Assembly (NCBI RefSeq): GCF_003054265.1
Contig: NZ_QBKT01000007.1
Location: forward strand, 1 to 64,000
Source: Kordia periserrulae
GTDB taxonomy: Bacteria; Bacteroidota; Bacteroidia; Flavobacteriales; Flavobacteriaceae
Direction of reading: 5' to 3'
Length of the DNA: 64,000 nucleotides
Numbering within the stretch: the first letter of the stretch is position 1; every line of letters starts with the position of its first letter. Positions 1-64,000 of this stretch are shown piece after piece. Under the pieces are notes generated by a model. It ran no database searches. It worked only from the letters and a program-made list of their open reading frames with translations, and had not been told where the DNA came from. The translations under genes and the position numbers were made by a program.

Positions 1-594
1 GTCTTTCAAAAAACGAATATCCGTAATTTTATTATAGCTAAGATCTAAGGAAGTTAAACCAACTAAGTCTTTCAAAAAACTATAATCCGTAATTTTATTA
101 TCGCGAAGAGATAAGGAAGTTAAACCAACTAAGTCTTTCAAAAAACGAATATCCGTAATTTTATTATCGCTAAGATCTAAGGAAGTTAAACCAACTAAGT
201 CTTTCAAAAAACTATAATCCGTAATTTGATTTGAGCGAAGATCTAAGGAAGTTAAACCAACTAAGTCTTTCAAAAAACGAATATCCGTAATTTGATTTGA
301 GCGAAGAGATAAGGAAGTTAAACCAACTAAGTCTTTCAAAAAACGAATATCCGTAATTTTATTATAGCTAAGATCTAAGGAAGTTAAACCAACTAAGTCT
401 TTCAAAAAACGAATATCCGTAATTTTATTATAGCGAAGAGATAAGGAAGTTAAGCCAACTAAGTCTTTCAAAAAACGAATATCCGTAATTTTATTATAGC
501 TAAGATCTAAGGAAGTTAAACCAACTAAGTCTTTCAAAAAACTATAATCCGTAATTTTATTATAGCTAAAATCTAAAGCTTTTAGCTTATGTAG
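1..594 (-). repeat. Tandem 66-bp coding repeats (22-residue LRR units)
   Basis: The motif GTCTTTCAAAAAAC starts at 1, 67, 133, 199, 265, 331, 397, 463 and 529, an exact 66-bp period without indels. Units differ at a few linked positions only: the codons giving LDLS or LSLR, the next residue Y, D or S, K or Q in N[KQ]IT, and YS or IR before FLKD. Different units carry different combinations of the same few variants. The array continues past the window edge. Confidence 0.97.
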
Positions 595-945
595 CGCTTT
601 TAAAAAATGTATATCTTTTACATGGAAAGTATTCCAAAAAGACATTGCATTAAAATAGTGAAAACTTCCTCCAATTTTAAGATTTTGTAATTTTTCTAAT
701 TTACCAATGTCTTCAGTTATGTATTCAATTTTATTAAGGCTTCCGCTGTTCTTACTGTCTATGAATTCTCTTTTGGCATCGTCATACCATCTATTTGAAA
801 GAATCAGCGTTTCAATATGTGTGCATTCAAATAATTCTGGAATAGCTGCTAAATTGGTAATGCCACAATTTCCTAAATCTAAATAAGTGTTTCGGGTATG
901 TAAACATTCTTTTATGAGTTTTTTTGCTTGAGATAGTGCTTCCAT
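1..945 (-). CDS. Leucine-rich repeat protein (3' end beyond window)
   Basis: An open frame of 315 codons runs from an ATG at 945 to the window edge with no stop, so the C-terminus is missing. The first ~115 residues are a non-repetitive cap with two imperfect LRR-like stretches (TYLDLGNCGITNLAAIPELF; LILSNRWYDD). It is followed by at least nine 22-residue repeats of the form LxxLxxLxLxxNxITDxxFLKD, which is the SDS22/internalin-like LRR class. There is no signal peptide, so a cytoplasmic place is likely unless export is unconventional. LRR arrays generally bind proteins; no partner is evident here. The repeats are almost identical at DNA level, which points to recent duplication within the gene. 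The start is the first in-frame ATG and no upstream alternative was seen. Confidence 0.85.
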   Translation of the reverse strand, partial: MEALSQAKKLIKECLHTRNTYLDLGNCGITNLAAIPELFECTHIETLILSNRWYDDAKREFIDSKNSGSLNKIEYITEDIGKLEKLQNLKIGGSFHYFNAMSFWNTFHVKDIHFLKALHKLKALDFSYNKITDYSFLKDLVGLTSLDLSYNKITDIRFLKDLVGLTSLSLRYNKITDIRFLKDLVGLTSLDLSYNKITDIRFLKDLVGLTSLSLRSNQITDIRFLKDLVGLTSLDLRSNQITDYSFLKDLVGLTSLDLSDNKITDIRFLKDLVGLTSLSLRDNKITDYSFLKDLVGLTSLDLSYNKITDIRFLKD

Positions 946-1090
946 TTGCAGTTTTAAATTTGTTTTGAACAACTAACCGAAAGAAAGATACCTAATATTT
1001 GTAAATAATTACTTCATAAAATTATTTTCTTTTAATTATTTACCTGTAATGTGATAAAGTTTCTAAAGCTCTTTTACAGCTGTTAAATAC

Positions 1091-1120
1091 AAAAGCCCTA
1101 CTATTTCTAGTAAGGCTTTT
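1091..1120 (-). terminator. Hairpin terminator after the DUF3127 gene
   Basis: The arms AAAAGCC-C-TACTA and TAGTA-A-GGCTTTT pair around a TTTC loop with one mismatch. It lies about 60 bp past the stop of the minus-strand gene, and the A/T-rich arm ends make it look bidirectional. Confidence 0.7.
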
Positions 1121-1181
1121 ACATTTCTCTTACAACGGCTGTAGCCGTAATCAAGTGCACTAATCGCACACAATTATTTCC

Positions 1182-1556
1182 TTAAAAAGGCAAATCGTCG
1201 TGATCTTCTTCTTTGAAGTCGTTTACAGGCTCAAATGCGTCTGCTGGTGGCACTGGCGGCATTCCTGCTGGCGGTTCTTGCTGTAAGTTTTCAATACGCC
1301 ATCCTTGGATAGAGTTGAAATATTTGGTTTCTCCTTGTGGATTTACCCATTCGCGTCCACGCAAATTGATACTGATTTTTACAGGTTGCCCTACTTGAAA
1401 ATTGTTTAACAAGTCTGTTTTATCTTGTACAAATTCCACCATAATATGTTGTGGATATTGCTCTTCCGTCGTTACGACTACTTCACGCTTTCTAAATCCA
1501 TTGTTTCCGAACGTTTGCGTTTCTCCAATTACTTTTATTTTTCCCTGTACTTCCAT
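1182..1556 (-). CDS. DUF3127 family protein with SSB-like acidic tail
   Basis: This is a 124-residue protein of the DUF3127 family found across Bacteroidetes; residues 1-90 look like a small OB-type beta barrel (EVQGKIKVIGETQTF...). The last ~25 residues are Pro-rich and then acidic, ending DDLPF, which is the same tip as the single-stranded DNA-binding protein elsewhere in this window. That suggests either ssDNA binding or docking on SSB partner proteins, but no function is proven. The frame is open back to a TTG at 1586 that would overlap the upstream flavoprotein gene. The ATG at 1556, just after that gene's stop, is the better start. It is probably co-transcribed with the flavin reductase gene and ended by the hairpin at 1091-1120. 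Confidence 0.85.
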   Translation of the reverse strand: MEVQGKIKVIGETQTFGNNGFRKREVVVTTEEQYPQHIMVEFVQDKTDLLNNFQVGQPVKISINLRGREWVNPQGETKYFNSIQGWRIENLQQEPPAGMPPVPPADAFEPVNDFKEEDHDDLPF

Positions 1557-1561
1557 GTTAA

Positions 1562-2422
1562 TTATTTTGCTAATAAGATTTTCCAAGCAGTCATTACATC
1601 TCCTCTTTCAAGGAATTCCTTTGCTGCTTTATGATTTGTTTCTATACTGTCTGAAATTTCGATTTCAGTCGTTTTTGTAAATTCTTTTATTTCTTCCGCA
1701 GTTGGTAATTTTTCCACGTTTCCTAAAATTCCCAAGTCGTTTCCTGTCAAAACTTTACTGTTTCGAATTTCTGCGGGAATTTGGTCAACACCAATTCCCA
1801 ACGTAGCAATCGGTTTTGGAATTTCGAAAAATCCGTCGCGTGCTCTGCTGTAAAAGCTTCCGCCTGCTCTGGCAACTAAGTCAATTTTGTAATGGTCAAT
1901 TGTGCCGCGTTCATTCAACACCTCATCGTGAATATGAATTTTGACCACTTCACAAATGATTAAATTTCCAGCGCCACCTTCATTGCCTAAAGCCACGACT
2001 TCTTTTACAATACATTCAAACTGTGCGGGTGATTCTGCCACACGAAACGGTTTTACTTTTTCAGATGGCAACATAGTCAATCCGGCTTTTTCAAACTCGT
2101 TTACACCTTTGGCATATTCCGTACTGCTCAAAGACATTTGCTGCACAATAGCATGATTTACCACATTAATCACAACTTCTTTTGTTGCTAAGGCATTTTC
2201 CAGCGTATGCTTTGTTGTATTGTCACGAACTCTTCGCGCAGGCGAAAAAATCATGATAGGCGGATTTGAGCTAAACACATTAAAAAAACTATACGGCGAT
2301 AAATTCGGGTTTCCTTCAGCATCCACCGTACTTGCAAAGGCAATTGGGCGTGGCGCTACAGCTCCTAACAAATAGGCGTGTAATTTTGCCGTTGGAATTT
2401 CTTTTGGATCTATGGATAGCAT
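1562..2422 (-). CDS. Flavin reductase-like FMN-binding protein
   Basis: The 286-residue product belongs to the flavin reductase-like, split-barrel FMN-binding family. The N-terminal half carries the family signature region PRPIAFASTVDAEGNPNLSPYSFFNVFSSNPP, with positions about 25-55, and a conserved SPARRVRDNTTKHTLEN stretch. Such proteins reduce or bind FMN and may serve flavin-dependent oxygenases; the substrate here is unknown. There is no signal peptide, so it should be cytoplasmic. Its stop lies 5 bp before the DUF3127 start, so the two form a likely operon. Length is typical for the roughly 290-residue flavobacterial members. Confidence 0.85.
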   Translation of the reverse strand: MLSIDPKEIPTAKLHAYLLGAVAPRPIAFASTVDAEGNPNLSPYSFFNVFSSNPPIMIFSPARRVRDNTTKHTLENALATKEVVINVVNHAIVQQMSLSSTEYAKGVNEFEKAGLTMLPSEKVKPFRVAESPAQFECIVKEVVALGNEGGAGNLIICEVVKIHIHDEVLNERGTIDHYKIDLVARAGGSFYSRARDGFFEIPKPIATLGIGVDQIPAEIRNSKVLTGNDLGILGNVEKLPTAEEIKEFTKTTEIEISDSIETNHKAAKEFLERGDVMTAWKILLAK

Positions 2423-2604
2423 TTTGATGTATTTAACGCAACAAAACTACTATAAAAAAGCGGAGCATACAATAATAGTTATCAACGCAAAAGCGGTGTT
2501 TTTAACAACTTAATTTACAATTGTGTACGTTTTATTCAAAAGTTCTACACTGTCACAATAAAACTCCCGTATTTCGTTTATATTAGTGGTTTCAAAGTAT
2601 AGTA

Positions 2605-3774
2605 ATGACGTTAAAAAACAGACCTGTTTTAATTCGCTGGATATTGATTCTCGCTTCGTTTGCGATTGTTTCAGGTATTTTATGGAATACGTATATTTTC
2701 TTTCAAGAATTTAAGCAAGAAGAACGCGCCAAGATGGAAATTTTTGCCGAAGCTGTTGCTGAAGTTAATCAAAATTCTCTTCAAGATGATTTGAGCAATT
2801 TATCACTGAAAATTATAAGTAGTAATACTTCCAATCCTAGAATCTTCGTAACTATTGATGACGTTATGGATGCGCAAAATATGTCAGAAGATAAAATGTC
2901 TGACTCCATCTATCTAAAAAAGAAAGTGAAACAATTTTCCAAAGAAAATACTCCAATTGATATTTCTTATTTCGATGAAACTACAAATCAACGGATTAAA
3001 GTTGGAACACTGTATTATGGCGATTCCGAAGCGTTAAACAAACTCAAATATTATCCACTGGCACTATTATTAATTATTGCACTGTTTGGCGCCGTTGCGT
3101 ATTTCTTTTTTAGCGCGTCCAAAGCATCAGAACAAAATAAGTTGTGGGCTGGAATGGCGAAAGAAACCGCGCATCAAATTGGAACGCCGCTTTCTTCATT
3201 GGTGGGTTGGACAGAGATTTTAAAGACCGAAAATATTGATCCTGAGTATGTACGTGAGATTGAAAAAGATATCAATCGCTTGCAAACCATTACGGAGCGT
3301 TTTTCAAAAATTGGCTCTATTCCGAAATTGGAACGCTTGGATATTGTGCAAGAAACGAAAGATTCCTACGATTATTTGTTGTCGCGAACTTCCAAATTGG
3401 TCAATTTTACGTTTGAAGCGCCCGAAACACCTATTTATAGCGACATCAACGCGCAATTGTATAGTTGGACCATTGAGAATATGGTGAAAAATGCTATTGA
3501 TGCGATGAAAGGAAAAGGCGATTTAAAACTCGAAATTATTCCTGCCGACAATGTGGTAAAAGTGCTGATTACCGATAACGGAAAAGGAATTCCAAAGCGA
3601 AACTTTAAAAAAGTATTTCAACCAGGATTCACGAGCAAAAAACGTGGTTGGGGATTGGGATTGTCACTCGCCAAACGTATTGTAGAGAATTATCACGACG
3701 GAAAAGTAAAAGTGCTAAAATCAGAGATTGGCAAAGGAACCACGATGCAGATATTGTTGAAAACGGTGGTTTGA
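2605..3774 (+). CDS. Membrane sensor histidine kinase
   Basis: This 389-residue protein has a transmembrane segment at about residues 10-32, a ~110-residue periplasmic region, and a second membrane segment at about 150-170. The dimerisation/phospho-acceptor box contains H190 in AKETAHQIGTPLSSL. The ATPase domain follows with N box NMVKNAIDAM, G1 box DNGKGIP and G2 box GWGLGLSLAKRIV. It therefore autophosphorylates on His in response to an unknown periplasmic signal. No response regulator is adjacent, so it is an orphan kinase. The region upstream carries the divergent flavin reductase gene, so the start at 2605 is free and near the first membrane segment. Confidence 0.93.
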   Translation: MTLKNRPVLIRWILILASFAIVSGILWNTYIFFQEFKQEERAKMEIFAEAVAEVNQNSLQDDLSNLSLKIISSNTSNPRIFVTIDDVMDAQNMSEDKMSDSIYLKKKVKQFSKENTPIDISYFDETTNQRIKVGTLYYGDSEALNKLKYYPLALLLIIALFGAVAYFFFSASKASEQNKLWAGMAKETAHQIGTPLSSLVGWTEILKTENIDPEYVREIEKDINRLQTITERFSKIGSIPKLERLDIVQETKDSYDYLLSRTSKLVNFTFEAPETPIYSDINAQLYSWTIENMVKNAIDAMKGKGDLKLEIIPADNVVKVLITDNGKGIPKRNFKKVFQPGFTSKKRGWGLGLSLAKRIVENYHDGKVKVLKSEIGKGTTMQILLKTVV

Positions 3775-3779
3775 TTTTT

Positions 3780-3942
3780 GGTTCTTGGCTCTTGGCTCTT
3801 GGCTCTTGGCTCTTAAAGTATTGTTTTTTGTTTTTTGTTATTCGTTTTTTGAAGCATTCATCAAAACCGTTTTTTCAATATAGTGGATTCCTGCCTGCGC
3901 AGGAATGACAAAATCAGCGTCATGCTGAACTTAATTCAGCAT
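3780..3942. repeat. Intergenic repeat patch: heptamer array and two hairpins
   Basis: Just after the kinase stop the heptamer CTTGGCT is repeated four times. It is followed by a T-rich TTTTTTGTT-type stretch and two perfect hairpins. The first, 3887-3906, has arms ATTCCTG and CAGGAAT. The second, 3922-3942, has arms ATGCTGAA and TTCAGCAT. Repeats of this look are common between genes in Flavobacteriaceae. They may also end transcription of the convergent genes here. Confidence 0.7.
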
Positions 3943-3997
3943 CGCATAAGAAGCGAAAAAATCAAAAATCGTTAATCAAAAACGTAACTCGTAACTC

Positions 3998-4387
3998 CTA
4001 CAGTTCTGCGCGGATTTTAGCGGCGATTTCTTCAAAAGCTTCTGGCGTGAGTTTTTCTTTGTTTTTAAAGTCCATGCTTTCCATATTGTGCAATGGAATC
4101 AAGTGTACATGTGTATGTGGCACTTCTAATCCAATGACGGTAATTCCAACACGCAAACACGGAATGGCTTTTTCAATAGCAATTCCGACTTTTCTTGAGA
4201 ATTTCATCAATCCCATATAGGTTTCTTCTGAAAGGTCGAAAATTTTATCAACCTCTTCTTTTGGAATGCATAAAGTATGTCCAACAGAATTCGGATTGAT
4301 GTCTAAAAAAGCGTAGTAATTGTCGTCTTCTGCAATTTTATAAGAAGGAATTTCTCCGTTGATTATTTTGGTAAAAATAGATGCCAT
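3998..4387 (-). CDS. HIT family nucleotide-binding protein
   Basis: A 129-residue protein of the histidine triad superfamily. The catalytic signature HTHVHLIP (H-x-H-x-H) is at about residues 91-98, and the N-terminal ASIFTKIINGEIPSYKI is typical of the Hint/FHIT-like branch. Members hydrolyse nucleoside phosphoramidates or dinucleotides through the middle histidine of the triad. The protein is cytoplasmic and full length. It stands downstream of greA on the same strand, but a strong terminator between them (4441-4476) argues for separate transcription. Confidence 0.93.
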   Translation of the reverse strand: MASIFTKIINGEIPSYKIAEDDNYYAFLDINPNSVGHTLCIPKEEVDKIFDLSEETYMGLMKFSRKVGIAIEKAIPCLRVGITVIGLEVPHTHVHLIPLHNMESMDFKNKEKLTPEAFEEIAAKIRAEL

Positions 4388-4440
4388 AAATTGAATTTTG
4401 TATGGATGTAAGATAAAAAAGTTCTGTCTATTTTATATAG

Positions 4441-4476
4441 AAAAATCCTTTTTTAACACGTAAAAAAAGGATTTTC
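4441..4476 (-). terminator. Terminator after greA
   Basis: A long stem pairs AAAATCCTTTTTT with AAAAAAAGGATTTT around a short loop. It sits 20 bp past the greA stop on the minus strand. Confidence 0.85.
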
Positions 4477-4496
4477 TAGTTGTATAATTCGAGCGT

Positions 4497-4973
4497 TTAG
4501 TTACGCGTAATTTCCAATACTTCAAACTGCATAGTTCCGTTTGGCACTTGAACATCGGCTATTTCTCCTACCGATTTTCCTAGCAATCCTTTTCCAATTG
4601 GAGAGGTTACAGAAATTTTACCCGATGCTAAATCTGCTTCACTTTCAGCAACTAATGTATAGGTCATTTCCATACCGTTGGTGACGTTTTTAATGCGCAC
4701 GGTAGAAAGCACCAATACTTTTGAAGTGTCTAATTGACTCTCATCAATAATGCGTGCAGTAGATAAAACGGTTTCCATTTTAGAGATGCGCATTTCTAAC
4801 AATCCTTGCGCTTCTTTGGCAGCATCATACTCTGCATTTTCACTCAAATCACCTTTATCGCGCGCTTCTGCAATCGCTTGCGAAGCTTTTGGTCGTTCTA
4901 CATTTTTTAAATGCTCCAATTCATCTCTCAATTTTTTTAGACCTTCTGCTGTATAATAAGATACTTTACTCAT
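4497..4973 (-). CDS. greA: Transcription elongation factor GreA
   Basis: The 158-residue product has the GreA N-terminal coiled coil, with the acidic tip DKGDLSENAEYDAAKEAQ at about 40-57. Its C-terminal FKBP-like domain ends SPIGKGLLGKSVGEIADVQVPNG. GreA enters the secondary channel of RNA polymerase and stimulates cleavage of backtracked RNA. The frame is open further upstream to a GTG at 5027, but MSKVSYYTAEGLKKL from the ATG at 4973 is the normal GreA start and gives the normal length. It is followed by its own terminator. Confidence 0.97.
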   Translation of the reverse strand: MSKVSYYTAEGLKKLRDELEHLKNVERPKASQAIAEARDKGDLSENAEYDAAKEAQGLLEMRISKMETVLSTARIIDESQLDTSKVLVLSTVRIKNVTNGMEMTYTLVAESEADLASGKISVTSPIGKGLLGKSVGEIADVQVPNGTMQFEVLEITRN

Positions 4974-5054
4974 AATTTCTTCGTTTTCTATATGTTGATA
5001 GATTTTGGTTTTTTGCTTAATACACACAGTTACTGTATATTATAAAACGCAAAA

Positions 5055-5077
5055 AAATCCCATTGAACACGGGATTT
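5055..5077. other. Short hairpin in the greA upstream region
   Basis: AAATCCC and GGGATTT pair around a 9-nt loop. It lies upstream of both divergent genes, so it is not an ordinary terminator; it could be a leader hairpin of greA. Confidence 0.4.
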
Positions 5078-5175
5078 ATAAATACAAATATAAGAAAATA
5101 TTTAAAGTGCTTATCTATCTTCGCTTTTAAAAGAATGATTTGCGTAAATTGCGAAACTTTTTAATTAGGAAAGAA

Positions 5176-5619
5176 ATGAAACGATTTTTATTGATTTGTG
5201 TTGCTGTAGTATGTTTATTTTCTTGTAGTTCGGATGATGGTGGTGTAAATAATAATCCGTTTATTCCAAATGCGCTAGTGCAATATCAGTTGGATTTGAA
5301 TCTGCCTTTGTTTGATAATTTACGTTTTGCGGGCGGTTCTGCTTATATTTCCAATGGCGGTGGCGTTCGTGGTTTTTTTGTGTTTAACTTATCAGGCGAT
5401 CAGTTTTTTGCGTGGGAAGCTAGTTGTCCAAACCATACACCTAATAACTGCTCTACCATGACGGTTCAAGGTGTGTTGGCAACGTGTTCATGCGAAGATT
5501 ACGAATATAGTTTGGCTAACGGTCAGTTGTTAAATCCGGTACAAGGACAAGCAAATTATCCGATGGTAAATTATCGCGCTACAAAGAACGGCGATGTTAT
5601 TACGATTTCGAATAATTAG
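5176..5619 (+). CDS. Rieske-fold-like lipoprotein without full cluster ligands
   Basis: The 147-residue product starts with a lipoprotein signal (MKRFLLICVAVVCLFSCSS, lipobox FSCS). Residues ~80-135 resemble a Rieske domain: an ASCPNHTPNNCS segment is followed by ATCSCEDYEYSLANGQ. A real [2Fe-2S] Rieske site needs CxH and CxxH; here both histidines are absent from those positions (CPN and CED), so cluster binding in the classical way is unlikely. Similar degenerate Rieske lipoproteins occur in other flavobacteria; role unknown. The open frame reaches a TTG at 5140, but the ATG at 5176 follows an AGGAAAG and starts directly at the signal peptide. Confidence 0.75.
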   Translation: MKRFLLICVAVVCLFSCSSDDGGVNNNPFIPNALVQYQLDLNLPLFDNLRFAGGSAYISNGGGVRGFFVFNLSGDQFFAWEASCPNHTPNNCSTMTVQGVLATCSCEDYEYSLANGQLLNPVQGQANYPMVNYRATKNGDVITISNN

Positions 5620-5747
5620 GAGTTCACTTCGGCAGGCTCAGTGTGAATTAGGTTTTGGGTGTTGGGTTTTAGGTGTTGGGTCGCTTCGCTTTTTTGTTTT
5701 TCGTTGTTTGTTGTTTGTTTTTCGTGAATTCAAACTTATTAAACTAA

Positions 5748-5773
5748 AAAAGCGACTCTTTCGAATCGCTTTT
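5748..5773. terminator. Bidirectional terminator between convergent genes
   Basis: AAAAGCGA and TCGCTTTT pair around CTCTTTCGAA, 24 bp from the stop of the TonB receptor gene. The same gap (5640-5730) holds T/G-rich repeats such as TTGGGTTTTAGGTGTTGGGT. Confidence 0.75.
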
Positions 5774-5796
5774 GTGCTTTTTGTACTTTTCTTTTT

Positions 5797-8187
5797 TTAG
5801 AATTTTAGTGTCATTCCTACTAAGAAGTTTCTAGTGGCTTGCGGATAGAATCCTGCACCTTCAATCGTTGTTACTGTTCCTGGATTTGAAAAATCATCAT
5901 CATACGTAAAGAAATAACCGTTTGACACATATTCTACATCAAAAATGTTATTGATTAATCCCGTAAAGGTAATGGATTCGCAAAATGTGTTTAGTTTTAG
6001 TTCATACACAAAATTCAAATCGTTGGTGAAATAGCTGTCCAGTCGTGAAACTTCGGAATCAATATTCCCCATAAATTGCTCGCCTACGTATTTTGACAAT
6101 AAAGAAACTTGGAAGTTATGCAACGGCTTATACGTCATGATATTTCCTGCGATAAAATCTGGAGAAAACGAAATATTGGTATTGCCTAAATTCACCAAAC
6201 TTCCATCTTGTGACGCAATAAAATCGATGTTTTTGTTGGTACTAATCGCCATGTTTGGACGTATTGAAAATTTATCACTCAACTTAAACGACGCATCAAT
6301 TTCCAATCCTAAACGATAGCTTCTTCCGCTATTCGTACGCAATGGTGTTCCTGTGTCATCCAATGCGCCTGTTAGTACCAATTGGTCGTTGTACAACATG
6401 TAGTATGCGTTTGTGTTTACCGTAAAGTTTTCTCCATTCCAACGCCAACCGAGTTCGAAATCGTCTAATTGCTCAGGTTTTACTTCATTATTGTTTTCAA
6501 AATCGCTTCTGTTCGGTTCACGGTTTGCTCTTGCATACGAAAAGTACAAACTGTTTTTATCATTCACACGATAGTTAATTCCCGCTTTCGGATTGAAGAA
6601 TGTGTAGTTCTCATCAATGTTAAACGGATCTTGATCAGATGTCAACCCTGAAGTTTTATACGTCACGTTTCGCACTTGCACATCTCCAAAAAGACTTACG
6701 TTATCATTCACGCGAACCGTTGCTTTGGTGAAGAAACTTAGGTCATTTTTCTTCCCATTTCCTTCGTAATAACGATCTCTGATTTCACTATCGCTGGCAA
6801 ATCGCGCCCAAATGACTTCTCCAAAATGGTCTCCGTCATAAATTCCCAAGAATGCACCAAAATCCATATCCAGATTGTTCTTTCTGTAATTCGCATTCGC
6901 GTTAATCGCGTAAAAATCATTGTCGAGCCAACGTCTGCGGATTACATCTGTTTCGTTAATCGTGGTTCCGTTGATGGTAATTTCGTCAAAACCATAGGTT
7001 GAAAATGGTTCGTCTTCTTTGTATTGCTCAAAATAACCTCTTCCTTGCGTATAATTTAAGCTTAAATTAGTTGTCCAGTTTTCTGAAATTTTTTCATTCC
7101 AATGCAATTGATAATGATCTTGACGGTAATTATCTACTTCATTATCATAAAAACGCACGTTTCCATTTTCGTCCGTGTATTCTCCCGAAGGATTGAATGT
7201 ACGATTGGTTTCCAACGTTTGTCGGTCAATTCCATTCCAAGCTTGATACGTAATTTCATGTCCACCAAACGTCAACGCTTTGATTAACGTTGTTTCCGTG
7301 ACATACGAACCTTGTAAAAAATAAGCGCTCAAATCTGAAGAAGCGCGGTCGATATAACCATCCGATTTGATTTTGGACAAACGACCAGCCAATTCAAAAT
7401 TGTCAGCTAGTTTTCCTGTGCTGAATTTTACCGTGTGTCTTCTCGTATTAAAACTTCCAAAAGCGTTGGTAATTTCTCCGTTTGCTTCTTCCGAAACTGC
7501 ATCGGTCAACAAACTTAAACTCGCACCAAAAGCACCAGAACCATTGGTAGACGTCCCAACACCACGTTGCAACTGAATGTTTTCTGTGGAAGAAGCCAAA
7601 TCGGGCATATTTACCCAAAAAGTTCCCTGACTTTCCGCGTCGTTATACGGAATTCCGTTAATTGTTACATTGACACGTGTTGCATCGCTACCACGCACAC
7701 GGATTCCTGTGTAACCCACACCTGCACCTGCGTCAGAAGTTGTTACGACGGAAGGCATAAAGTTCATTAATACCGGAATGTCTTGTCCCAAATTACGTTC
7801 TGCAATTTCTTCTTTCTCAAGATTGGAATAGGTAATTGGCGAATCTGCATTTACACGAACCGCAGAAATCAGCACTGCATCCAACGATTCTTGCGAACTT
7901 TTTAAAGTAAAGTTCAAAACAGTGTTTTCTGTAATTGTTAGCGTTTTCGTCTCTGTTTTCATTCCCACAAAAGAACAGATAATTGCAATGTTTCCTTGCG
8001 CAACACTTAGCGCATACTTTCCGTCAGAATCTGTTGTGGTTCCATAAGAAGCTCCTTTTACCACAAGAGTTGCGCCTGTGAGTGGTGCTCCATTTTCATC
8101 AGAAACGGTACCTGAGAGTGTAAAATTTTGTGCTTGTAGACTGACTGAAAGCACGAAAAGGCATAAAAAAGCGAATAAATTCTTCAT
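5797..8187 (-). CDS. TonB-dependent receptor, predicted thiamine/TPP-precursor uptake
   Basis: The 796-residue outer-membrane protein has a signal peptide (MKNLFAFLCLFVLSVSLQAQ). A carboxypeptidase-regulatory-like domain follows at about 22-100, then a plug domain (VRGSDATRVNVTINGIPYNDAES...), then a beta barrel ending in the usual aromatic residue (VGMTLKF). It takes up a substrate across the outer membrane with energy from TonB. The TPP riboswitch in its leader indicates regulation by thiamine pyrophosphate, so thiamine or a precursor is the likely substrate; receptors under THI elements are known in Bacteroidetes. A four-gene set with a thiamine-binding protein and a PnuC-type transporter lies upstream beyond one small opposite gene and may handle the inner-membrane step. 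Confidence 0.92.
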   Translation of the reverse strand: MKNLFAFLCLFVLSVSLQAQNFTLSGTVSDENGAPLTGATLVVKGASYGTTTDSDGKYALSVAQGNIAIICSFVGMKTETKTLTITENTVLNFTLKSSQESLDAVLISAVRVNADSPITYSNLEKEEIAERNLGQDIPVLMNFMPSVVTTSDAGAGVGYTGIRVRGSDATRVNVTINGIPYNDAESQGTFWVNMPDLASSTENIQLQRGVGTSTNGSGAFGASLSLLTDAVSEEANGEITNAFGSFNTRRHTVKFSTGKLADNFELAGRLSKIKSDGYIDRASSDLSAYFLQGSYVTETTLIKALTFGGHEITYQAWNGIDRQTLETNRTFNPSGEYTDENGNVRFYDNEVDNYRQDHYQLHWNEKISENWTTNLSLNYTQGRGYFEQYKEDEPFSTYGFDEITINGTTINETDVIRRRWLDNDFYAINANANYRKNNLDMDFGAFLGIYDGDHFGEVIWARFASDSEIRDRYYEGNGKKNDLSFFTKATVRVNDNVSLFGDVQVRNVTYKTSGLTSDQDPFNIDENYTFFNPKAGINYRVNDKNSLYFSYARANREPNRSDFENNNEVKPEQLDDFELGWRWNGENFTVNTNAYYMLYNDQLVLTGALDDTGTPLRTNSGRSYRLGLEIDASFKLSDKFSIRPNMAISTNKNIDFIASQDGSLVNLGNTNISFSPDFIAGNIMTYKPLHNFQVSLLSKYVGEQFMGNIDSEVSRLDSYFTNDLNFVYELKLNTFCESITFTGLINNIFDVEYVSNGYFFTYDDDFSNPGTVTTIEGAGFYPQATRNFLVGMTLKF

Positions 8188-8212
8188 ATTCGTAATACAT
8201 TTTGTTACGAAT
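8188..8212 (-). promoter_or_regulatory. Leader hairpin abutting the receptor start codon
   Basis: ATTCGTAA and TTACGAAT pair around a 9-nt loop, ending directly at the ATG of the TonB receptor. A CCCCTTTT just upstream (8213-8220) is complementary to the AAAGGGG of the riboswitch. Together they could form the expression platform that controls translation; this is inference. Confidence 0.45.
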
Positions 8213-8307
8213 AAAAGGGGTAATTATTCTTAGTTAAAAATTAATTGTTGGTGATTGACAGACTATGACTGTCGGCATATCAAATCTTTACAAATAAAGA
8301 TTTAATC

Positions 8308-8393
8308 CATCCCTTGGCAGCATTACCTGCCCAGGTTCATTGGGTATAATCTCAGCTTTTTGAATGTGATTCAAATTGCACCCCTTTGAGATG
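8308..8393 (-). promoter_or_regulatory. TPP riboswitch (THI element)
   Basis: On the minus strand the segment reads CATCTC-AAAGGGGTGC, then GCTGAGATTATACCC, GAACCTGGGCAGGTAATGC, and closes with GGGATG. These are the conserved THI blocks: GGGGTGC, CTGAGA, ACCC, GAACCTG and GTAATGC. CATCTC and GGGATG form helix P1. It lies ~120 nt upstream of the TonB receptor start, which it should turn off at high TPP. A further small hairpin (8282-8303) follows it. Confidence 0.95.
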
Positions 8394-8504
8394 CTGCAAA
8401 AATAATGTAGTTTTTTGAATTGCACTATTTTTTTCGTTGCCAATTGATATTGTTAATCCGTCCCGCTTCTTTTGGACTGTATTGTATTATAAAAATTACG
8501 CACT

Positions 8505-8559
8505 TTCGTAAGAAATTTATTTTTTTAACAGCGAAATACACTGCAAATCAGTAACTTTA
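8505..8559 (+). promoter_or_regulatory. Peptide-gene promoter: TTCGTAAG element and -7 box
   Basis: TTCGTAAG starts 81 bp before the ATG at 8586, and TAACTTTA (like the Bacteroidetes -7 box TAnnTTTG) starts 47 bp after it. The same 47-bp spacing occurs at five other genes in the window, but this copy has two changes from TTCATAAA. Confidence 0.55.
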
Positions 8560-8585
8560 ATTTCTAACCAAAAAACTTACTAATC

Positions 8586-8819
8586 ATGAAAAAGCAACAT
8601 TTTCAGAAGAAATTAGCTTTAAAAGCTACCCGAGTTTCGAATTTAACAGCAATTAACGGTGGAAATACACCTGTTCGTTTTACGGAAAACCCTTGTATTA
8701 TTTCAGATGTGGAAACGTGTACAACGGTTCAAGAGCCTGTTAAATTGACGGAAGCACTGCGTTGCACGCATACGATTGGAAACGGCCTAAATCCTGATGG
8801 AACGCCGTGTACTGTGTAG
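8586..8819 (+). CDS. Cys/Thr-rich peptide with GG-type leader
   Basis: A 77-residue peptide. The N-terminal ~27 residues are basic and end in a double glycine (KKLALKATRVSNLTAINGG). This resembles leader peptides of Bacteroidetes ribosomal peptides, including the class I lanthipeptide-like type (KKLxLKxxxVxNL). The remaining 50 residues hold four Cys and many Thr, as expected of a core that could be cross-linked or disulfide-bonded. No modifying enzyme or exporter is nearby. It is a single gene between the TPP riboswitch and its own terminator. Its promoter has the element shared by several other peptide genes here. Whether the mature peptide is antimicrobial, a signal or structural is unknown. 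Confidence 0.75.
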   Translation: MKKQHFQKKLALKATRVSNLTAINGGNTPVRFTENPCIISDVETCTTVQEPVKLTEALRCTHTIGNGLNPDGTPCTV

Positions 8820-8858
8820 CTTTTGCTTAAAAATAGTTAGTATTGCCTGAAAACCTTC

Positions 8859-8902
8859 GCGCCAAGAATGATTGTTATCAGTTGTTTTTGGCGTTTTTTT
8901 TT
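8859..8902 (+). terminator. Terminator after the small peptide gene
   Basis: GCGCCAA and TTGGCG pair around a ~22-nt loop and are followed by nine T. Confidence 0.75.
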
Positions 8903-8906
8903 AAAG

Positions 8907-10454
8907 TTACTTAATCTGATGCGTGGGCTTTAGCAAATCGTTGATGGTTTTTACTGGATTGAATGTAATGAGTGGAACTTCTACAAAAACGGTATTCCAA
9001 AACGCCATGCCACCATTCCACAAGCCAGGCAATTCCAACGCTTTTATTTTTTTTCCACTTTGGGATTTAGAAGCGATAAAGTACGATTTACGGTCTACAA
9101 ATTTTGTCAAATCAAATTTGTTTCCTTGATAGTCTTTTACGCCGCATACGATATCTACTGGATTGAAATGTGTTGCCAGTTTTTGAATACCTTGATGGTA
9201 CTCATTCTTCCTGTCAATTTGTACAGATTCTACTATTTGTAGTGACACCGCGCCATTTTCATGTTTTACCCAAAATGGTCCGCCGCCAGGTTCGCCTTCA
9301 TTTTTTACCATACCGCACACACGAATTGGTCGGTTCAGCTTGTCGATGAGATATTCTATTTGATATTTTTGAGAATATTTTTCAAATTCCTCACTGATTT
9401 CCACATTGAGTTTGGTGTATAAAAAGCGTAAAATAGTATGCAATTCTTCATTAGAAACACCATTGTGCAGCATTTTCATATACTTAAATGCTTTTTGCTG
9501 AAGTGCAATGAGTTTTCCTGCCAGAATTTTTTTGTAACGTGATATTTCGTCCGAATAGGTGTTCACAACTACATTGTCTATGTTTTTAATGAAAATCACA
9601 TCAGCTTCAATAGCATTTAGATTTTCAATCAACGCGCCATGACCGCCAGGGCGAAACACCAAATTTCCCGAAGCGTCTATAATTGGTCTGTTTTTTTGAT
9701 CGACGGCAATGGTGTCTGTTTCCTCGAGTTGATAGGAATATGAAATGTCAAAATCGCAGCCTGTTTTTTCTTTGATTTGTGGAAGAATGTTGTTTTCTAT
9801 TGTTTTGAATTTGTCGTAATGTTGTTTGGAAATGGTAAAGTGCAACTTTGCTTTTCCAGCATTGCAGGCGTAACTTGCCGCTTCAAATAAATGCTCTTGA
9901 AAAGGTGTAGAAAGATGCTTTTTGTATTTGTGAAAAGGCAACAATCCTTTTGGATAGTTTCCGTAGTTTAAGCCTGTTTCCGCCAAAAGCGTATGTACAA
10001 AATCATGATTGAACTCGTCTGGTTTTTTGATGCGATCGAGTTCGGTTTTGTTCATGAATTGTACCACATCATTATAGAATGGAAACTTTTCTAACCCAAT
10101 AAAAAACAATCGAATTTCTGGTTCTTTTTCTTTGTTGATATACGAATTGATGGAATCCTTTTTGGGATTGTAGTTTTCGAGAAACTTATACAGAAATTTA
10201 AACATTCGCGTTGCTGCGCCAGAAGCAGGAATGAATTTAACGATTTCTAGCGATGCTCGTTCGCTTTCATATAGCGAAACACATGCTTCTTTATCGGCTT
10301 CGTTGAGTTGTAAAATTCCTTTTTCTATACTCGCATGCGCTGTAATATCGGCATGCGGAATTTTTTTTTCGAACTTATGAAGCTGCTCTTCCACTTCAGA
10401 TACAGACAATCCTTTTGCTGCTATTTGTTCGATATGTTTTTTTGAAAAGTTCAA
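8907..10454 (-). CDS. DUF4301 family protein
   Basis: The 515-residue product matches the DUF4301 family of Bacteroidetes (residues ~1-500, e.g. KFIPASGAATRMFK and LVFRPGGHGALIENLNAIEADVIFIKNIDN). The PASGAATRM and GGHGALIENL segments recall the nucleotide-binding loops of sugar nucleotidyltransferases, but the reaction is not established. No signal peptide. The start is a TTG that overlaps the stop of the kinase gene by 4 bp (TTGA), suggesting translational coupling; no ATG exists nearby. It is the last gene of a four-gene overlapping set with pnuC. Confidence 0.85.
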   Translation of the reverse strand: MNFSKKHIEQIAAKGLSVSEVEEQLHKFEKKIPHADITAHASIEKGILQLNEADKEACVSLYESERASLEIVKFIPASGAATRMFKFLYKFLENYNPKKDSINSYINKEKEPEIRLFFIGLEKFPFYNDVVQFMNKTELDRIKKPDEFNHDFVHTLLAETGLNYGNYPKGLLPFHKYKKHLSTPFQEHLFEAASYACNAGKAKLHFTISKQHYDKFKTIENNILPQIKEKTGCDFDISYSYQLEETDTIAVDQKNRPIIDASGNLVFRPGGHGALIENLNAIEADVIFIKNIDNVVVNTYSDEISRYKKILAGKLIALQQKAFKYMKMLHNGVSNEELHTILRFLYTKLNVEISEEFEKYSQKYQIEYLIDKLNRPIRVCGMVKNEGEPGGGPFWVKHENGAVSLQIVESVQIDRKNEYHQGIQKLATHFNPVDIVCGVKDYQGNKFDLTKFVDRKSYFIASKSQSGKKIKALELPGLWNGGMAFWNTVFVEVPLITFNPVKTINDLLKPTHQIK

Positions 10455-11008
10455 TGGTGTTGTAATAGTTTGTTTATTGTTGCAACGGCTTTTTGAAAAC
10501 GAGTTTCTGCATCACCTTTCAACAATACATAAGGTTGATTATAGGTTTTTAACGTTTGCTGAAATTCCAAAAATGAGGTTTCTCTTTTGTAGGGCAAATC
10601 TCTTATGGAATCCGCAATCCAAGGTGTATCAATATAAGTTAAAAAATAGAAATTCGCCGTACTTTTTTCCACATATTTTTCAAGCGTTTTACTTTTAAAT
10701 GTTGGATAATATATTCGCGCATACGTCAGCGTTGACAATATATTTGTATCGCAAATCATCATAGCACTTCCCGAAGCTTCGCATTCCAAACGCAATTGTC
10801 CTTTGGCGATGGGCATGACATCGTTCTCGGTTAAAATTTCCCCTTTTTGCTGTTTTTCTTCGGCGTAGATTCGCGCAAATTCTGGCACAAAAGCAGCCTT
10901 GTAATGCGCTGCCAATTGCTTAGCAAGCGTTGTTTTCCCTGAAGATTCAGGTCCTACGATTACGATTTTGAAGCGAGTTGCTTTTTGTTTTTCAAGGTTT
11001 TTCTCCAT
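10451..11008 (-). CDS. NadR-like P-loop kinase (vitamin/nucleoside trapping)
   Basis: A 185-residue ATPase with Walker A GPESSGKTT at residues 19-27. It resembles the ribosylnicotinamide-kinase part of NadR and lacks the N-terminal adenylyltransferase domain. Such kinases phosphorylate the vitamin brought in by a PnuC-type channel and so trap it. Its gene overlaps the 3' end of pnuC by 49 bp and the next gene by 4 bp, so the link to PnuC is firm. The substrate is either nicotinamide riboside (family rule) or thiamine (neighbour genes), which sequence alone cannot settle. The frame extends upstream to 11119 inside pnuC, but the ATG at 11008 starts just before the P-loop. Confidence 0.85.
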   Translation of the reverse strand: MEKNLEKQKATRFKIVIVGPESSGKTTLAKQLAAHYKAAFVPEFARIYAEEKQQKGEILTENDVMPIAKGQLRLECEASGSAMMICDTNILSTLTYARIYYPTFKSKTLEKYVEKSTANFYFLTYIDTPWIADSIRDLPYKRETSFLEFQQTLKTYNQPYVLLKGDAETRFQKAVATINKLLQHH

Positions 11009-11667
11009 GCGATGTATCCAAAGATGGCTAAAATTAAGAAAATTGCAAATTGTATTGCTGTAAAACCGAGTCCTTTTACAAAATAGAGTGGTATTGAAAT
11101 CAGGTTTCCGAAAATCCAAAAAATCCAGTTTTCAATCTTTTTATTCGCCATAAGCCACATTCCCGAAAAGAAAACACCTGTGGTAAAAATGTCTAAATAG
11201 GGTGTGATTTCATTGATTTCTTCTACAGAACCAAAATGCGAGAAAAAGAAATCAATGGTTTCAGAAACATTACGATGCACATCTATTCTCCCAACTTGAA
11301 TGTACACCACATAGGTAAACGCTGCCGTAAATAGAAAAATACCAATTGTAGTCAGTTTTTGCATAAAGGTAGTCCGTGAAATTTCAAGCTTTGCATCTTC
11401 CCGAATCCGCGTCCACATATACCAACCGTAAATACTCATAATTGTATAATACACGTTGATAATCATATCGCCATACAGTACGAAATTGTAACAGATGTAA
11501 ATGTAAATAAGCGTACTGATGATTCCTGTTGGATATACCCAAATTTTCTCTTGCTTGGCAAACCAAACGCTGGCAATTCCAAAACCTGCTGCTAAAATTT
11601 CCAACAGCACATCAAACCAATAGTATCCTTGATATTGCTCAAGTAAAAAGTTAAAAAACTGGCTCAT
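10960..11667 (-). CDS. pnuC: PnuC/PnuT-type vitamin transporter
   Basis: The 235-residue inner-membrane protein has about seven to eight membrane segments and PnuC family features (WFAKQEKIWVYPTGIISTLIYIYICY; YTIMSIYGWYMW; NWIFWIFGNLISIPLYFVKGLGFTA). PnuC proteins carry nicotinamide riboside by facilitated diffusion; the PnuT branch carries thiamine. The gene directly upstream encodes a thiamine-binding protein and overlaps it by 17 bp. A TPP-riboswitch-controlled outer-membrane receptor also lies near. For these reasons thiamine is a serious alternative substrate. A kinase gene overlaps its 3' end. Confidence 0.9.
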   Translation of the reverse strand: MSQFFNFLLEQYQGYYWFDVLLEILAAGFGIASVWFAKQEKIWVYPTGIISTLIYIYICYNFVLYGDMIINVYYTIMSIYGWYMWTRIREDAKLEISRTTFMQKLTTIGIFLFTAAFTYVVYIQVGRIDVHRNVSETIDFFFSHFGSVEEINEITPYLDIFTTGVFFSGMWLMANKKIENWIFWIFGNLISIPLYFVKGLGFTAIQFAIFLILAIFGYIAWRKTLKNKKQLASKS

Positions 11668-11911
11668 AGTTGCTTCTGTCGGATTTTACGATTTTCATGG
11701 TGAGTAATATGTTTTTTTCGTTTTCAAACGCCACTTTGATTTCCGAAGTCAGTAATTTCATAATGCCGTCATAATCGCCAAAAATCTGCGTACTGAGCGG
11801 ATTTTCCAAAACAGTATAGCCCGAAACACGTAATTTTTTGATAAAATTGATAATCGGTGTTTCAAAATCATCTTGTAAAGGAGTTAGCGTGAGTTCTACG
11901 GATATGTTCAT
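11651..11911 (-). CDS. Thiamine-binding protein (MTH1187/YkoF family)
   Basis: An 86-residue protein of the MTH1187/YkoF-like family: SVELTLTPLQDDFETPIINFIKKLRVSGYTVLENPLSTQIFGDYD is the characteristic ferredoxin-like half. Members with known ligands bind thiamine or hydroxymethylpyrimidine. Its 3' end overlaps pnuC by 17 bp, so the two are translated from the same message. It is the first gene of the four-gene set. The short gap before it (11912-11957) contains only a T/G-rich TTGTTTGTTTTTTG stretch and no clear promoter. Confidence 0.85.
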   Translation of the reverse strand: MNISVELTLTPLQDDFETPIINFIKKLRVSGYTVLENPLSTQIFGDYDGIMKLLTSEIKVAFENEKNILLTMKIVKSDRSNYEPVF

Positions 11912-11957
11912 TTTTTTTGTCTGTTGTTTGTTTTTTGTTGTTTGTTATTCGTATTTT

Positions 11958-12692
11958 TTATTTGAAACTTCTCAATTCAAAGAAAAAATCTTCATTTTCT
12001 TCAAAAGCAGTTCCGATAACAACTAAATCTGCCCCTGCGTTGAAAGCCGTTTCGAGTTGTGTTTTGCTTCGGATTCCACCACCAACAATCAACGGAATTT
12101 TTAAATTTCGTGCAACTTCTTGTACGATTTTTTCATGCACCATTTTTGTAGCGCCACTTCCCGCTTCTAGATAGATGAGTTGCTTTCCAGAGAATTGTCC
12201 CGCCAACGCTGTATGCAAGATGGTTTCTTTATTATTTTGCGAAATTGGTTTTGTTTCGCTCACACGTTGTACAGCCGTTTCTACGCCGCCATCAATTAAA
12301 ATATAACCTGTCGGAATGATTTCTAAATTGGTGCCAATGAGTTTTTCAACAGATTGCACTTGCTGCTCGATTAAGTATTTCGGATTTCGCCCAGAAAGTA
12401 ATGATAAAAACAAAATGCCGTCCGCAGCTTCTGTGATTTGCTCGTGACTTCCAGGAAAAATTAAAATCGGTAATGTGGTGTGTTGTTTGATGGTTTTCAC
12501 TACTATTTCCATCTTTTTTTCGGCATCCGTACTTCCGCCAACAAATATATGTGTAATGATGGATGTGTGTACTTTTTGTAAAAATTGTGGAATATAACTG
12601 ATGTCTATTTTGTCAGGATCAATTAATACGGCAAGTAATTTTTGCCCTTCTATTTTGGCTTGAATGATATGTTGGTAGATGCTTGTTGTCAT
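11958..12692 (-). CDS. Geranylgeranylglyceryl phosphate synthase family protein
   Basis: A 244-residue TIM barrel of the GGGPS/PcrB family. The N-terminal LAVLIDPDK binds glycerol-1-phosphate. Other family segments are FVGGSTDAEK, FPGSHEQITEAADGILFLSLLSGRNP, YLEAGSGA and IVGGGIRSKTQLETAFNAGADLVVIGTAFEE. The enzyme joins a polyprenyl chain to glycerol-1-phosphate; in Bacteroidetes the lipid product is not well defined. The frame runs to 12743, but the ATG at 12692 is 5 bp past the stop of the upstream phosphopantetheinyl transferase gene and fits the family start. The two genes are probably one operon. Confidence 0.93.
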   Translation of the reverse strand: MTTSIYQHIIQAKIEGQKLLAVLIDPDKIDISYIPQFLQKVHTSIITHIFVGGSTDAEKKMEIVVKTIKQHTTLPILIFPGSHEQITEAADGILFLSLLSGRNPKYLIEQQVQSVEKLIGTNLEIIPTGYILIDGGVETAVQRVSETKPISQNNKETILHTALAGQFSGKQLIYLEAGSGATKMVHEKIVQEVARNLKIPLIVGGGIRSKTQLETAFNAGADLVVIGTAFEENEDFFFELRSFK

Positions 12693-12696
12693 ATTC

Positions 12697-13338
12697 TCAC
12701 GAACGCGTTTCTTCAAGCGCATACACGCACGTAAATCCATCAAACTCTAAAAAATCTAATGCATATTTCGCAGTATCTTTTCCGTAATATACGGTTCCTT
12801 TGGTATGTGAGACTTCCATAGAAAAATCGTCAATATCAATATGTTTCAAAAAGCTAAGTCCTTTTTCTGCATATACTTTATAGATAGATTCTTTTCCGCC
12901 CCAAACAATCGTCAGTTTTCGCACCAAAGCATCGTGATTGGCAATGGTTCGGTACTCTTCTAAGGGTGTAAATTTGTGTGCGATGCGAACAATTTTATCA
13001 CGTTGCATTTCGATATCAATTCCCACAGGGGTAGACGCACTGACAATGATTGCCGAAAATTGAAACGAATGTGTTATGGAGATGTGTTTTCCATCTTTTA
13101 AATGTGGCTTTCCTTTTTCATCATAATACAAATCAAAATCTGTATACCCAAATTCCGCTAGCAAATGTCGTACACTTAAAAAACCACGTTGATGAATTTC
13201 GGAACGCATGCCATCGAGTCGCTCTTGACAATGATTGGTAAGCTTTACATCACGATTCAAGGCTTCAAAAGACTCTTCTATCTTCCAAATCAGCACTTTA
13301 GTATCATTATTTACTGTTATAGTTTTGTAAAGAGCCAT
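12697..13338 (-). CDS. 4'-phosphopantetheinyl transferase (Sfp type)
   Basis: A 213-residue protein with the Sfp-superfamily motifs: KGKPHL, SITHSF, VGIDIE (Mg-binding D and E) and WGGKESIYK (the W-x-x-KE-x-x-x-K motif). It moves 4'-phosphopantetheine from CoA to a serine of acyl or peptidyl carrier proteins. No synthase cluster is near; in many flavobacteria this gene stands beside ahcY as here, suggesting it is the general enzyme for acyl carrier protein. It is divergent from ahcY with a 134-bp gap. Confidence 0.92.
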   Translation of the reverse strand: MALYKTITVNNDTKVLIWKIEESFEALNRDVKLTNHCQERLDGMRSEIHQRGFLSVRHLLAEFGYTDFDLYYDEKGKPHLKDGKHISITHSFQFSAIIVSASTPVGIDIEMQRDKIVRIAHKFTPLEEYRTIANHDALVRKLTIVWGGKESIYKVYAEKGLSFLKHIDIDDFSMEVSHTKGTVYYGKDTAKYALDFLEFDGFTCVYALEETRS

Positions 13339-13358
13339 TATATTAAAAAGTTATTTAG

Positions 13359-13366
13359 TACCTTTG
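13359..13366 (+). promoter_or_regulatory. -7 promoter box for ahcY
   Basis: TACCTTTG matches the Bacteroidetes TAnnTTTG box, followed by GC. It lies 107 bp upstream of ahcY. No good -33 TTG was found at the usual spacing. Confidence 0.6.
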
Positions 13367-13472
13367 CACTCGCAAACTGGAAACCAAATAGAATTATTGG
13401 TTTTGTTGTGTTGCGAATTTAAACATATTTTAGGTCACAAACCATAATTATTTAAACATAAAAAAGAAAAGT

Positions 13473-14789
13473 ATGAGTACAAAATCAGTTCCTTACGTAG
13501 CTTATAAAGTAAAAGATATTTCATTGGCAGCTTGGGGAAGAAAAGAGATTGAGTTAGCAGAAGCGGAAATGCCAGGACTTATGAGTCTTCGTGAAGAATA
13601 TAAAGATGAGCAACCATTGAAAGGTGCGAGAATTGCAGGATGTTTACACATGACAATTCAAACAGCAGTTTTGATTGAAACATTGGTCGCTTTAGGAGCC
13701 GAAGTAACTTGGAGTTCATGTAACATTTTCTCTACACAAGACCAAGCAGCAGCAGCAATTGCAGAAGCTGGAATTCCAGTATATGCTTGGAAAGGTATGA
13801 ACGAGGAAGAGTTTGATTGGTGTATTGAGCAAACTTTATTTTTTGGAGAAGAGCGCAAGCCTTTAAACATGATTTTAGATGATGGTGGTGATTTAACAAA
13901 TATGGTTTTAGATCGTTACCCAGAATTGGTAGACGGTATCAACGGATTGTCTGAAGAAACAACTACAGGAGTTCACAGATTGTACGAGCGTATGAAGAAT
14001 GGTACATTACCAATGCCAGCTATCAACATTAACGACTCTGTAACGAAGTCTAAATTTGACAACAAATACGGATGTAGAGAAAGTGCTGTAGATGCGATTC
14101 GTCGTGCAACTGACGTAATGTTAGCAGGAAAAAGAGTGGTTGTTTGTGGATATGGAGACGTAGGTAAAGGTACCGCAGCTTCTTTCCGTGGTGCAGGTTC
14201 TATTGTAACAGTTACTGAAATTGATCCAATTTGTGCATTACAAGCAGCAATGGACGGTTTTGAAGTGAAGAAATTAGAAACTGTTGTTGGAAAAGCAGAT
14301 ATCGTAATTACAACAACTGGAAACAAAGATATCGTGACTGGAAAGCACTTTGAAGCGATGAAAGATAAAACGATTGTGTGTAATATTGGACACTTCGATA
14401 ACGAAATCGCAGTTGCTTGGTTGAATGACAACTATGGAAATACAAAAGTTGAAATCAAGCCACAGGTTGATAAGTACACGGTAAACGGAAAAGATATCAT
14501 CTTATTGGCAGAAGGACGTTTGGTAAACTTAGGATGTGCTACAGGTCACCCAAGTTTTGTAATGAGTAACTCATTTACCAACCAAACCTTAGCACAAATT
14601 GAGCTTTGGAAAAATGCGGATAAGTACGAAAATAAAGTGTACATGTTACCAAAACACTTAGATGAAAAAGTAGCACGTTTACACTTAGAAAAAATTGGCG
14701 TAGAGTTAGAAGAACTTTCTAAAGACCAAGCAGATTATATTGGTGTAGAAGTTCAAGGACCATTCAAGCCAGAATACTACAGATACTAA
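13473..14789 (+). CDS. ahcY: Adenosylhomocysteinase
   Basis: The 438-residue enzyme hydrolyses S-adenosylhomocysteine to adenosine and homocysteine, keeping methylation reactions going. It shows the NAD-binding loop GYGDVGKG at residues 226-233, the conserved [17 protein letters not shown] and DDGGD segments, and the C-terminal FKPEYYRY that reaches the neighbouring subunit's NAD site. Length and ends are normal for the family. It has its own promoter box and terminator. Confidence 0.98.
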
Positions 14790-14812
14790 GAAATTTATTT
14801 TTCTATATATTC

Positions 14813-14850
14813 GAAAGCCTTTTGTCATACGATGAAAGGCTTTCTTTTTT
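14813..14850 (+). terminator. Terminator after ahcY
   Basis: A perfect 10-bp stem (GAAAGCCTTT with AAAGGCTTTC) is followed by a T run. Confidence 0.9.
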
Positions 14851-15016
14851 TAAAATTTTCAAGCAACCAACCATACGATTTGACATCTAAATTAAAACAA
14901 GCACTACATAACAATCATTGTATTTTTTAGTAGAAAAATTATAGGTTGCACATAATATTGGGCAAGACTGGCGTTATATTTGATAGTATTTTTTTATCCC
15001 ACAAATTCCGTTATTC

Positions 15017-16702
15017 ATGCATACATACATTCGTTTTCTTTGTATTTCACTTTTTTGTTTCGTACAAATTGGTATTGCACAACAAGTAGATTCACTTCAA
15101 AAAAAATCCTATCAAGAACTTAAAAAACAATACACAACATTAGAATATACCAATCCTGCGTTGGCACAACAATATGCCATAGCGTTGCTAAAAAAAGCCA
15201 AGCAAGAAGGCAATCTCCAAGAAAAAAATGCGGCGTATTTATTAAATGCTTCTTCTGAAAATTATTTTGGAAATATGAAAGCGTCGTTAGCCTATATTGA
15301 TTCCTGTATTACCTATGCAAATACTCAAAAAAATGATGCTTTGCTCATTAAAGCAATCAGCCATAAAGGGAAAACGTATTTTACATTTGGAAAATATAAC
15401 GACGCCATCACCTATTATTTGCAATTGGATTCTTTAGCAAGAAAAACCCAAAACATACGCTATCAAATTTATTCCAATCACAGCATTGGTTCTATCAAAA
15501 ATATTATGGGCGATCATAAAGGTGCAACGGAATTATTCTTAAAGAACAAGGAAATCATCACACCCATTATGGAAGCGCGAAACTATCATACCTTGTACCT
15601 AAACATGTTGATTGGACTCATTTCCGCATATACCTATTTTGATGTTGATGCAGCCGCTGCGTATTTGCCAGAACTTAAAAAAGTAAGTCTTCAAATTAAC
15701 GACAAAGATGCGCTGAGTTATTATTTTTCACTAAAAGGAATTGTCAATTACAAACGAAAAGAATACGACGAAGCATTGGTAACGTTAGCAAAGGCAGACA
15801 GTTTGGTTTCCGAATTGGGAATTCAACGAAATCTATATCCTATTTATCGCTTTCGCGGGAAGACGTATTACGAGAAAAAAATGTTCCCAGAAGCAATTGC
15901 TGCTTTTGAAGCGATAAAAACACTACAAAAAGAAATTGAGTTTGACGATTTTCAGTATCGAGAAGTCCTTTCCTTACTCGCCAACAGTTACGAACAAATT
16001 GACAACACGGAAAAAGCTTTAGAAAATTACCGTTTGGCGCATAAGTACTCATATACAGATACCATTCAAGAAGCAATTCGGTACACTATTTTAAAAGAAT
16101 ACGATAAAAAAACACTCGAAAGTAAGATTGAAACATTAAAAATTAAATCGAATGAAAAAACCAAACAGAATATATCATTGTGGTTTATTTCTAGCGGATT
16201 GTTAGTGTCGCTCGTCATCTTATTTCTAATTTTCAAAAAACAACAACGCGACAACCGACAAAAATTTGATGCGTTATTACAAAAATTAGCTTCAGAAGAT
16301 ACCCAAAAAGAGCCTGAAGACAGCAATTCTAAATTTCAAATTTCAAACGAAAAAATCACTAAAATCTTAGAAGGACTTGAAAAGTTTGAAGCATCCAATA
16401 CATTTTTACAACAAAATACAAGTTTGGTGACTGTTGCTAAAAAATTGAACACCAATACGACTTATTTATCGCAAATTGTAAACGAGCAAAAAGGCATGAC
16501 ATTCAAAAATTACATTACCGAATTGCGCATCAATTATGTGCTTCGCAAACTGAAAAACGATAAAGTGATGCGCTCGTATACCATAAAAGCCATTGCGAAA
16601 GAATTAGGTTTTAAAAGTGAAGGTGCCTTTTCGAGAGCCTTTAAAAAGCAAACAGGGATTTATCCGTCATTTTTCATTAAAAATCTCACCGCCATTTCAT
16701 AA
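15017..16702 (+). CDS. Transmembrane TPR-AraC regulator 1
   Basis: The 561-residue protein has a signal peptide (residues 1-21, ending IGIAQQ), tetratricopeptide-like helices from ~30 to 380, and one membrane segment at ~388-406 (NISLWFISSGLLVSLVILFLIF). A basic linker follows, then a C-terminal AraC-type DNA-binding domain at ~465-561. The layout puts the TPRs in the periplasm and the DNA-binding domain in the cytoplasm: a one-component membrane regulator. Two small GG-type peptide genes lie directly downstream. It is closely similar to the gene at 17541-19238, e.g. TIKAIAKELGFKSEGAFSRAFKKQTGIYPS. A TATATTTG box (14975-14982) stands 42 bp before the ATG. The ligand is unknown. Confidence 0.88.
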   Translation: MHTYIRFLCISLFCFVQIGIAQQVDSLQKKSYQELKKQYTTLEYTNPALAQQYAIALLKKAKQEGNLQEKNAAYLLNASSENYFGNMKASLAYIDSCITYANTQKNDALLIKAISHKGKTYFTFGKYNDAITYYLQLDSLARKTQNIRYQIYSNHSIGSIKNIMGDHKGATELFLKNKEIITPIMEARNYHTLYLNMLIGLISAYTYFDVDAAAAYLPELKKVSLQINDKDALSYYFSLKGIVNYKRKEYDEALVTLAKADSLVSELGIQRNLYPIYRFRGKTYYEKKMFPEAIAAFEAIKTLQKEIEFDDFQYREVLSLLANSYEQIDNTEKALENYRLAHKYSYTDTIQEAIRYTILKEYDKKTLESKIETLKIKSNEKTKQNISLWFISSGLLVSLVILFLIFKKQQRDNRQKFDALLQKLASEDTQKEPEDSNSKFQISNEKITKILEGLEKFEASNTFLQQNTSLVTVAKKLNTNTTYLSQIVNEQKGMTFKNYITELRINYVLRKLKNDKVMRSYTIKAIAKELGFKSEGAFSRAFKKQTGIYPSFFIKNLTAIS

Positions 16703-16750
16703 AACGAAGGCATTTCTATTTTTGTCAAATCCGCGTATGCTCTATATTCG
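16696..16750 (+). promoter_or_regulatory. Peptide-gene promoter: TTCATAAAAC element and -7 box
   Basis: TTCATAAAAC starts 80 bp before the ATG at 16776 and overlaps the stop codon of the regulator gene. TATATTCG starts 47 bp after it. Confidence 0.65.
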
Positions 16751-16775
16751 ACCAATAAACATTAACATACATATC

Positions 16776-16994
16776 ATGATGAAAAAACAAAAATTGAACC
16801 TCAATTCCTTAAGATTAAAAAAAGTTAGTATTGCAACATTAAACTTGATTAAAGGTGCAGATGAACAACAAGCAATGGATGAAACTCTTAAAACGTATTG
16901 CTGCTCGCAGTTTCCATATTGCATACATACACTAACCACAAGACCTGACAGCTTAAATCCGGGAGATGACGAAAATGGTGAAGGCAGCAAATAA
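16776..16994 (+). CDS. Lanthipeptide-like precursor peptide
   Basis: A 72-residue peptide beginning MMKKQKLNLNSLRLKKVSIATLNLIKGAD. The KLNLNxxxLKKVSIATL stretch is the leader motif of class I lanthipeptide-like precursors of Bacteroidetes; the expected double glycine is KGA here. The core has a CC pair and a third Cys (TYCCSQFPYCIHTLTTR), several Thr, and an acidic tail. It lies 73 bp after a TPR-AraC regulator and 94 bp before another GG peptide gene. The frame is open further upstream inside the regulator gene, but the double ATG at 16776 begins the leader motif. No lanthionine synthetase is in the window. Confidence 0.75.
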   Translation: MMKKQKLNLNSLRLKKVSIATLNLIKGADEQQAMDETLKTYCCSQFPYCIHTLTTRPDSLNPGDDENGEGSK

Positions 16995-17006
16995 GTATCC
17001 CTCTTT

Positions 17007-17061
17007 TTTATAAAACGAACTTTGGATAAGTTGTAAACGCTGAAAATCCATTCTAATTTCA
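17007..17061 (+). promoter_or_regulatory. Peptide-gene promoter: TTTATAAAAC element and -7 box
   Basis: TTTATAAAAC starts 82 bp before the ATG at 17089; TAATTTCA starts 47 bp after it. Confidence 0.55.
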
Positions 17062-17088
17062 CAGTATTAATCATTAAAAATTTTTATT

Positions 17089-17310
17089 ATGTTAAAAAAG
17101 ATTTCAGCATTACAATCGGTAAGAGCGTTAAGTAAAAAAGAGCAACATGCAATTAACGGTGGCGCAGGTTATTTATGTTCGTCTACTATTATGCCAGGTT
17201 TATATCATTCTGAGGAAGATATTAGTGGTGATTATGGTAACGGGCACGTAATTACTTGCCATGCTGCAGAAAGAAAAGCAACTTCAGGCGGTTCACAAGC
17301 AGCAAGTTAA
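17089..17310 (+). CDS. GG-leader peptide (LSKKEQ type)
   Basis: A 73-residue peptide with a bacteriocin-type leader: LKKISALQSVRALSKKEQHAINGG. The LSKKEQ..INGG form is shared with the peptide at 28863-29078 and is a different leader class from the lanthipeptide-like one. Cleavage after GG would give a ~49-residue product rich in Ser, Gly and His with two Cys. Double-glycine leaders are usually removed by a peptidase-containing ABC exporter, which is not in the window. It is followed by a strong terminator. Confidence 0.78.
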   Translation: MLKKISALQSVRALSKKEQHAINGGAGYLCSSTIMPGLYHSEEDISGDYGNGHVITCHAAERKATSGGSQAAS

Positions 17311-17331
17311 TCCGTATTGTATTTAGTTAAC

Positions 17332-17370
17332 AAAATCACAGTTAAAAATCTTTTTTAGCTGTGATTTTTT
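17332..17370 (+). terminator. Terminator after the GG peptide gene
   Basis: AAAATCACAG pairs with CTGTGATTTT, and the inner TTAAAAA/TTTTTTA can extend the stem. A T run follows. Confidence 0.85.
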
Positions 17371-17540
17371 GTTGAATAGATTTACTTTACAATCAAAAAA
17401 ATAAATCGCAAACGATACCCAAAGTATGTTTTGAGACCACAAGATTATATTAAAAAACAAAATTTCCCGTACTTTTTTATATATTGATGACGTCATTGCA
17501 CTGTTATTCACGTAGCAGTCCTCTTTCTAATTGTTACCAC

Positions 17541-19238
17541 ATGAGTTTTCGTTACCATTTTATTGTATTGCTATGTCTTTGTTTTGTTGGAACTATTTCT
17601 GCACAGGATCGGGATTCTATTTCAGAATATTCATATCAAGAATTGAATAAGCGTTTTTCAAAATATAGATATAATGAACCAAAAAAAGCAAAACTATATG
17701 CTGATATTATGCTTGAAAAAGCAATTTCAGAAAAGAATCGCTTACAAGAAAGTAATGCTTATGTATTGTTGGCTCGCTCAGAAAGTTATTTCGGAAATCT
17801 GACAAATGCTTTAGATTTTGTTGATAAAAGTATCGCTTATGCTACAGTGGAAGAAAATTATGATTTGTATGTAAAAGCCATTCATAGAAAAGGAATGACC
17901 TACTACAACTTTGGAAAATATGATGAAGCGATATCATTTTACTTAAAAATAGATTCTATTGCGAGAATCACGGATAATATTGCGTATCAACTCAAATCCA
18001 ATCAAAGTATTGGCGCTGTAAAAACGGTGTTAGGCGACCATAAAAGTGCCGCTAAGTTGTTTTTGGAAAACGAAACTATTTTAGAACCACTGAAAAATAA
18101 TCCAGCGTATGCGTCGCAATATGCAAGTACTATTATTGGACTTTGCTCTGCACATACGTATTTTGACATTCCCAAAGCAGAAGAATATCTTTCTAAATTA
18201 AAAGACATCAGTACTACCTCAGCAGATAAAGATGCCTTATCGTATTACTACATGTTGAAAGGTATCATTTTTTATCTTAAAAAAGATTACAATGCAGCAT
18301 TGGAAACCTTAGAAACTGCCGACAGTTTGGTAACTTCGTTGGGAAGAAAGCGAAATTTATTTCCTATGTATCGATTTAAAGGAAAAGCATATTATGAACT
18401 TGGTGCTTTTGAAAAAACGATTGAAGTGTATGAAAAAATTAAGGAGTTACAAAAAGATATAAATTTTGATCATTTCAAATATCAGGAAGTGATTGCTACG
18501 TTGGCGTTGAGCTACGATACTATCAACAATATTGAAAAAGCGATTGAAAATTTTACGCTTGCGCAGGAATTGGTAAAAGCAAACGATACTATCAAACAAG
18601 CGATTAATTACGAAATCATCAATAAATACGACCACAAAATATTTCAAACTAAAATTGACCGACTCGTTGCGAAAAGCGAAGAAAAAGAGCAACAAAACCT
18701 ATCACTCATATACACCAGTTTAGTTTTAGCAACAATAATTATTTTACTTCTTATTCTATATCAAAAAAACAAAACAAACAATCAAAAAAAGTTTAAAGCA
18801 TTAGTCCAAAAACTTGAAGATGCTGAAAAAAATAGTGTAGAAAAACCTGCAACCCAAAAAACAAAAGAGAAGAAAGTTCCCGACGAAAAAATAACTGAAA
18901 TTTTAAAAGGCTTACAAAAATTTGAAGATTCACATGCGTTTTTACATAAAAACACGAGCTTGACATCTGTCGCAAAAAAACTCAACACAAACACTTCTTA
19001 TTTATCCAAAACAATCAACGCGCACAAAGGAATGAGTTTTATCAATTACATCACCAAATTACGTATCGATTACGCTTTAAAGAATTTAAAAAATGACAAA
19101 GTTTTACGTTCATACAGTATCAAAGCCATTGCCGAAGAACTAGGTTTTAAAACCGAAGGTGCTTTTTCAAGAGCTTTCAAAAAGCAAACAGGCATTTACC
19201 CTTCCTATTTTATAAAAAACCTAACCTCTAATTCATAA
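17541..19238 (+). CDS. Transmembrane TPR-AraC regulator 2
   Basis: A 565-residue paralogue of the preceding regulator with the same build. It has a signal peptide (1-22, ending GTISAQ), periplasmic TPR helices to ~375, a membrane segment at ~387-406, and an AraC-type domain at ~472-565 (KLNTNTSYLSKTINAHKGMSF; IKAIAEELGFKTEGAFSRAFK). The ATG at 17541 begins the signal peptide; the open frame reaches a TTG at 17484 but that extension has no purpose. A single peptide gene and a dockerin-like lipoprotein gene follow. The pair 15017/17541 probably arose by tandem duplication together with the peptide gene. Ligand and targets are unknown, though the shared element near each peptide gene is the obvious candidate operator. 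Confidence 0.88.
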   Translation: MSFRYHFIVLLCLCFVGTISAQDRDSISEYSYQELNKRFSKYRYNEPKKAKLYADIMLEKAISEKNRLQESNAYVLLARSESYFGNLTNALDFVDKSIAYATVEENYDLYVKAIHRKGMTYYNFGKYDEAISFYLKIDSIARITDNIAYQLKSNQSIGAVKTVLGDHKSAAKLFLENETILEPLKNNPAYASQYASTIIGLCSAHTYFDIPKAEEYLSKLKDISTTSADKDALSYYYMLKGIIFYLKKDYNAALETLETADSLVTSLGRKRNLFPMYRFKGKAYYELGAFEKTIEVYEKIKELQKDINFDHFKYQEVIATLALSYDTINNIEKAIENFTLAQELVKANDTIKQAINYEIINKYDHKIFQTKIDRLVAKSEEKEQQNLSLIYTSLVLATIIILLLILYQKNKTNNQKKFKALVQKLEDAEKNSVEKPATQKTKEKKVPDEKITEILKGLQKFEDSHAFLHKNTSLTSVAKKLNTNTSYLSKTINAHKGMSFINYITKLRIDYALKNLKNDKVLRSYSIKAIAEELGFKTEGAFSRAFKKQTGIYPSYFIKNLTSNS

Positions 19239-19286
19239 ACCAGAGGTATCTATTGTAGTTCTCAACCCTTTTGTTTGCTATATTTC
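19232..19286 (+). promoter_or_regulatory. Peptide-gene promoter: TTCATAAACC element and -7 box
   Basis: TTCATAAACC starts 79 bp before the ATG at 19311 and overlaps the regulator's stop codon. TATATTTC starts 47 bp after it. TAATTCATAAACCAG here recurs exactly at 19495-19509. Confidence 0.65.
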
Positions 19287-19310
19287 AGTCATTAAATTTT
19301 AAAATTGAAA

Positions 19311-19481
19311 ATGATGAAAAACAAAAAAGAAATGTCTCTAAGACTCCGAAAAAAAAGTATTGCTAATTTAAGTTCTATCAAAGCAGGACATTTACCGCCT
19401 GATACTGACCCTGATACAGGACCTAAACAATGTCCAACAACAGTCGACCCTAGAACAGATTTTGCTTCTAACGAATGCTAA
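19311..19481 (+). CDS. Small lanthipeptide-like leader peptide
   Basis: A 56-residue peptide read directly from the sequence. It starts with a double ATG and a basic leader MSLRLRKKSIANLSSIKAG, matching the (K)xLxLxKKSIANL motif of the other peptides. The core is short and rich in Pro, Asp and Thr with two Cys (GPKQCPTTVDP... and a C-terminal NEC). It lies 72 bp after TPR-AraC regulator 2. A small hairpin (19503-19527, arms AAACCAG/CTGGTTT) follows and may end the transcript. Confidence 0.72.
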   Translation: MMKNKKEMSLRLRKKSIANLSSIKAGHLPPDTDPDTGPKQCPTTVDPRTDFASNEC

Positions 19482-19497
19482 AACACGTTGCCTTTAA

Positions 19498-19552
19498 TTC
19501 ATAAACCAGCGTTACAAAAACTGGTTTTTACATAAAATCCGTTTTAATTTCA
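19498..19552 (+). promoter_or_regulatory. Promoter of the dockerin-like lipoprotein gene
   Basis: TTCATAAACC starts 84 bp before the ATG at 19582; TAATTTCA starts 47 bp after it. Part of the element also forms the left arm of the hairpin 19503-19527, so the two roles overlap. Confidence 0.5.
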
Positions 19553-19581
19553 CTTCATAATTAATTTTTAAAATCGATATT

Positions 19582-20487
19582 ATGAAACAGTTAAAATGGA
19601 TTTTTTCTTTAACAATAAGTCTTCTTTTAATGACTTCTTGTTCTCACGAAAACAGCGCAAGTTTTGATGAATCGACATCAATAACAAAGGAAGTTTTAAA
19701 AAACTATCCAAAAGAAATTACAATTGACAATTGGCAACAGTTTGTAACAGCTCCTAAGGAAGTGATTGAGTATTTTACCACTAAGGAAGAGAAACCAAGT
19801 AGCAAACCTAACGAGTTTGTTGAAAAAGACGGATTTGGAAACTCTTTTAGTTCTTTGGAATTTGGTAAAATTCAAGTACAAAACGGTGGAAGTCTGACAA
19901 ATAACTGGCTAGGAAATACACGAATTTCAACATACAATTTCTCTGATTTAAATGACGAACTAGGACATACGCTTTCCGAAGACTCCAATTTTGGAAATGA
20001 TAGCAATTACTTCTTTTCTATAAATACATCTACAGATGTAATGTGTTTCTTTTATGATGATATTACTAATGAGGTATTTTCAGGTGCGCAATGGCGTAAT
20101 GGTATCAGCGTATTGGACTTGGTTTTAATCGCCAGACATGTTGAACAAATTGAATGTTTTGAAGGTGCATGGCAATTCTTAGCTGCCGATGCTAACGGTG
20201 ATGGCGCTATCAATGAATTAGACACCAATGTATTACAAAATCTTATTCTGTATGAAATCAATGAACTTCCAGAAGTTCCAACCAGCGGATACAATCAGCC
20301 AGTTATTTATTTTCCGCAGGAAACTTATGCTATTTTTCAGAACTTCATCACTATAAATCCGTGCACTTTTGATGAATCTTTGTTTGTACCTTTCTATGAA
20401 ATCATTTCCTGTCAACGCATTAGCGATGAGCAATTTGACCGATTTGCCATAAAACGTGGTGATGTTAGTGGAAATTGGATTTTTTAA
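19582..20487 (+). CDS. Lipoprotein with dockerin-like EF-hand pair
   Basis: The 301-residue product has a lipoprotein signal (lipobox MTSCS). A ~60-residue dockerin type I-like segment lies at about 173-235: GISVLDLVLIARHVEQI, then AADANGDGAINELDTNVLQNLILYEINELP. The second calcium loop DANGDGAINELD is intact, while the first is degenerate. Dockerins bind cohesins in cellulosomes; isolated ones in Bacteroidetes have unknown partners. The protein is probably at the cell surface or periplasm. Its promoter carries the same element as the peptide genes, so it may belong to the same regulon as TPR-AraC regulator 2. Confidence 0.7.
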   Translation: MKQLKWIFSLTISLLLMTSCSHENSASFDESTSITKEVLKNYPKEITIDNWQQFVTAPKEVIEYFTTKEEKPSSKPNEFVEKDGFGNSFSSLEFGKIQVQNGGSLTNNWLGNTRISTYNFSDLNDELGHTLSEDSNFGNDSNYFFSINTSTDVMCFFYDDITNEVFSGAQWRNGISVLDLVLIARHVEQIECFEGAWQFLAADANGDGAINELDTNVLQNLILYEINELPEVPTSGYNQPVIYFPQETYAIFQNFITINPCTFDESLFVPFYEIISCQRISDEQFDRFAIKRGDVSGNWIF

Positions 20488-20531
20488 AATATAAGTTAGT
20501 TGGATAGTTTAATAGAGTATAACTTCCATAG

Positions 20532-20561
20532 AAAACGCTTCGATTAATTTTGAAGCGTTTT
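20532..20561. terminator. Bidirectional terminator
   Basis: A perfect 10-bp stem (AAAACGCTTC with GAAGCGTTTT) stands between the convergent genes and touches the stop codon of the minus-strand one. Confidence 0.85.
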
Positions 20562-21316
20562 TAATATCCTGTCACCAACAAACCACGCGCGCCACGCATG
20601 CCACATTTTTGATAGTTGTGATACGCCTTTGCAGCTCGTTCTCTAATGGCTGCATCCGATTCATTCAAAATCCAGCCGTCAATTGCCCATTTTAGGGTAT
20701 ATGCTTCGGGCGACATCAATCCTGTAGACCAAATCAACGGATTCGCGCCAGTTTGTTTCAAATATGGTTTAAAATAATCTTTGCTAATACAGGCTAAAAT
20801 AATCGCATCACGCTTATTTGTATTTTTGGGTTTAAATGTTTCTTTCAAACGAAACTCCATCAATCCATCATGACCAACATACGCAAGCAAATCAGAACTT
20901 CCGCCAAAATGCACTTTTTTATTGTCAATCAAAATTTCTGTTGAATTTTCACCGCTACATGCTTGTAAAAAGTCAATCGTTGTTTGTTTGATAAACTTTC
21001 CATCGTACGCATCTGCTAACAAATAGGTATCTGTCGTTTTATGTTTAAAAAGGATTCGCTCTAAAATTTTCGGATTGTTTGAAGGTAAGATTTTCACCAA
21101 TTCCCAATCCTTACTACGCTTAAAATGTGTCTTCACACCATACAACGCTCCCCAATACAAATTGGTTCGTGGATTTTGACCATTTCCCAACGCTTTCGAC
21201 ACAGGCACAATTCCTTGATGCACATTATCACACAACGCCACAAATACGTGAATTTTCTTTTGTGCAAAAGCAGTGAAAGTCATGCAGAAAAATAGCAGCG
21301 TAATAATTGATTTCAT
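20561..21316 (-). CDS. Secreted protein, possible clan CD-like cysteine peptidase fold
   Basis: A 251-residue protein with a signal peptide (MKSIITLLFFCMTFTAFAQ). I do not recognise a named family. Two segments look like the catalytic blocks of clan CD (caspase/legumain/gingipain) peptidases: hydrophobic residues followed by His-Asp-Gly (LLAYVGHDGLMEF), and hydrophobic residues followed by Ala-Cys (AIILACISKDYF) ~35 residues later. The canonical motif is HG rather than HD, so this is tentative. The C-terminal part is rich in conserved Trp and Arg. It is a single gene between a bidirectional terminator and the divergent M3 peptidase gene. Confidence 0.6.
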   Translation of the reverse strand: MKSIITLLFFCMTFTAFAQKKIHVFVALCDNVHQGIVPVSKALGNGQNPRTNLYWGALYGVKTHFKRSKDWELVKILPSNNPKILERILFKHKTTDTYLLADAYDGKFIKQTTIDFLQACSGENSTEILIDNKKVHFGGSSDLLAYVGHDGLMEFRLKETFKPKNTNKRDAIILACISKDYFKPYLKQTGANPLIWSTGLMSPEAYTLKWAIDGWILNESDAAIRERAAKAYHNYQKCGMRGARGLLVTGY

Positions 21317-21435
21317 AAAGTTTGGCTTCGTGTTATATAAATTATAACGACAAAAAACAGAAACTGTTGCAGAACGTTAAAATCATTCCAAAAACTTAAA
21401 AATTCTGTATCTTGGAGTACTAAACAATTAAACTA

Positions 21436-23568
21436 ATGAAACGAACCTCAATAGCCATTATGAGTAGCATTTTACTATTTGCATCCTGCAAAGAAGCTAC
21501 TCCCGAAAAAAAATCAGAAACGACTATGACAGACAATCCTTTGTTGACAGAATGGAACACGCCATACGGAGTACCGCCTTTTGACAAAATAAAGAGTAGC
21601 GACTACTTACCTGCTTTTGAAGTTGCTTTAAAAGAAAATCAAAAGGAAATTACTGCAATCACCGAAAATACAGAAGCACCAACCTTTCAAAACACGATTG
21701 AAGCGTTGGAATTTAGCGGAAAATATTTGAAAAGATTGCAACGTGTTTTTTATGCAGTTAATGGTGCCAATACAGACGATACACTTAAAGCTGCTGCCAA
21801 AGAAATCACACCAGCATTGGCGGCGCATAACGATTTTATCAATCTTAATGCGAAATTGTACGAACGTGTAAAAGCGGTGTACGACCAAAAAGAAAATTTG
21901 AATTTATCGGAAGAAGAAAAACGGTTGCTAGAAGAAGCGCATAAACAATTTGTGCGTGCGGGAATCAGTTTGAAAGGTGAACCACAAGAACGTTTACGCG
22001 AAATCAACAAACGATTGGCAAAATTAAGTGGCGATTTCAGCGAACATTTACTTGATGAAACCAACGCGTTTGAATATCACACCAAAGACAAAAAAGACTT
22101 AGGGAATCTTCCAGCAAACTTGGTCGATTTGGCGAAATCCGAAGCAAAAAAACGCGGTCACGAAGACGGCTATTCGTTTACTTTGCAACGCCCAAGTATC
22201 AATCCGTTTTTACAATCGTCTCCAAACAGAGAAGCACGCAAAATACTATTTGATGGATATGCCATGCGTGCTAACAATGACAACGAAAATGACAACAAAG
22301 CGATTTTAAGCGAAATGGCAGCTTTGCGTTTGGAAAAAGCAAAATTACTAGGCTATGAATCGCATGCAGCCTATATATTATCTGATAACATGGCAGAAAC
22401 GCCAGAAGCTGTATATGCTTTTATGGACAAATTGTGGCCTTCGGCACTCGCAATGGCAAAATCTGAGCGTGAAGCATTGGCTAAAAAAATGGCAAGTGAA
22501 GGTGTAAAAGGTGATTTTAGAGGAAGCGATTGGCGTTATTACGTAGAAAAAGTTCGGAAAGAGCGTTACAATTTTGACGAAGAAGAAACACGTCCGTACT
22601 TTGAAGTAAATGCTGTGCGCGATGGAGTATTTGCTTTGGCGAAAGAACTTTTCGGATTGGAATTTAAAGAAATGAACGATGTTCCAAAATGGCATGAAGA
22701 CCAGCAAGTATTTGAAGTGCTAGAAGCTGATGGAAAGCATTTGGGAATTATTTATATGGACTTCTTTGCGCGTCCAAGCAAACGTGGCGGCGCATGGATG
22801 AATGCTTTGCGCAGTCAGAAAAACGTGGACGGAATGGTTACTCCAATTGTGACGAATAATTTTAATTATCCTGCACCAACCGCAGATTCTCCGTCGTTAT
22901 TATCCTTTACGGAAGCAGAAACCTTATTCCACGAATTTGGGCATGCGTTGCACGGATTATTCTCAAACGTAAAATACGAATCCTTATCGGGAACCAATGT
23001 TCCAAGAGATTTTGTAGAATTTCCATCGCAAGTAATGGAAAACTGGATGAGCGAACCGCAAGTATTGCGCATGTTTGCGAAACATTACAAAACAGGCGAA
23101 GTCATTCCAGATGCCATGATTAAAAAAATGAAAGATGCCAATTCATTCAATGGCGGATTTGCTACGGTTGAATATATGGCGGCAGCATATTTGGATATGG
23201 CGTGGCATTCCAAAACAGCAGACATTCCAACAGATGTGAATGCTTTTGAAAAAGAAGCCATGAACAAATTAGGGTTGATTGACGAAATCATTCCGCGATA
23301 TAGAAGTACGTATTTTGGGCATATATTTTCAAGTCCCGTGGGTTATTCTTCCGGATATTACAGCTATTTATGGTCAGAAGTGTTAGATGCAGATGCTTTT
23401 CAGGCATTTAAAGACACTGGAAACTTATTTGATTCTGCCACAGCAAAACGCTACCGAAAAATGTTGAGCATGGGCGGATCGCAATCGGGAATGGATTTAT
23501 ACAAAACCTTCAGAGGTGCAGAACCTAAAATTGAACCTTTATTAAAGAAAAAAGGATTTGTGAAATAA
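21436..23568 (+). CDS. dcp: M3 family zinc metallopeptidase (Dcp-like)
   Basis: The 710-residue enzyme has a lipoprotein-type N-terminus (lipobox FASC at about residue 18). The M3 signature HEFGH is at residues 499-503, in ETLFHEFGHALHGLFS, with the third Zn ligand Glu expected in the following SLSGTNVPRDFVEFPSQVMENW. It matches the peptidyl-dipeptidase/oligopeptidase A type and would cleave short peptides, here on the periplasmic side of a membrane. Length is normal. It is a single gene ended by a strong terminator. Confidence 0.93.
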   Translation: MKRTSIAIMSSILLFASCKEATPEKKSETTMTDNPLLTEWNTPYGVPPFDKIKSSDYLPAFEVALKENQKEITAITENTEAPTFQNTIEALEFSGKYLKRLQRVFYAVNGANTDDTLKAAAKEITPALAAHNDFINLNAKLYERVKAVYDQKENLNLSEEEKRLLEEAHKQFVRAGISLKGEPQERLREINKRLAKLSGDFSEHLLDETNAFEYHTKDKKDLGNLPANLVDLAKSEAKKRGHEDGYSFTLQRPSINPFLQSSPNREARKILFDGYAMRANNDNENDNKAILSEMAALRLEKAKLLGYESHAAYILSDNMAETPEAVYAFMDKLWPSALAMAKSEREALAKKMASEGVKGDFRGSDWRYYVEKVRKERYNFDEEETRPYFEVNAVRDGVFALAKELFGLEFKEMNDVPKWHEDQQVFEVLEADGKHLGIIYMDFFARPSKRGGAWMNALRSQKNVDGMVTPIVTNNFNYPAPTADSPSLLSFTEAETLFHEFGHALHGLFSNVKYESLSGTNVPRDFVEFPSQVMENWMSEPQVLRMFAKHYKTGEVIPDAMIKKMKDANSFNGGFATVEYMAAAYLDMAWHSKTADIPTDVNAFEKEAMNKLGLIDEIIPRYRSTYFGHIFSSPVGYSSGYYSYLWSEVLDADAFQAFKDTGNLFDSATAKRYRKMLSMGGSQSGMDLYKTFRGAEPKIEPLLKKKGFVK

Positions 23569-23594
23569 TACATAAATTCTTTTTTGAATGACAT

Positions 23595-23630
23595 AAAAAA
23601 AGCCTGAACATTGAAGTTCAGGCTTTTTTT
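23595..23630. terminator. Bidirectional terminator
   Basis: A perfect stem (AAAAAAAGCCTGAAC with GTTCAGGCTTTTTTT) lies between the convergent dcp and rpmA genes. Confidence 0.95.
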
Positions 23631-23647
23631 ATACATTCAGATGCTAA

Positions 23648-23908
23648 TTAAGCTTCAAAAGGTTCAATTGAAACGTACGATCTGTTGTTTGCTTTCTTTG
23701 TGAATTTCACAATACCATCTACTTTAGCATGTAAGGTATGGTCTTTCCCCATATATACATTTTCTCCTGGATTGTGAGTAGTTCCTCTTTGTCTAACGAT
23801 GATGTTTCCAGCAATAGCTGCTTGTCCACCAAAAATCTTAACGCCTAATCGTTTCGATTCTGATTCTCTACCGTTTTTCGAACTACCAACTCCTTTTTTG
23901 TGAGCCAT
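23648..23908 (-). CDS. rpmA: 50S ribosomal protein bL27
   Basis: The 86-residue protein starts [24 protein letters not shown] and has the family segment [26 protein letters not shown]. Its N-terminal tail reaches the peptidyl transferase centre. It begins 43 bp after the L21 gene, the usual rplU-rpmA pair. Confidence 0.98.
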
Positions 23909-23951
23909 TTTCGTAAGGTTTTAAATTGTTATACTTAAGTGGATTTTGCAA

Positions 23952-24605
23952 TTATGCTTTACCACCGTCTAATTCATCTTGCCATTTCTTTAACTCATCC
24001 CACTTTCCATCAGCAGCTAATTGAGCTTGTGCTGGCCAAGTGTCAGTTACGTGATTTCCACGAACGTCCGCAATGATTTCAGAAATTTTAGCAGCATCTG
24101 TATTTGCCAATTCAGCAAACGTTGTGATTCCTGCTTCGTTTAAAGTAGATGCAATCTTAGGACCAATTCCTTCGATTTTCTTTAAATCATCTCCTTTAGT
24201 TGTTGCTTTCTTAGCGGCAGGCTTAACTTCTGCAGCTGGCTTAGCAACTTCTTTTTTAGCTTCTTCTTTCTTTGGTGCTGCTTTTTTAGCTCCTGAAGCT
24301 ACGATGTTTTCAATTACAATTTCTGTTAAAGACTGACGGTGACCATTTTTTACACGGTATCCTTTACGTCTTTTCTTTTTGAAAACAATCACTTTATCAC
24401 CTTTAAGGTGCTTTAAAACTTTTGCCTCTACTGCGGCTCCGTTTATAGCTGGGGCGCCAATAGTAACTTGTCCGTTATCGTCTAACAAAAGAACATTGTC
24501 GAAAGTCACTTGCTTTCCTTCTTCTGTAGCCAAACGATGAACAAATACTTTTTGATCTTTCGCAACTTTGAATTGCTGCCCTGCTATCTCTACAATTGCA
24601 TACAT
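23952..24605 (-). CDS. rplU: 50S ribosomal protein bL21 with helix-hairpin-helix tail
   Basis: Residues 1-~103 are normal bL21 (MYAIVEIAGQQFKVAKDQKVFVHRL; FKKKRRKGYRVKNGHRQ). An Ala/Lys-rich linker and a ~75-residue C-terminal domain follow. That domain begins DDLKKIEGIGPKIASTLNEAG, a helix-hairpin-helix motif, and ends WDELKKWQDELDGGKA. Standard bL21 is ~103 residues, so this is double length; extended forms are known in other Bacteroidetes. The extra domain could touch nucleic acid or another protein on the ribosome. The promoter box TATATTTG (24647-24654) lies upstream. Confidence 0.96.
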   Translation of the reverse strand: MYAIVEIAGQQFKVAKDQKVFVHRLATEEGKQVTFDNVLLLDDNGQVTIGAPAINGAAVEAKVLKHLKGDKVIVFKKKRRKGYRVKNGHRQSLTEIVIENIVASGAKKAAPKKEEAKKEVAKPAAEVKPAAKKATTKGDDLKKIEGIGPKIASTLNEAGITTFAELANTDAAKISEIIADVRGNHVTDTWPAQAQLAADGKWDELKKWQDELDGGKA

Positions 24606-24646
24606 AGCGTATCGTTTAATTAATTAATTTTATCCAAAAATGGACG

Positions 24647-24654
24647 CAAATATA
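24647..24654 (-). promoter_or_regulatory. -7 promoter box for rplU-rpmA
   Basis: TATATTTG followed by CG on the minus strand, 42 bp before the rplU ATG, fits TAnnTTTG. Confidence 0.7.
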
Positions 24655-24682
24655 CATCTAATTAATTAATCTACAAATACTT

Positions 24683-25132
24683 CTAAGGCAGTTTGTTGTT
24701 AATATTCCAACTTGGCTTAAATTTTTGCATAAATAGCAGGCTCAAAACCACTGTTGATGCGAATCCTTCAATCAAAATAATGAATAATAAAAGTCCTGGT
24801 TCTCGTGAAACACTCCCCAAACTCATTGCCATAATTTTTTCTCCAAACTCAACATCTATGTGGAAGATGTAAATTGCCATAAAGAAGGTAAAAACTAAGG
24901 TTGCTATAAATCCTGAGATAATGCCAGCTTTAAATCCTTCAAAATAATTGAAATTGACGCCGCTTTCTTTTTTTACATCTTTTATGACTTTGTAAATCCC
25001 TAAGGCAACAATAGCTCCGTTGAGCAAACGCAACCAAGGATTTTCATGCAAGCCAAACATTCGTACAATTAAAAAGTATAAAATCAATCCAAAGGCAATA
25101 AAAACGCCGTATTTAATAATTTTCTTTTCCAT
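24683..25132 (-). CDS. DUF4199 family membrane protein
   Basis: A 149-residue protein with four predicted membrane segments (about 8-25, 35-50, 70-92 and 110-135). It has the DUF4199 family arrangement, including NYFEGFKAGIISGFIATLVFTFFMAIY. Function is unknown. It is a single gene between the rplU promoter region and the M16 peptidase pair on the other strand. Confidence 0.8.
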   Translation of the reverse strand: MEKKIIKYGVFIAFGLILYFLIVRMFGLHENPWLRLLNGAIVALGIYKVIKDVKKESGVNFNYFEGFKAGIISGFIATLVFTFFMAIYIFHIDVEFGEKIMAMSLGSVSREPGLLLFIILIEGFASTVVLSLLFMQKFKPSWNINNKLP

Positions 25133-25301
25133 AGTAGTTTTCGGGTTTTTAGTTAGTAATTATTTAAGAACCATTAAGATACGAAAATTTACAGACTTCC
25201 TAAAATTGTCATAAACTTTAAGGTTTATTTGTGATATGTAACATTTTTACAGAACTTGCGTCAGATCTAAAATAACTCAAAGTCAAAAAAAGTTAAATGC
25301 A

Positions 25302-26639
25302 ATGAAAAAAAGACTATTTTCAATAGCTTCATTGATGCTGGTAGGCGTGTTTGCCCAAGCACAAGAAGTTACGTTTGAAGAATACGACCTAGACAACGGT
25401 TTGCATGTAATTCTTCATCAAGATAATACTGCTCCTGTAGTAACCACATCGGTTATGTATGATGTTGGCGGAAAAGATTTAGGAGGCAACAATAATCCTG
25501 AACGTACTGGTTTTGCTCACTTCTTTGAGCATTTACTTTTTGAAGGAACCGAAAATATTGACCGTGGACAATGGTTTAAAATAGTATCTTCTAACGGAGG
25601 AAGCAACAATGCAAATACTTCCAATGACCGAACGTATTATTATGAAGTATTTCCTTCAAACAATTTAGAATTAGGGTTGTGGATGGAATCAGAACGCATG
25701 ATGCATCCTGTTATCAATCAAATTGGTGTGGATACCCAAAGTGAAGTTGTAAAAGAAGAAAAAAGACAACGTTACGACAACCAGCCTTACGGACAATTGT
25801 TGTTTGTAGTGAGCGAAAACATCTTCAAAAAACACCCATATAAACACAAAAACATTGGAGAAATGGAGCATTTGGATGCTGCTACTCTCGATGAATTTAA
25901 AGCATACTTCAAAAAATATTATGTTCCTAATAACGCAACCTTAGTAGTTGCAGGCGACATTAACATCTCGAAGACTAAAAAAATGATTAAAGATTATTTT
26001 GGTCCTATTCCAAGAGGAAAAGATGTAGTGCGCAACTTCCCAAAAGAAGATCCAATTACAGAAGAATTTAAAGTAAAATACGAAGATCCAAACATTCAAA
26101 TTCCTGCAATTATTGCAGCATACAGAACACCTGGATTTACGACAAGAGACGCACGTATTTTGGATATGATTTCTACCTATTTAAGTGGCGGTAAAAGCTC
26201 TAAATTATACAAAAGACTTGTAGACGATAAAAAAATGGCATTGGCTGTACAAGCAGTGAATTTCAGTCAAAAAGACTATGGAACTTATGCGCTTTTTGCA
26301 CTTCCGTTAGGCGACAATACTTTAGAAGATTTGTTAGCTGAAATGGACGATGAAATTAAAATGCTTCAAACAGAATTAATTTCGCAAAGAGATTACGAAA
26401 AACTTCAAAATAAGTTTGAAAACCGATTTGTAAACTCAAACTCTAGTATACAAGGTATTGCAAACTCACTAGCTAGATACAATGTAATGTATGGTGATAC
26501 CAATCTTATCAATACAGAAATTGACATTTACCGCTCTATTACTAGAGAAGAAATTAGAGAAGTTGCAAATAAGTACTTAAAGTCAAATCAACGTTTGCTT
26601 TTAGAATATGTACCTGCTGACAAAACAGAAAAAAAATAA
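25302..26639 (+). CDS. M16 zinc peptidase, catalytic subunit
   Basis: The 445-residue protein has a signal peptide (ending VFAQAQ) and the inverted zinc motif HFFEH at residues 73-77, in HFFEHLLFEGTENI. The downstream Glu ligand is expected ~75 residues later, in EVVKEEKRQRYDNQPYG. It is the M16B type, with one pair of roughly 200-residue halves. The next gene, 10 bp downstream, encodes a partner lacking the zinc motif. Together they resemble heterodimeric periplasmic M16 proteases in which one subunit supplies zinc and the other the Arg/Tyr substrate pocket. Confidence 0.93.
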   Translation: MKKRLFSIASLMLVGVFAQAQEVTFEEYDLDNGLHVILHQDNTAPVVTTSVMYDVGGKDLGGNNNPERTGFAHFFEHLLFEGTENIDRGQWFKIVSSNGGSNNANTSNDRTYYYEVFPSNNLELGLWMESERMMHPVINQIGVDTQSEVVKEEKRQRYDNQPYGQLLFVVSENIFKKHPYKHKNIGEMEHLDAATLDEFKAYFKKYYVPNNATLVVAGDINISKTKKMIKDYFGPIPRGKDVVRNFPKEDPITEEFKVKYEDPNIQIPAIIAAYRTPGFTTRDARILDMISTYLSGGKSSKLYKRLVDDKKMALAVQAVNFSQKDYGTYALFALPLGDNTLEDLLAEMDDEIKMLQTELISQRDYEKLQNKFENRFVNSNSSIQGIANSLARYNVMYGDTNLINTEIDIYRSITREEIREVANKYLKSNQRLLLEYVPADKTEKK

Positions 26640-26649
26640 AAAATTACAG

Positions 26650-28740
26650 ATGAAAACAAAAATAGTTTCACTTCTTGTATTGTTTGTGGCATCACTAACA
26701 ATGCAAGCACAAATAGATAGATCAAAACAACCAAAACCAGGACCTGCACCTAAAGTAAATATCGGAAAGCCTGATACATTTACATTAAAAAATGGATTAA
26801 CAGTGATGGTGGTTGAAAACAATAAATTACCGCGTGTTTCTGCAACTTTACGAATAGACAATCCTCTGATTGTAGAAGGAGAAAAAGCTGGAATGACAGA
26901 CTTGGTAAGTTCCTTATTAGGAAGTGGTTCTATGTCTATTTCTAAAGATGATTTTAATGAAGAAGTTGATTATTTAGGTGCTTCTTTAAATTTCGGTTCG
27001 CAAAGCGCTTTCGCAAGTTCTTTATCGAAATACTTCCCTAGAATCATGGAATTAATGGCAGATGCAGCTTTAAATCCAAATTTTACGCAGGAAGATTTAG
27101 AGAGTGAGCGTGCTAAGATTTTAGAAGGTATCAAATCTGAAAAGAAAAATGTAAGTGCCATTGCTGGAAGAGTGCAATCTGTATTGGCATATGGTCCAAA
27201 TCATCCATATGGTGAATTTGTGACGGAAGAAACGATAAAAAATGTAACACTGGATGACATTAAAGCGTTTCACAACAAATATTTCCGACCAAACAACGCC
27301 TATCTTATCGTAATTGGTGATGTTAAAACCAAAGATGTAAAGAAATTAGTAAAAAAGCTTTTCAAAAACTGGGAACAAGGAACTATCGTTGCTGACACGT
27401 ATGATACAGCTTCAAATCCTACACAAACAGAAATCAACTTTATCAATGCTGACAACGCTGTACAATCAGAATTAAGCGTTCAAAACACGGTGAATTTGAC
27501 AATGAAAGACGAAGATTATTTCCCTGTGTTGATTGCTAACAATATTCTTGGTGGCGGTGGTGAAGCGCGTTTATTTAACAATTTACGTGAAGATAAAAAA
27601 TTCACCTACGGTTCGTATTCAAGTATTGGAAACAATAGAAAAACCATCTCTCGATTCAGTGCAACCGCAAGTGTACGTAATGCAGTTACGGATAGCGCGG
27701 TAGTTGAAATTTTGAAAGAAATCAAAAAAATGACTACAGAATTGGTTTCTGATGAAGAATTGAAAAATGTAAAAGCAAAATATGTAGGTAGATTTGTAAC
27801 AGGAATCGAGCGCCCAAGTACCATTGCAAACTACGCGTTGAACATTATTACAGAAGATTTACCAAAAGATTTCTACGAAACGTATTTGGAAAAAATTGAA
27901 GCTGTTACCAAAGAAGATGTATTGCGTGCAGCAAAAAAATACTTTAAGAAAGATAACTTACGTATTGTCGTAACCGGAAAAGGAAGCGAAGTAATTGACG
28001 GACTCGAAAACATAACGTTTGAAGGGAAAAAAGTGCCTGTAAAATATTATGATCAGTACGGAAATTCGACAAAAAAGCCTGTGTTTAAAAAGCCAATTCC
28101 TGCGGGAGTAACTGCACAAACTGTTGTGAATGATTACATCAAAGCCATTGGTGGAAAAGAAAAATTGATGAGCGTAAACTCGATTGTACAGGAAATGGGA
28201 ACGTCGTTTCAAGGAATGGACATGTCAATGATGATGAAGCGTAAAAGCCCAAATTTATTAATGGTAGATGTGTCTGTTGCTGGAATGGGAAGTGTTAACA
28301 AGCAAGTTTTTGATGGAGAAACAGGATACATTTCAGGACAAGGTCAAAAAATGGACATGCCAGCAGAAATGATTGCTGATATGAAATCTAGAAAAGGGTT
28401 GTTTCCTGAACTTTACTATGAAAGTGATAAAATAACGTTGAAAGGTATTGAATCAGTAGATGGAAAAGATGCGTATGCAGTTGTGATTGAAAAATCGAAT
28501 GGAGAAAAAGTAACCAACTTTTATGATACAAAAACAGGATTAAAAGTAAAAGAAAGTTCTACAGGTAAAGGTCCTGGCGGTCAAGAAATGATACAAGATC
28601 GTTTCTTTAGCGATTATAAAGAAATCGACGGCGTTATGATTCCACACGGAATGGTAATTCCTGCTGCTGGACAGAAATTAGAAATGACTGCTTTATCAAC
28701 TAAAATAAATACACCACTTACGAAAGAAGATTTTCAATAA
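26650..28740 (+). CDS. M16 family partner subunit with C-terminal lipoprotein-carrier-like domain
   Basis: The 696-residue protein has a signal peptide (ending SLTMQAQ). Residues ~35-460 are an M16 pair of domains. At the place of HxxEH it reads DLVSSLLGSGS, so it cannot bind the catalytic zinc. The R-Y segment ARLFNNLREDKKFTYGSYSS is present, which in such pairs binds substrate. Residues ~490-696 form an extra domain (VVNDYIKAIGGKEKLMSVNSIVQEMGTS) like the LolA/outer-membrane-lipoprotein-sorting fold. The frame is open back to 26608, but the ATG at 26650 starts the signal peptide 10 bp after the upstream stop. The two genes form an operon. Confidence 0.9.
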   Translation: MKTKIVSLLVLFVASLTMQAQIDRSKQPKPGPAPKVNIGKPDTFTLKNGLTVMVVENNKLPRVSATLRIDNPLIVEGEKAGMTDLVSSLLGSGSMSISKDDFNEEVDYLGASLNFGSQSAFASSLSKYFPRIMELMADAALNPNFTQEDLESERAKILEGIKSEKKNVSAIAGRVQSVLAYGPNHPYGEFVTEETIKNVTLDDIKAFHNKYFRPNNAYLIVIGDVKTKDVKKLVKKLFKNWEQGTIVADTYDTASNPTQTEINFINADNAVQSELSVQNTVNLTMKDEDYFPVLIANNILGGGGEARLFNNLREDKKFTYGSYSSIGNNRKTISRFSATASVRNAVTDSAVVEILKEIKKMTTELVSDEELKNVKAKYVGRFVTGIERPSTIANYALNIITEDLPKDFYETYLEKIEAVTKEDVLRAAKKYFKKDNLRIVVTGKGSEVIDGLENITFEGKKVPVKYYDQYGNSTKKPVFKKPIPAGVTAQTVVNDYIKAIGGKEKLMSVNSIVQEMGTSFQGMDMSMMMKRKSPNLLMVDVSVAGMGSVNKQVFDGETGYISGQGQKMDMPAEMIADMKSRKGLFPELYYESDKITLKGIESVDGKDAYAVVIEKSNGEKVTNFYDTKTGLKVKESSTGKGPGGQEMIQDRFFSDYKEIDGVMIPHGMVIPAAGQKLEMTALSTKINTPLTKEDFQ

Positions 28741-28765
28741 ATTATATCTTTAAATAATACTTAAC

Positions 28766-28798
28766 AATCGGGAGTAGTTAAATACTCTCGATTTTTTT
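28766..28798 (+). terminator. Terminator after the M16 pair
   Basis: AATCGGGAGTA pairs with TACTCTCGATT (one G-T pair), followed by seven T. Confidence 0.88.
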
Positions 28799-28862
28799 GT
28801 GTTTTAATATTACATTTAATAAATTATTTTTCTTACTTTAATTGAAATTTAAATCACAAATT

Positions 28863-29078
28863 ATGAAATTAGCAAGCATCAAGACTTTACAAATTTTAAG
28901 TAAAAAAGAACAAACACAATTAAATGGAGGAAACATAAATCCACTAGAATCTTGCGAAGCTCAAGCTACAATTTCTGCTTCAATAGATGCTTTTGGCGAA
29001 CACTTTTTTCAAGAGTTTTACGAAATTTATTATCAAATTGCCTATGAGAATTGCATCAATGGAACATGGAATTCATAA
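28863..29078 (+). CDS. GG-leader peptide (LSKKEQ type)
   Basis: A 71-residue peptide beginning MKLASIKTLQILSKKEQTQLNGG, a double-glycine leader like that at 17089-17310. Cleavage would release ~48 residues: acidic, aromatic-rich and with two Cys (NPLESCEAQ; YENCINGTWNS). It has no modification or export gene nearby and no TPR-AraC regulator adjacent. The shared TTCATAAA element is not seen upstream; a TACTTTAA box (28834) could be its -7 region. It ends at a strong bidirectional terminator. Confidence 0.72.
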   Translation: MKLASIKTLQILSKKEQTQLNGGNINPLESCEAQATISASIDAFGEHFFQEFYEIYYQIAYENCINGTWNS

Positions 29079-29095
29079 AACTAATTTCCAATTGA

Positions 29096-29121
29096 AACCA
29101 ACAATTATAAAGTTGTTGGTT
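29096..29121. terminator. Bidirectional terminator
   Basis: A perfect 9-bp stem (AACCAACAA with TTGTTGGTT) is followed by T on the plus strand, and the hairpin overlaps the 3' end of the transporter gene. Confidence 0.88.
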
Positions 29122-29995
29122 TTTTCTTCCTCCTATTCACCAAATACACTCCGACTAAAATTACAATACCTCCAAGTATTTGATAGAAACTTAATGTTTC
29201 TCCTGCCAACACGCCCCAAAATATCGCAACTAACGGCATCGTATAGGTTACGGAAGAAGCAAATACAGGACTCGAAATTTGCACCAATCGATTGTAGATT
29301 ACTTTGGCAATTGCCGTTCCGAAAAGTGACAAAATAGCAACGTATCCTAACGAAACTTGCATTTCTTTGTTTTCTAAAATGGTTCCAAAAAAGCCTGTAG
29401 AAGCCAAAATAATAAGCGCAGGCACAATCAAGAATAAAAAATTACCTGTGACAATAGCTAAGGCGTTTAGATTGTTCAAATGCCTTTTAATCATATTCAC
29501 ATTCAAACCGTAACCAATGGTGGCAAAGGCAATAAAAATACTGTACCAATAATTTTGATTCGGATTAAAATTCGCTCCAGCAAAAATCAAAACCAACGCG
29601 CCAACCAAACCAATCAACACGCCATAAATTTGCAGCTTGGACGTTTTCACACCAAATAATAAAATTCCGAAAATAACTGTATTTAATGGCGTGAGCGAGT
29701 TTAACATACTTGCTACAGCACTATCCAACTGCTCTTGCGCAATGGCAAATAAAAACACTGGAAAAAACGAACCTGCAAGCGCTGTTAAAAAAATCCATTT
29801 CCACTGCTGACGCTCAATCAACTTTATTTTATTTCCGCCTATCGAAAACACGATGATTGCAGTAATGGTCAATCGCAACGCACCCACTTGAATGGAGCTC
29901 AGTCCTTTAATGGCTTGTTCTATTAAGATGAACGAACTTCCCCAAATTAAGGATAATGACGCTAGATAAATCCACTTTAATTTGTCGTGATTCAT
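29105..29995 (-). CDS. EamA/DMT family transporter
   Basis: A 296-residue inner-membrane protein with about ten membrane helices in two EamA halves (e.g. LSLIWGSSFILIEQAIKGLSSIQVGALR in the first; IGYGLNVNMIKRHL then VTYTMPLVAIFWGVLAGE in the second). It ends in a basic cytoplasmic tail. DMT members export amino acids, nucleobases or other small metabolites; the substrate is not predictable. It is a single gene. Confidence 0.93.
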   Translation of the reverse strand: MNHDKLKWIYLASLSLIWGSSFILIEQAIKGLSSIQVGALRLTITAIIVFSIGGNKIKLIERQQWKWIFLTALAGSFFPVFLFAIAQEQLDSAVASMLNSLTPLNTVIFGILLFGVKTSKLQIYGVLIGLVGALVLIFAGANFNPNQNYWYSIFIAFATIGYGLNVNMIKRHLNNLNALAIVTGNFLFLIVPALIILASTGFFGTILENKEMQVSLGYVAILSLFGTAIAKVIYNRLVQISSPVFASSVTYTMPLVAIFWGVLAGETLSFYQILGGIVILVGVYLVNRRKKKPTTL

Positions 29996-30122
29996 GATTT
30001 TTAAATAGAATCATACAAAAGTCTGACAATTATTTCGAATAATTCATTCATATTTGCTTAATTTTGTGATACGCTCATAAGCAAAAATTATATGAGTGAA
30101 TTTTATTTTAAATAGAACAACA

Positions 30123-30626
30123 ATGAAAAAAATACTATTCGTTTTTGCAATGACAATCGCTTTGATAAGCTGCAAAGACAACACACCTAAAACAATTACG
30201 GTTGACACAAATACGAAAACCGTTGAAAAGGAAACTACTAAAGAAGACCTTGCTGCTAACTACAACAAAGCTGAATTTAAAATTGACGGAATGACGTGTG
30301 CAATTGGTTGCGCAAAGCGCATTGAAGGCAAATTAGCCGCTATGGAAGGTGTAAAATCGGCAAAGGTAGATTTCGAACAGAAATTAGCTATGGTCGAATA
30401 CAACGACGCTAAAGTTGATTTTGATGCTTTAACAAGTACCGTTTCAAAAGTTGCTGGCGATTATAAAGTTTCTGACATGAAAAACGTTGAAACATTTTCA
30501 ACCAATGAAGCTAAGAAAGAATGTGCCGCTGATTGCAAAAAAGCGTGCTGCGCTAAAAAAGAAGAAGCTGAAAAAATGGCGTGTGCAAAAGACTGTAAAA
30601 AAGCATGCTGCGCTACAAAAGCGTAA
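30123..30626 (+). CDS. Lipoprotein with heavy-metal (HMA) domain and Cys-rich tail
   Basis: The 167-residue product has a lipoprotein signal (lipobox LISC). The HMA domain at ~50-115 contains GMTCAIGCAKRIEGKLAAMEGV; its metal motif is C-x-x-x-C instead of C-x-x-C. The tail has a repeated Cys block, ECAADCKKACCAKK and ACAKDCKKACCATK, eight Cys in all. It probably binds Cu or a similar soft metal in the periplasm. The ATG at 30123 begins the signal; the frame extends upstream to 30096 without purpose. No metal ATPase gene is adjacent. Confidence 0.88.
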   Translation: MKKILFVFAMTIALISCKDNTPKTITVDTNTKTVEKETTKEDLAANYNKAEFKIDGMTCAIGCAKRIEGKLAAMEGVKSAKVDFEQKLAMVEYNDAKVDFDALTSTVSKVAGDYKVSDMKNVETFSTNEAKKECAADCKKACCAKKEEAEKMACAKDCKKACCATKA

Positions 30627-30649
30627 CTTAGTTTTACATATAAAATATC

Positions 30650-30683
30650 AAAATCCTCAATTGTTATGATTGGGGATTTTTTT
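30650..30683 (+). terminator. Terminator after the HMA lipoprotein gene
   Basis: AATCCTCAAT pairs with ATTGGGGATT (one mismatch), followed by T. Confidence 0.82.
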
Positions 30684-30810
30684 AATTTGGAGATTTGAAA
30701 ATGTGATAATTAAAAGTTATAAAGACATCTCGACTGCGCTCGATGTGACACTAAGTTTCGCAATAAGGAACATCCCAAAAACTAAAAACTCACTCACTAA
30801 CCTACTCAAC

Positions 30811-31330
30811 TACCAAAAGCGAAGCGTATCTTAAATTTAGGTGTTAGCTTTTAGGTGTTAGATATTAGTCAAGTTCTAAAAACAATTTGAAATTCTAATT
30901 AAAAACGCAAAAACCTTAAATCGTTGAATTGAGTGAAGCAAGTCTAAAAGGCGAAGCCAATCTTACATCTAACAGCGAAGCGAGTCCAAAGCGAAGCGTA
31001 TCTTAAATTTAGGTGTTAGCTTTTAGGTGTTAGGTATTAGGTATTAGGTATTAGGTATTAGGTATTAGTCAAGTTCTAAAAACAATTTGAAATTCTAATT
31101 AAAAACGCAAAAACCTTAAATCGTTGAATTGAGTGAAGCAAGTCTAAAAGGCGAAGCCAATCTTACATCTAACAGCGAAGCGAGTCCAAAGCGAAGCGTA
31201 TCTTAAATTTAGGTGTTAGCTTTTAGGTGTTAGGTATTAGTCAAGTTCTAAAAACAATTTGAAATTCTAATTAAAAACGCAAAAACCTTAAATCGTTGAA
31301 TTGAGCGAAGCGAGTCCATAGCGAAGCGAG
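30811..31330. repeat. Three-copy intergenic repeat with heptamer expansion
   Basis: The block starting GCGAAGCGTATCTTAAATTT occurs at 30819, 30991 and 31191. The copies are nearly identical. The 172- and 200-bp spacings differ by four extra copies of a 7-bp unit (GGTATTA), present about five times in the middle copy. Each also has a GCGAAGC-rich end. No ORF of note is inside. The 30684-30810 stretch before it holds a short CTCGACTGCGCTCGA-type repeat and nothing else seen. Confidence 0.93.
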
Positions 31331-31331
31331 T

Positions 31332-31895
31332 CTAGTTCTTCCACTCCAACGATTCAATCAATACGCGAATGTCTTTTTTGATGTAATTTACCGCTGGAAA
31401 GATAGAATCGTAATTTGGTCGCGCGTTGAAATATAGCGAACCTGTTAAAAAGTGATTGATGCTATCCGTAACGTAAAATTGTGCTTGCGAAGCGGCATTT
31501 CCCGATACTTCATACACCATTCCATAGACGTTTTGTTCTGCGTTTTCATACACCGTTGGGTCAATAGCATCTGCTTTTACGGCATGTTCATAGGTGAGTT
31601 TTTGTACATCTTCTAACAATTGATTCAAATTTCCATCAATGGGAATGTACGATAAATGCAACGTTCCATTGAGTGCAGGATATTGCAAATTTATCCAGCA
31701 ATTTTTCTGTGGATCAATAATGGCAAGTTCATTCTTTTCAAAGGCATACGGACAATCGGAAGCGACTTTAGCATATTTTGGCGCAGGATATTCCAAGCGT
31801 AAAAAAGCTTTCGGTTTTGGCAATACTTCGCCGCCACAGGAAATCAATACTACGCTTACAATTAAAAAGAGACTTGTGTATTTTAGGATGTTCAT
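31332..31895 (-). CDS. gldD: Gliding motility lipoprotein GldD
   Basis: A 187-residue lipoprotein (signal MNILKYTSLFLIVSVVLISCGG) matching GldD: PKPKAFLRLEYPAPKY, NCWINLQYPALNGTLHLSYIPI and ENAEQNVYGMVYEVSGNAASQAQFYVTDS. GldD is needed for flavobacterial gliding and type IX secretion. Its ATG overlaps the gldE stop by 4 bp, the standard gldE-gldD order. The intergenic repeat block lies immediately after its stop. Confidence 0.95.
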   Translation of the reverse strand: MNILKYTSLFLIVSVVLISCGGEVLPKPKAFLRLEYPAPKYAKVASDCPYAFEKNELAIIDPQKNCWINLQYPALNGTLHLSYIPIDGNLNQLLEDVQKLTYEHAVKADAIDPTVYENAEQNVYGMVYEVSGNAASQAQFYVTDSINHFLTGSLYFNARPNYDSIFPAVNYIKKDIRVLIESLEWKN

Positions 31896-33196
31896 TCTTT
31901 TAATGTGACTTTAACTTGTTTCAATCGTTTGTTGTCAATTACTTCCACAGTAAACGTATAGTCACCAAAGTTTATTTTATCTTTTACTTTTGGAAAACCT
32001 CTAAAAATTTCCAACACAAAACCTGCAACAGTTTCCGATTCGCCTTTTTGTTCTTCAAATTCAGAGTTGTCTTCCAATCCAATAATTTTGTAGAAATCTT
32101 TCAAGTTTGTTTTTCCATCAAAGACATAATTTTTATCGTCAATTTTGGAATAGTGCACATCTTCATCGTCAAATTCGTCACTAATATCACCAACAATTTC
32201 TTCAATCACATCTTCCAACGACACCAAACCAGAAGTTCCGCCGTATTCGTCGACCACAATTGCCAAGTGAATTTTCTTATCTTGGAACTCGCGCAGCAAA
32301 TCGTCTAACTTTTTATTTTCTGGAACAAAATACGCATTGCGTAAAATTTTCTCCCAACCAAAATCTTTAGTGTCTATATGTGGAATGAGGTCTTTTACGT
32401 ATAAAATCCCCGAAATTTCATCCAAACTATCTTTATACACAGGAATTCGCGAGTAGCCATTTTTGGTAATTTCATTCAATACCGCTTCAAACGACATGCC
32501 TTCTTTTAAGGCAAAAACGTCCATACGTGGGCGCATGACTTGCTTGGTATCTGTATTTCCAAACGATACAATTCCTTGTAGAATTTTTTGTTCTTCTTTC
32601 GTTGTTTCGTCTTCAGACGTCAATTCTAAGGCTTGTGAAAGTTGGTCTACCGAAAGATTGGAACGGCGTTTTCCTAGTTTATTTTGAATCAATCCTGAAA
32701 CAAAACTCATCGGCATACTAATAGGTGCAAAAATTTTATCCAACACATTTAATGGAAACGCCATCATTGCAGAAAACTTGTGCTTATTTCTGCTGGCATA
32801 TACTTTCGGAAGAATTTCACCAAAGAGTAAAATAAAAAAGGTAACTACGCCAATTTCAATGACCAATCGAAGCCATTCTGTGGTGATTCCGCCAAAAAAT
32901 TTATCACTAAAAGACGCAAACAATAATACGGTTGCAATGTTGATAAAATTATTTGCTACTAAAATAGTTCCTAAGAGTTTTCGTGGTTTTCGAAGGAGTT
33001 TTGCTGCCAATCGCTCACTAGCAATTTTCGATGCTGAAGCTTCATTGATTTCTGTTTGCGACAAGGAAAATAAAGCAACTTCCGCACCTGAAATTAAGGC
33101 AGAACAAATTAATAAGACACCAAAAAACACCATCTTAAAAATATCGAGTCCTTCAAAAGACGCTGCAAGAATTAGTAAACTGGGTTCTGGATCCAA
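31892..33196 (-). CDS. gldE: Gliding motility-associated protein GldE
   Basis: The 434-residue membrane protein has an N-terminal DUF21 domain with membrane helices (residues ~15-190; SGAEVALFSLSQTEINEA). A CBS pair follows (~205-330; MRPRMDVFALKEGMSFEAVLNEI, SRIPVYKDSLDEISGILYVKDLI), then a CorC/HlyC-type domain (~350-434). This is the CorB/CorC architecture linked to ion transport, used in gliding bacteria alongside GldD. The start codon is unusual: the frame has no ATG upstream and begins at TTG (33196), giving MDPEPS, similar to other GldE starts. It is 26 bp after ssb and overlaps gldD. Confidence 0.93.
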   Translation of the reverse strand: MDPEPSLLILAASFEGLDIFKMVFFGVLLICSALISGAEVALFSLSQTEINEASASKIASERLAAKLLRKPRKLLGTILVANNFINIATVLLFASFSDKFFGGITTEWLRLVIEIGVVTFFILLFGEILPKVYASRNKHKFSAMMAFPLNVLDKIFAPISMPMSFVSGLIQNKLGKRRSNLSVDQLSQALELTSEDETTKEEQKILQGIVSFGNTDTKQVMRPRMDVFALKEGMSFEAVLNEITKNGYSRIPVYKDSLDEISGILYVKDLIPHIDTKDFGWEKILRNAYFVPENKKLDDLLREFQDKKIHLAIVVDEYGGTSGLVSLEDVIEEIVGDISDEFDDEDVHYSKIDDKNYVFDGKTNLKDFYKIIGLEDNSEFEEQKGESETVAGFVLEIFRGFPKVKDKINFGDYTFTVEVIDNKRLKQVKVTLKE

Positions 33197-33222
33197 AATT
33201 TGAGTGGTTAATTAAACTTCGA

Positions 33223-33714
33223 TTAAAATGGCAAGTCATCATCTTCTTCAACATGCGAAGCTTGTGGCGCTTGCTGTTGTGGTTGCGCTGATGGCTGCGA
33301 CGGTTGTTGCGCAGCTTGTGGATTCGGATTCGAAGCGTTTGCAGGCGTATTTGCCCCAGCATTGGCTTGCGATTCTTGTTTGGTAGACAAAAAGGTAAAA
33401 TCGGTCACTTGAATTTCCGTTGTGTACCGCGTTTGTCCGTCTTCTCCTTGCCACTGTCTGTTTTTCAAACGACCTTCTACATATATTTTATCACCTTTGC
33501 TCAAATATTTTTCACAAATTTCTGCCGCTTTATTTCGTACAACTATATTGTGCCAATCTGTGTTTACCACACGCTCGCCTGTTTGTTTGTTAGTGTACGA
33601 ATCGTTGGTTGCAATCGGAAAACGACCAATGCAGCCGCCACCTTCAAAGTAGTGCATTTTTACCTCATCGCCCAAGTGTCCTATCAACATTACTTTATTT
33701 AGTGTTCCGCTCAT
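33223..33714 (-). CDS. ssb: Single-stranded DNA-binding protein
   Basis: The 163-residue protein has the OB fold at 1-~110 (MSGTLNKVMLIGHLGDEVKMHYFEGGGCIGRFPIATNDSY), a Gln/Pro/Ala-rich linker, and the acidic tip EEDDDLPF, which recruits repair and replication proteins. It sits between mutY and gldE, as in other flavobacteria, suggesting a mutY-ssb-gldE-gldD operon (42-bp gap after mutY). Confidence 0.97.
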   Translation of the reverse strand: MSGTLNKVMLIGHLGDEVKMHYFEGGGCIGRFPIATNDSYTNKQTGERVVNTDWHNIVVRNKAAEICEKYLSKGDKIYVEGRLKNRQWQGEDGQTRYTTEIQVTDFTFLSTKQESQANAGANTPANASNPNPQAAQQPSQPSAQPQQQAPQASHVEEDDDLPF

Positions 33715-33756
33715 GTTGTAAAATTTATGTGTCTAATCAAATGTACTAAAAAACCA

Positions 33757-34794
33757 TTAAAAATTGAATTCTTCTATAAAGTTTCCAATTAAAATGGGTA
33801 CAGGATATTTTCGAATTTCCTGCAAAAGTATGCCATTTTTTAAATTCTCGGTAGTTTCTACTATCCAAAATGTAGTATGTAAATGTTGATGTGATAATTT
33901 GTGAATTTTCGCTTCCGTATTATATGGTGTAATGGAAAAGTTACGAAGTTGCACTAATGCTTTGATTTCTTCTTGATGCGAATGAATATCTGTAATTGCT
34001 TTTTTGGTTTCTAATAGCGGAAACTGATACAATCCTTGCCAAATGCCTTTTCCTGTGCGTTCTTCTAGAAGCGTCTCTGTTTCTTTAGCAATTACCACTA
34101 AATAATTGAACCAACGATGTTTTATTTTGGTTTTTTTCAACTTTACAGGCAACATCCCAACACGTTGATTTTTCAAACCTTCACAACTGTTGTTCAACGG
34201 ACATACAATACAATACGGATTTTGTGGTTTGCATTGCACGGCTCCAAACTCCATAATTGCCTGATTAAAATTTGCAGGATCGTCTTCAGCAATCACTTCA
34301 AACGCCAATTCTTTAAACTTTTTGATGCCTTCGGTACTATTAATAGGAGTGTCAATATCAAAATATCTAGCTAAAACTCTGTACACATTTCCGTCAACTA
34401 CAGGCGCAACTTCATCAAAACAAATAGAAGCAATGGCGCTCGCAGTGTAATCGCCCACACCTTTTAGTTGTAAAAGTTCTTTATAAGTACTTGGAAATTT
34501 TCCGTTATAATTTTCTACAATATCTTTTGCAGTATAGTGTAAATTCCGTGCGCGGGAATAATATCCCAATCCTTGCCAAAGTTTTAACACCTGCGATTCT
34601 TCGGCTTTTGCCAAATCGTACACTGTAGGAAATGCTGCTGTAAACTTCTCATAATAAGGCAATCCCTGCGCTACACGCGTTTGTTGCAGCATGATTTCTG
34701 ATAGCCAAATTCGGTACGGATCTTTTGTTTTTCGCCATGGTAAATCGCGTTTATTTTGCAAATACCAGTGTATAATTTCTTTAGAAAAGTTCAT
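33757..34794 (-). CDS. mutY: A/G-specific adenine glycosylase MutY
   Basis: The 345-residue enzyme removes adenine paired with 8-oxoguanine. Residues 1-~215 are the catalytic part: WLSEIMLQQTRVAQGLPYY, helix-hairpin-helix LKGVGDYTASAIASICF, catalytic Asp in APVVDGNVYR. The [4Fe-4S] ligands are in CKPQNPYCIVCPLNNSC. Residues ~225-345 are the NUDIX-like 8-oxoG-recognition domain. The ATG at 34794 is preferred to the TTG directly before it. Confidence 0.96.
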   Translation of the reverse strand: MNFSKEIIHWYLQNKRDLPWRKTKDPYRIWLSEIMLQQTRVAQGLPYYEKFTAAFPTVYDLAKAEESQVLKLWQGLGYYSRARNLHYTAKDIVENYNGKFPSTYKELLQLKGVGDYTASAIASICFDEVAPVVDGNVYRVLARYFDIDTPINSTEGIKKFKELAFEVIAEDDPANFNQAIMEFGAVQCKPQNPYCIVCPLNNSCEGLKNQRVGMLPVKLKKTKIKHRWFNYLVVIAKETETLLEERTGKGIWQGLYQFPLLETKKAITDIHSHQEEIKALVQLRNFSITPYNTEAKIHKLSHQHLHTTFWIVETTENLKNGILLQEIRKYPVPILIGNFIEEFNF

Positions 34795-34876
34795 CAAATC
34801 AAAATAATACGCAAAAATAAATGTTTATATCGTTAAATTTTAATCAATTAGAACATAAATATTATCTAATTAATTA

Positions 34877-34884
34877 TATATTTG
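34877..34884 (+). promoter_or_regulatory. -7 promoter box for the HU gene
   Basis: TATATTTG followed by CATCCC, 48 bp before the ATG, fits TAnnTTTG. Confidence 0.7.
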
Positions 34885-34924
34885 CATCCCTTAATTTTAT
34901 AACGAATAAACAAAATATATTAAA

Positions 34925-35215
34925 ATGACGAAAGCGGACATCGTAGCGAAGATTTCAGAAAAGTTAGGAATGGAAAAGAGTGAAGTACAGGCAACTGTAG
35001 AAACTTTTATGGAAGAAGTAAAAAATTCACTTGAAGGTGGAGACAATGTTTACTTGAGAGGTTTTGGTAGCTTTATCATCAAAACTAGAGCTGAAAAAAC
35101 AGGTAGAAACATCTCTAAAAACACAACTATCAAGATTCCTGCACACAACATTCCTGCATTTAAACCTGCAAAAATCTTTGTTGAAGGAGTGAAAGACAAC
35201 GTTAAAGTAAAGTAA
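34925..35215 (+). CDS. HU/IHF family DNA-binding protein
   Basis: A 96-residue HU-type protein: MTKADIVAKISEKLGMEKSEVQ at the dimerisation end and LRGFGSFIIKTRAEKTGRN in the DNA-binding arm, with the tip IPAHNIPAFKPAK. It bends and packs DNA. The next gene encodes a 30-residue basic protein 38 bp away; the pair looks co-transcribed and the terminator follows that gene. Confidence 0.95.
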   Translation: MTKADIVAKISEKLGMEKSEVQATVETFMEEVKNSLEGGDNVYLRGFGSFIIKTRAEKTGRNISKNTTIKIPAHNIPAFKPAKIFVEGVKDNVKVK

Positions 35216-35253
35216 CAAAAAATACATTTATTAATTTAAAAACATAGAGCATT

Positions 35254-35346
35254 ATGCCAAGTGGTAAAAAAAGAAAAAGACACAAGGTGGCTACGCACAA
35301 GCGTAAAAAAAGAAGAAGAGCCAACCGTCATAAAAAGAAGAAGTAG
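35254..35346 (+). CDS. 30-residue basic protein, AURKAIP1/COX24 (mS38-like) type
   Basis: The short ORF codes MPSGKKRKRHKVATHKRKKR and a further basic stretch ending in four Lys. This matches the tiny Bacteroidetes proteins annotated with the AURKAIP1/COX24 domain, related to the mitochondrial small-subunit protein mS38, and so is probably a ribosomal protein. About two thirds of residues are Lys, Arg or His. It follows the HU gene and runs into a terminator whose stem begins at its stop codon. Confidence 0.85.
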   Translation: MPSGKKRKRHKVATHKRKKRRRANRHKKKK

Positions 35347-35372
35347 TTTGGTTAGCAAACTACTTCTTTATT
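35341..35372 (+). terminator. Terminator overlapping the stop codon of the basic peptide gene
   Basis: A perfect 10-bp stem (AAGTAGTTTG with CAAACTACTT) is followed by CTTTATTTT. Confidence 0.88.
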
Positions 35373-35548
35373 TTATAGCTTTACAAGCTAAAAAGTAAAA
35401 ACGTTCTTTGAAAAAAATTGCATGATTGCGCAAATACTACTGTCTTGTATTTGCAAACGCAACATGTATATTTATTAGGTAAAAACAATACCTGTGAAAA
35501 TTGTTTAATCCATCTGTACATTATTGTATGGATAAAAATTAAATCAGA

Positions 35549-37096
35549 GTGAATAAAGAATTAATCATTAGATCCAATTCCTCTGAAGTTGATTTTGCCT
35601 TGCTAAAGGATGGAAAACTTATTGAATTACATAAGGAAGAGGACAATAATGACTTTGCCGTCGGAGATATATTTCTTGCCAAAATAAGAAAGCCTGTCTC
35701 TGGACTTAACGCAGCGTTTGTAAACGTAGGCTACGAAAAAGATGCCTTTTTACATTACCACGACTTAGGTCCACAATTACTCTCCTTATTAAAATTTATA
35801 AAACGTGTAAGCACAGGTAAATTAAAAGATTATACATTAAAAAACTTTCCGTTTGAACCTAATATTGACAAAAATGGTAGCATTATGGATGCTATAAAAG
35901 CCAATCAGTCAATATTAGTACAAATTGTGAAAGAGCCAATTTCGACCAAAGGTCCTAGAATTAGTTCGGAACTTTCTATTGCAGGACGATATATTGTACT
36001 TGTTCCGTTTTCGGAACGTGTTTCCATATCGCAAAAAATAGAAAGCAAAGAAGAAAAAGACCGATTAAAACGTTTGGTACTCAGTATCAAGCCTAAAGGT
36101 TTTGGCGTTATTGTACGTACAGTAGCTGAAGGCAAAAAAGTAGCTGAATTGGACCAAGACTTGCAAAACTTGTTGACAAAGTGGTCAACAATGTGCAAAA
36201 AGTTGTATAAAGCTCAACATCCGTCGAAAGTATTAAGTGAAATGAACAAAGCGTCTTCCATTTTGAGAGACATTTTTAACGAATCATTCACGGGAATTCA
36301 AGTAGATGATGAAGATCTTTATTATGAAATTAAAGAATACGTGCAAAAAATTGCACCTAAAAAAGAGTCTATCGTAAAATTGTACCAATCTAAAGTTCCT
36401 CTCTTTGAAAAATATGGAGTCGAACGACAAATTAAAACCTCTTTTGGAAAAACTGTTTCCATGAGTAAAGGCGCCTATTTAGTAATAGAACATACCGAAG
36501 CATTACATGTTATTGATGTAAATAGCGGAAATCGTTCTAACAAAGCCAAAACACAAGAGGATACTGCATTAGAAGTCAACCTAATTGCCTCAAAAGAAAT
36601 TGCAAGGCAACTCCGATTACGAGATATGGGAGGAATTATTGTAATCGACTTTATCGATATGACCAATGCAGAACACCGAAGAACTCTATTTGATCATTTG
36701 AAGACAGAAATGAAAGATGATAGAGCGAAACATAAAATATTACCTCCTAGCAAATTTGGTTTGGTACAAATTACGCGACAACGAGTACGACCGGAAGTAA
36801 ATATTAAAACAAGAGAAGTAAACCCTAATGGAACTGGTAGCGAAGTGGAAGCACCAATTGTTCTTGTGGATAAAATTACAACCGATCTAGAAAGAATTTT
36901 AGCCAAGAAAGATGGCTTTAACGGGATTACGCTCAACACACATCCGTTTATTGCAGCGTATCTCACAAAAGGATTTCCATCCATCCGTTTTAAGTGGTTT
37001 TTAGAACACAAAAAATGGGTAAAAATATTACCAAGAGACGCTTACACGTATCTAGAATATCGTTTTAAAGATAAAAACGATGAAGTCTTAAACTAA
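35549..37096 (+). CDS. rng: Ribonuclease E/G family endoribonuclease
   Basis: The 515-residue enzyme is RNase G-like in size: an N-terminal S1 domain (~1-110; GDIFLAKIRKPVSGLNAAFVNVGYEKDAFLHYHDLG), then the catalytic core with the Mg-binding aspartates in LHVIDVNSG and IVIDFIDM. It processes rRNA and mRNA. It lacks the long C-terminal scaffold of E. coli RNase E. The start is GTG at 35549; no ATG fits better, and the first residues MNKELIIRSNSSEVDFALLKDGK are usual for Bacteroidetes members. The 35373-35548 gap has no clear feature. Confidence 0.95.
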   Translation: MNKELIIRSNSSEVDFALLKDGKLIELHKEEDNNDFAVGDIFLAKIRKPVSGLNAAFVNVGYEKDAFLHYHDLGPQLLSLLKFIKRVSTGKLKDYTLKNFPFEPNIDKNGSIMDAIKANQSILVQIVKEPISTKGPRISSELSIAGRYIVLVPFSERVSISQKIESKEEKDRLKRLVLSIKPKGFGVIVRTVAEGKKVAELDQDLQNLLTKWSTMCKKLYKAQHPSKVLSEMNKASSILRDIFNESFTGIQVDDEDLYYEIKEYVQKIAPKKESIVKLYQSKVPLFEKYGVERQIKTSFGKTVSMSKGAYLVIEHTEALHVIDVNSGNRSNKAKTQEDTALEVNLIASKEIARQLRLRDMGGIIVIDFIDMTNAEHRRTLFDHLKTEMKDDRAKHKILPPSKFGLVQITRQRVRPEVNIKTREVNPNGTGSEVEAPIVLVDKITTDLERILAKKDGFNGITLNTHPFIAAYLTKGFPSIRFKWFLEHKKWVKILPRDAYTYLEYRFKDKNDEVLN

Positions 37097-37098
37097 CC

Positions 37099-37125
37099 AA
37101 AAGCGACCGAAATTCGGTCGCTTTT
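37099..37125 (+). terminator. Terminator after rng
   Basis: AAAAGCGACCGAA pairs with TTCGGTCGCTTTT around one base, followed by more T. Confidence 0.93.
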
Positions 37126-37136
37126 TTTGTTTGTAG

Positions 37137-37227
37137 TAGTCCGAGTTGGAAACTTGAATCAACTTTGAAAAGCTATCTAATCTTTTAAAAGTTCTAATTT
37201 GTTTGTTCGAGCTTACAGCTCGGACTA
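37137..37227. repeat. Inverted repeat with TAGTCCGAG ends
   Basis: TAGTCCGAG (37137-37145) and CTCGGACTA (37219-37227) are exact inverted copies 73 bp apart. The inner GAGCT-TAC-AGCTC makes a small hairpin. No gene fits between. Such boxed intergenic units may be a repeat family or a miniature element. Confidence 0.6.
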
Positions 37228-37242
37228 GCTTGATTGTTCATT

Positions 37243-37428
37243 TCATGTACCCAAACATCTCGTGTCATTGGTTTCGTCTTGACAATGGTGTGTTTCAGAC
37301 CCTGTAGTTGTTGGACAAACATTAGAAGGGCATGCAGCTTTTACTGAACCTCCAACTATTTTCCTTGAACAGTTAATTTTGGCAATACTCAATTTCGTCA
37401 ATGATAATTTTTTAGTTTTTTTCTTCAT
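37243..37428 (-). CDS. Cys-rich lanthipeptide-like precursor
   Basis: A 61-residue peptide: the leader MKKKTKKLSLTKLSIAKIN shows the KLSLxKLSIAKI form and ends IVGGS. The core has four Cys, many Thr and two His (ACPSNVCPTTTGSETHHCQDE... TRCLGT). If processed after GG, ~33 residues remain. It stands alone between rng and a hydrolase gene. TATTTTTA begins 34 bp upstream of the ATG and may be the -7 box; the TTCATAAA element is not evident. The open frame extends to 37455, but the ATG at 37428 begins the leader. Confidence 0.75.
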   Translation of the reverse strand: MKKKTKKLSLTKLSIAKINCSRKIVGGSVKAACPSNVCPTTTGSETHHCQDETNDTRCLGT

Positions 37429-37561
37429 AATAACTGGTTTTAATAGTAATACCATAAAAATACAATTAAAATAGGCTTATATTTTAAAGTCATTGAAATT
37501 CCATATGTGACTTGAGTAGTATTATATTTTATTTCACAGTGATTTTATGTACTTTTAAGTC

Positions 37562-38251
37562 ATGAAACACAACAACTTACTCCTACTTCACGGTGCTTTG
37601 GGAAGCGAAGCACAATTGCAACCGCTTCAACAACTGCTTTCAAAAGATTTTAATGTACATACACTCAACTTTGAAGGTCACGGCGGACGTAAGTCGAATC
37701 GTGGGTTTGCTATGGAATATTTTGCGGAGAATGTTGTGGAAAAGCTTCAAGAATTGAAAATTTCTCAAACACATATTTTCGGCTATAGTATGGGCGGATA
37801 TGTGGCGTTAACACTCGCGAAAAAGCATCCAGAAATGGTTGATAGTATTGTGACATTGGGCACCAAGTTCAATTGGAGTTTGGAAAGCGCGCAACAGGAA
37901 GTCAACATGTTAAATCCTTCCAAAATTGAAGAAAAAGTACCCGCTTTTGCAAAACATCTCCAACAATTACATCATCCAAACGATTGGAAAGAAGTCCTAC
38001 AAAAAACAGCAGATATGATGTTAGCACTAGCAAACGGAAAACGCCTGACAGACGATGATTTACAACAAATTCCACACAAAGTGCTTATTGGAATCGGCTC
38101 TTTAGATACTATGGTAAGCGTTGCAGAATCTGAACATGCTGCTGCACTAGTATCAAACGGAACAATTAACATTTTAGAAGGTGTAAAACATCCTATTGAA
38201 AAAGTGGATATGAATATCTTAGCTGCTGTGATTCATGATTTTTTAGCGTGA
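37562..38251 (+). CDS. Alpha/beta hydrolase
   Basis: A 229-residue alpha/beta-fold hydrolase. The oxyanion region is LLLLHGALGSEAQ, the nucleophile Ser lies in GYSMGGYVAL at ~residue 77-86, an acid is in IGIGSLDTMV, and the His is in EGVKHPIEKV. The small size and lid-less core resemble the BioH/MenH group, but the substrate is unknown. It is a single gene. Confidence 0.9.
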   Translation: MKHNNLLLLHGALGSEAQLQPLQQLLSKDFNVHTLNFEGHGGRKSNRGFAMEYFAENVVEKLQELKISQTHIFGYSMGGYVALTLAKKHPEMVDSIVTLGTKFNWSLESAQQEVNMLNPSKIEEKVPAFAKHLQQLHHPNDWKEVLQKTADMMLALANGKRLTDDDLQQIPHKVLIGIGSLDTMVSVAESEHAAALVSNGTINILEGVKHPIEKVDMNILAAVIHDFLA

Positions 38252-38312
38252 TTTTTTTCGAAAACGCAACCATCGACTCCATCACTTTTTTAGTATTGCT
38301 TTTTTAAAATAT

Positions 38313-41300
38313 TTATCGTGTAATTTTCTTAACTACTGAACCTTTTTCAGTATCAATAACAACGATATATACGCCAGAGGCCATATCGTGAAGTGATATT
38401 TTTTTGTTCATATTTGACGTGCTTCCTATCAATTGTCCGACTACAGAATATACTTTGACACTTTTAATTTCTGTGCGTGTACGCTGTTGAATTTCGATTT
38501 CTTTATTATTGTTTAAATAGACTGCTAAAGCATTATCTGGCAACACTTCTTCATCTACACTTAGAATGTTGTTAATGAATTGCAACTGAAATCTGTTTGG
38601 AAATGTTCCGTCCGTAGTTGTAAATGTGTACGGAGCAACTTTTAAATTGTGCGTAATATTTAAGTCTAAATCTTTCAAAAATACATCCACATCCGCTGTA
38701 TTTAAAATTCCTTCTATTTGGTCAATACTGATAGTAATGTTTCCTAAAACTGCTGAATCGTAGCCCAAAGGAACGATATCCGTATCTGTAAACGTTGGTC
38801 GTCCTTGAATTCCGTATGTATGTGTGTCATCTTTTGAGTAGAAACGTAAATAATTGAAACCATTCAATCGAATTCCGTCGTATAAACGGTCTTTTTGCAA
38901 AGTGGCATCGTCTAAAAATCCTATCAATATTTGGCTAAAAGCACCATCGGCATTGGTAAGATTCAACCAAATACGATTGCGTTCTTGCGTTTCTTCAGCT
39001 TCTATAGATTCTTCCGTTATAAATGCATCATCATCGGTAGCCTGTCTGTAAAAGTTACTATTATCATACGCACTACTTCGCAAACTGTTGTTAAATGTAA
39101 CAGAACCTGCTGTAATGGCTTCTAAAAAGAAACCTTGTCCAGAAGCTATAAAACCTGTCGGCGCCGTACTTCCACTTACGGAACTGGTACCAACACTTCC
39201 TACAGCATTGTACATAGCATAATCGTCGGTACTAAAATTATACAAATCAGGTCCAGGATTTGACATAGAGGCGTCATCAACATGCGTCCAAAAATATAAG
39301 GTCCCTGTAATATTCGTATTTAACGCTACAAAATCATCCGCGCTAATCGCAGAAGGATAAGGATTTCCGACTAAATTCCAATCGTCATCAGCATCTGTGT
39401 TATCTGCACTTAAACTGATGGAAGAAGTAATCACTCCATTGTTGACCGCACCGCTAAAGGTAACAGCTTCCGTCCGAGGAAAACTTCCCGTAGTTGGTCC
39501 CATCACTGCATACCCAACGCCAGGCGTCATGGTACTTGCAGAAGTTACATTTGACCATACATCATTATTGTCATCAATTTCATCATTGTCTAAATCTTCA
39601 TAATTAGAAGCTACATACGCATATGCTCTATCCATTCGCCAAGTTCCTAATGCTCCTCCTATAGTTTCACTTACTACTGGTGAAGACCAATAGGTATAAT
39701 CGTATTGCTCAAAGGAAGTCGTTGTTTTTTCAACAGTAATTGTACCGTTGGCTGTTACAACGCCAGTATCATCCACCATAACCAACGAACCTTGATTCGC
39801 AACGGTGAGTGTTCCTCCACTATTTACCGTTAAATCGTTTTGAATGTCTATAAAAGTTCCGCTAGGAATCGTTGTTGTTACTCCCGTGTCAATTGTTAAA
39901 GAACAAACTGTTAAATCGCCATTGACAGAAGTATCGTAATTTCCCGATAAAGTAACTACTCTCGACCTATCTGGAGTTCCGTTACTCCATGCAGAACCAT
40001 TCCAAGAGGTAATCCCTTCTTCATGTTCTCCCAAATACGGATTGGTTCCTGAAGCTGGACTTGCAACCTCAGTATCAGTAAATTCTACCCAATCGGTTAC
40101 ATCAAACGTCGTTGATGGTCCTGTTGCCACGCAAGAGTTTCGCACAAAACATCTACGGTCGCCCCAAAGTGTTCCATCACCAATCACATCTACTCTATTT
40201 GCCCACGTAGTGCTATCGTTTGTAGTTGAAATGATTACCAAATCGTCACCGCTAAACATACTTGCTGCTGCCGCAAAGCTAAATGTTGGATTTCCGTCAT
40301 AACCAACTTCTCCTGGAGTTGCGTATGCAGGTATGGTAGCGCTATCGTGTTTATAGCGCCTTACCTCATCCACAGCCATATCTGTACTGATAAGTATATT
40401 GTTATTAACTGAAGGCGAACCGCCCAAAGTAGGATCAGCTGCAGCTGGATTATCAGCATCTGCATTGTTTAATATTACGATGTAGTATGTATTTGCTGGA
40501 ATGATTGCACCACTTACGTTTTTTACCTCAATCCATTTATTAATTCCTGCTCCTTCATAATACTGCGTAATCATAATATCTCCTGAACCCGCACCGTCGT
40601 TGTCTGTGATGGTTAAGGTATGTGTTGTATTTGTTCCAATACTTGCCGAAGTTCCTCCAGAAGCATTTTGCAAGTTTAAAATCACCGTTTCACTTGGCTC
40701 TACTACCGCATCATCGTTTGAGATGAAAATAGTGATACATTCATTTGTTGAAGAACCTGCTGGAAACGTCAGTGTTACTGGAAATGAAATTGCCGCTGGC
40801 GTTCCTGCTCCATCGTCATAATCGGTTCCATTGGTTGCTGTACTTGCACCATCTAAGGCAACTTCTACCGTAGTGGCAACAGAACCGCTCGGATTTGTGA
40901 TAGCAACGCAAATATCAATAAAAGCACCATCTTCCGCTAGTGTAGAGCTTGTAGCTACAAATTGAACTTGTGTTTGAGAACATGGAGAAATTAGCGCGTT
41001 AGTTCCTGGCGATCCACCATTTAGAACTTCTTGCCAGTTGGTTCCTGTATCAGAATTATCTAACGTAGCGTCAATGACATGCAAAGAAGCATCATTTCCA
41101 TTAGCCCCATCAGTATTAGAATAGGTTACCACGTCAGCAACCGTAGTTCCATCAGCTGCAAATAGCGTAATGGTTGCGGAAGAATTCACCAAATTATTTG
41201 TGTTATTAGTACTTGCATCTTCACCTTCATCTGGTGTAAAGTTACATCCTGGGTTGTAGGTTCCATCGCCATTACTTCCTAATGAAATCGTAATACAGGC

Positions 41301-42830
41301 GCCATCGGCTAGTGTGGTACTTCCTCCAAAGGTATGCTCTGTTATTCCGCCAACATCAATAATATAAGAACTAATGTCTTGCAAACTTCCAGAAACATTA
41401 CAAATTTCTATCCATTCGTCATCAGTCCCTGAAGTATTATACATGATTTCCGTAATCACCACATTGGCTGTTGGCGGTGGATTGATAGTTAAGATTCCTG
41501 AATTATAGGTCACAGGATCCCAAAAATTCCCCATATTATCTGCTAGAATTCCACCATACGTGAAATCACTACTATTTATTCTAAATCGTGATGCGTAGTA
41601 ATACGTTCCTGCGGTTAATGCTGAACCAATTTCTGCGGTATATTGATCGTTATTTCCACTGTCTGAATCGTACGTCGCTGCAACCCAAGTCCAACCTGCA
41701 TCGGTTCGTGGGTCATTATCTGTCGTATTGTAACCAATCCATGCTTCTACATTTGCGCCTTGTCCAACAGCATCGGTTATTCCTGGTTCATATACTTGGG
41801 CATATACATTGAAAGTATCTCCTTGCGTGATGGTTGCTGTTTTTGGAAAATCTACATTGCAAAAGTCTGCAACATCAGGGTTTACGGTTAATTGTACAGA
41901 ATCATTATTCCAAACGCCGCCTGATCCTCCATAGGTAAAATTACAGCTATTCAATCGAAAACGACTTGCATAATAATAGGTTCCTGTTGGCAATGCAGAA
42001 CCGATTTCTGCACTAAATTCATCATTATTTCCTGATTGTACATTGAATGTTGCCGAAATCCACGTCCAGCCAGCTCCTACACTTGGGTCATTATTGGTGG
42101 TGTTGTAACCAATCCATGCTTCTACACCAGTTCCCGCTCCTGCTGCTTCGGTAACTCCCGGTTCATATCCTTGAGCAAATACTGTAAAGCTATCGCCTAC
42201 TGTAATGGTTTGTGAAGTTGTCGGGAATTGTACATTGGCGAAGTCCATCGCGTCTGTACAGGAAGCCGAAACTGTTCCGTTGACGATGATATCATTTCCA
42301 GTACCTTCAAATCCTCCAGAACCGCCTGTAGCTTCTGCCCAGCCGTAAATTCGATACGTTACGGCCGCTGTATTTCCTGTTTGGTTCACCGTAAATGTAA
42401 TGGTTTGCACGCTTGTATTATCGGCAATTGCCATTTCAGTATCAATATTAGCTGCATAAGCGTCTATAGAACTCCGCAAGGCAATGCCTCTTAACCCTGT
42501 TCCTGAACGCTGCACATTGAATACCATTGTTGTAACGTTAAACTCAAAACCACTGTTGGGTGTAATGGTAAATTCCATATAGTCATTACCCGAAACCGCA
42601 TTGGCAATACTAGTTGTTGCCCATGATTGTGCGTTAAATCTGTTTGCATTATTGGAAGCTGTAAGTCCGCTACCTCTGGTGATTGTCGAAGTTGTTAAAT
42701 TTGCATCATTTGAATTTGATACTGCTGAAGTTTCATTTCCGGCTAATCCGTTAAAGTCAAATGTTAAGATTTGAGCTTGACTGAATAAACACATTAGAAA
42801 AAAGAAAACTGGGGTTATTTTTTTTTTCAT
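38313..42830 (-). CDS. Large T9SS-secreted protein with lamin-tail and Calx-beta domains
   Basis: A 1505-residue protein with a signal peptide (ending LFSQAQ). Two similar ~130-residue repeats lie near residues 190-450 (e.g. GDTFNVYAQVYEPGITDAVG; NVEAWIGYNTTDNDP). A lamin-tail domain follows (VITEIMYNTSGTDDEWIEICN), then a Calx-beta domain (STLAEDGAFIDICVAITNPSG) and a second lamin-tail-like domain (IMITQYYEGAGINKWIEVKN). Beyond that is a ~350-residue beta-rich region and a C-terminal type A sorting domain (VKVYSVVGQLIGS...SGVYIVVIDTEKGSVVKKITR). It should be secreted by the type IX system and anchored or released at the surface. Its role may be adhesion; no enzyme site is visible. Confidence 0.9.
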   Translation of the reverse strand: MKKKITPVFFFLMCLFSQAQILTFDFNGLAGNETSAVSNSNDANLTTSTITRGSGLTASNNANRFNAQSWATTSIANAVSGNDYMEFTITPNSGFEFNVTTMVFNVQRSGTGLRGIALRSSIDAYAANIDTEMAIADNTSVQTITFTVNQTGNTAAVTYRIYGWAEATGGSGGFEGTGNDIIVNGTVSASCTDAMDFANVQFPTTSQTITVGDSFTVFAQGYEPGVTEAAGAGTGVEAWIGYNTTNNDPSVGAGWTWISATFNVQSGNNDEFSAEIGSALPTGTYYYASRFRLNSCNFTYGGSGGVWNNDSVQLTVNPDVADFCNVDFPKTATITQGDTFNVYAQVYEPGITDAVGQGANVEAWIGYNTTDNDPRTDAGWTWVAATYDSDSGNNDQYTAEIGSALTAGTYYYASRFRINSSDFTYGGILADNMGNFWDPVTYNSGILTINPPPTANVVITEIMYNTSGTDDEWIEICNVSGSLQDISSYIIDVGGITEHTFGGSTTLADGACITISLGSNGDGTYNPGCNFTPDEGEDASTNNTNNLVNSSATITLFAADGTTVADVVTYSNTDGANGNDASLHVIDATLDNSDTGTNWQEVLNGGSPGTNALISPCSQTQVQFVATSSTLAEDGAFIDICVAITNPSGSVATTVEVALDGASTATNGTDYDDGAGTPAAISFPVTLTFPAGSSTNECITIFISNDDAVVEPSETVILNLQNASGGTSASIGTNTTHTLTITDNDGAGSGDIMITQYYEGAGINKWIEVKNVSGAIIPANTYYIVILNNADADNPAAADPTLGGSPSVNNNILISTDMAVDEVRRYKHDSATIPAYATPGEVGYDGNPTFSFAAAASMFSGDDLVIISTTNDSTTWANRVDVIGDGTLWGDRRCFVRNSCVATGPSTTFDVTDWVEFTDTEVASPASGTNPYLGEHEEGITSWNGSAWSNGTPDRSRVVTLSGNYDTSVNGDLTVCSLTIDTGVTTTIPSGTFIDIQNDLTVNSGGTLTVANQGSLVMVDDTGVVTANGTITVEKTTTSFEQYDYTYWSSPVVSETIGGALGTWRMDRAYAYVASNYEDLDNDEIDDNNDVWSNVTSASTMTPGVGYAVMGPTTGSFPRTEAVTFSGAVNNGVITSSISLSADNTDADDDWNLVGNPYPSAISADDFVALNTNITGTLYFWTHVDDASMSNPGPDLYNFSTDDYAMYNAVGSVGTSSVSGSTAPTGFIASGQGFFLEAITAGSVTFNNSLRSSAYDNSNFYRQATDDDAFITEESIEAEETQERNRIWLNLTNADGAFSQILIGFLDDATLQKDRLYDGIRLNGFNYLRFYSKDDTHTYGIQGRPTFTDTDIVPLGYDSAVLGNITISIDQIEGILNTADVDVFLKDLDLNITHNLKVAPYTFTTTDGTFPNRFQLQFINNILSVDEEVLPDNALAVYLNNNKEIEIQQRTRTEIKSVKVYSVVGQLIGSTSNMNKKISLHDMASGVYIVVIDTEKGSVVKKITR

Positions 42831-42928
42831 ACCGCTGCATATTAAATACCTACAATAATACTAGATAATTATTTAATAATCAAAAGCATTATTTTTGTTT
42901 GTGTGAATAAATAGTTATTTTTTTGCTC

Positions 42929-43405
42929 ATGCCTTTAGATAAAAAATCGTATTCTCTTACAGAAGCTATCATAAAAATACAACAATTTTGCGTATATCAA
43001 GATCGTTGTCATAAAGAAGTTGTGGAAAAGTTACAAAATATGAACATGATTCCTGATGCGATTGATGTTATTGTGACGAAATTGATTGAGGATAATTTTT
43101 TGAATGAAGAGCGTTTTTCTAAGAGTTTTGCTAGAGGAAAGTTTCGCATCAAAAAATGGGGACGATTGCGTATTGTAAGAGAATTAAAGTTTCGAAATAT
43201 TTCAAAATACAATATTGATATTGCTTTGAAAGAAATTGAAGAAAACGAGTATTTAAAAACATTGGACGAGTTGGCTGAAAAAAGAGCCAATGCTGTTAAA
43301 GAGACTAATCCGCTAAAGCGAAAAAAGAAAATTGCTGATTATTTATTGTATCGCGGTTGGGAATCGCATTTGGTGTATGAGAAAATTAATGAATTGGTGA
43401 AATAG
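42929..43405 (+). CDS. recX: RecX family regulatory protein
   Basis: A 158-residue protein of the RecX/OraA family: three-helix repeats, e.g. IQQFCVYQDRCHKEVVEKL and LNEERFSKSFARGKFRIKKWGRLRIVRELK, ending YLLYRGWESHLVYEKINEL. RecX binds and limits RecA filaments. The ATG at 42929 is chosen over the TTG at 42923. recA is not adjacent. It converges on the JmjC-like gene with a 3-bp gap and no terminator. Confidence 0.92.
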   Translation: MPLDKKSYSLTEAIIKIQQFCVYQDRCHKEVVEKLQNMNMIPDAIDVIVTKLIEDNFLNEERFSKSFARGKFRIKKWGRLRIVRELKFRNISKYNIDIALKEIEENEYLKTLDELAEKRANAVKETNPLKRKKKIADYLLYRGWESHLVYEKINELVK

Positions 43406-43408
43406 TTT

Positions 43409-44281
43409 TTATACAGCAATATTATTTTTGCGATGCGTTCTAACAATCGCTTCCTCGTTTTTCCAATCAATCCACTTTTGACCTTTCATTCTGCGCATCA
43501 AATTATCGTAATGACGCATGATGAAAATATTATACAATGCTTTTCCTAAATTTTTAGGTTTTCTTGCAATGGCACGAAGACTCATAGAGAATCCTGGTGT
43601 AATGTATTTCATATAATGCCACCAACCTTCGGGCATGTATAAAATATCACCATGTTCTAAATTGGCTATATGTCCTTCTGCTTTTTGTAAGGCTGGCCAT
43701 TTTTCAAAATCTGGATTTGAAAAGTCGATATCTTCACGAACAATCAACGAATGTGGAATTTTATAGAGATAATCGCTTTGTTTTTGATCGAATAGAATGC
43801 ATTGCTTTTTTCCTTCAAAATGAAAGTGAAAAATATTCGCCAAATCGATATCATAATGCATAAAGGTATACGAGTCTTTCCCGCCAAAAAATAACATTGG
43901 TAAGGATTTCATCAATTTCAAACCAAAGTCAGGATAGCTATAATCATCTTGCAATGACGGGACTTCTTTTAGAATATTCCACAAGAAAATACGGTATTTA
44001 GTAGGCTCACTTTTGAGTAAATCTACATACTCTGCCATTTTCATTTTGGCATGTGGTTCGTTAAAACCGTCTTTATAATCTACAGGTCTGTCGTCATAGA
44101 GCGGCACTTCTTTATCGCCTGCAACTTCCTTCATGTAGTCCAAACTCCATTTGGTGTACGCAGGCCAATCTTCAATAAAATTCTCTATCACCACAGGTTT
44201 TTGTGGCTTAAAGTAGTTTTTAATGAAGTCTTCTTTGGTAATATTTTTAACCCTTGGAATTTCTTGCAGATTCAGTTTCAA
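43409..44281 (-). CDS. Cupin-like (JmjC-type) Fe(II)/2-oxoglutarate dioxygenase family protein
   Basis: A 290-residue protein of the cupin_8/JmjC-like family. The metal triad fits H-x-D in YTFMHYDIDLANIF (~157-170) with the distal His in MPEGWWHYMKYI (~215-226). Fold segments PVVIENFIEDWPAYTKWSLDYM and ILFDQKQSDYLY agree. Members hydroxylate proteins or small molecules; target unknown. No ATG lies at the start: the frame begins at TTG (44281) giving MKLNLQEIPRV, which I judge right because the first residues are well formed. Confidence 0.88.
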   Translation of the reverse strand: MKLNLQEIPRVKNITKEDFIKNYFKPQKPVVIENFIEDWPAYTKWSLDYMKEVAGDKEVPLYDDRPVDYKDGFNEPHAKMKMAEYVDLLKSEPTKYRIFLWNILKEVPSLQDDYSYPDFGLKLMKSLPMLFFGGKDSYTFMHYDIDLANIFHFHFEGKKQCILFDQKQSDYLYKIPHSLIVREDIDFSNPDFEKWPALQKAEGHIANLEHGDILYMPEGWWHYMKYITPGFSMSLRAIARKPKNLGKALYNIFIMRHYDNLMRRMKGQKWIDWKNEEAIVRTHRKNNIAV

Positions 44282-44343
44282 AGTTCTAACGTTTTGTAAA
44301 GCTAAGTTACTAAATTGTTATCAAATATGCTTTTGTAAGCTAC

Positions 44344-44370
44344 AAAAGAGCTCAAAAATTGAGCCCTTTT
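44344..44370 (-). terminator. Terminator after bioB
   Basis: AAAAGAGCTCAA pairs with TTGAGCCCTTTT with one mismatch, 20 bp past the bioB stop. Confidence 0.82.
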
Positions 44371-44391
44371 ACAATTATTTTTGATTATTTT

Positions 44392-45501
44392 CTATTGTTT
44401 TTTAGCCAAAACCGCTTCTTTCATTTTTTCTTTTGCTTGCTCGTTTCGCTCAATGGTATGATCTGGACGTGACCATTTTGGCTTTTCTCCTAACGATTGG
44501 TATTGCGAATCGGTTGCTTCTACCGTTTTTGGCTGTACCTTTTTGGTGAATGGTTTTTGTGGATTTAATCCTAGCAATTCAAACATTTTCATGTCTTCAT
44601 TCACGTCTGGATTAGGTGTCGTCAACAACTTATCTCCCGCAAAAATAGAGTTCGCTCCTGCAAAGAAACACATGGCTTGTCCTTCTCTACTCATATTGGT
44701 TCGTCCTGCAGATAAACGTACTTGCGTTTCTGGCATTACAATTCGCGTAGTGGCGACCATGCGAATCATTTCCCAAATTTCTACCGGTTTTTCGTTTTCT
44801 AGCGGCGTTCCATCAACGGCAACTAATGCGTTAATTGGCACAGATTCTGGTTGTGGATTTAAGGTTGATAAAGCAACTAGCATTCCCGCGCGATCTTCTA
44901 CCGATTCGCCCATTCCGATAATTCCACCACTACAAACCGTTACGTTGGTTTTACGAACATTGTCAATGGTTTCCAAACGATCTTCGTAACCACGTGTAGA
45001 AATGACTTCTTTATAATATTCTTCCGATGAATCTAAGTTATGATTATATGCATATAAACCTGCCTCTGCCAAACGCTTTGCTTGATTTTCTGTCACCATT
45101 CCTAACGTACAACATACTTCCATGTCTAACTTGTTAATGGTACGCACCATTTCTAGCACTTGATCAAATTCTGGTCCGTCTTTTACATTTCGCCAAGCAG
45201 CGCCCATACATACACGCGAACTTCCAGAAGCTTTGGCGCGTAAGGCTTGTGCTTTTACGTGCGAAACTGTCATTAAATCGTTGCCTTCAATATCGGTATG
45301 ATAGCGTGCTGCTTGTGGACAATACCCGCAATCTTCTGGACAACCGCCCGTTTTTATGGATAGTAATGTGGAGACTTGTACGGTGTTTGGGTCGTGATGT
45401 ACTCTGTGTACCGTTGCTGCTTCGTACAACAGTTCCATCATTGGTTTGTTATAAATTTCTATGATTTCTTCTTTCGTCCAATTGTGTCGTATGTTGCTCA
45501 T
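44392..45501 (-). CDS. bioB: Biotin synthase
   Basis: The 369-residue radical-SAM enzyme inserts sulfur into dethiobiotin, the last step of biotin synthesis. The SAM cluster motif is CPEDCGYC with C54, C58 and C61. The [2Fe-2S] ligands fit the downstream CMGAAWR, CCTLGM and CSGG cysteines. The C-terminal ~50 residues are a Lys/Glu-rich extension. It lies ~7 kb away from bioA-bioD-bioF, so biotin genes are split in this genome. Confidence 0.97.
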   Translation of the reverse strand: MSNIRHNWTKEEIIEIYNKPMMELLYEAATVHRVHHDPNTVQVSTLLSIKTGGCPEDCGYCPQAARYHTDIEGNDLMTVSHVKAQALRAKASGSSRVCMGAAWRNVKDGPEFDQVLEMVRTINKLDMEVCCTLGMVTENQAKRLAEAGLYAYNHNLDSSEEYYKEVISTRGYEDRLETIDNVRKTNVTVCSGGIIGMGESVEDRAGMLVALSTLNPQPESVPINALVAVDGTPLENEKPVEIWEMIRMVATTRIVMPETQVRLSAGRTNMSREGQAMCFFAGANSIFAGDKLLTTPNPDVNEDMKMFELLGLNPQKPFTKKVQPKTVEATDSQYQSLGEKPKWSRPDHTIERNEQAKEKMKEAVLAKKQ

Positions 45502-45529
45502 AAAAAAGTTAGTTTGGTGACAAAAATAG

Positions 45530-46013
45530 TTATATCCATTTAGATTCTGCTTCTGTAGCGTCTAAAATATCAATTTTTAAGATTTCTGCAATTTGTTTCG
45601 CTACTTTAAAAGCGTCTTCTTTGTCTGTTGTAGCGTATGCTTTGATGCGATGATTTCCGTTGTAGAATAAATTGAGCACAATGATATCATTTTTTACGGT
45701 CGCTTCTGCTGATAACGCTCTCACTTTTGCCGATTCGGTGGTACTGAATACAGAAACATATTCAATTTCAGGTAAATTCTTGCCAAGTTCCATAACGAAT
45801 CCCAAAAAGTTCTATAAACGTTCGGTAACGTTTGATATCTAAATCAATTTCAGAACCATCTTTGTTAAAGAAAAAAACAGACATTCCGCTGAAAATCATT
45901 CCAAATAAGTTTCCAGTTATCATCCATGCGACGCCCATAAAAAAGAAAGCCACACCAAATATATACCGCATGATGGGAACTTTTCTTTTAAAGATAATTT
46001 TATTATTTTTCAT
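45530..46013 (-). pseudogene. Frameshifted small conserved membrane-anchored protein gene
   Basis: Two overlapping frames encode what reads as one ~165-residue protein. The upstream part (46013-45768) codes two membrane segments and ends ...KRYRTFIELFGIRYGTWQEFT then stop. The downstream part, in the next frame, continues NLPEIEYVSVF... to SKWI at 45530. Removing one T from the GAATTTACC run (AAA at 45774-45776 on the plus strand) joins them as WQELPEIEYVSVF. The domain order recalls single-gene flavobacterial homologues. It may be a real frameshift, a sequencing error or programmed slippage. No function is known. Confidence 0.7.
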
Positions 46014-46124
46014 AATTGACTAGCATTCAAAAAGTTATATCAAAATATTTTCCTGACTGATTTACTTGTTAATTTTTGTAATCTTTTTACTTATATTTAC
46101 TGCTGAATTTTTAAATTATATAAA

Positions 46125-46427
46125 ATGAAAAAATTATTACTATTAACGGTTTGCGTATCATTTTTCCTAACTAGTTGTGGAACGGTTGGTTATGTATCAA
46201 CGCCTTCAACTTATGACAATGCAGGCAAAAAAGTTACCGTTACCATGAAAGGTACCAACATTTTAGGATTAAGTCCATTAGACGCTCAGAAAAAAGCTGA
46301 ATCAGCACTTCAGGAGTTACGAGACAAATGTGGTGGTGAGGTTGTAAATGTTACTACGACAGTTTCTATGAAGGGATTCTTCATCTTCGGTTTTGAGAAA
46401 TTAGAAATGTCAGGAAACTGCAAATAA
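46125..46427 (+). CDS. Small lipoprotein of unknown function
   Basis: A 100-residue lipoprotein (lipobox LTSCG). The body has a pattern of a beta strand, helix and strand (KVTVTMKGTNILGLSPLDAQKKAESALQELRDKCGGEVVNVTTTVSMKGFFIFGFEKLEMSGNC) with two Cys that may form a disulfide. This resembles small lipoproteins annotated only as hypothetical. A clear terminator follows at 46457-46486. Confidence 0.82.
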   Translation: MKKLLLLTVCVSFFLTSCGTVGYVSTPSTYDNAGKKVTVTMKGTNILGLSPLDAQKKAESALQELRDKCGGEVVNVTTTVSMKGFFIFGFEKLEMSGNCK

Positions 46428-46456
46428 GCTTTCTGCATAAATAGCAAAACATTTCA

Positions 46457-46486
46457 AAGCCGTTTTATTTAATCATAAAAACGGCT
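46457..46486. terminator. Bidirectional terminator
   Basis: AAGCCGTTTT pairs with AAAACGGCTT, followed by T on both strands' 3' sides. Confidence 0.88.
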
Positions 46487-46494
46487 TTTTTTAT

Positions 46495-47955
46495 TTATTG
46501 CTCTTCTGAATCCTCCGAAGTTGTCATTTCCGAAGCTTCTTCAGCCTTCGCTACATCTTTACCTTTTAAATATTCAGGCAATTCCATTCCTGCCATGTTG
46601 AACATTTCTTGCAATGGTGGCACCGCTTTGTACATGCCTGAGATGAAATTGGACGTAGAGGTTTTACCGTCTTTTCCGCCGTTTCCACCTTCCCAAACAG
46701 TTACTTTATCAATTTTAATGTTTTTGATAGCTTCTGCTTGAAGTTTTACCAATTCTGGCAATTTGTCTGCGATTAATAATAAAACGGCATCTTTGGAATT
46801 ATTGCCAGCCGCTTTTACGATTTCTTCCAAACCAGCTGCTTGCTTGGTTAATACTTCGTACTGACCTTGTGCTTCGGCTTGTGCTTTGAAAAGGATAGCA
46901 TCTGCCTCACCTTTGGCTTTTCTACGAATGCGTTCTGCTTCTGCCTCAGCGTCGATTTCTACTTTACGTTTATCAATTTCCGCAGGTACAATAATATCTG
47001 CCATTTGAGAAGATCGTTCTCTTTCTGCTCTTGCAATTTCCGCTTCGCGTTCTGCTCCGTATGATTCTTCTAAGGCTTTTGCGGATTGTACTTTTTCAGA
47101 TGCTATTGCCACACGTTCTGCTTCTGCTTCTCGTTGTCTACGTAAGGAATCAGAGTTTGCAACTGCAATTTTCGCGGTGTTTTCTCCTTCTACTGCTTGT
47201 GCATTTGCTGCGGCAACTTGTGTACGTTCGTCTTGTAATGCGTTTGCTTCACCAATAGAACCATCTCTATTTTTCTCAGCAACCGATTTACGCGCTGCGT
47301 TGATTGCGTGTGCTGCTGCTTCTTTACCAAGTGCTTCAATATAACCAGATTCGTCAACGATATCTGTAATGTTTACGTTGATCAATTTTAAACCTACTTT
47401 CTTTAATTCCGATTCGACACTTTCAGAAATATTCGTTAAGAATTTATCTCTATCCGAGTTAATTTCCTCAATATCCATCGAAGCTACTACCAAACGCAAT
47501 TGACCAAAAATGATTTCCTGTGCCAATTCTTGAATTTCGTGTTGTCCCAATCCAAGCAAACGTTCTGCAGCATTTTGCATTACGCCAGGTTCGGTAGAAA
47601 TACCAATGGTAAATCGAGAAGGTACATTGACACGAATGTTTTGTTTACTTAATGCATTTACCAAGTTTACTTCTATAGAAATTGGTGTTAAATCTAAGTA
47701 TTCATAGTCTTGAATAACCGGCATAATGAACGCGGCACCACCGTGAATACATTTTGCGGATTGTCCGCCACCTACTTTTCCGTATACCACTAAGATTCTG
47801 TCGGAAGGACAACGTTTGTATCGACGGATAAATACCGTAATTAGCAAGAAGATAAAGAGTCCCGCAGCCACTATCAGGATAAGTCCTGACATTTCGCCTA
47901 GCGCGCTGCCATCACCACTATTTTGCATTTGCAATAAGAGGAGTGCTTTTGTCAT
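46495..47955 (-). CDS. Flotillin-like SPFH protein
   Basis: The 486-residue protein has an N-terminal membrane segment (~25-45; GLILIVAAGLFIFLLITVFI) and an SPFH/band 7 domain at ~50-230 (GGGQSAKCIHGGAAFIMPVIQDYEYLDLTPI). A long Ala/Glu/Lys coiled coil at ~230-370 follows, then a tail with an acidic end. Flotillins form large membrane scaffolds. The gene overlaps the NfeD-like gene by 38 bp; NfeD-flotillin pairing is the classical arrangement. Confidence 0.94.
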   Translation of the reverse strand: MTKALLLLQMQNSGDGSALGEMSGLILIVAAGLFIFLLITVFIRRYKRCPSDRILVVYGKVGGGQSAKCIHGGAAFIMPVIQDYEYLDLTPISIEVNLVNALSKQNIRVNVPSRFTIGISTEPGVMQNAAERLLGLGQHEIQELAQEIIFGQLRLVVASMDIEEINSDRDKFLTNISESVESELKKVGLKLINVNITDIVDESGYIEALGKEAAAHAINAARKSVAEKNRDGSIGEANALQDERTQVAAANAQAVEGENTAKIAVANSDSLRRQREAEAERVAIASEKVQSAKALEESYGAEREAEIARAERERSSQMADIIVPAEIDKRKVEIDAEAEAERIRRKAKGEADAILFKAQAEAQGQYEVLTKQAAGLEEIVKAAGNNSKDAVLLLIADKLPELVKLQAEAIKNIKIDKVTVWEGGNGGKDGKTSTSNFISGMYKAVPPLQEMFNMAGMELPEYLKGKDVAKAEEASEMTTSEDSEEQ

Positions 47956-48538
47956 AATTTGTGTTGTTTATTGGTTGAACGATTAATATTCCAGTTCCTG
48001 TAATGTCAGTAACTTCTACCACAGTACCTGTTTTGAGTGTTTCATTGCTATCGGCAAGTGCGTCGAGTTCGCGCAAAGCACCTTGTACATTGACGTGTAC
48101 CTTTCCTATTTTGGAGCGATTTGGACCAATGCTTAAATACACTTCGCCTACGTTTCCAACGGCATTTTCAAGTTTGAGAGTTCCACTACTTACCAATTTG
48201 TTGATATAGTAAATGAGTGTTGCCATAACAAACATCATTGCCAAACCTGCTAGCGTTGAAATTAAAATAGTGACACCTTTTCCAAACCCTGCATTGATAC
48301 AAGAGATTCCTGCCCAACTAAAAATGGTAAAGAATGCTACCAAGTTTTTGAAGGTAAAAAACTGAAATCCGATTCCAGTATCACTTTCTATTTCGGCATC
48401 TACGTCACCATCAACGCCGTCTGCATCGCCTACTAAAAACGTAGTGATTAAGACAAATACAAAAATCGTTGATGATATGGCCGCAATGATCCAATACGAT
48501 TTTTCAAAAGTTGTTAATGCTGAAAACCAATCTCCCAT
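47918..48538 (-). CDS. NfeD-like membrane protein
   Basis: A 206-residue protein with three membrane segments (about 15-35, 65-85 and 90-112) and a C-terminal OB-type domain at ~125-200 (LENAVGNVGEVYLSIGPNRSKIGKVHVNVQG). This is the NfeD/YuaF layout. It lies directly upstream of and overlaps the flotillin gene and likely binds it at the membrane. The loop near residues 37-53 is rich in Asp (GDADGVDGDVDAE). Confidence 0.9.
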   Translation of the reverse strand: MGDWFSALTTFEKSYWIIAAISSTIFVFVLITTFLVGDADGVDGDVDAEIESDTGIGFQFFTFKNLVAFFTIFSWAGISCINAGFGKGVTILISTLAGLAMMFVMATLIYYINKLVSSGTLKLENAVGNVGEVYLSIGPNRSKIGKVHVNVQGALRELDALADSNETLKTGTVVEVTDITGTGILIVQPINNTNYDKSTPLIANAK

Positions 48539-48578
48539 GATGTACGGTTTTTAAGGTGTTATTATTATTGTTTGAAAT

Positions 48579-49739
48579 TTAGTCTTTGGTTAGCAATACG
48601 GATACTGCATTTCCTCCAAATCCGACCGCGTTGACTAAAATCGTGTTTAGTGGTTTCGGTTGTTTTTCTTTTTCAAGATACGGAATTGAAACAAATTTTT
48701 GTTGCTGTATCATTAAAATCGCTAATTCTACACTTAATATTCCTGAAGCTCCAAAAGTGTGACCTATTTTCCATTTATTCGTAGTTAGTTTTGGAATTTC
48801 GTTACAAAATATTTTTTTGATAGCTTGATATTCTGCCAAATCACCTTTAATCGTTCCTGGCGCGTGCAGAACGATGGCATCAATTTCTTCTGGCAAAAAA
48901 TCTTGCAACGCCATACGCATCGATTTTTCAAAACAGATACCTTCTGCCGAGATTGACGTATTGTGCGTTAAAATTTCTGTGGCATAGCCAATGCCTCTAA
49001 TTTTTGCTAAAGCGTTACTTTTTTCGCCTTTTTCTAAGCAAATTGCTGCTGCGCCTTCGCCCAAAATCATGGTGTTGTGATTTTTTTCTAAGTCTAATGA
49101 AAGACAAGGATAAGCAGCTTCATTTTTAGCGTAAATGTGTAATGCTTGCATTTGCGCAATGGTGAATGGTGTGAGCGGCGCTTCACTTCCTCCAACTAAA
49201 AATTTTTCTGCCATTCCCGATTGCAACCAGGCAATTCCGTTCAACAAGGCATGCAAAGCGGTAGAACAGGTAATGGAATGTGAAATTTGTGGACCAGCAG
49301 TTTGCAAATCGTGCGCAACCCATGACGAAATATTTCCTAAAGTTGTGGTTGGCGAACTTAGTGTTGCAGCATGTTCATTTTTTAAATATTCTTGATGGTA
49401 TTTTTCAAAAAGTGTGGTGGCACCTCTTGAAGAACCGATGTTGATTCCGAAGTCGTTTTCCGCGTTCCAACCAGCATTTTCAACCGCTATGCGCGATGCT
49501 AATATTGCATACAATACACTATCGTCTAGATTTTTATATTTAGCATTGGAATTTTTTAAAGTTTCAACAGCTACTTTTGCATCTTTAGAAAGTGACGCTG
49601 TATATATGTTTTGTTGTTGAATTGTTTCTTGGTGAAAACAATGAGAATCATTGGTGTACTGTTTCCAAATTTCGGCTTGCGCAATTCCCAGTGGAGACAC
49701 CGAGCCCAAGCCTGTTATTGAAATACCATCATGCATCAT
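48579..49739 (-). CDS. Beta-ketoacyl synthase family protein
   Basis: A 386-residue ketosynthase with an intact triad: C158 in HSITCSTALHALL, His in VLHAPGT (~290) and His in WKIGHTFGASGI (~328). It elongates acyl chains by condensation with malonyl-thioester; the chain is unknown. In several flavobacteria a stand-alone ketosynthase lies in the biotin cluster. Here it is ~2.6 kb from bioA, with the TPR-AraC regulator and two peptide genes in between, so a role in making the pimeloyl precursor is possible but inferred. Confidence 0.9.
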   Translation of the reverse strand: MMHDGISITGLGSVSPLGIAQAEIWKQYTNDSHCFHQETIQQQNIYTASLSKDAKVAVETLKNSNAKYKNLDDSVLYAILASRIAVENAGWNAENDFGINIGSSRGATTLFEKYHQEYLKNEHAATLSSPTTTLGNISSWVAHDLQTAGPQISHSITCSTALHALLNGIAWLQSGMAEKFLVGGSEAPLTPFTIAQMQALHIYAKNEAAYPCLSLDLEKNHNTMILGEGAAAICLEKGEKSNALAKIRGIGYATEILTHNTSISAEGICFEKSMRMALQDFLPEEIDAIVLHAPGTIKGDLAEYQAIKKIFCNEIPKLTTNKWKIGHTFGASGILSVELAILMIQQQKFVSIPYLEKEKQPKPLNTILVNAVGFGGNAVSVLLTKD

Positions 49740-49888
49740 AGAATCCTAAATTAAGAGTGCTAATATCGTAAGAAATGTGATGATTTGCTAACATTTGTAC
49801 ACGAGTTTATATTTCTGTTCGTTCGTAACAAATACCAAATAAAAGTGTCTTTATAATACATTATTTTTGCAGTACTAAACTACCATTT

Positions 49889-51592
49889 ATGAATTTCCGA
49901 ATATTTTTAGTCATTGTTATTGCGTTTTTCGCCTTGCCAATTTCAGCAAATCCGCAAGATTCTTTGTCTATTTTTAAAGAAAAGAAACTATCACAACAAT
50001 TTGCATACGTAAAAGAAAGACTGAATACTTCCGTAGAAATGATGCCCTATATTAACGAGTTGCTAAAAGCTGCACGTTCAGAAAAAGACACCAATTTTAT
50101 GGCGCAATCGTATTATTTGAAGCATCGCGTGTATCGAAAAAATAAATTGTATTCAGAGGCACATGCGGCGATTGACAGTGCGATTTCGTTAGCACAATTG
50201 CAGCAGAAAGATTCGTTGTTAGGTTCGTTTTATCATGCTAAAGGCGCTACTTTTTATATCGCTTCTCAATACAGTGAAGCGTTGGAATTGTATTTAAAAG
50301 CCTATGATGTGATGCGTGTTTCAGGTTCTATTAGTAACCGATTGACGTTGGAGTTTGATGTGGCAACTATCAAATTGAAAGTTGGAAAAACTGCAGAAGC
50401 ATTAGCCGAATTTGATAACATCATTCGCTCGTACGATTCCTTGCTTACACAAAAACCAGATTCGCGCTTTTTAAAAATTCGATTTGTAAAAATGTTGAAT
50501 AATACCGCTAAATCCTATACAGAAGCAGGCATGTTTCAACGCGCGCATGACTTGTATTCGAAGAGTTTGGTATTGAGTGAAACTACTGATTTTTTATCTG
50601 GAAAGTGTATCGCTATTGGCGGAAAAGGAAATGTATTTACGGCACAACAAGCCTACGAAAAAGCACTGGTAAAGTTAGACGAAGCTTTAAAAATTTCCAC
50701 AAATCACGAAGATTTATATTTGATTACACCTTTTTTATTGCTTGATAAAGGAAAATGTTGGTTTGGGTTGAATGATTATGAGAAAGCATTGAACTATTTT
50801 AGGGAAACCGACGAAATTATTCAAGAAAAACAATTGAATTTTGTGGGATTGGACGAAACCTATCAGTGGTTGGCAAAAACATACGTTCAGCTTGGAAACT
50901 ATGAAAAAGCCACAGAAATTTATGACCAGTATATTGAACGAAAAAATATAAGTACTGACAGACGTTTTGAGTTGTACAAAACTATTTTTGAAGGTTACGA
51001 TTTAAAAAACGTCGAATACCGCGCTGATAAAGCAGAAAAAAGTTCCAATTTGTTTAAAAATTATTTTTCACAAGCAATGGTCGCGATTGTGCTTATTGTA
51101 ATTGCATCAGGAATTTTTTTCGTGTATTATAGAAATCGTCAAAAGCAGAAATTAGCAAAATTTCACACACTCATTCAAGAACTTAAAGAAAAAGAAAGTT
51201 CCACAGAAAACGCATCACAGAAAGGCTATGTGTTGTCCGATGAAAAAGCCGCGAAGATTTTGGAGTATTTGGAAAAATTAGAAGCAAAACAATTCTTTCT
51301 TGACGCTAAATACAACTTGGCTACATTGGCGAAAAAGTGTCATACCAATTCGAGTTATCTGTCAAAAGTCATCAATCAATACAAGGAGAAAACTTTTTCA
51401 GAATATATGAATGATATGCGAATTGATTATGTGTTGACTGCCTTAAAGAATGATAAAAAATTGCGTTCGTATACGGTGCAATCTATTGCAGAAGAAATTG
51501 GTTTTAAGAAGTCCGAATCATTTGCCAAAGCATTTAAAAAACGTACAGGATTCAACCCTTCATATTATATTAAAAACCTTGAAAATCTGTAG
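49889..51592 (+). CDS. Transmembrane TPR-AraC regulator 3
   Basis: A 567-residue protein of the same design as the two at 15-19 kb. It has a signal peptide (1-21, ending LPISAN), TPR helices to ~375, a membrane segment at ~393-412 (AMVAIVLIVIASGIFFVYY), and an AraC-type domain at ~475-565 (NLATLAKKCHTNSSYLSKVINQ; AEEIGFKKSESFAKAFKKR). It is more diverged from the other two. Two small peptide genes follow, one on each strand, both preceded by an identical 19-bp palindromic element. A TATTTTTG box (49862-49869) lies 27 bp before the ATG. Confidence 0.88.
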   Translation: MNFRIFLVIVIAFFALPISANPQDSLSIFKEKKLSQQFAYVKERLNTSVEMMPYINELLKAARSEKDTNFMAQSYYLKHRVYRKNKLYSEAHAAIDSAISLAQLQQKDSLLGSFYHAKGATFYIASQYSEALELYLKAYDVMRVSGSISNRLTLEFDVATIKLKVGKTAEALAEFDNIIRSYDSLLTQKPDSRFLKIRFVKMLNNTAKSYTEAGMFQRAHDLYSKSLVLSETTDFLSGKCIAIGGKGNVFTAQQAYEKALVKLDEALKISTNHEDLYLITPFLLLDKGKCWFGLNDYEKALNYFRETDEIIQEKQLNFVGLDETYQWLAKTYVQLGNYEKATEIYDQYIERKNISTDRRFELYKTIFEGYDLKNVEYRADKAEKSSNLFKNYFSQAMVAIVLIVIASGIFFVYYRNRQKQKLAKFHTLIQELKEKESSTENASQKGYVLSDEKAAKILEYLEKLEAKQFFLDAKYNLATLAKKCHTNSSYLSKVINQYKEKTFSEYMNDMRIDYVLTALKNDKKLRSYTVQSIAEEIGFKKSESFAKAFKKRTGFNPSYYIKNLENL

Positions 51593-51615
51593 TTTATAGA
51601 GAAAAAATTACATGC

Positions 51616-51634
51616 CGATTTTCATAAAAATCGT
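51616..51634 (+). promoter_or_regulatory. Palindromic operator candidate upstream of peptide gene
   Basis: CGATTTTCATAAAAATCG plus T. Its TTCATAAAA core starts at 51621, 80 bp before the ATG at 51701. The same 19 bp occurs upstream of the opposite peptide gene in the same relative orientation. At +47 the sequence TTTCTTCG (51668) is a poor -7 box. Confidence 0.72.
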
Positions 51635-51700
51635 TTCCCTTTCTTGGGATTGTATAAGATATTTGAATTTCTTCGCAGGTAAATTCACTTAATATTTAAT

Positions 51701-51901
51701 ATGAAAACTATGATTCCCAAGAAATTAACTTTAAAGAAAGTAACTGTAGCAATTCATCAGGTATATGGCGGAGAAAATACGTCTCAAGAAAATCCAGAAG
51801 ACACGGAAAATCCGACACTATCTAGCGCGTATCACCAACCGACTGAAAATGACGACACCAATCGTATGTTTTTAAGTGTCGATGTAGATATTTGTGTGTA
51901 A
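51701..51901 (+). CDS. Small peptide with lanthipeptide-like GG leader
   Basis: A 66-residue peptide; the leader MKTMIPKKLTLKKVTVAIHQVYGG has the KKLTLKKVTVAI motif and a double glycine. The core is acidic, rich in Asn, Asp, Glu and Thr, and has a single Cys near the C-terminus (VDVDICV). It is 108 bp downstream of TPR-AraC regulator 3. The lack of more Cys makes lanthionine bridging less likely than in the other peptides. A terminator follows. Confidence 0.75.
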   Translation: MKTMIPKKLTLKKVTVAIHQVYGGENTSQENPEDTENPTLSSAYHQPTENDDTNRMFLSVDVDICV

Positions 51902-51923
51902 GAGTTTAAATCACTTCAATTTG

Positions 51924-51955
51924 AAAAACCAGCGAAGTATATTTCGCTGGTTTTT
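51924..51955. terminator. Bidirectional terminator between the two peptide genes
   Basis: AAAAACCAGCGAA pairs with TTCGCTGGTTTTT, with T following on the plus strand. Confidence 0.9.
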
Positions 51956-51971
51956 TTTGATGTTGTGTTAC

Positions 51972-52157
51972 CTATTGACAAAAACACCAGCTTTGAGTTC
52001 CTCCATAGCGAGAAGGTGCTGGACAATTACAAATAGGACCAATAAATGTTTTTGTGTACGTGTCTTCCGTATCCCATCCGCCAGACACATTTTCAATTTG
52101 TAAGTTAGAAACTGCTTTTTTGTTTAAGCTTAACGACTTTAATTGTTGTTTTTTCAT
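51972..52157 (-). CDS. Cys-rich small peptide with GG leader
   Basis: A 61-residue peptide; the leader MKKQQLKSLSLNKKAVSNLQ has the LSLNKKAVSNL motif and ends NVSGGW. The core after GG is ~33 residues with four Cys in two C-x-C pairs (PICNCPAP and SWCFCQ), plus Thr and two Trp. It converges on the peptide gene at 51701 and shares its 19-bp upstream element. The ATG at 52157 is chosen; the frame extends to 52181. Confidence 0.75.
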   Translation of the reverse strand: MKKQQLKSLSLNKKAVSNLQIENVSGGWDTEDTYTKTFIGPICNCPAPSRYGGTQSWCFCQ

Positions 52158-52185
52158 ATTGTGATTTTTGTGATTAAACAATACT

Positions 52186-52267
52186 CAAAACTAAGAGTGT
52201 TTTTGGGCTGACACAAGCCACTATATACGGTTTTCATGAAAAGTAGACACGATTTTTATGAAAATCG
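52186..52267 (-). promoter_or_regulatory. Peptide-gene promoter with two operator-like sites
   Basis: On the minus strand the 18-bp palindrome of the opposite gene lies at 52267-52250 (TTCATAAA core from 52262). A second copy TTCATGAA starts at 52240, 83 bp before the ATG and 22 bp from the first, about two helical turns. TAGTTTTG, a good -7 box, starts at 52193, 47 bp after the second copy. Confidence 0.7.
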
Positions 52268-52309
52268 ATTGCTTCAAAATTGTTACCTTTTATAGTGTTT
52301 TTTAAGAAT

Positions 52310-53575
52310 TTACAACGTATCAAGCGTTTCCCGAATGGCTTGATATATTTTTTGCAATTGCGCATCTGAAGTAATGTAGGGTGCTAAAATGTAAATGGTA
52401 TTTCCCAACGGACGCAAACAAACGCCTTTGCTCATAAACGAATGGAAAAGCTTGTCGCGCAAGTTTCCATAACGCTCCATTTCGATATTCAAATCGAGTG
52501 CGAAAATCTGTCCTTGCTGTCTCGTCGCAGCCACTTTTGGATGTTGTTGTATTTCTTGATTGAATTTTTGGTGAGCTGCTTCAATTCGTTGCAAATTTGC
52601 CTGCATTTCATCTGACAGTAACAAGTCAATTCCCGCAATAGCAGCACTACACGCCACAGGATTTCCCGAATAGGTATGCCCGTGAAAGAAGCCTTTTTTT
52701 AAGTCGTCCGCATAGAAAGCGTCGTAAATTTTTTGACTACAACTCGTAATTGCCATTGGCACCATTCCTGCAGACAGTGCTTTTGACAAACAGATGATAT
52801 CGGGTTTGGTTGTGATATATTCGGAAGCGAAGTTTTTGCCCGTTTTCCCAAAACCTGTCATCACTTCATCTGCAATGGTCACTACTTGGTGTTGTTGGGC
52901 AATTTTTAAAATTTCGTTGATGTGTTCCGCTTTGTGCATTTGCATGGCTGCGGCACCTTGTACCAACGGTTCGTACACAAAAGCAGCGACTTTATGCGTT
53001 GTGATGAGTTCTGTAAAAAGAGCTTTGACTTCTTCTAAATTTTCTGCATTTGGCACAGGAATTCGCGCTACATCGATAAAGAATTCTTCAAACGGTCCGT
53101 TATAGACAGATAGCCCTGAAACGGACATCGCGCCAAAGGTATCTCCGTGAAAGCCATTTTCTAACGCGATTATTTTTCCGCGCTTTTCACCGTTGTTAAA
53201 ATGATATTGCAACGCCATTTTGATAGCAACATCGATAGCAGTGGAACCATTGTCAGAGAAAAATAGCTTTTCTTGGTTTTCGGGAAGAATTTTTATTAGT
53301 TTTTCTGAAAGTTCAACAGCAGGTTGATGTGTAAATCCTGTAAATACCACATGATCCAACTGTTGCATTTGCGCTGTTACTTTTTCGATAATGTACGGAT
53401 TGCAATGTCCGTACACACAAGTGTACCACGATGCAATGCCGTCAATATATTCGTTTCCGTCTTCATCGTATAAAACAGCGCCTTTCGCCTTTGTAATCGC
53501 GATGTGATTGGGATGCGATTTGTGTTGTGTTAGCGGATGCCAAAGATGTTTTTTGTCTCTTTCTTGTAAACTCAT
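52310..53575 (-). CDS. bioA: Adenosylmethionine-8-amino-7-oxononanoate transaminase
   Basis: The 421-residue PLP enzyme converts KAPA to DAPA using SAM as amino donor. Family segments are HLWHPLTQHKSHPN, ASWYTCVYGHCNPYI, FSDNGSTAIDVAIKMALQY, the catalytic Lys in CLSKALSAGMVPMAI, and FFHGHTYSGNPVACSAA. Its start overlaps bioD by 4 bp, so bioF-DUF2007-bioD-bioA form one operon, read from 55.7 kb down. Confidence 0.97.
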   Translation of the reverse strand: MSLQERDKKHLWHPLTQHKSHPNHIAITKAKGAVLYDEDGNEYIDGIASWYTCVYGHCNPYIIEKVTAQMQQLDHVVFTGFTHQPAVELSEKLIKILPENQEKLFFSDNGSTAIDVAIKMALQYHFNNGEKRGKIIALENGFHGDTFGAMSVSGLSVYNGPFEEFFIDVARIPVPNAENLEEVKALFTELITTHKVAAFVYEPLVQGAAAMQMHKAEHINEILKIAQQHQVVTIADEVMTGFGKTGKNFASEYITTKPDIICLSKALSAGMVPMAITSCSQKIYDAFYADDLKKGFFHGHTYSGNPVACSAAIAGIDLLLSDEMQANLQRIEAAHQKFNQEIQQHPKVAATRQQGQIFALDLNIEMERYGNLRDKLFHSFMSKGVCLRPLGNTIYILAPYITSDAQLQKIYQAIRETLDTL

Positions 53576-54186
53576 GCTAGGTTGGATTTGAACAATTCCG
53601 CATATTCGCGAATAACATTCTGGTCAAAATACGGTTCTTCATCAATGCGTCCGATAATAGGAACATTCGTCATTTTTTCAATGATGCTTTCCGTTGTAGG
53701 ATGTTGAGCTCCACTAAAAATAATAGACACGTTGAATCCTTTTTCTTTTAATAAATTCACCGTCAACAAGGTATGATTGATGCTTCCCAAGTAATGACGC
53801 GACACCACAATGACGTGATATTCAGGTTTGATGATATCTAAAATGGTATGTTCGTCGTTGAGCGGCACTAATATTCCGCCAGCACCTTCAATAACCAAAT
53901 GATTTTTAGTTGTTGGTTCTTGAATTTTGTCTAATTGAATAACCAAATTGTCAATGGCAGCAGATGCGTGCGGACTCATTGGCGTGTTGAGCGCATAGCT
54001 GTTTGGATGAATTTTAGTTTTTTGATTAGTAATATATTTTTCAATTTTATGACTGTCAGAATTGTTTAAATCGCCAGCTTGTACAGGTTTCCAATAGTCA
54101 GCTTCTAATGCTTCTGTGATGATGGCTGAAGCGACTGTTTTTCCAACTTCCGTAGAGATTCCTGTGACAAATATTTTTTTCTGCAT
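53572..54186 (-). CDS. bioD: Dethiobiotin synthetase
   Basis: The 204-residue enzyme closes the ureido ring of DAPA to form dethiobiotin, using ATP and CO2. The P-loop is in KKIFVTGISTEVGKTVASAII, followed by WKPVQAGD, and the second site is HLVIEGAGGILVPLND. The frame is open back to 54219, but the ATG at 54186 overlaps the upstream stop by one base (TAATG) and gives the usual length. Confidence 0.96.
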   Translation of the reverse strand: MQKKIFVTGISTEVGKTVASAIITEALEADYWKPVQAGDLNNSDSHKIEKYITNQKTKIHPNSYALNTPMSPHASAAIDNLVIQLDKIQEPTTKNHLVIEGAGGILVPLNDEHTILDIIKPEYHVIVVSRHYLGSINHTLLTVNLLKEKGFNVSIIFSGAQHPTTESIIEKMTNVPIIGRIDEEPYFDQNVIREYAELFKSNLA

Positions 54187-54575
54187 TAGTTCGTTTTTGG
54201 TTTGAAAATTTCTCCACATACATTACACATATATCGTTTCGGTTCAAAGAACGGAAAGAGTAGATAGAGCAACTTTTTTTGGAGCGGAGCAATTAATATT
54301 TTGTTTTCATTACAGTTTGGACATACGATTCGATTGCCTTTGCGGTCTTTTTCGTATTCGCGCAATTCGTTGTATAATTCGGTAGCAGCTTCTTTGTCTT
54401 GCAAGTGTACTTGCAGTTTTACACCGCCAATGGCATGACTTACAAGCGGATCGGTATCCACCGTATATTCATCTCGTAAAAAGACTTCGATACCTTGCGA
54501 TTCAAAGCGTCCTTTCATTACTTGTGCTTCTGCGGTAAATTCAAAAGTGGCTACTGTATAGAAATCATTTTTCAT
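54186..54575 (-). CDS. DUF2007 domain protein with zinc-ribbon tail
   Basis: A 129-residue protein: residues ~1-75 are the DUF2007 putative signal-transducing domain (VATFEFTAEAQVMKGRFESQGIEVFLRDEYTVDTDPL). The tail has two CxxC pairs (CPNCNENK and CNVCGEIF), probably a zinc ribbon. Function is unknown; its place inside the biotin operon suggests a link, but this gene also occurs elsewhere. It overlaps bioF by 4 bp. Confidence 0.88.
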   Translation of the reverse strand: MKNDFYTVATFEFTAEAQVMKGRFESQGIEVFLRDEYTVDTDPLVSHAIGGVKLQVHLQDKEAATELYNELREYEKDRKGNRIVCPNCNENKILIAPLQKKLLYLLFPFFEPKRYMCNVCGEIFKPKTN

Positions 54576-55708
54576 GAGAGATGTTCTTTTAGTCTGTTAA
54601 TTACTTTTTTTATTTCTGCTTCTGTATTGTACGAATGCAAACAGAAACGCAAACGTTCTTTTCCTGCTGGAACGGTTGGTGACAGAATGGGTTTTACATC
54701 AAATCCTTCGGTTTGTAAGGCGTTTGCTATGTTTTTTACCGTGTCATTTCCCGAAAGGATACAACAATGAATAGCCGCATTTCCTTTTATAAAATTCAAT
54801 TCTTTGGTCGCTTCTTGAAATGTATTTATATTATGTCGCAAACGCTGTTTTTCACTCGTTTTTGAGAGTTCCTCATACGCAATTTTAATGGTTGCAACCG
54901 CGTGCGGCGACAATCCTGTGGTGTAAATGAAGCTTCGTGCAAAGTTGACCAAATAGCTTTTTAAGGTTTCGCTTCCCAAAATTGCGGCACCATGACAACC
55001 TAGTGCTTTTCCAAACGTGTAGATTCTGGCAAAAACATGCGTTTCTAGCTGTAATTCGTGCAACAATCCTTGTCCATTCTCCCCAAAAACACCTAGTGCA
55101 TGTGCTTCGTCTACGATTAGATATGCGCCTGCTTTTTCACATATTTCCACCAACTTTTTTAAGTCGGGAGAATCGCCATCCATAGAAAAAACCGATTCTG
55201 TTACCACATAAATTTCTTGGTTTGGCGTGTTTGACTGTTGCAGTTTTTGAATTTTTTCGTGTAAATCGTCAAGATTGTTGTGCTTGAATTTGTACGATTT
55301 CGCCAAACTCATGCCAATACCATCGCGAATGGACGCATGAATGAATTCATCAAACAAAATTACATCGCCGCGTTGTGGCACTGAGGAGAAGAATCCGATA
55401 TTGGCATCATAGCCAGAGTTGAAAAGCAACGCTGCTTCGCTGTTGTGAAATTTGCAGAGTTGCGCTTCTACGTCTTGATATAATTGATGATTTCCTGTTA
55501 ACAATCGTGAACCTGTGGCACCATTTTGTTGCAAATTGTTATCAACTAAATATTGATGTGTTTTTTGAAAAATAGTTTTTGAAGTGGCAAATCCCAAGTA
55601 ATCATTTGACGAGAAATCAACTTGATTTTTCGAAACTGAGAGCGCACGCAAACTATTGTTTTGCATACGTTGTTGCAGTTTTTCTTGTATTTTTCTGGGC
55701 GTTTTCAC
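54572..55708 (-). CDS. bioF: 8-amino-7-oxononanoate synthase
   Basis: The 378-residue PLP enzyme condenses pimeloyl-CoA (or -ACP) with alanine. Segments are DFSSNDYLGFA, GATGSRLLTGNH, DEAHALGVFG and the catalytic Lys in IYTFGKALGCHGAAI. The start is GTG at 55708 (MKTPRKIQEKLQQR); no ATG precedes it. It is the first gene of the biotin operon. The gap to the SanA-like gene is 84 bp with no clear promoter box. Confidence 0.95.
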   Translation of the reverse strand: MKTPRKIQEKLQQRMQNNSLRALSVSKNQVDFSSNDYLGFATSKTIFQKTHQYLVDNNLQQNGATGSRLLTGNHQLYQDVEAQLCKFHNSEAALLFNSGYDANIGFFSSVPQRGDVILFDEFIHASIRDGIGMSLAKSYKFKHNNLDDLHEKIQKLQQSNTPNQEIYVVTESVFSMDGDSPDLKKLVEICEKAGAYLIVDEAHALGVFGENGQGLLHELQLETHVFARIYTFGKALGCHGAAILGSETLKSYLVNFARSFIYTTGLSPHAVATIKIAYEELSKTSEKQRLRHNINTFQEATKELNFIKGNAAIHCCILSGNDTVKNIANALQTEGFDVKPILSPTVPAGKERLRFCLHSYNTEAEIKKVINRLKEHLS

Positions 55709-55792
55709 TGAGTTTTTGTGCTTCGGGCTATCATTTCCTTTTCAACACACAAAAATAGCGATTATTCTATGGAAAGCAGTAGTGAAATGCGC

Positions 55793-56425
55793 TTATTGAA
55801 TGGTAATTTTTTCACCTAGAAATTTAGGTTGCGTACCAAAAAGCAAATCCAAACACATTGCTACTCGTGCAAATGCTTCTCTGATTTTTACTTTGAAACC
55901 GTTGTTTCCGCCCACATCTTTTGCATTAAAACCAACAGCGTTGATGCCTTTAGCATTTGCAATAGCAATGGCACGTTCGTTGTGAAATTGTTGCGAAATT
56001 ATCGTAATGCTTTCTTGCTGAAAGATTTCTTTGCTTCGTACGACAGAATCCAGCGTTCTAAAACCAGCATAATCCAAGAATATACGATTTTCGGGAATGC
56101 CTGCCGCAATTAAATCTTCTTTGAATGTAGTGGGTTCATCGTAATGAATTGTTCCATTATCGCCACTTATCAATATGTATTCAATTTTTTGTGATTGATA
56201 GAGTTTTACCGCTGCGTTGATTCGATATTGATAGAAGAGATTGACGCGTCCGTCACTTAAATATTTTGCTGTTCCGAGTAGTAGTCCGACTTTATTATTC
56301 GGTATTTCGTCAGTGTCATTGTATGTTTTTCCTTGTGAAGCTATTTCCACATACACATTGCAGCTTATGATTCCCACAATAAGTACTACTATAAACCAAA
56401 CACTATATTTCGTCCATTTTTTCAT
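55793..56425 (-). CDS. SanA/YdcF family (DUF218) protein
   Basis: A 210-residue protein with one N-terminal membrane segment (~7-25) and a DUF218 domain: VGLLLGTAKYLSDGRVNLFYQYRINAAVKLY, ILISGDNG, YDEPTTFKEDLIAAGIPENRIFLDYAGFRTLDSVVRSKEI, TIISQQFHNERAIAIA. SanA is linked to envelope barrier function in E. coli; the molecular activity is unclear. It is a single gene. Confidence 0.92.
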   Translation of the reverse strand: MKKWTKYSVWFIVVLIVGIISCNVYVEIASQGKTYNDTDEIPNNKVGLLLGTAKYLSDGRVNLFYQYRINAAVKLYQSQKIEYILISGDNGTIHYDEPTTFKEDLIAAGIPENRIFLDYAGFRTLDSVVRSKEIFQQESITIISQQFHNERAIAIANAKGINAVGFNAKDVGGNNGFKVKIREAFARVAMCLDLLFGTQPKFLGEKITIQ

Positions 56426-56451
56426 TCGATTTGGTATCTAGGTTCATATAA

Positions 56452-56479
56452 AAAGACTGCCTTTAAAAAGACAGTCTTT
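56452..56479 (-). terminator. Terminator after the secreted protein gene
   Basis: AAAGACTG pairs with CAGTCTTT around a 12-nt loop, between the 3' end of the 56504 gene and the start of the SanA-like gene. Confidence 0.75.
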
Positions 56480-56503
56480 AGTTATTTTATATATTTTGAA
56501 AAG

Positions 56504-57250
56504 TTATAGTGAATTGACAAACGTGATGATTTTGATTAGATCTTCATCTTTAGTCACTTTCAGCTTGTTTTCTTTCATATAATTTTTGATGATATCACTT
56601 TTTTCTCCAAATAGTTTTGCAACTCCGCCACGCGTTCTAGAGAGTTTGAGTGCGTTGCCATTTTTTCCTAATTCTATGTAATATTCCGTTTTTTCAGCTT
56701 GAAATTCTGTAACTACTTCTGGAACTGGAATCATGTATGGTGAATTTTCGAGTCCGACACTTAGCTTTTTTACATTCTTTTTGTAAAGTGACACTCTGTT
56801 ATTTTCCAACAAAACTTCAAAGTAGCCAAGTGCGTTTTTATCTGAACGCGGATCCGCATCTAAGATTTTAAAAGCTTTTCCGTCTTCTGCAAAGATAATT
56901 TTATTACGATGACGATATTTGTTAATCCAACCTTGTTCCTTGTCTTTTTTGATTTCCATTTCGTCAAAAAATGCATTGTATCGCGCTTGGACTTTCCCAG
57001 CAGATGGTGTTGTTTTCAGTTCTTTAAATTCTTCGTCAAAGTATTGCGAACCTTCAGCAACCTCTAATAAACTTTTATCTGGATTCACATAACCCAATCC
57101 AAATAGAGGATTGAAATGTGGTACTAGAAAAAATGTGATTGTCGGCGAATTGTCTTGTTGCAGCGTTACCGTTCCTCCTTGTGAATACGATGTTGCCACG
57201 AATACTAGTAAAAATGCGCTTAGGCAAATTGTTTTGATAAATGATCTCAT
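56504..57250 (-). CDS. Secreted protein of unknown function (paralogue A)
   Basis: A 248-residue protein with a signal peptide (ending VFVATSYSQGG). No known domain is recognised. The C-terminal ~70 residues (ITEFQAEKTEYYIE-like strand; RGGVAKLFGEKSDIIKNYMKENKLKVTKDEDLIKIITFVNSL) are closely similar to the next gene, so the two are paralogues. The middle has FDEEFKELKTTPSAGKVQARYNAFFDEMEI, also shared in pattern. Their likely place is the periplasm. Confidence 0.82.
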   Translation of the reverse strand: MRSFIKTICLSAFLLVFVATSYSQGGTVTLQQDNSPTITFFLVPHFNPLFGLGYVNPDKSLLEVAEGSQYFDEEFKELKTTPSAGKVQARYNAFFDEMEIKKDKEQGWINKYRHRNKIIFAEDGKAFKILDADPRSDKNALGYFEVLLENNRVSLYKKNVKKLSVGLENSPYMIPVPEVVTEFQAEKTEYYIELGKNGNALKLSRTRGGVAKLFGEKSDIIKNYMKENKLKVTKDEDLIKIITFVNSL

Positions 57251-57360
57251 AGTGCTTTGGTTTTTTGTGTTAATGTGTCTATTGATAGTAAATAATATCT
57301 CACAAAAATCTTACCATTGTACTATTTTTGAGAAGTTTTTTTTACTTCTAAAATCATCTT

Positions 57361-58077
57361 TTACAAAGAGTTAACATAATTTACTAGCTGAATAGCATCT
57401 GCTTCTTTGTTGGTTTTGATGTTGTTCTTTTTAATAAAATTCTTGATATCGCCTTTGTCAGCAAACAGTTTGATGATCGATTTTTTATTTCTTGGAAGTT
57501 CAACTACAGTTCCGCTATCGCCATATTCAATGTAAAATTCGCTTTTTTGCTCTTTGTATTTTGCTCTAGTTTCATTGATACTTCCGTAAGCCGCTGCTTT
57601 TGACTCTACAAACTTTTTTCGATCTTTTCGATAGAGTTTTACATTTTCGCCATCGGTAAGTTGTATATAATAGCCTAATTTTTCATCGTTACTAGCTTCT
57701 GGGTTTTCCAATACTTTATAGGTAATATTTCCTTTGTTTTGCTTGATGACGTATTTTCTGTTTTCTTTATTCATCAACAATGTATCGTTGTTTTGAATAA
57801 CTTCCATTTCATCGATGGCAGCGTTGTAACGCACAAAAAAGACTTTGTCAATTGGTAAAATTTTAGCCGAATTGAAACTTTCGTCAAAATACGGCGTTCC
57901 ATCAATATTCGCTTTGAGGATTCTATTTAAATTTTTCTGTAAAATGGCTTGCGAATTAACGTCATTGTGAAACATAGAGGCTTGCACAGCTTGTCTTGCT
58001 GTTTGTGCAAATCCGACAAAAGTTACTAGAATAAGACCGCAAAATAGGATGATTTTTTTCTTGAAGTGTGATTTCAT
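57361..58077 (-). CDS. Secreted protein of unknown function (paralogue B)
   Basis: A 238-residue protein with a signal peptide (ending VGFAQTA). It aligns along its length with the preceding gene: FDESFNSAKILPIDKVFFVRYNAAIDEMEVI and KSIIKLFADKGDIKNFIKKNNIKTNKEADAIQLVNYVNSL. These are probably tandem duplicates, 110 bp apart. Function is unknown. The region 58078-58314 upstream is A/T-rich with no gene or strong signal seen. Confidence 0.82.
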   Translation of the reverse strand: MKSHFKKKIILFCGLILVTFVGFAQTARQAVQASMFHNDVNSQAILQKNLNRILKANIDGTPYFDESFNSAKILPIDKVFFVRYNAAIDEMEVIQNNDTLLMNKENRKYVIKQNKGNITYKVLENPEASNDEKLGYYIQLTDGENVKLYRKDRKKFVESKAAAYGSINETRAKYKEQKSEFYIEYGDSGTVVELPRNKKSIIKLFADKGDIKNFIKKNNIKTNKEADAIQLVNYVNSL

Positions 58078-58314
58078 AACAGTTTGGTTTTATGTGTGTG
58101 AGTGAATTTACGAATTGAAAAGTGTTTATTCCAAATTATTTATTCTTTTTTAATTAGCATCAAATATCAATCCATTTTTAAAAATTCAACAACGCAGTTT
58201 CTAAAAGTGTTTCAGTGATTTCTGAAATTAGCGTTAGCGCTTTTATAAAATGAATTTACATTATAGTAAGACAGATTACATAGTATAAGGTTTAATTAAG
58301 TGTTTTTAAAAGCA

Positions 58315-58346
58315 AAAAAGCATCAAACGTTTGTTTGATGCTTTTT
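58315..58346 (-). terminator. Terminator after atpC
   Basis: A perfect 14-bp stem (AAAAAGCATCAAAC with GTTTGATGCTTTTT) around GTTT, 24 bp past the atpC stop. Confidence 0.95.
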
Positions 58347-58369
58347 ATATTTTGATTATAGAAGCTTAA

Positions 58370-58663
58370 TTAATCGGCCAATATAATAACTTTATTATCT
58401 TTCATTTCAATAGTCCCAGAATTGATTTGCAAGGTAAGAACTTTATCGTCGTCATTGTGAGGAACGATGGTTCCGTGCAAATCATCCAATTCAAGATGGC
58501 TTTGTGTGTGCGTGTGAATTTTCACAACTCCCTCTTTCAAAAGTGATACAATTGGCGCGTGATTATTCAGCATTTGAAACTCTCCATTAATTCCCGGCAC
58601 AGCTACAGAATCAACTTCTGAACTGAACAATGTAGCTTCTGGTGTAACAATTTCTAAATACAT
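58370..58663 (-). CDS. atpC: F1 ATP synthase epsilon subunit (short form)
   Basis: A 97-residue subunit: MYLEIVTPEATLFSSEVDSVAVPGINGEFQMLNNHAPIVSLLKEGVVKI is the beta-sandwich N-terminal domain. The C-terminal helical hairpin that inhibits the enzyme in E. coli (~45 more residues) is absent, as is common in Bacteroidetes. It follows atpD after an 81-bp gap. Confidence 0.95.
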   Translation of the reverse strand: MYLEIVTPEATLFSSEVDSVAVPGINGEFQMLNNHAPIVSLLKEGVVKIHTHTQSHLELDDLHGTIVPHNDDDKVLTLQINSGTIEMKDNKVIILAD

Positions 58664-58744
58664 ATTCTTTGTTATTAGTTGTTAGTTGCTTGTTGTTAGT
58701 TTGAAGTTGACAAACAACTAAAAACTATCAACCAACAACAATAA
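58664..58744. repeat. T/G-rich repeat in the atpD-atpC gap
   Basis: GTTGTTAGTTTG (plus-strand side) and CAAACAACTAAAAAC nearby form an imperfect inverted repeat. It belongs to the TTGTTAGTT-type stretches found between other genes here. Confidence 0.5.
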
Positions 58745-60256
<1,512 letters not shown>

Positions 60257-60338
60257 TTAAGTGTTTAATGTTTAGGTTATTAAATACTGAAAAACGGTTT
60301 TCTATTTTTATGCTAAAACATGACCTTTTTTCGCGGTG

Positions 60339-60346
60339 CAAAGATA
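60339..60346 (-). promoter_or_regulatory. -7 promoter box for atpD-atpC
   Basis: TATCTTTG followed by CACC on the minus strand fits TAnnTTTG. Confidence 0.68.
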
Positions 60347-60382
60347 TATTTTATTAATTAAATAAGTAGTCTTTTTAGGATG

Positions 60383-60404
60383 TTTTTTTAGAATTCTAAA
60401 AAAA
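60383..60404. other. 22-bp perfect palindrome
   Basis: Seven T, AGAATTCT, seven A. It lies ~40 bp upstream of the atpD -7 box and ~100 bp upstream of the sigma-gene -7 box. It could be a protein-binding site or a hairpin. Confidence 0.5.
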
Positions 60405-60506
60405 CTATTGTTTCTATGCATTTTCTTAGGTCTTCTTAAAGTTTCATATTGATAAAATGCACTTAATTTAAAAATTTATTGCCGCAAAAATCTGTGATTT
60501 TCTTTT

Positions 60507-60514
60507 TATATTTG
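60507..60514 (+). promoter_or_regulatory. -7 promoter box for the sigma factor gene
   Basis: TATATTTG followed by GCC, 82 bp before the ATG at 60596. Confidence 0.65.
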
Positions 60515-60595
60515 GCCTCCAAAAAAAATCAAGTCACTGATAATCTACTGATAGTGTTTATTTACCACTTGAGTGATAAAAATTGATAGTCACCA

Positions 60596-61162
60596 ATGTC
60601 ACAAAAAATGATTCTTTTTTTAGAAAATCTTTCTGATGGAAAACAAGAAGAAGTCATTTTGTTGTACCAAAAAGTTTTTCCAAAAATTGAACATTATGTG
60701 TTGAATAATAATGGTCGCTTAGGCGATGCAGACGATATTTTTCAAAGGGCATTGTTACAACTTATTGTTCGTTATAGAAAAGAACCGTTTGACATTCACG
60801 CTTCTTTTGAAAACTATTTTTTTATGGTGTGCAAAAATTTGTGGCGAAGAGAATTGAATAGTACTAGACTCACAATACATAATTCCGATTTACTCAATAA
60901 TGTACCTGACGAAACGGACAATGCCTTTGCAATTGTTGAACAGGAACGGTATGATCTTTTTACTGAAAAGCTAGCAGCACTTTCCGACAACTGTAAACAA
61001 CTGCTACAATTATTTTTTAAAAAGACTCCGTATGATGTTTTAATGCATAAGTTTAACTATAATTCTGAAAGTGTCGTAAGACAACGTATCTTTAAGTGCA
61101 AAAATCGGTTGGTTGAGCTTATTAAAAAAGACAATCGTTATGATAATTTAAAAGATGTATGA
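60596..61162 (+). CDS. ECF-like sigma-70 family factor
   Basis: A 188-residue sigma factor. Region 2 is at ~35-85 (GRLGDADDIFQRALLQLIVRYRKEPFD; FFMVCKNLWRREL). The region 4 helix-turn-helix at ~130-175 (LSDNCKQLLQLFFKKTPYDVLMHKFNYNSESVVRQRIFKCKNRLVELI) has a longer, less typical DNA-recognition helix. Its stop overlaps the next gene by 4 bp. It probably drives its own cluster, in which an anti-sigma-like and a CHAT protein follow. Confidence 0.92.
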   Translation: MSQKMILFLENLSDGKQEEVILLYQKVFPKIEHYVLNNNGRLGDADDIFQRALLQLIVRYRKEPFDIHASFENYFFMVCKNLWRRELNSTRLTIHNSDLLNNVPDETDNAFAIVEQERYDLFTEKLAALSDNCKQLLQLFFKKTPYDVLMHKFNYNSESVVRQRIFKCKNRLVELIKKDNRYDNLKDV

Positions 61163-61953
61163 AAATCGAAGACGATATATTAATTGAGAAGTTTTTAAAA
61201 AATACGCTCTCTGATGAAGAACGCACTTCTTTTATGAAGAGAATGGCATCTGATACGTCTTTTAAAGAACATGTTATTTTAGAACAACAATTATTGGAAG
61301 TTTTAGGTGATAACTATTGGAGTTTTGCAACCAATGAAAAAAATGCGAGAGTAGTTGCCTATAAAAAAATACTTGAAAGCGAAGAAACACAACAATTAAA
61401 AACAACAATTGCCGAAACTCTTGAACAGCACAAACAACAAGCTTCCCAATCATCAGTAAAACATGCTTTTAGTTTGTCGTTTATTTTAAAAGTTGCTGCT
61501 GTGTTTTTGATTTTCTGCATATCAGTATTTTGGTATTTTTCCAGCAATACAACTATTGATTATGCTGCGGCATCAAAAAGAGCTTGGGATAAAAATATAG
61601 GATTGGATTTTGCATTGCGAAGTACTTCTGCTGACACTGTTAAAGTTTCTTTAGAAAAAGCGTTGTATTATTACTCACATCAAGAGTATGATAGCGTGTT
61701 AAGCACACTGAAACCATATCGTGATGCTAACCATCAATATAAAGATATTTTGTTAATGCGCGCTTTGGCTCATTATCGATTACATTACACAAAAACCGCA
61801 ATGACAACTTTAGATTCTGTAGCAATACACGCACCTAAGATTGCAAAATGGTATCGCGGTCTTATGTATTTGGATCAACATAAAATTGAAGAAGCTTCAC
61901 TTTTTTTAGAACTCCCTTCTGAAGCAAATCAAGAAATTAAACTTAAAGAATAA
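61159..61953 (+). CDS. Anti-sigma-like membrane protein with periplasmic TPR
   Basis: A 264-residue protein. Its N-terminal ~60 residues resemble anti-sigma N-termini (DDILIEKFLKNTLSDEERTSFMKRMASDTSFKEHVILEQQLLE). A single membrane segment lies at ~108-125 (FILKVAAVFLIFCISVFWYF). The C-terminal ~120 residues are periplasmic TPR-like helices (ALYYYSHQEYDSVLSTLKPYRDAN; RALAHYRLHYTKTAMTTL). This suggests it holds the sigma factor and reads a signal through the TPRs. No zinc-binding HxxxCxxC is present. Confidence 0.82.
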   Translation: MKIEDDILIEKFLKNTLSDEERTSFMKRMASDTSFKEHVILEQQLLEVLGDNYWSFATNEKNARVVAYKKILESEETQQLKTTIAETLEQHKQQASQSSVKHAFSLSFILKVAAVFLIFCISVFWYFSSNTTIDYAAASKRAWDKNIGLDFALRSTSADTVKVSLEKALYYYSHQEYDSVLSTLKPYRDANHQYKDILLMRALAHYRLHYTKTAMTTLDSVAIHAPKIAKWYRGLMYLDQHKIEEASLFLELPSEANQEIKLKE

Positions 61954-64000
61954 ATGCGAAAAATTATTTTTTTGGCGTGTACATTCCTTTTATTTGGAAC
62001 GAACACTTTTTTACAAGCGCAAGAAAAACAAGCAACTGCCTCCGACTATATAAATGACGGAAACCATTTGTTATTTTACGGAAAGTATCTCGATGCTACG
62101 CAACTGTTTCAAAAAGCATTGAAGATTTCAGAAGAAACGCAAGATTTTTTACACATTGCAGCTTCTTACAATGCGTTAGCTAAAGCTTCTTTTTCGCAAT
62201 CACAATTAATGCAATCGTATTCGTATGCACAACAGGCTTTGGTACATAGTGAAAAAGCAAAAGAGGTTGGAAAAAGAGAAAAAGCTACCGCTTTGGAAAA
62301 CTTAACTACTATTGAAAGTATTATTGGAAAAACTAAGGATGCTCTTAAAAATGCGTTGGAAGCGTTGGAAATTCGCCAAACATATTTTAAAGATGAAAAA
62401 CTTGCGTTGGTGAATTCGTATTTGAATTATGCTATCGCATTACATACCAACCGAAAGTTGCCCGAAGCAATGGAAAACTTGGACATTGCCATTTCTATTA
62501 CCGCTGAAAATTCACCTCAACTCACCATTTTACATGCAGATATTATGGAGCTGAAAGGGCAAATTAAGTACGATTTAGGTAAAAACGGTGAGGCGTTGTC
62601 GTACTTTGAAAAAACATTGCAATTAGCACAGCAAGTTTATGAAAAAGATCATCCGTATTTTGGAAAGGTGTATAATGAAATGGGATTGATTTATTCTATT
62701 AGAGAGGAATTTGGCGAAAGCTTAGAATATTATAAAAAAGCGCTGAGTTTAAGCATTCAAAATTACGGTATAGACAATCACGATGAACAAGTGCGAATTC
62801 ATTTTAATATTGGCACAGCATATTTTAATCAAAATTTAATTGAAAAAGCGTTATTTCATACGAAAAAGACCTTAGAGTTAGGCACACACTTTTATGGTGC
62901 ATCGCATCCAAAAATGTATTATCCATACAGCCAACTTGGAAATATTTACGGAGACGAACGCGGAATTCCATATCTTGAAAAAGCGCTTGCCATTTGCTTG
63001 AATGCTCCAAAAGTAAATTATGTAATAGTGTCGTACTTGTATGAATATCTTGGACACATCAATTATAGAATAGAGAACTTACAACAAGCGTTGCATTATT
63101 ATCAAAAATCGTTGGAGATTAGAGAGCGAATTTACGGGACACAGAATGCAAGCACCATTAAAACATATAATCATATTGCCAAAATTTACACTGAATTACA
63201 AAATTTTGAGAAAGCTTTGGCGTATAATCAGAAAGCCATTCAAGCCAATCAACTTACACAAATTACAGATACCAATCGTTTTTCTTCAAAAAGTTATGTG
63301 GACACCGATATGCCGCTAGAGAACACAAAAACGAAAGCTGATATTTTACTACATCTTTACGAAAACACGAAAGAAAAAAAGTATTTAGAAGAAAGTATTC
63401 AATATTATACAGATGCGATTTCTTTTATCAAACTAACACGTGCATCAAAGCGCAATTACGCAGATAAAATCAAGTTTTCGGAAACGATTAAGGCGCTGTA
63501 TGCAAAAAATATTTACACCTCTTTAGCGCACTACGAATTGTATAAGGATGATTCTTCTTTAAGAACTGCTTTTACAGCTTCAGAACAAAGCAAAGCGCAT
63601 GTATTGCGATCATTGTTAAAAAATACGGAACAAAAGCGTCAAATGCATCTTCAAGAAGATATTCTAAATTTAGAACAAAGCATCAACGACGAACTTGCTG
63701 TGTTGCAGTCAAAAATTCTTGTTGAATCTACCAAAAAAGAAGCTGATAGCATCCTACTATATACCTTGGAAGGTGCATTTTTTGATCTTTCCAAACGAAA
63801 AGATTCTCTCGAAAAAAGCATTGAACACACGTTGCCAAAGTACTATAAACTCAAATATGAAGATCGTGTAATTACGCTTCAAAATCTTCAAGAAAAATTA
63901 AACGATAAAACCACCTTGTTAGAGTTTTTTAAAAACCACAACATGCTGTATGTATTTATTGTTACTAAGAATACGTTTCGAGTTGAAAAATTGGAAATTG
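61954..64000 (+). CDS. TPR protein with start of a CHAT domain (3' end beyond window)
   Basis: A signal peptide (MRKIIFLACTFLLFGTNTFLQAQE) is followed by at least ten TPRs (e.g. YGKYLDATQLFQKALKISEE; GEALSYFEKTLQLAQQVYEKDHP; EALAYNQKAIQ-like units) through residue ~480, then a coiled region. The last visible residues (RVITLQNLQEKLNDKTTLLEFFKNHNMLYVFIVTKNTFRVEKLEI) match the start of a CHAT domain, a caspase-like protease fold. The catalytic His and Cys lie beyond 64000. The ATG follows the upstream stop with no gap (TAAATG), so it is the third gene of the sigma operon. The protein should be periplasmic. Confidence 0.88.
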   Translation, partial: MRKIIFLACTFLLFGTNTFLQAQEKQATASDYINDGNHLLFYGKYLDATQLFQKALKISEETQDFLHIAASYNALAKASFSQSQLMQSYSYAQQALVHSEKAKEVGKREKATALENLTTIESIIGKTKDALKNALEALEIRQTYFKDEKLALVNSYLNYAIALHTNRKLPEAMENLDIAISITAENSPQLTILHADIMELKGQIKYDLGKNGEALSYFEKTLQLAQQVYEKDHPYFGKVYNEMGLIYSIREEFGESLEYYKKALSLSIQNYGIDNHDEQVRIHFNIGTAYFNQNLIEKALFHTKKTLELGTHFYGASHPKMYYPYSQLGNIYGDERGIPYLEKALAICLNAPKVNYVIVSYLYEYLGHINYRIENLQQALHYYQKSLEIRERIYGTQNASTIKTYNHIAKIYTELQNFEKALAYNQKAIQANQLTQITDTNRFSSKSYVDTDMPLENTKTKADILLHLYENTKEKKYLEESIQYYTDAISFIKLTRASKRNYADKIKFSETIKALYAKNIYTSLAHYELYKDDSSLRTAFTASEQSKAHVLRSLLKNTEQKRQMHLQEDILNLEQSINDELAVLQSKILVESTKKEADSILLYTLEGAFFDLSKRKDSLEKSIEHTLPKYYKLKYEDRVITLQNLQEKLNDKTTLLEFFKNHNMLYVFIVTKNTFRVEKLEI

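Follow-up and report, generated by a model that had tools for sequence, protein, structure and literature searches.

Transcriptional activators of the AraC/XylS family, such as AraC, ToxT and MarA, usually bind tandem asymmetric sites of about 17 bp rather than a 24 bp palindrome, and in MarA and AraC it is helix 6 that reads the DNA. The Kordia regulators considered here share with them a C-terminal domain with two HTH motifs (PF12833) and a predicted site adjoining the −33/−35 region. They differ in being membrane-anchored with a TPR sensor, in having a palindrome of about 24 bp with arms that covary with helix 6, and in number, with 17 or more paralogues per genome and arms that are mostly private. 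A second group for comparison is the RRNPP peptide receptors, in which a cytoplasmic N-terminal HTH is followed by a TPR domain that binds an imported peptide. These too are TPR and HTH regulators encoded beside small peptide genes; in Kordia, however, an AraC domain at the C terminus provides the HTH, and the TPR is predicted to lie outside the membrane.

The class I lanthipeptide precursors of Bacteroidetes have LxLxKx5L leaders ending in GG, and the survey describing them limited the distance between LanC and precursor (PMC7268733). Kordia appears similar in leader type and GG-like end, as judged with permissive patterns, and likewise has a central locus with a C39 transporter and a split LanB, but most of its precursors are found at a distance from LanBC, next to a regulator of their own. 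Prochlorosins are dispersed precursors served by one LanM (PMC7268733). Kordia likewise seems to have one modifying enzyme set for many dispersed precursors, although the enzymes are of class I (LanB/LanC) and a dedicated regulator and operator stand beside the precursors.

The window analysed is a stretch of 64 000 nucleotides from Kordia periserrulae. The initial annotation described an element placed 79–84 bp upstream of the ATG of seven genes and followed, in six of them, by a −7-type box at 47 bp. This layout is mostly real; the element forms the A/T-rich middle of a palindrome of about 24 bp that lies behind TPR-membrane-AraC regulator genes in Kordia, and the window contains three regulator–palindrome–peptide cassettes (Table 1). 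The seven distances measure 81, 80, 82, 79, 84, 80 and 83 bp. At six sites a TAnnTT[TCG] box does start 47 bp past the element (43 bp past its centre), the exception being 51621, where the nearest such box begins at +59. The pattern TT[CT][AG]TAA[AG]-39-TAnnTT[TC], which was fitted post hoc, has five matches in the window, all at claimed sites (five of the seven) and nowhere else; 60 dinucleotide shuffles gave 0.35 matches on average and never more than 2. Overlap with a stop codon had been entered as a caveat and proved to be recurrent, the TAA of TTYATAAA being the regulator's own stop in 26 of 148 loci.

Table 1. Features of the three cassettes in the window.
Feature	Positions	Strand	Remarks
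TPR-TM-AraC regulator 1, helix-6 start KSEGAF	15017..16702	+	PF12833 E 2.3e-17, TPR_12
Operator 1a (putative), overlapping regulator stop codon	16688..16711	+	Weak palindrome, 7/12 pairs; −7 box at +43
−7-type box TATATTCG	16743..16750	+	
Leader-type peptide gene	16776..16994	+	Weak NF038153 match, 13.9 bits (cut-off 22)
Operator 1b (putative), right half TAAAACGAA common to 1a	16999..17022	+	Weak palindrome, 6/12 pairs; −7 box at +43
−7-type box TAATTTCA	17054..17061	+	
Peptide gene, different leader type (LSKKEQHAINGG)	17089..17310	+	No match in family search
TPR-TM-AraC regulator 2, helix-6 start KTEGAF	17541..19238	+	PF12833 E 4e-17
Operator 2a (putative) ACCTCTAATTCATAAACCAGAGGT, overlapping regulator stop codon	19224..19247	+	9/12 pairs
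−7-type box TATATTTC	19279..19286	+	
Leader-type peptide gene	19311..19481	+	No family match above a cut-off
Operator 2b (putative), 18/20 match to 2a	19490..19513	+	5/12 pairs on its own
−7-type box TAATTTCA	19545..19552	+	
Lipoprotein-like gene with dockerin-like stretch	19582..20487	+	PF00404, 24.7 bits (cut-off 22.9)
TPR-TM-AraC regulator 3, helix-6 start KKSESF	49889..51592	+	PF12833 E 3.3e-13
Operator 3a (putative) CGATTTTCATAAAAATCG	51616..51633	+	Box at +55 from centre, not +43
Leader-type peptide gene	51701..51901	+	No match in family search
Leader-type peptide gene, convergent to 51701	51972..52157	−	NF038153 class I lanthipeptide leader, 25.2 bits (cut-off 22)
−7-type box TAGTTTTG	52186..52193	−	+43 from proximal, +65 from distal operator
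Proximal degenerate operator (52240 site)	52225..52248	−	7/12 pairs; −7 box at +43
Operator 3b (putative), 18 bp palindrome, exact 3a copy on opposite strand	52250..52267	−	

Two of the seven sites need correction. The minus-strand site at 52240 reads TTCATGAA; the exact TTCATAAA does occur on that strand, at 52262, 105 bp from the ATG and within the 18 bp palindrome 52250–52267, whose sequence is the same as that at 51616–51633. Gene 52157 has a perfect distal operator that the initial annotation did not name, and 52240 is a weaker copy at the canonical spacing. The site at 8505 (gene 8586) drops out of the set. Of five orthologous loci, that of the nearest relative alone retains TTCGTAAG; the remaining four vary in the first half and largely preserve the A/T-rich tail and −7 box. 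As a palindrome this site has two of 12 pairs, and the closest TPR-AraC gene on the window starts at 15017. The weakly palindromic operators at 16696, 17007 and 19498 were assigned through their core, spacing and shared halves. Operator 1b matches 1a at 15 of 20 positions. For gene 16776 an unguided palindrome search picked another place than operator 1a, and Kordia sp. TARA_039 has a similar site at the operator 1a position. That genome also shows a C-to-T change at both cassette 1 operators, to which we attach no weight because other species mix C and T.

Loci were taken from 11 related genomes, from the top of the hit list, and deduplicated by identical 400-nt tails; the counts that follow are therefore not independent. 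The 148 loci include a few generic AraC proteins, and the palindrome test excludes 18 that have no leader-like peptide nearby. In 83 of the remaining 130 regulator loci, each with a following leader-type peptide gene, a strong palindrome precedes the peptide ATG (11.3 loci on average and at most 17 in dinucleotide shuffles), and its centre lies between −93 and −72 in 77 of the 83. A set of 109 sites at the level of at least 8/12 pairs omits 21 of the 130 loci on palindrome score or position; part of its weaker sites may be chance, since shuffled regions yield a mean of 42.8 of 130 (maximum 50) at this level. A set of 122 sites admits low-scoring loci if the core is present. When 96 sites were defined by the core regardless of the arms, pairs 8, 9, 10 and 11 were Watson–Crick in 72, 71, 81 and 80, against shuffle maxima of 40, 43, 59 and 40; for the 26 non-redundant sites the values are 16, 20, 18 and 21 against 15, 17, 14 and 13. 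At pairs 6, 7 and 12 the non-redundant sites gave values no higher than the top shuffle, and amongst the core-defined sites no pairing excess was found for pairs 13 and 14.

Palindromes close behind a regulator stop, with RNA pairing of −6.2 kcal/mol on average and −8 or below in 27 of 92, might instead be RNA hairpins, serving as terminators or processing sites between the regulator and peptide genes. We disfavour this reading as extremely unlikely given a G+C content of 26%, a U-run in only 11 of 92, further copies that precede later or oppositely oriented genes, covariation with the HTH and a fixed spacing to the −7 box. A −7-type box starts 43 or 44 bp from the palindrome centre at 37 of the 109 sites (200 spacer shuffles: mean 2.4, maximum 6), and a second peak one helical turn further, at +53 to +55, comprises 14 more. 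The TAnnTT[TCG] box is absent at 43–44 or 53–55 in 53 of the 122 operators; in the ET class NAnnTT occurs at +43 in 25 of 41, but at +34 in 17. The 1500 nt stretches that follow regulator stops (232 kb) contain 47 palindromes of at least 9/12 pairs with a box at +43/44; the other 1.33 Mb of scanned strand has 28, some of which are operators for genes on the opposite strand.

Sequence does not show whether regulation is positive or negative, and palindromic operators are common for repressors, so that the regulator might repress the peptide gene, or both repress and activate it, through the same palindrome. We regard this as unlikely. The palindrome stops short of the −33 region, with the −7 box 43 bp further on, and from this position, typical of activators, we infer activation.

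Arm sequence varies from cassette to cassette, in step with the residues that begin the second recognition helix (helix 6) of the adjacent AraC domain. Amongst 104 variable columns of 53 non-redundant HTH domains, the five most informative about arm positions 8–11 are 107, 104, 105, 100 and 106, four of which are at or adjoin the start of helix 6. Among pairs with 50–55% identity over the rest of the aligned region, the arms have a similarity of 0.71 if at least four of five helix-6 residues agree (210 pairs) and of 0.18 if two or fewer do (1101 pairs). Both arms are TCA in 12 of 12 KRS-ET regulators, and the right arm is CGA in nine of nine KRS-ES regulators. The partial correlations are 0.39 for HTH and operator given TPR, 0.16 for TPR and operator given HTH, and 0.13 for HTH and spacer given TPR; all three, including that of the spacer, are at the permutation floor, so descent contributes to them. 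Duplication of cassettes in the recent past, with no operator under selection, would explain why even the spacer correlates with the regulator, and many cassettes are indeed paralogous or orthologous. It is nevertheless very improbable as the sole source of the similarity, as the arms change jointly as Watson–Crick pairs, the operator correlation exceeds that of the spacer and the informative protein columns fall at the recognition helix.

A simple two-residue recognition code, fixed in advance, gave none of 26 held-out arms correctly (permuted mean 1.9), with 13 of 30 held-out loci evaluable. Prediction from the nearest helix beat all null draws in three of four held-out loci with an identical helix, in three of nine with four of five residues shared (mean 15.7 versus 15.2), in two of ten with three and in none of seven with two. 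Palindromes of at least 9/12 pairs occur in 11 of 28 held-out loci versus 92 of 130 in the main set.

Operators are repeated within cassettes, and three of them were found to be rare elsewhere. A second copy of a locus's own operator (at least 16/20) lies downstream in 35 of 122 loci, versus 1.4% of 1190 comparisons with loci of dissimilar operator, and some of these copies may belong to a neighbouring same-class cassette. Upstream of the regulator's own gene the own operator (at least 15/20) is present in 12.5% of 112 cases versus 4.1% in the null, an excess for which tandem cassettes may account. Three operators searched genome-wide were found in their own cassettes, with one two-mismatch exception. 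The operator 2a 15-mer TAATTCATAAACCAG occurs with at most one mismatch only at 19229 and 19495, its reversed control also being found in two places, and the operator 3a sequence has two exact copies in 4.73 Mb, both inside cassette 3.

The TTYATAAA core and the 47 bp spacing recur across cassettes, as they would if a single activator acted on one common element at all seven promoters. What stands of that proposal is a fixed-spacing, activator-type site before the promoters, and the neighbouring TPR-AraC proteins, already suggested as binders, are supported as likely candidates. A single activator for all sites is not supported, since each of the three window cassettes has arms of its own, which are repeated inside the cassette and change along with the second recognition helix of the neighbouring regulator. 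The near-confinement of the three searched operators and the poor conservation of 8505 likewise argue against it, and we consider it highly unlikely.

We think it probable, from these sequence comparisons, that each TPR-AraC gene and the adjoining peptide or lipoprotein gene(s) form a self-contained cassette in which the regulator and its own palindrome switch on the neighbours. The regulator, built from a TPR sensor at the N terminus, a single membrane segment and an AraC domain at the C terminus, would bind as a dimer, each AraC domain placing its second recognition helix into the outer arms at positions 8–11 from the centre. Bound there, immediately before the −33 region and on a constant helix face with respect to RNA polymerase, the dimer would then turn the peptide gene on, and because arms differ between cassettes the channels would be largely insulated. 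The peptides would subsequently be modified and exported by a single lanthipeptide machinery encoded elsewhere. In these marine bacteria, many small peptide genes adjoin membrane-bound regulators, and each appears to have a largely private switch. The more than 100 predicted regulator–operator pairs constitute a natural library of joint changes in one recognition helix and one half-site, which could help in working out the DNA specificity of the AraC family and in building orthogonal switches. The arrangement also points to a way for a genome that has a single lanthipeptide machinery to express many dispersed precursors singly, and provides a handle on precursor genes missed by enzyme-centred mining.

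The domain order of the regulators is TPR-TM-AraC, a hydrophobic membrane-type segment precedes the AraC domain in 142 of 143, and all three window regulators exceed the cut-offs for PF12833 and PF00165. Sequence relatives of the AraC domain with solved structures are 6swi, 3oou, 3gbg and 2k9s. The predicted model of regulator 1 has a TPR solenoid (32–343), a long helix (350–423) and an AraC domain (444–560); a fold search with the regulator model returned eukaryotic and designed TPR superhelices, LGN first, which is uninformative on the signal. There are 17 regulators at E ≤ 1e-60 in the K. periserrulae genome, and family counts are about 17 to 45 in the genomes counted.

A peptide matured and exported by the one machinery might be sensed outside by the TPR of its own regulator, autoinducing through the matching palindrome. 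Such private peptide-signalling channels are a speculative and rather doubtful extension; if they exist, one Kordia cell would hold some 17 to 45 insulated autoinducing circuits. Partial correlations with the peptide core (8128 pairs) are 0.33 for TPR given HTH and 0.18 for HTH given TPR, an order that is reversed in 7677 distant pairs (0.06 versus 0.15).

The LxLxKx5L leader is present in strict form in 35 of 130 peptides and in 122 when hydrophobic or basic substitutions are allowed, a permissive pattern run without a control. A GG-like leader ending, again a permissive pattern, is found in 128, and Cys and Ser/Thr after residue 20, a weak test, in 129. One of six window peptide genes passes the NF038153 cut-off. 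LanB was not found beside the window precursors. Each of the 11 genomes has one LanB locus (a single PF04738 match); that of K. periserrulae lies outside the window, at C7:159909, with two cassettes beside it.

We recomputed the coordinates, distances and box positions of all seven sites at which a shared element and a -7-type promoter box had been proposed to mark binding of one activator upstream of six peptide genes and a lipoprotein gene. The box lies at the claimed distance from the element in six of the seven, and the full element–spacer–box pattern occurs five times in the window against 0.35 per shuffled window. The regulatory architecture is real, and it is both wider and more specific than the initial annotation proposed; binding and activation by the TPR-membrane-AraC regulators are predicted. 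Site 8505 does not belong with the others. Among five orthologous loci the element is kept in the nearest relative only, its first half being variable in the other four, and a search revealed neither a palindrome at the site nor an adjoining regulator gene in the window. The minus-strand site 52240 is present, but its letters are TTCATGAA and the exact 18-bp palindrome, identical to that before 51701, sits 22 bp further upstream.

To define the element we drew on the highest-ranking hits across 11 genomes, 148 distinct regulator loci in all. In 83 of the 148, TTYATAAA falls between -15 and +120 relative to the stop of the regulator gene, compared with 10.3 in mononucleotide shuffles and eight in a control zone at +600 to +735; in 26 loci the stop codon itself falls inside this core. 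A search that did not assume the core found a palindrome at 83 of the 130 loci linked to a peptide gene, where dinucleotide shuffles gave 11.3; in 77 of the 83 its centre lies -93 to -72 from the ATG. Since some cassettes without the TTTATAAA core still carry a near-perfect palindrome, for example TACAATCGATAATTCGATAATTATCGATTGTA, the core is merely the commonest centre of a palindrome class. In the window the palindrome is clear at 19232 and in cassette 3 and weak at 16696, 17007 and 19498, which were assigned as operators from core, spacing and shared halves.

Sites and associated features (pairs matched are given out of 12)
Coordinates	Feature	Pairs matched	Observation
8505	Element before 8586	2	
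16696	Operator before 16776, cassette 1	7	
17007	Operator before 17089, cassette 1	6	
19232	Operator before 19311, cassette 2	9	
19498	Operator before 19582, cassette 2	5	
51621	Operator before 51701, cassette 3		
52240 (minus)	Element before 52157, cassette 3		
8586–8819	Solitary leader-type peptide gene		No neighbouring regulator; A/T-rich tract and -7 box conserved in congeners
17089–17310	Peptide of different leader type (LSKKEQHAINGG)		Yet shares the cassette 1 operator half; leader type resembles the minus-strand pair downstream of C2:471563 (L043)
17255–20563	Regulator–peptide–lipoprotein cassette		Absent at this place from Kordia sp. TARA_039
19582–20487	Lipoprotein-like product with dockerin-like stretch (PF00404)		Behind the cassette operator in place of a peptide
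G000:C7:229500–241500 (L040)	Larger secreted-looking protein, not a small peptide		Core 86 bp upstream
L031:1057–6940	Small sigma-70 region 2 protein and TPR protein		Precede LanC and split LanB of the central lanthipeptide locus

Relative to the palindrome centre, TAnnTT[TC] starts at +43 (33 loci) or +44 (four) in 37 of 109 loci, at +53/54 in 13 and at +55 in one, the window's 51621. The shift from 43/44 to 53–55 corresponds to roughly one turn of the helix, and the distal operator of 52157, 65 from centre to box, lies at about two turns. Spacing differs between regulator classes: the box is at 53–55 in 12 of 14 regulators with NS in helix 6, the second recognition helix of the AraC domain, and at 43–44 in all 11 of class NRSES. 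The strict box pattern is found in only five of 41 loci of the ET class, where NAnnTT stands at exactly 43 in 25 and at 34 in 17. TTT peaks at +17 to +19, the place expected of a -33 element, and again at +35/36.

Symmetry of the operator arms is kept through compensating changes. The arms covary more strongly with the HTH than with sensor or spacer, which correlate too, and the most informative regulator residues are those where helix 6 begins (residues 535–546 in the model of the 15017 protein; mean pLDDT 78, three sequences). Regulators with the same helix-6 start have similar outer arms. No simple code accounts for this association: a two-residue rule, formulated beforehand, predicted none of 26 arms on held-out loci, most of which have helix sequences absent from the first set. 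Operators of held-out loci were predicted correctly in three of four cases with an identical helix and three of nine with four of five residues shared; some of these held-out loci may be orthologues. Because the neighbouring regulators 15017 and 17541 share EGAF in helix 6 and similar outer arms, cross-talk between them is possible. At one locus (L194) the half-sites are apparently further apart than usual.

Three operators, CGATTTTCATAAAAATCG, TAATTCATAAACCAG and TCGTGATATTTATAAATATCACGA, were searched genome-wide. The 18-bp palindrome of cassette 3, CGATTTTCATAAAAATCG, has its sole exact copies before 51701 and 52157, the latter on the opposite strand; allowing two mismatches adds one site on another contig, as many as the reversed control gives. 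TAATTCATAAACCAG occurs exactly at two places, both in cassette 2, with no further place at one mismatch; its reversed control also finds two places at up to one mismatch, and the argument therefore rests on exactness and location. TCGTGATATTTATAAATATCACGA, from the cassette at C7:211119, has a single place at up to three mismatches (control, none). A second copy of a locus's own operator (at least 16 of 20) lies downstream in 35 of 122 loci; it often stands some 80 bp ahead of the following gene, lipoprotein gene 19582 being an example.

In Kordia sp. TARA_039 the second cassette is absent from this place: 15001–17254 aligned unbroken, and alignment picks up again at 20563, with only 37 bp of the resumed part within the query. 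Close relatives of the 15017 protein occur in Kordia sp. TARA_039_SRF, K. zhangzhouensis, uncultured Kordia and K. algicida. The K. periserrulae genome (4.73 Mb, 38 contigs) holds 17 TPR-AraC members at E ≤ 1e-60; two congeners have 47 (45 nearly full length) and 25 matches at E ≤ 1e-40. Beyond Kordia we sampled 59 genera of the family, and 11 of them have one to five members at E ≤ 1e-60. In other genera the layout was not found in most loci looked at; it precedes a leader-type peptide gene at two (L158, L166), and two (L161, L167) have a similar palindrome with no such gene nearby.

Searches of open-licence PMC papers listed none whose title or abstract opening concerns operators of TPR-AraC proteins or a regulation of these peptides specific to each cassette. 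PMC10734526 reports that Kordia ranks with the genera that have the most biosynthetic clusters; the word AraC does not occur in its text. Two further papers mention TPR genes: one in RiPP clusters of Bacteroidales, where they may act in regulation (PMC10352776), the other near graspetide loci, where their role is unclear (PMC8939145). In their leaders the cassette peptides resemble Bacteroidetes class I lanthipeptide precursors, described in PMC7268733 as carrying LxLxKx5L; 35 of 130 fit strictly and 122 with substitutions. Each of the 11 genomes has one Lant_dehydr_N match, and we infer that the dispersed peptides use this single lanthipeptide locus. In K. periserrulae the locus also encodes LanC, a separate LanB C-terminal protein, HlyD, a C39 exporter and two TPR-AraC cassettes; further C39 matches occur elsewhere in each genome.
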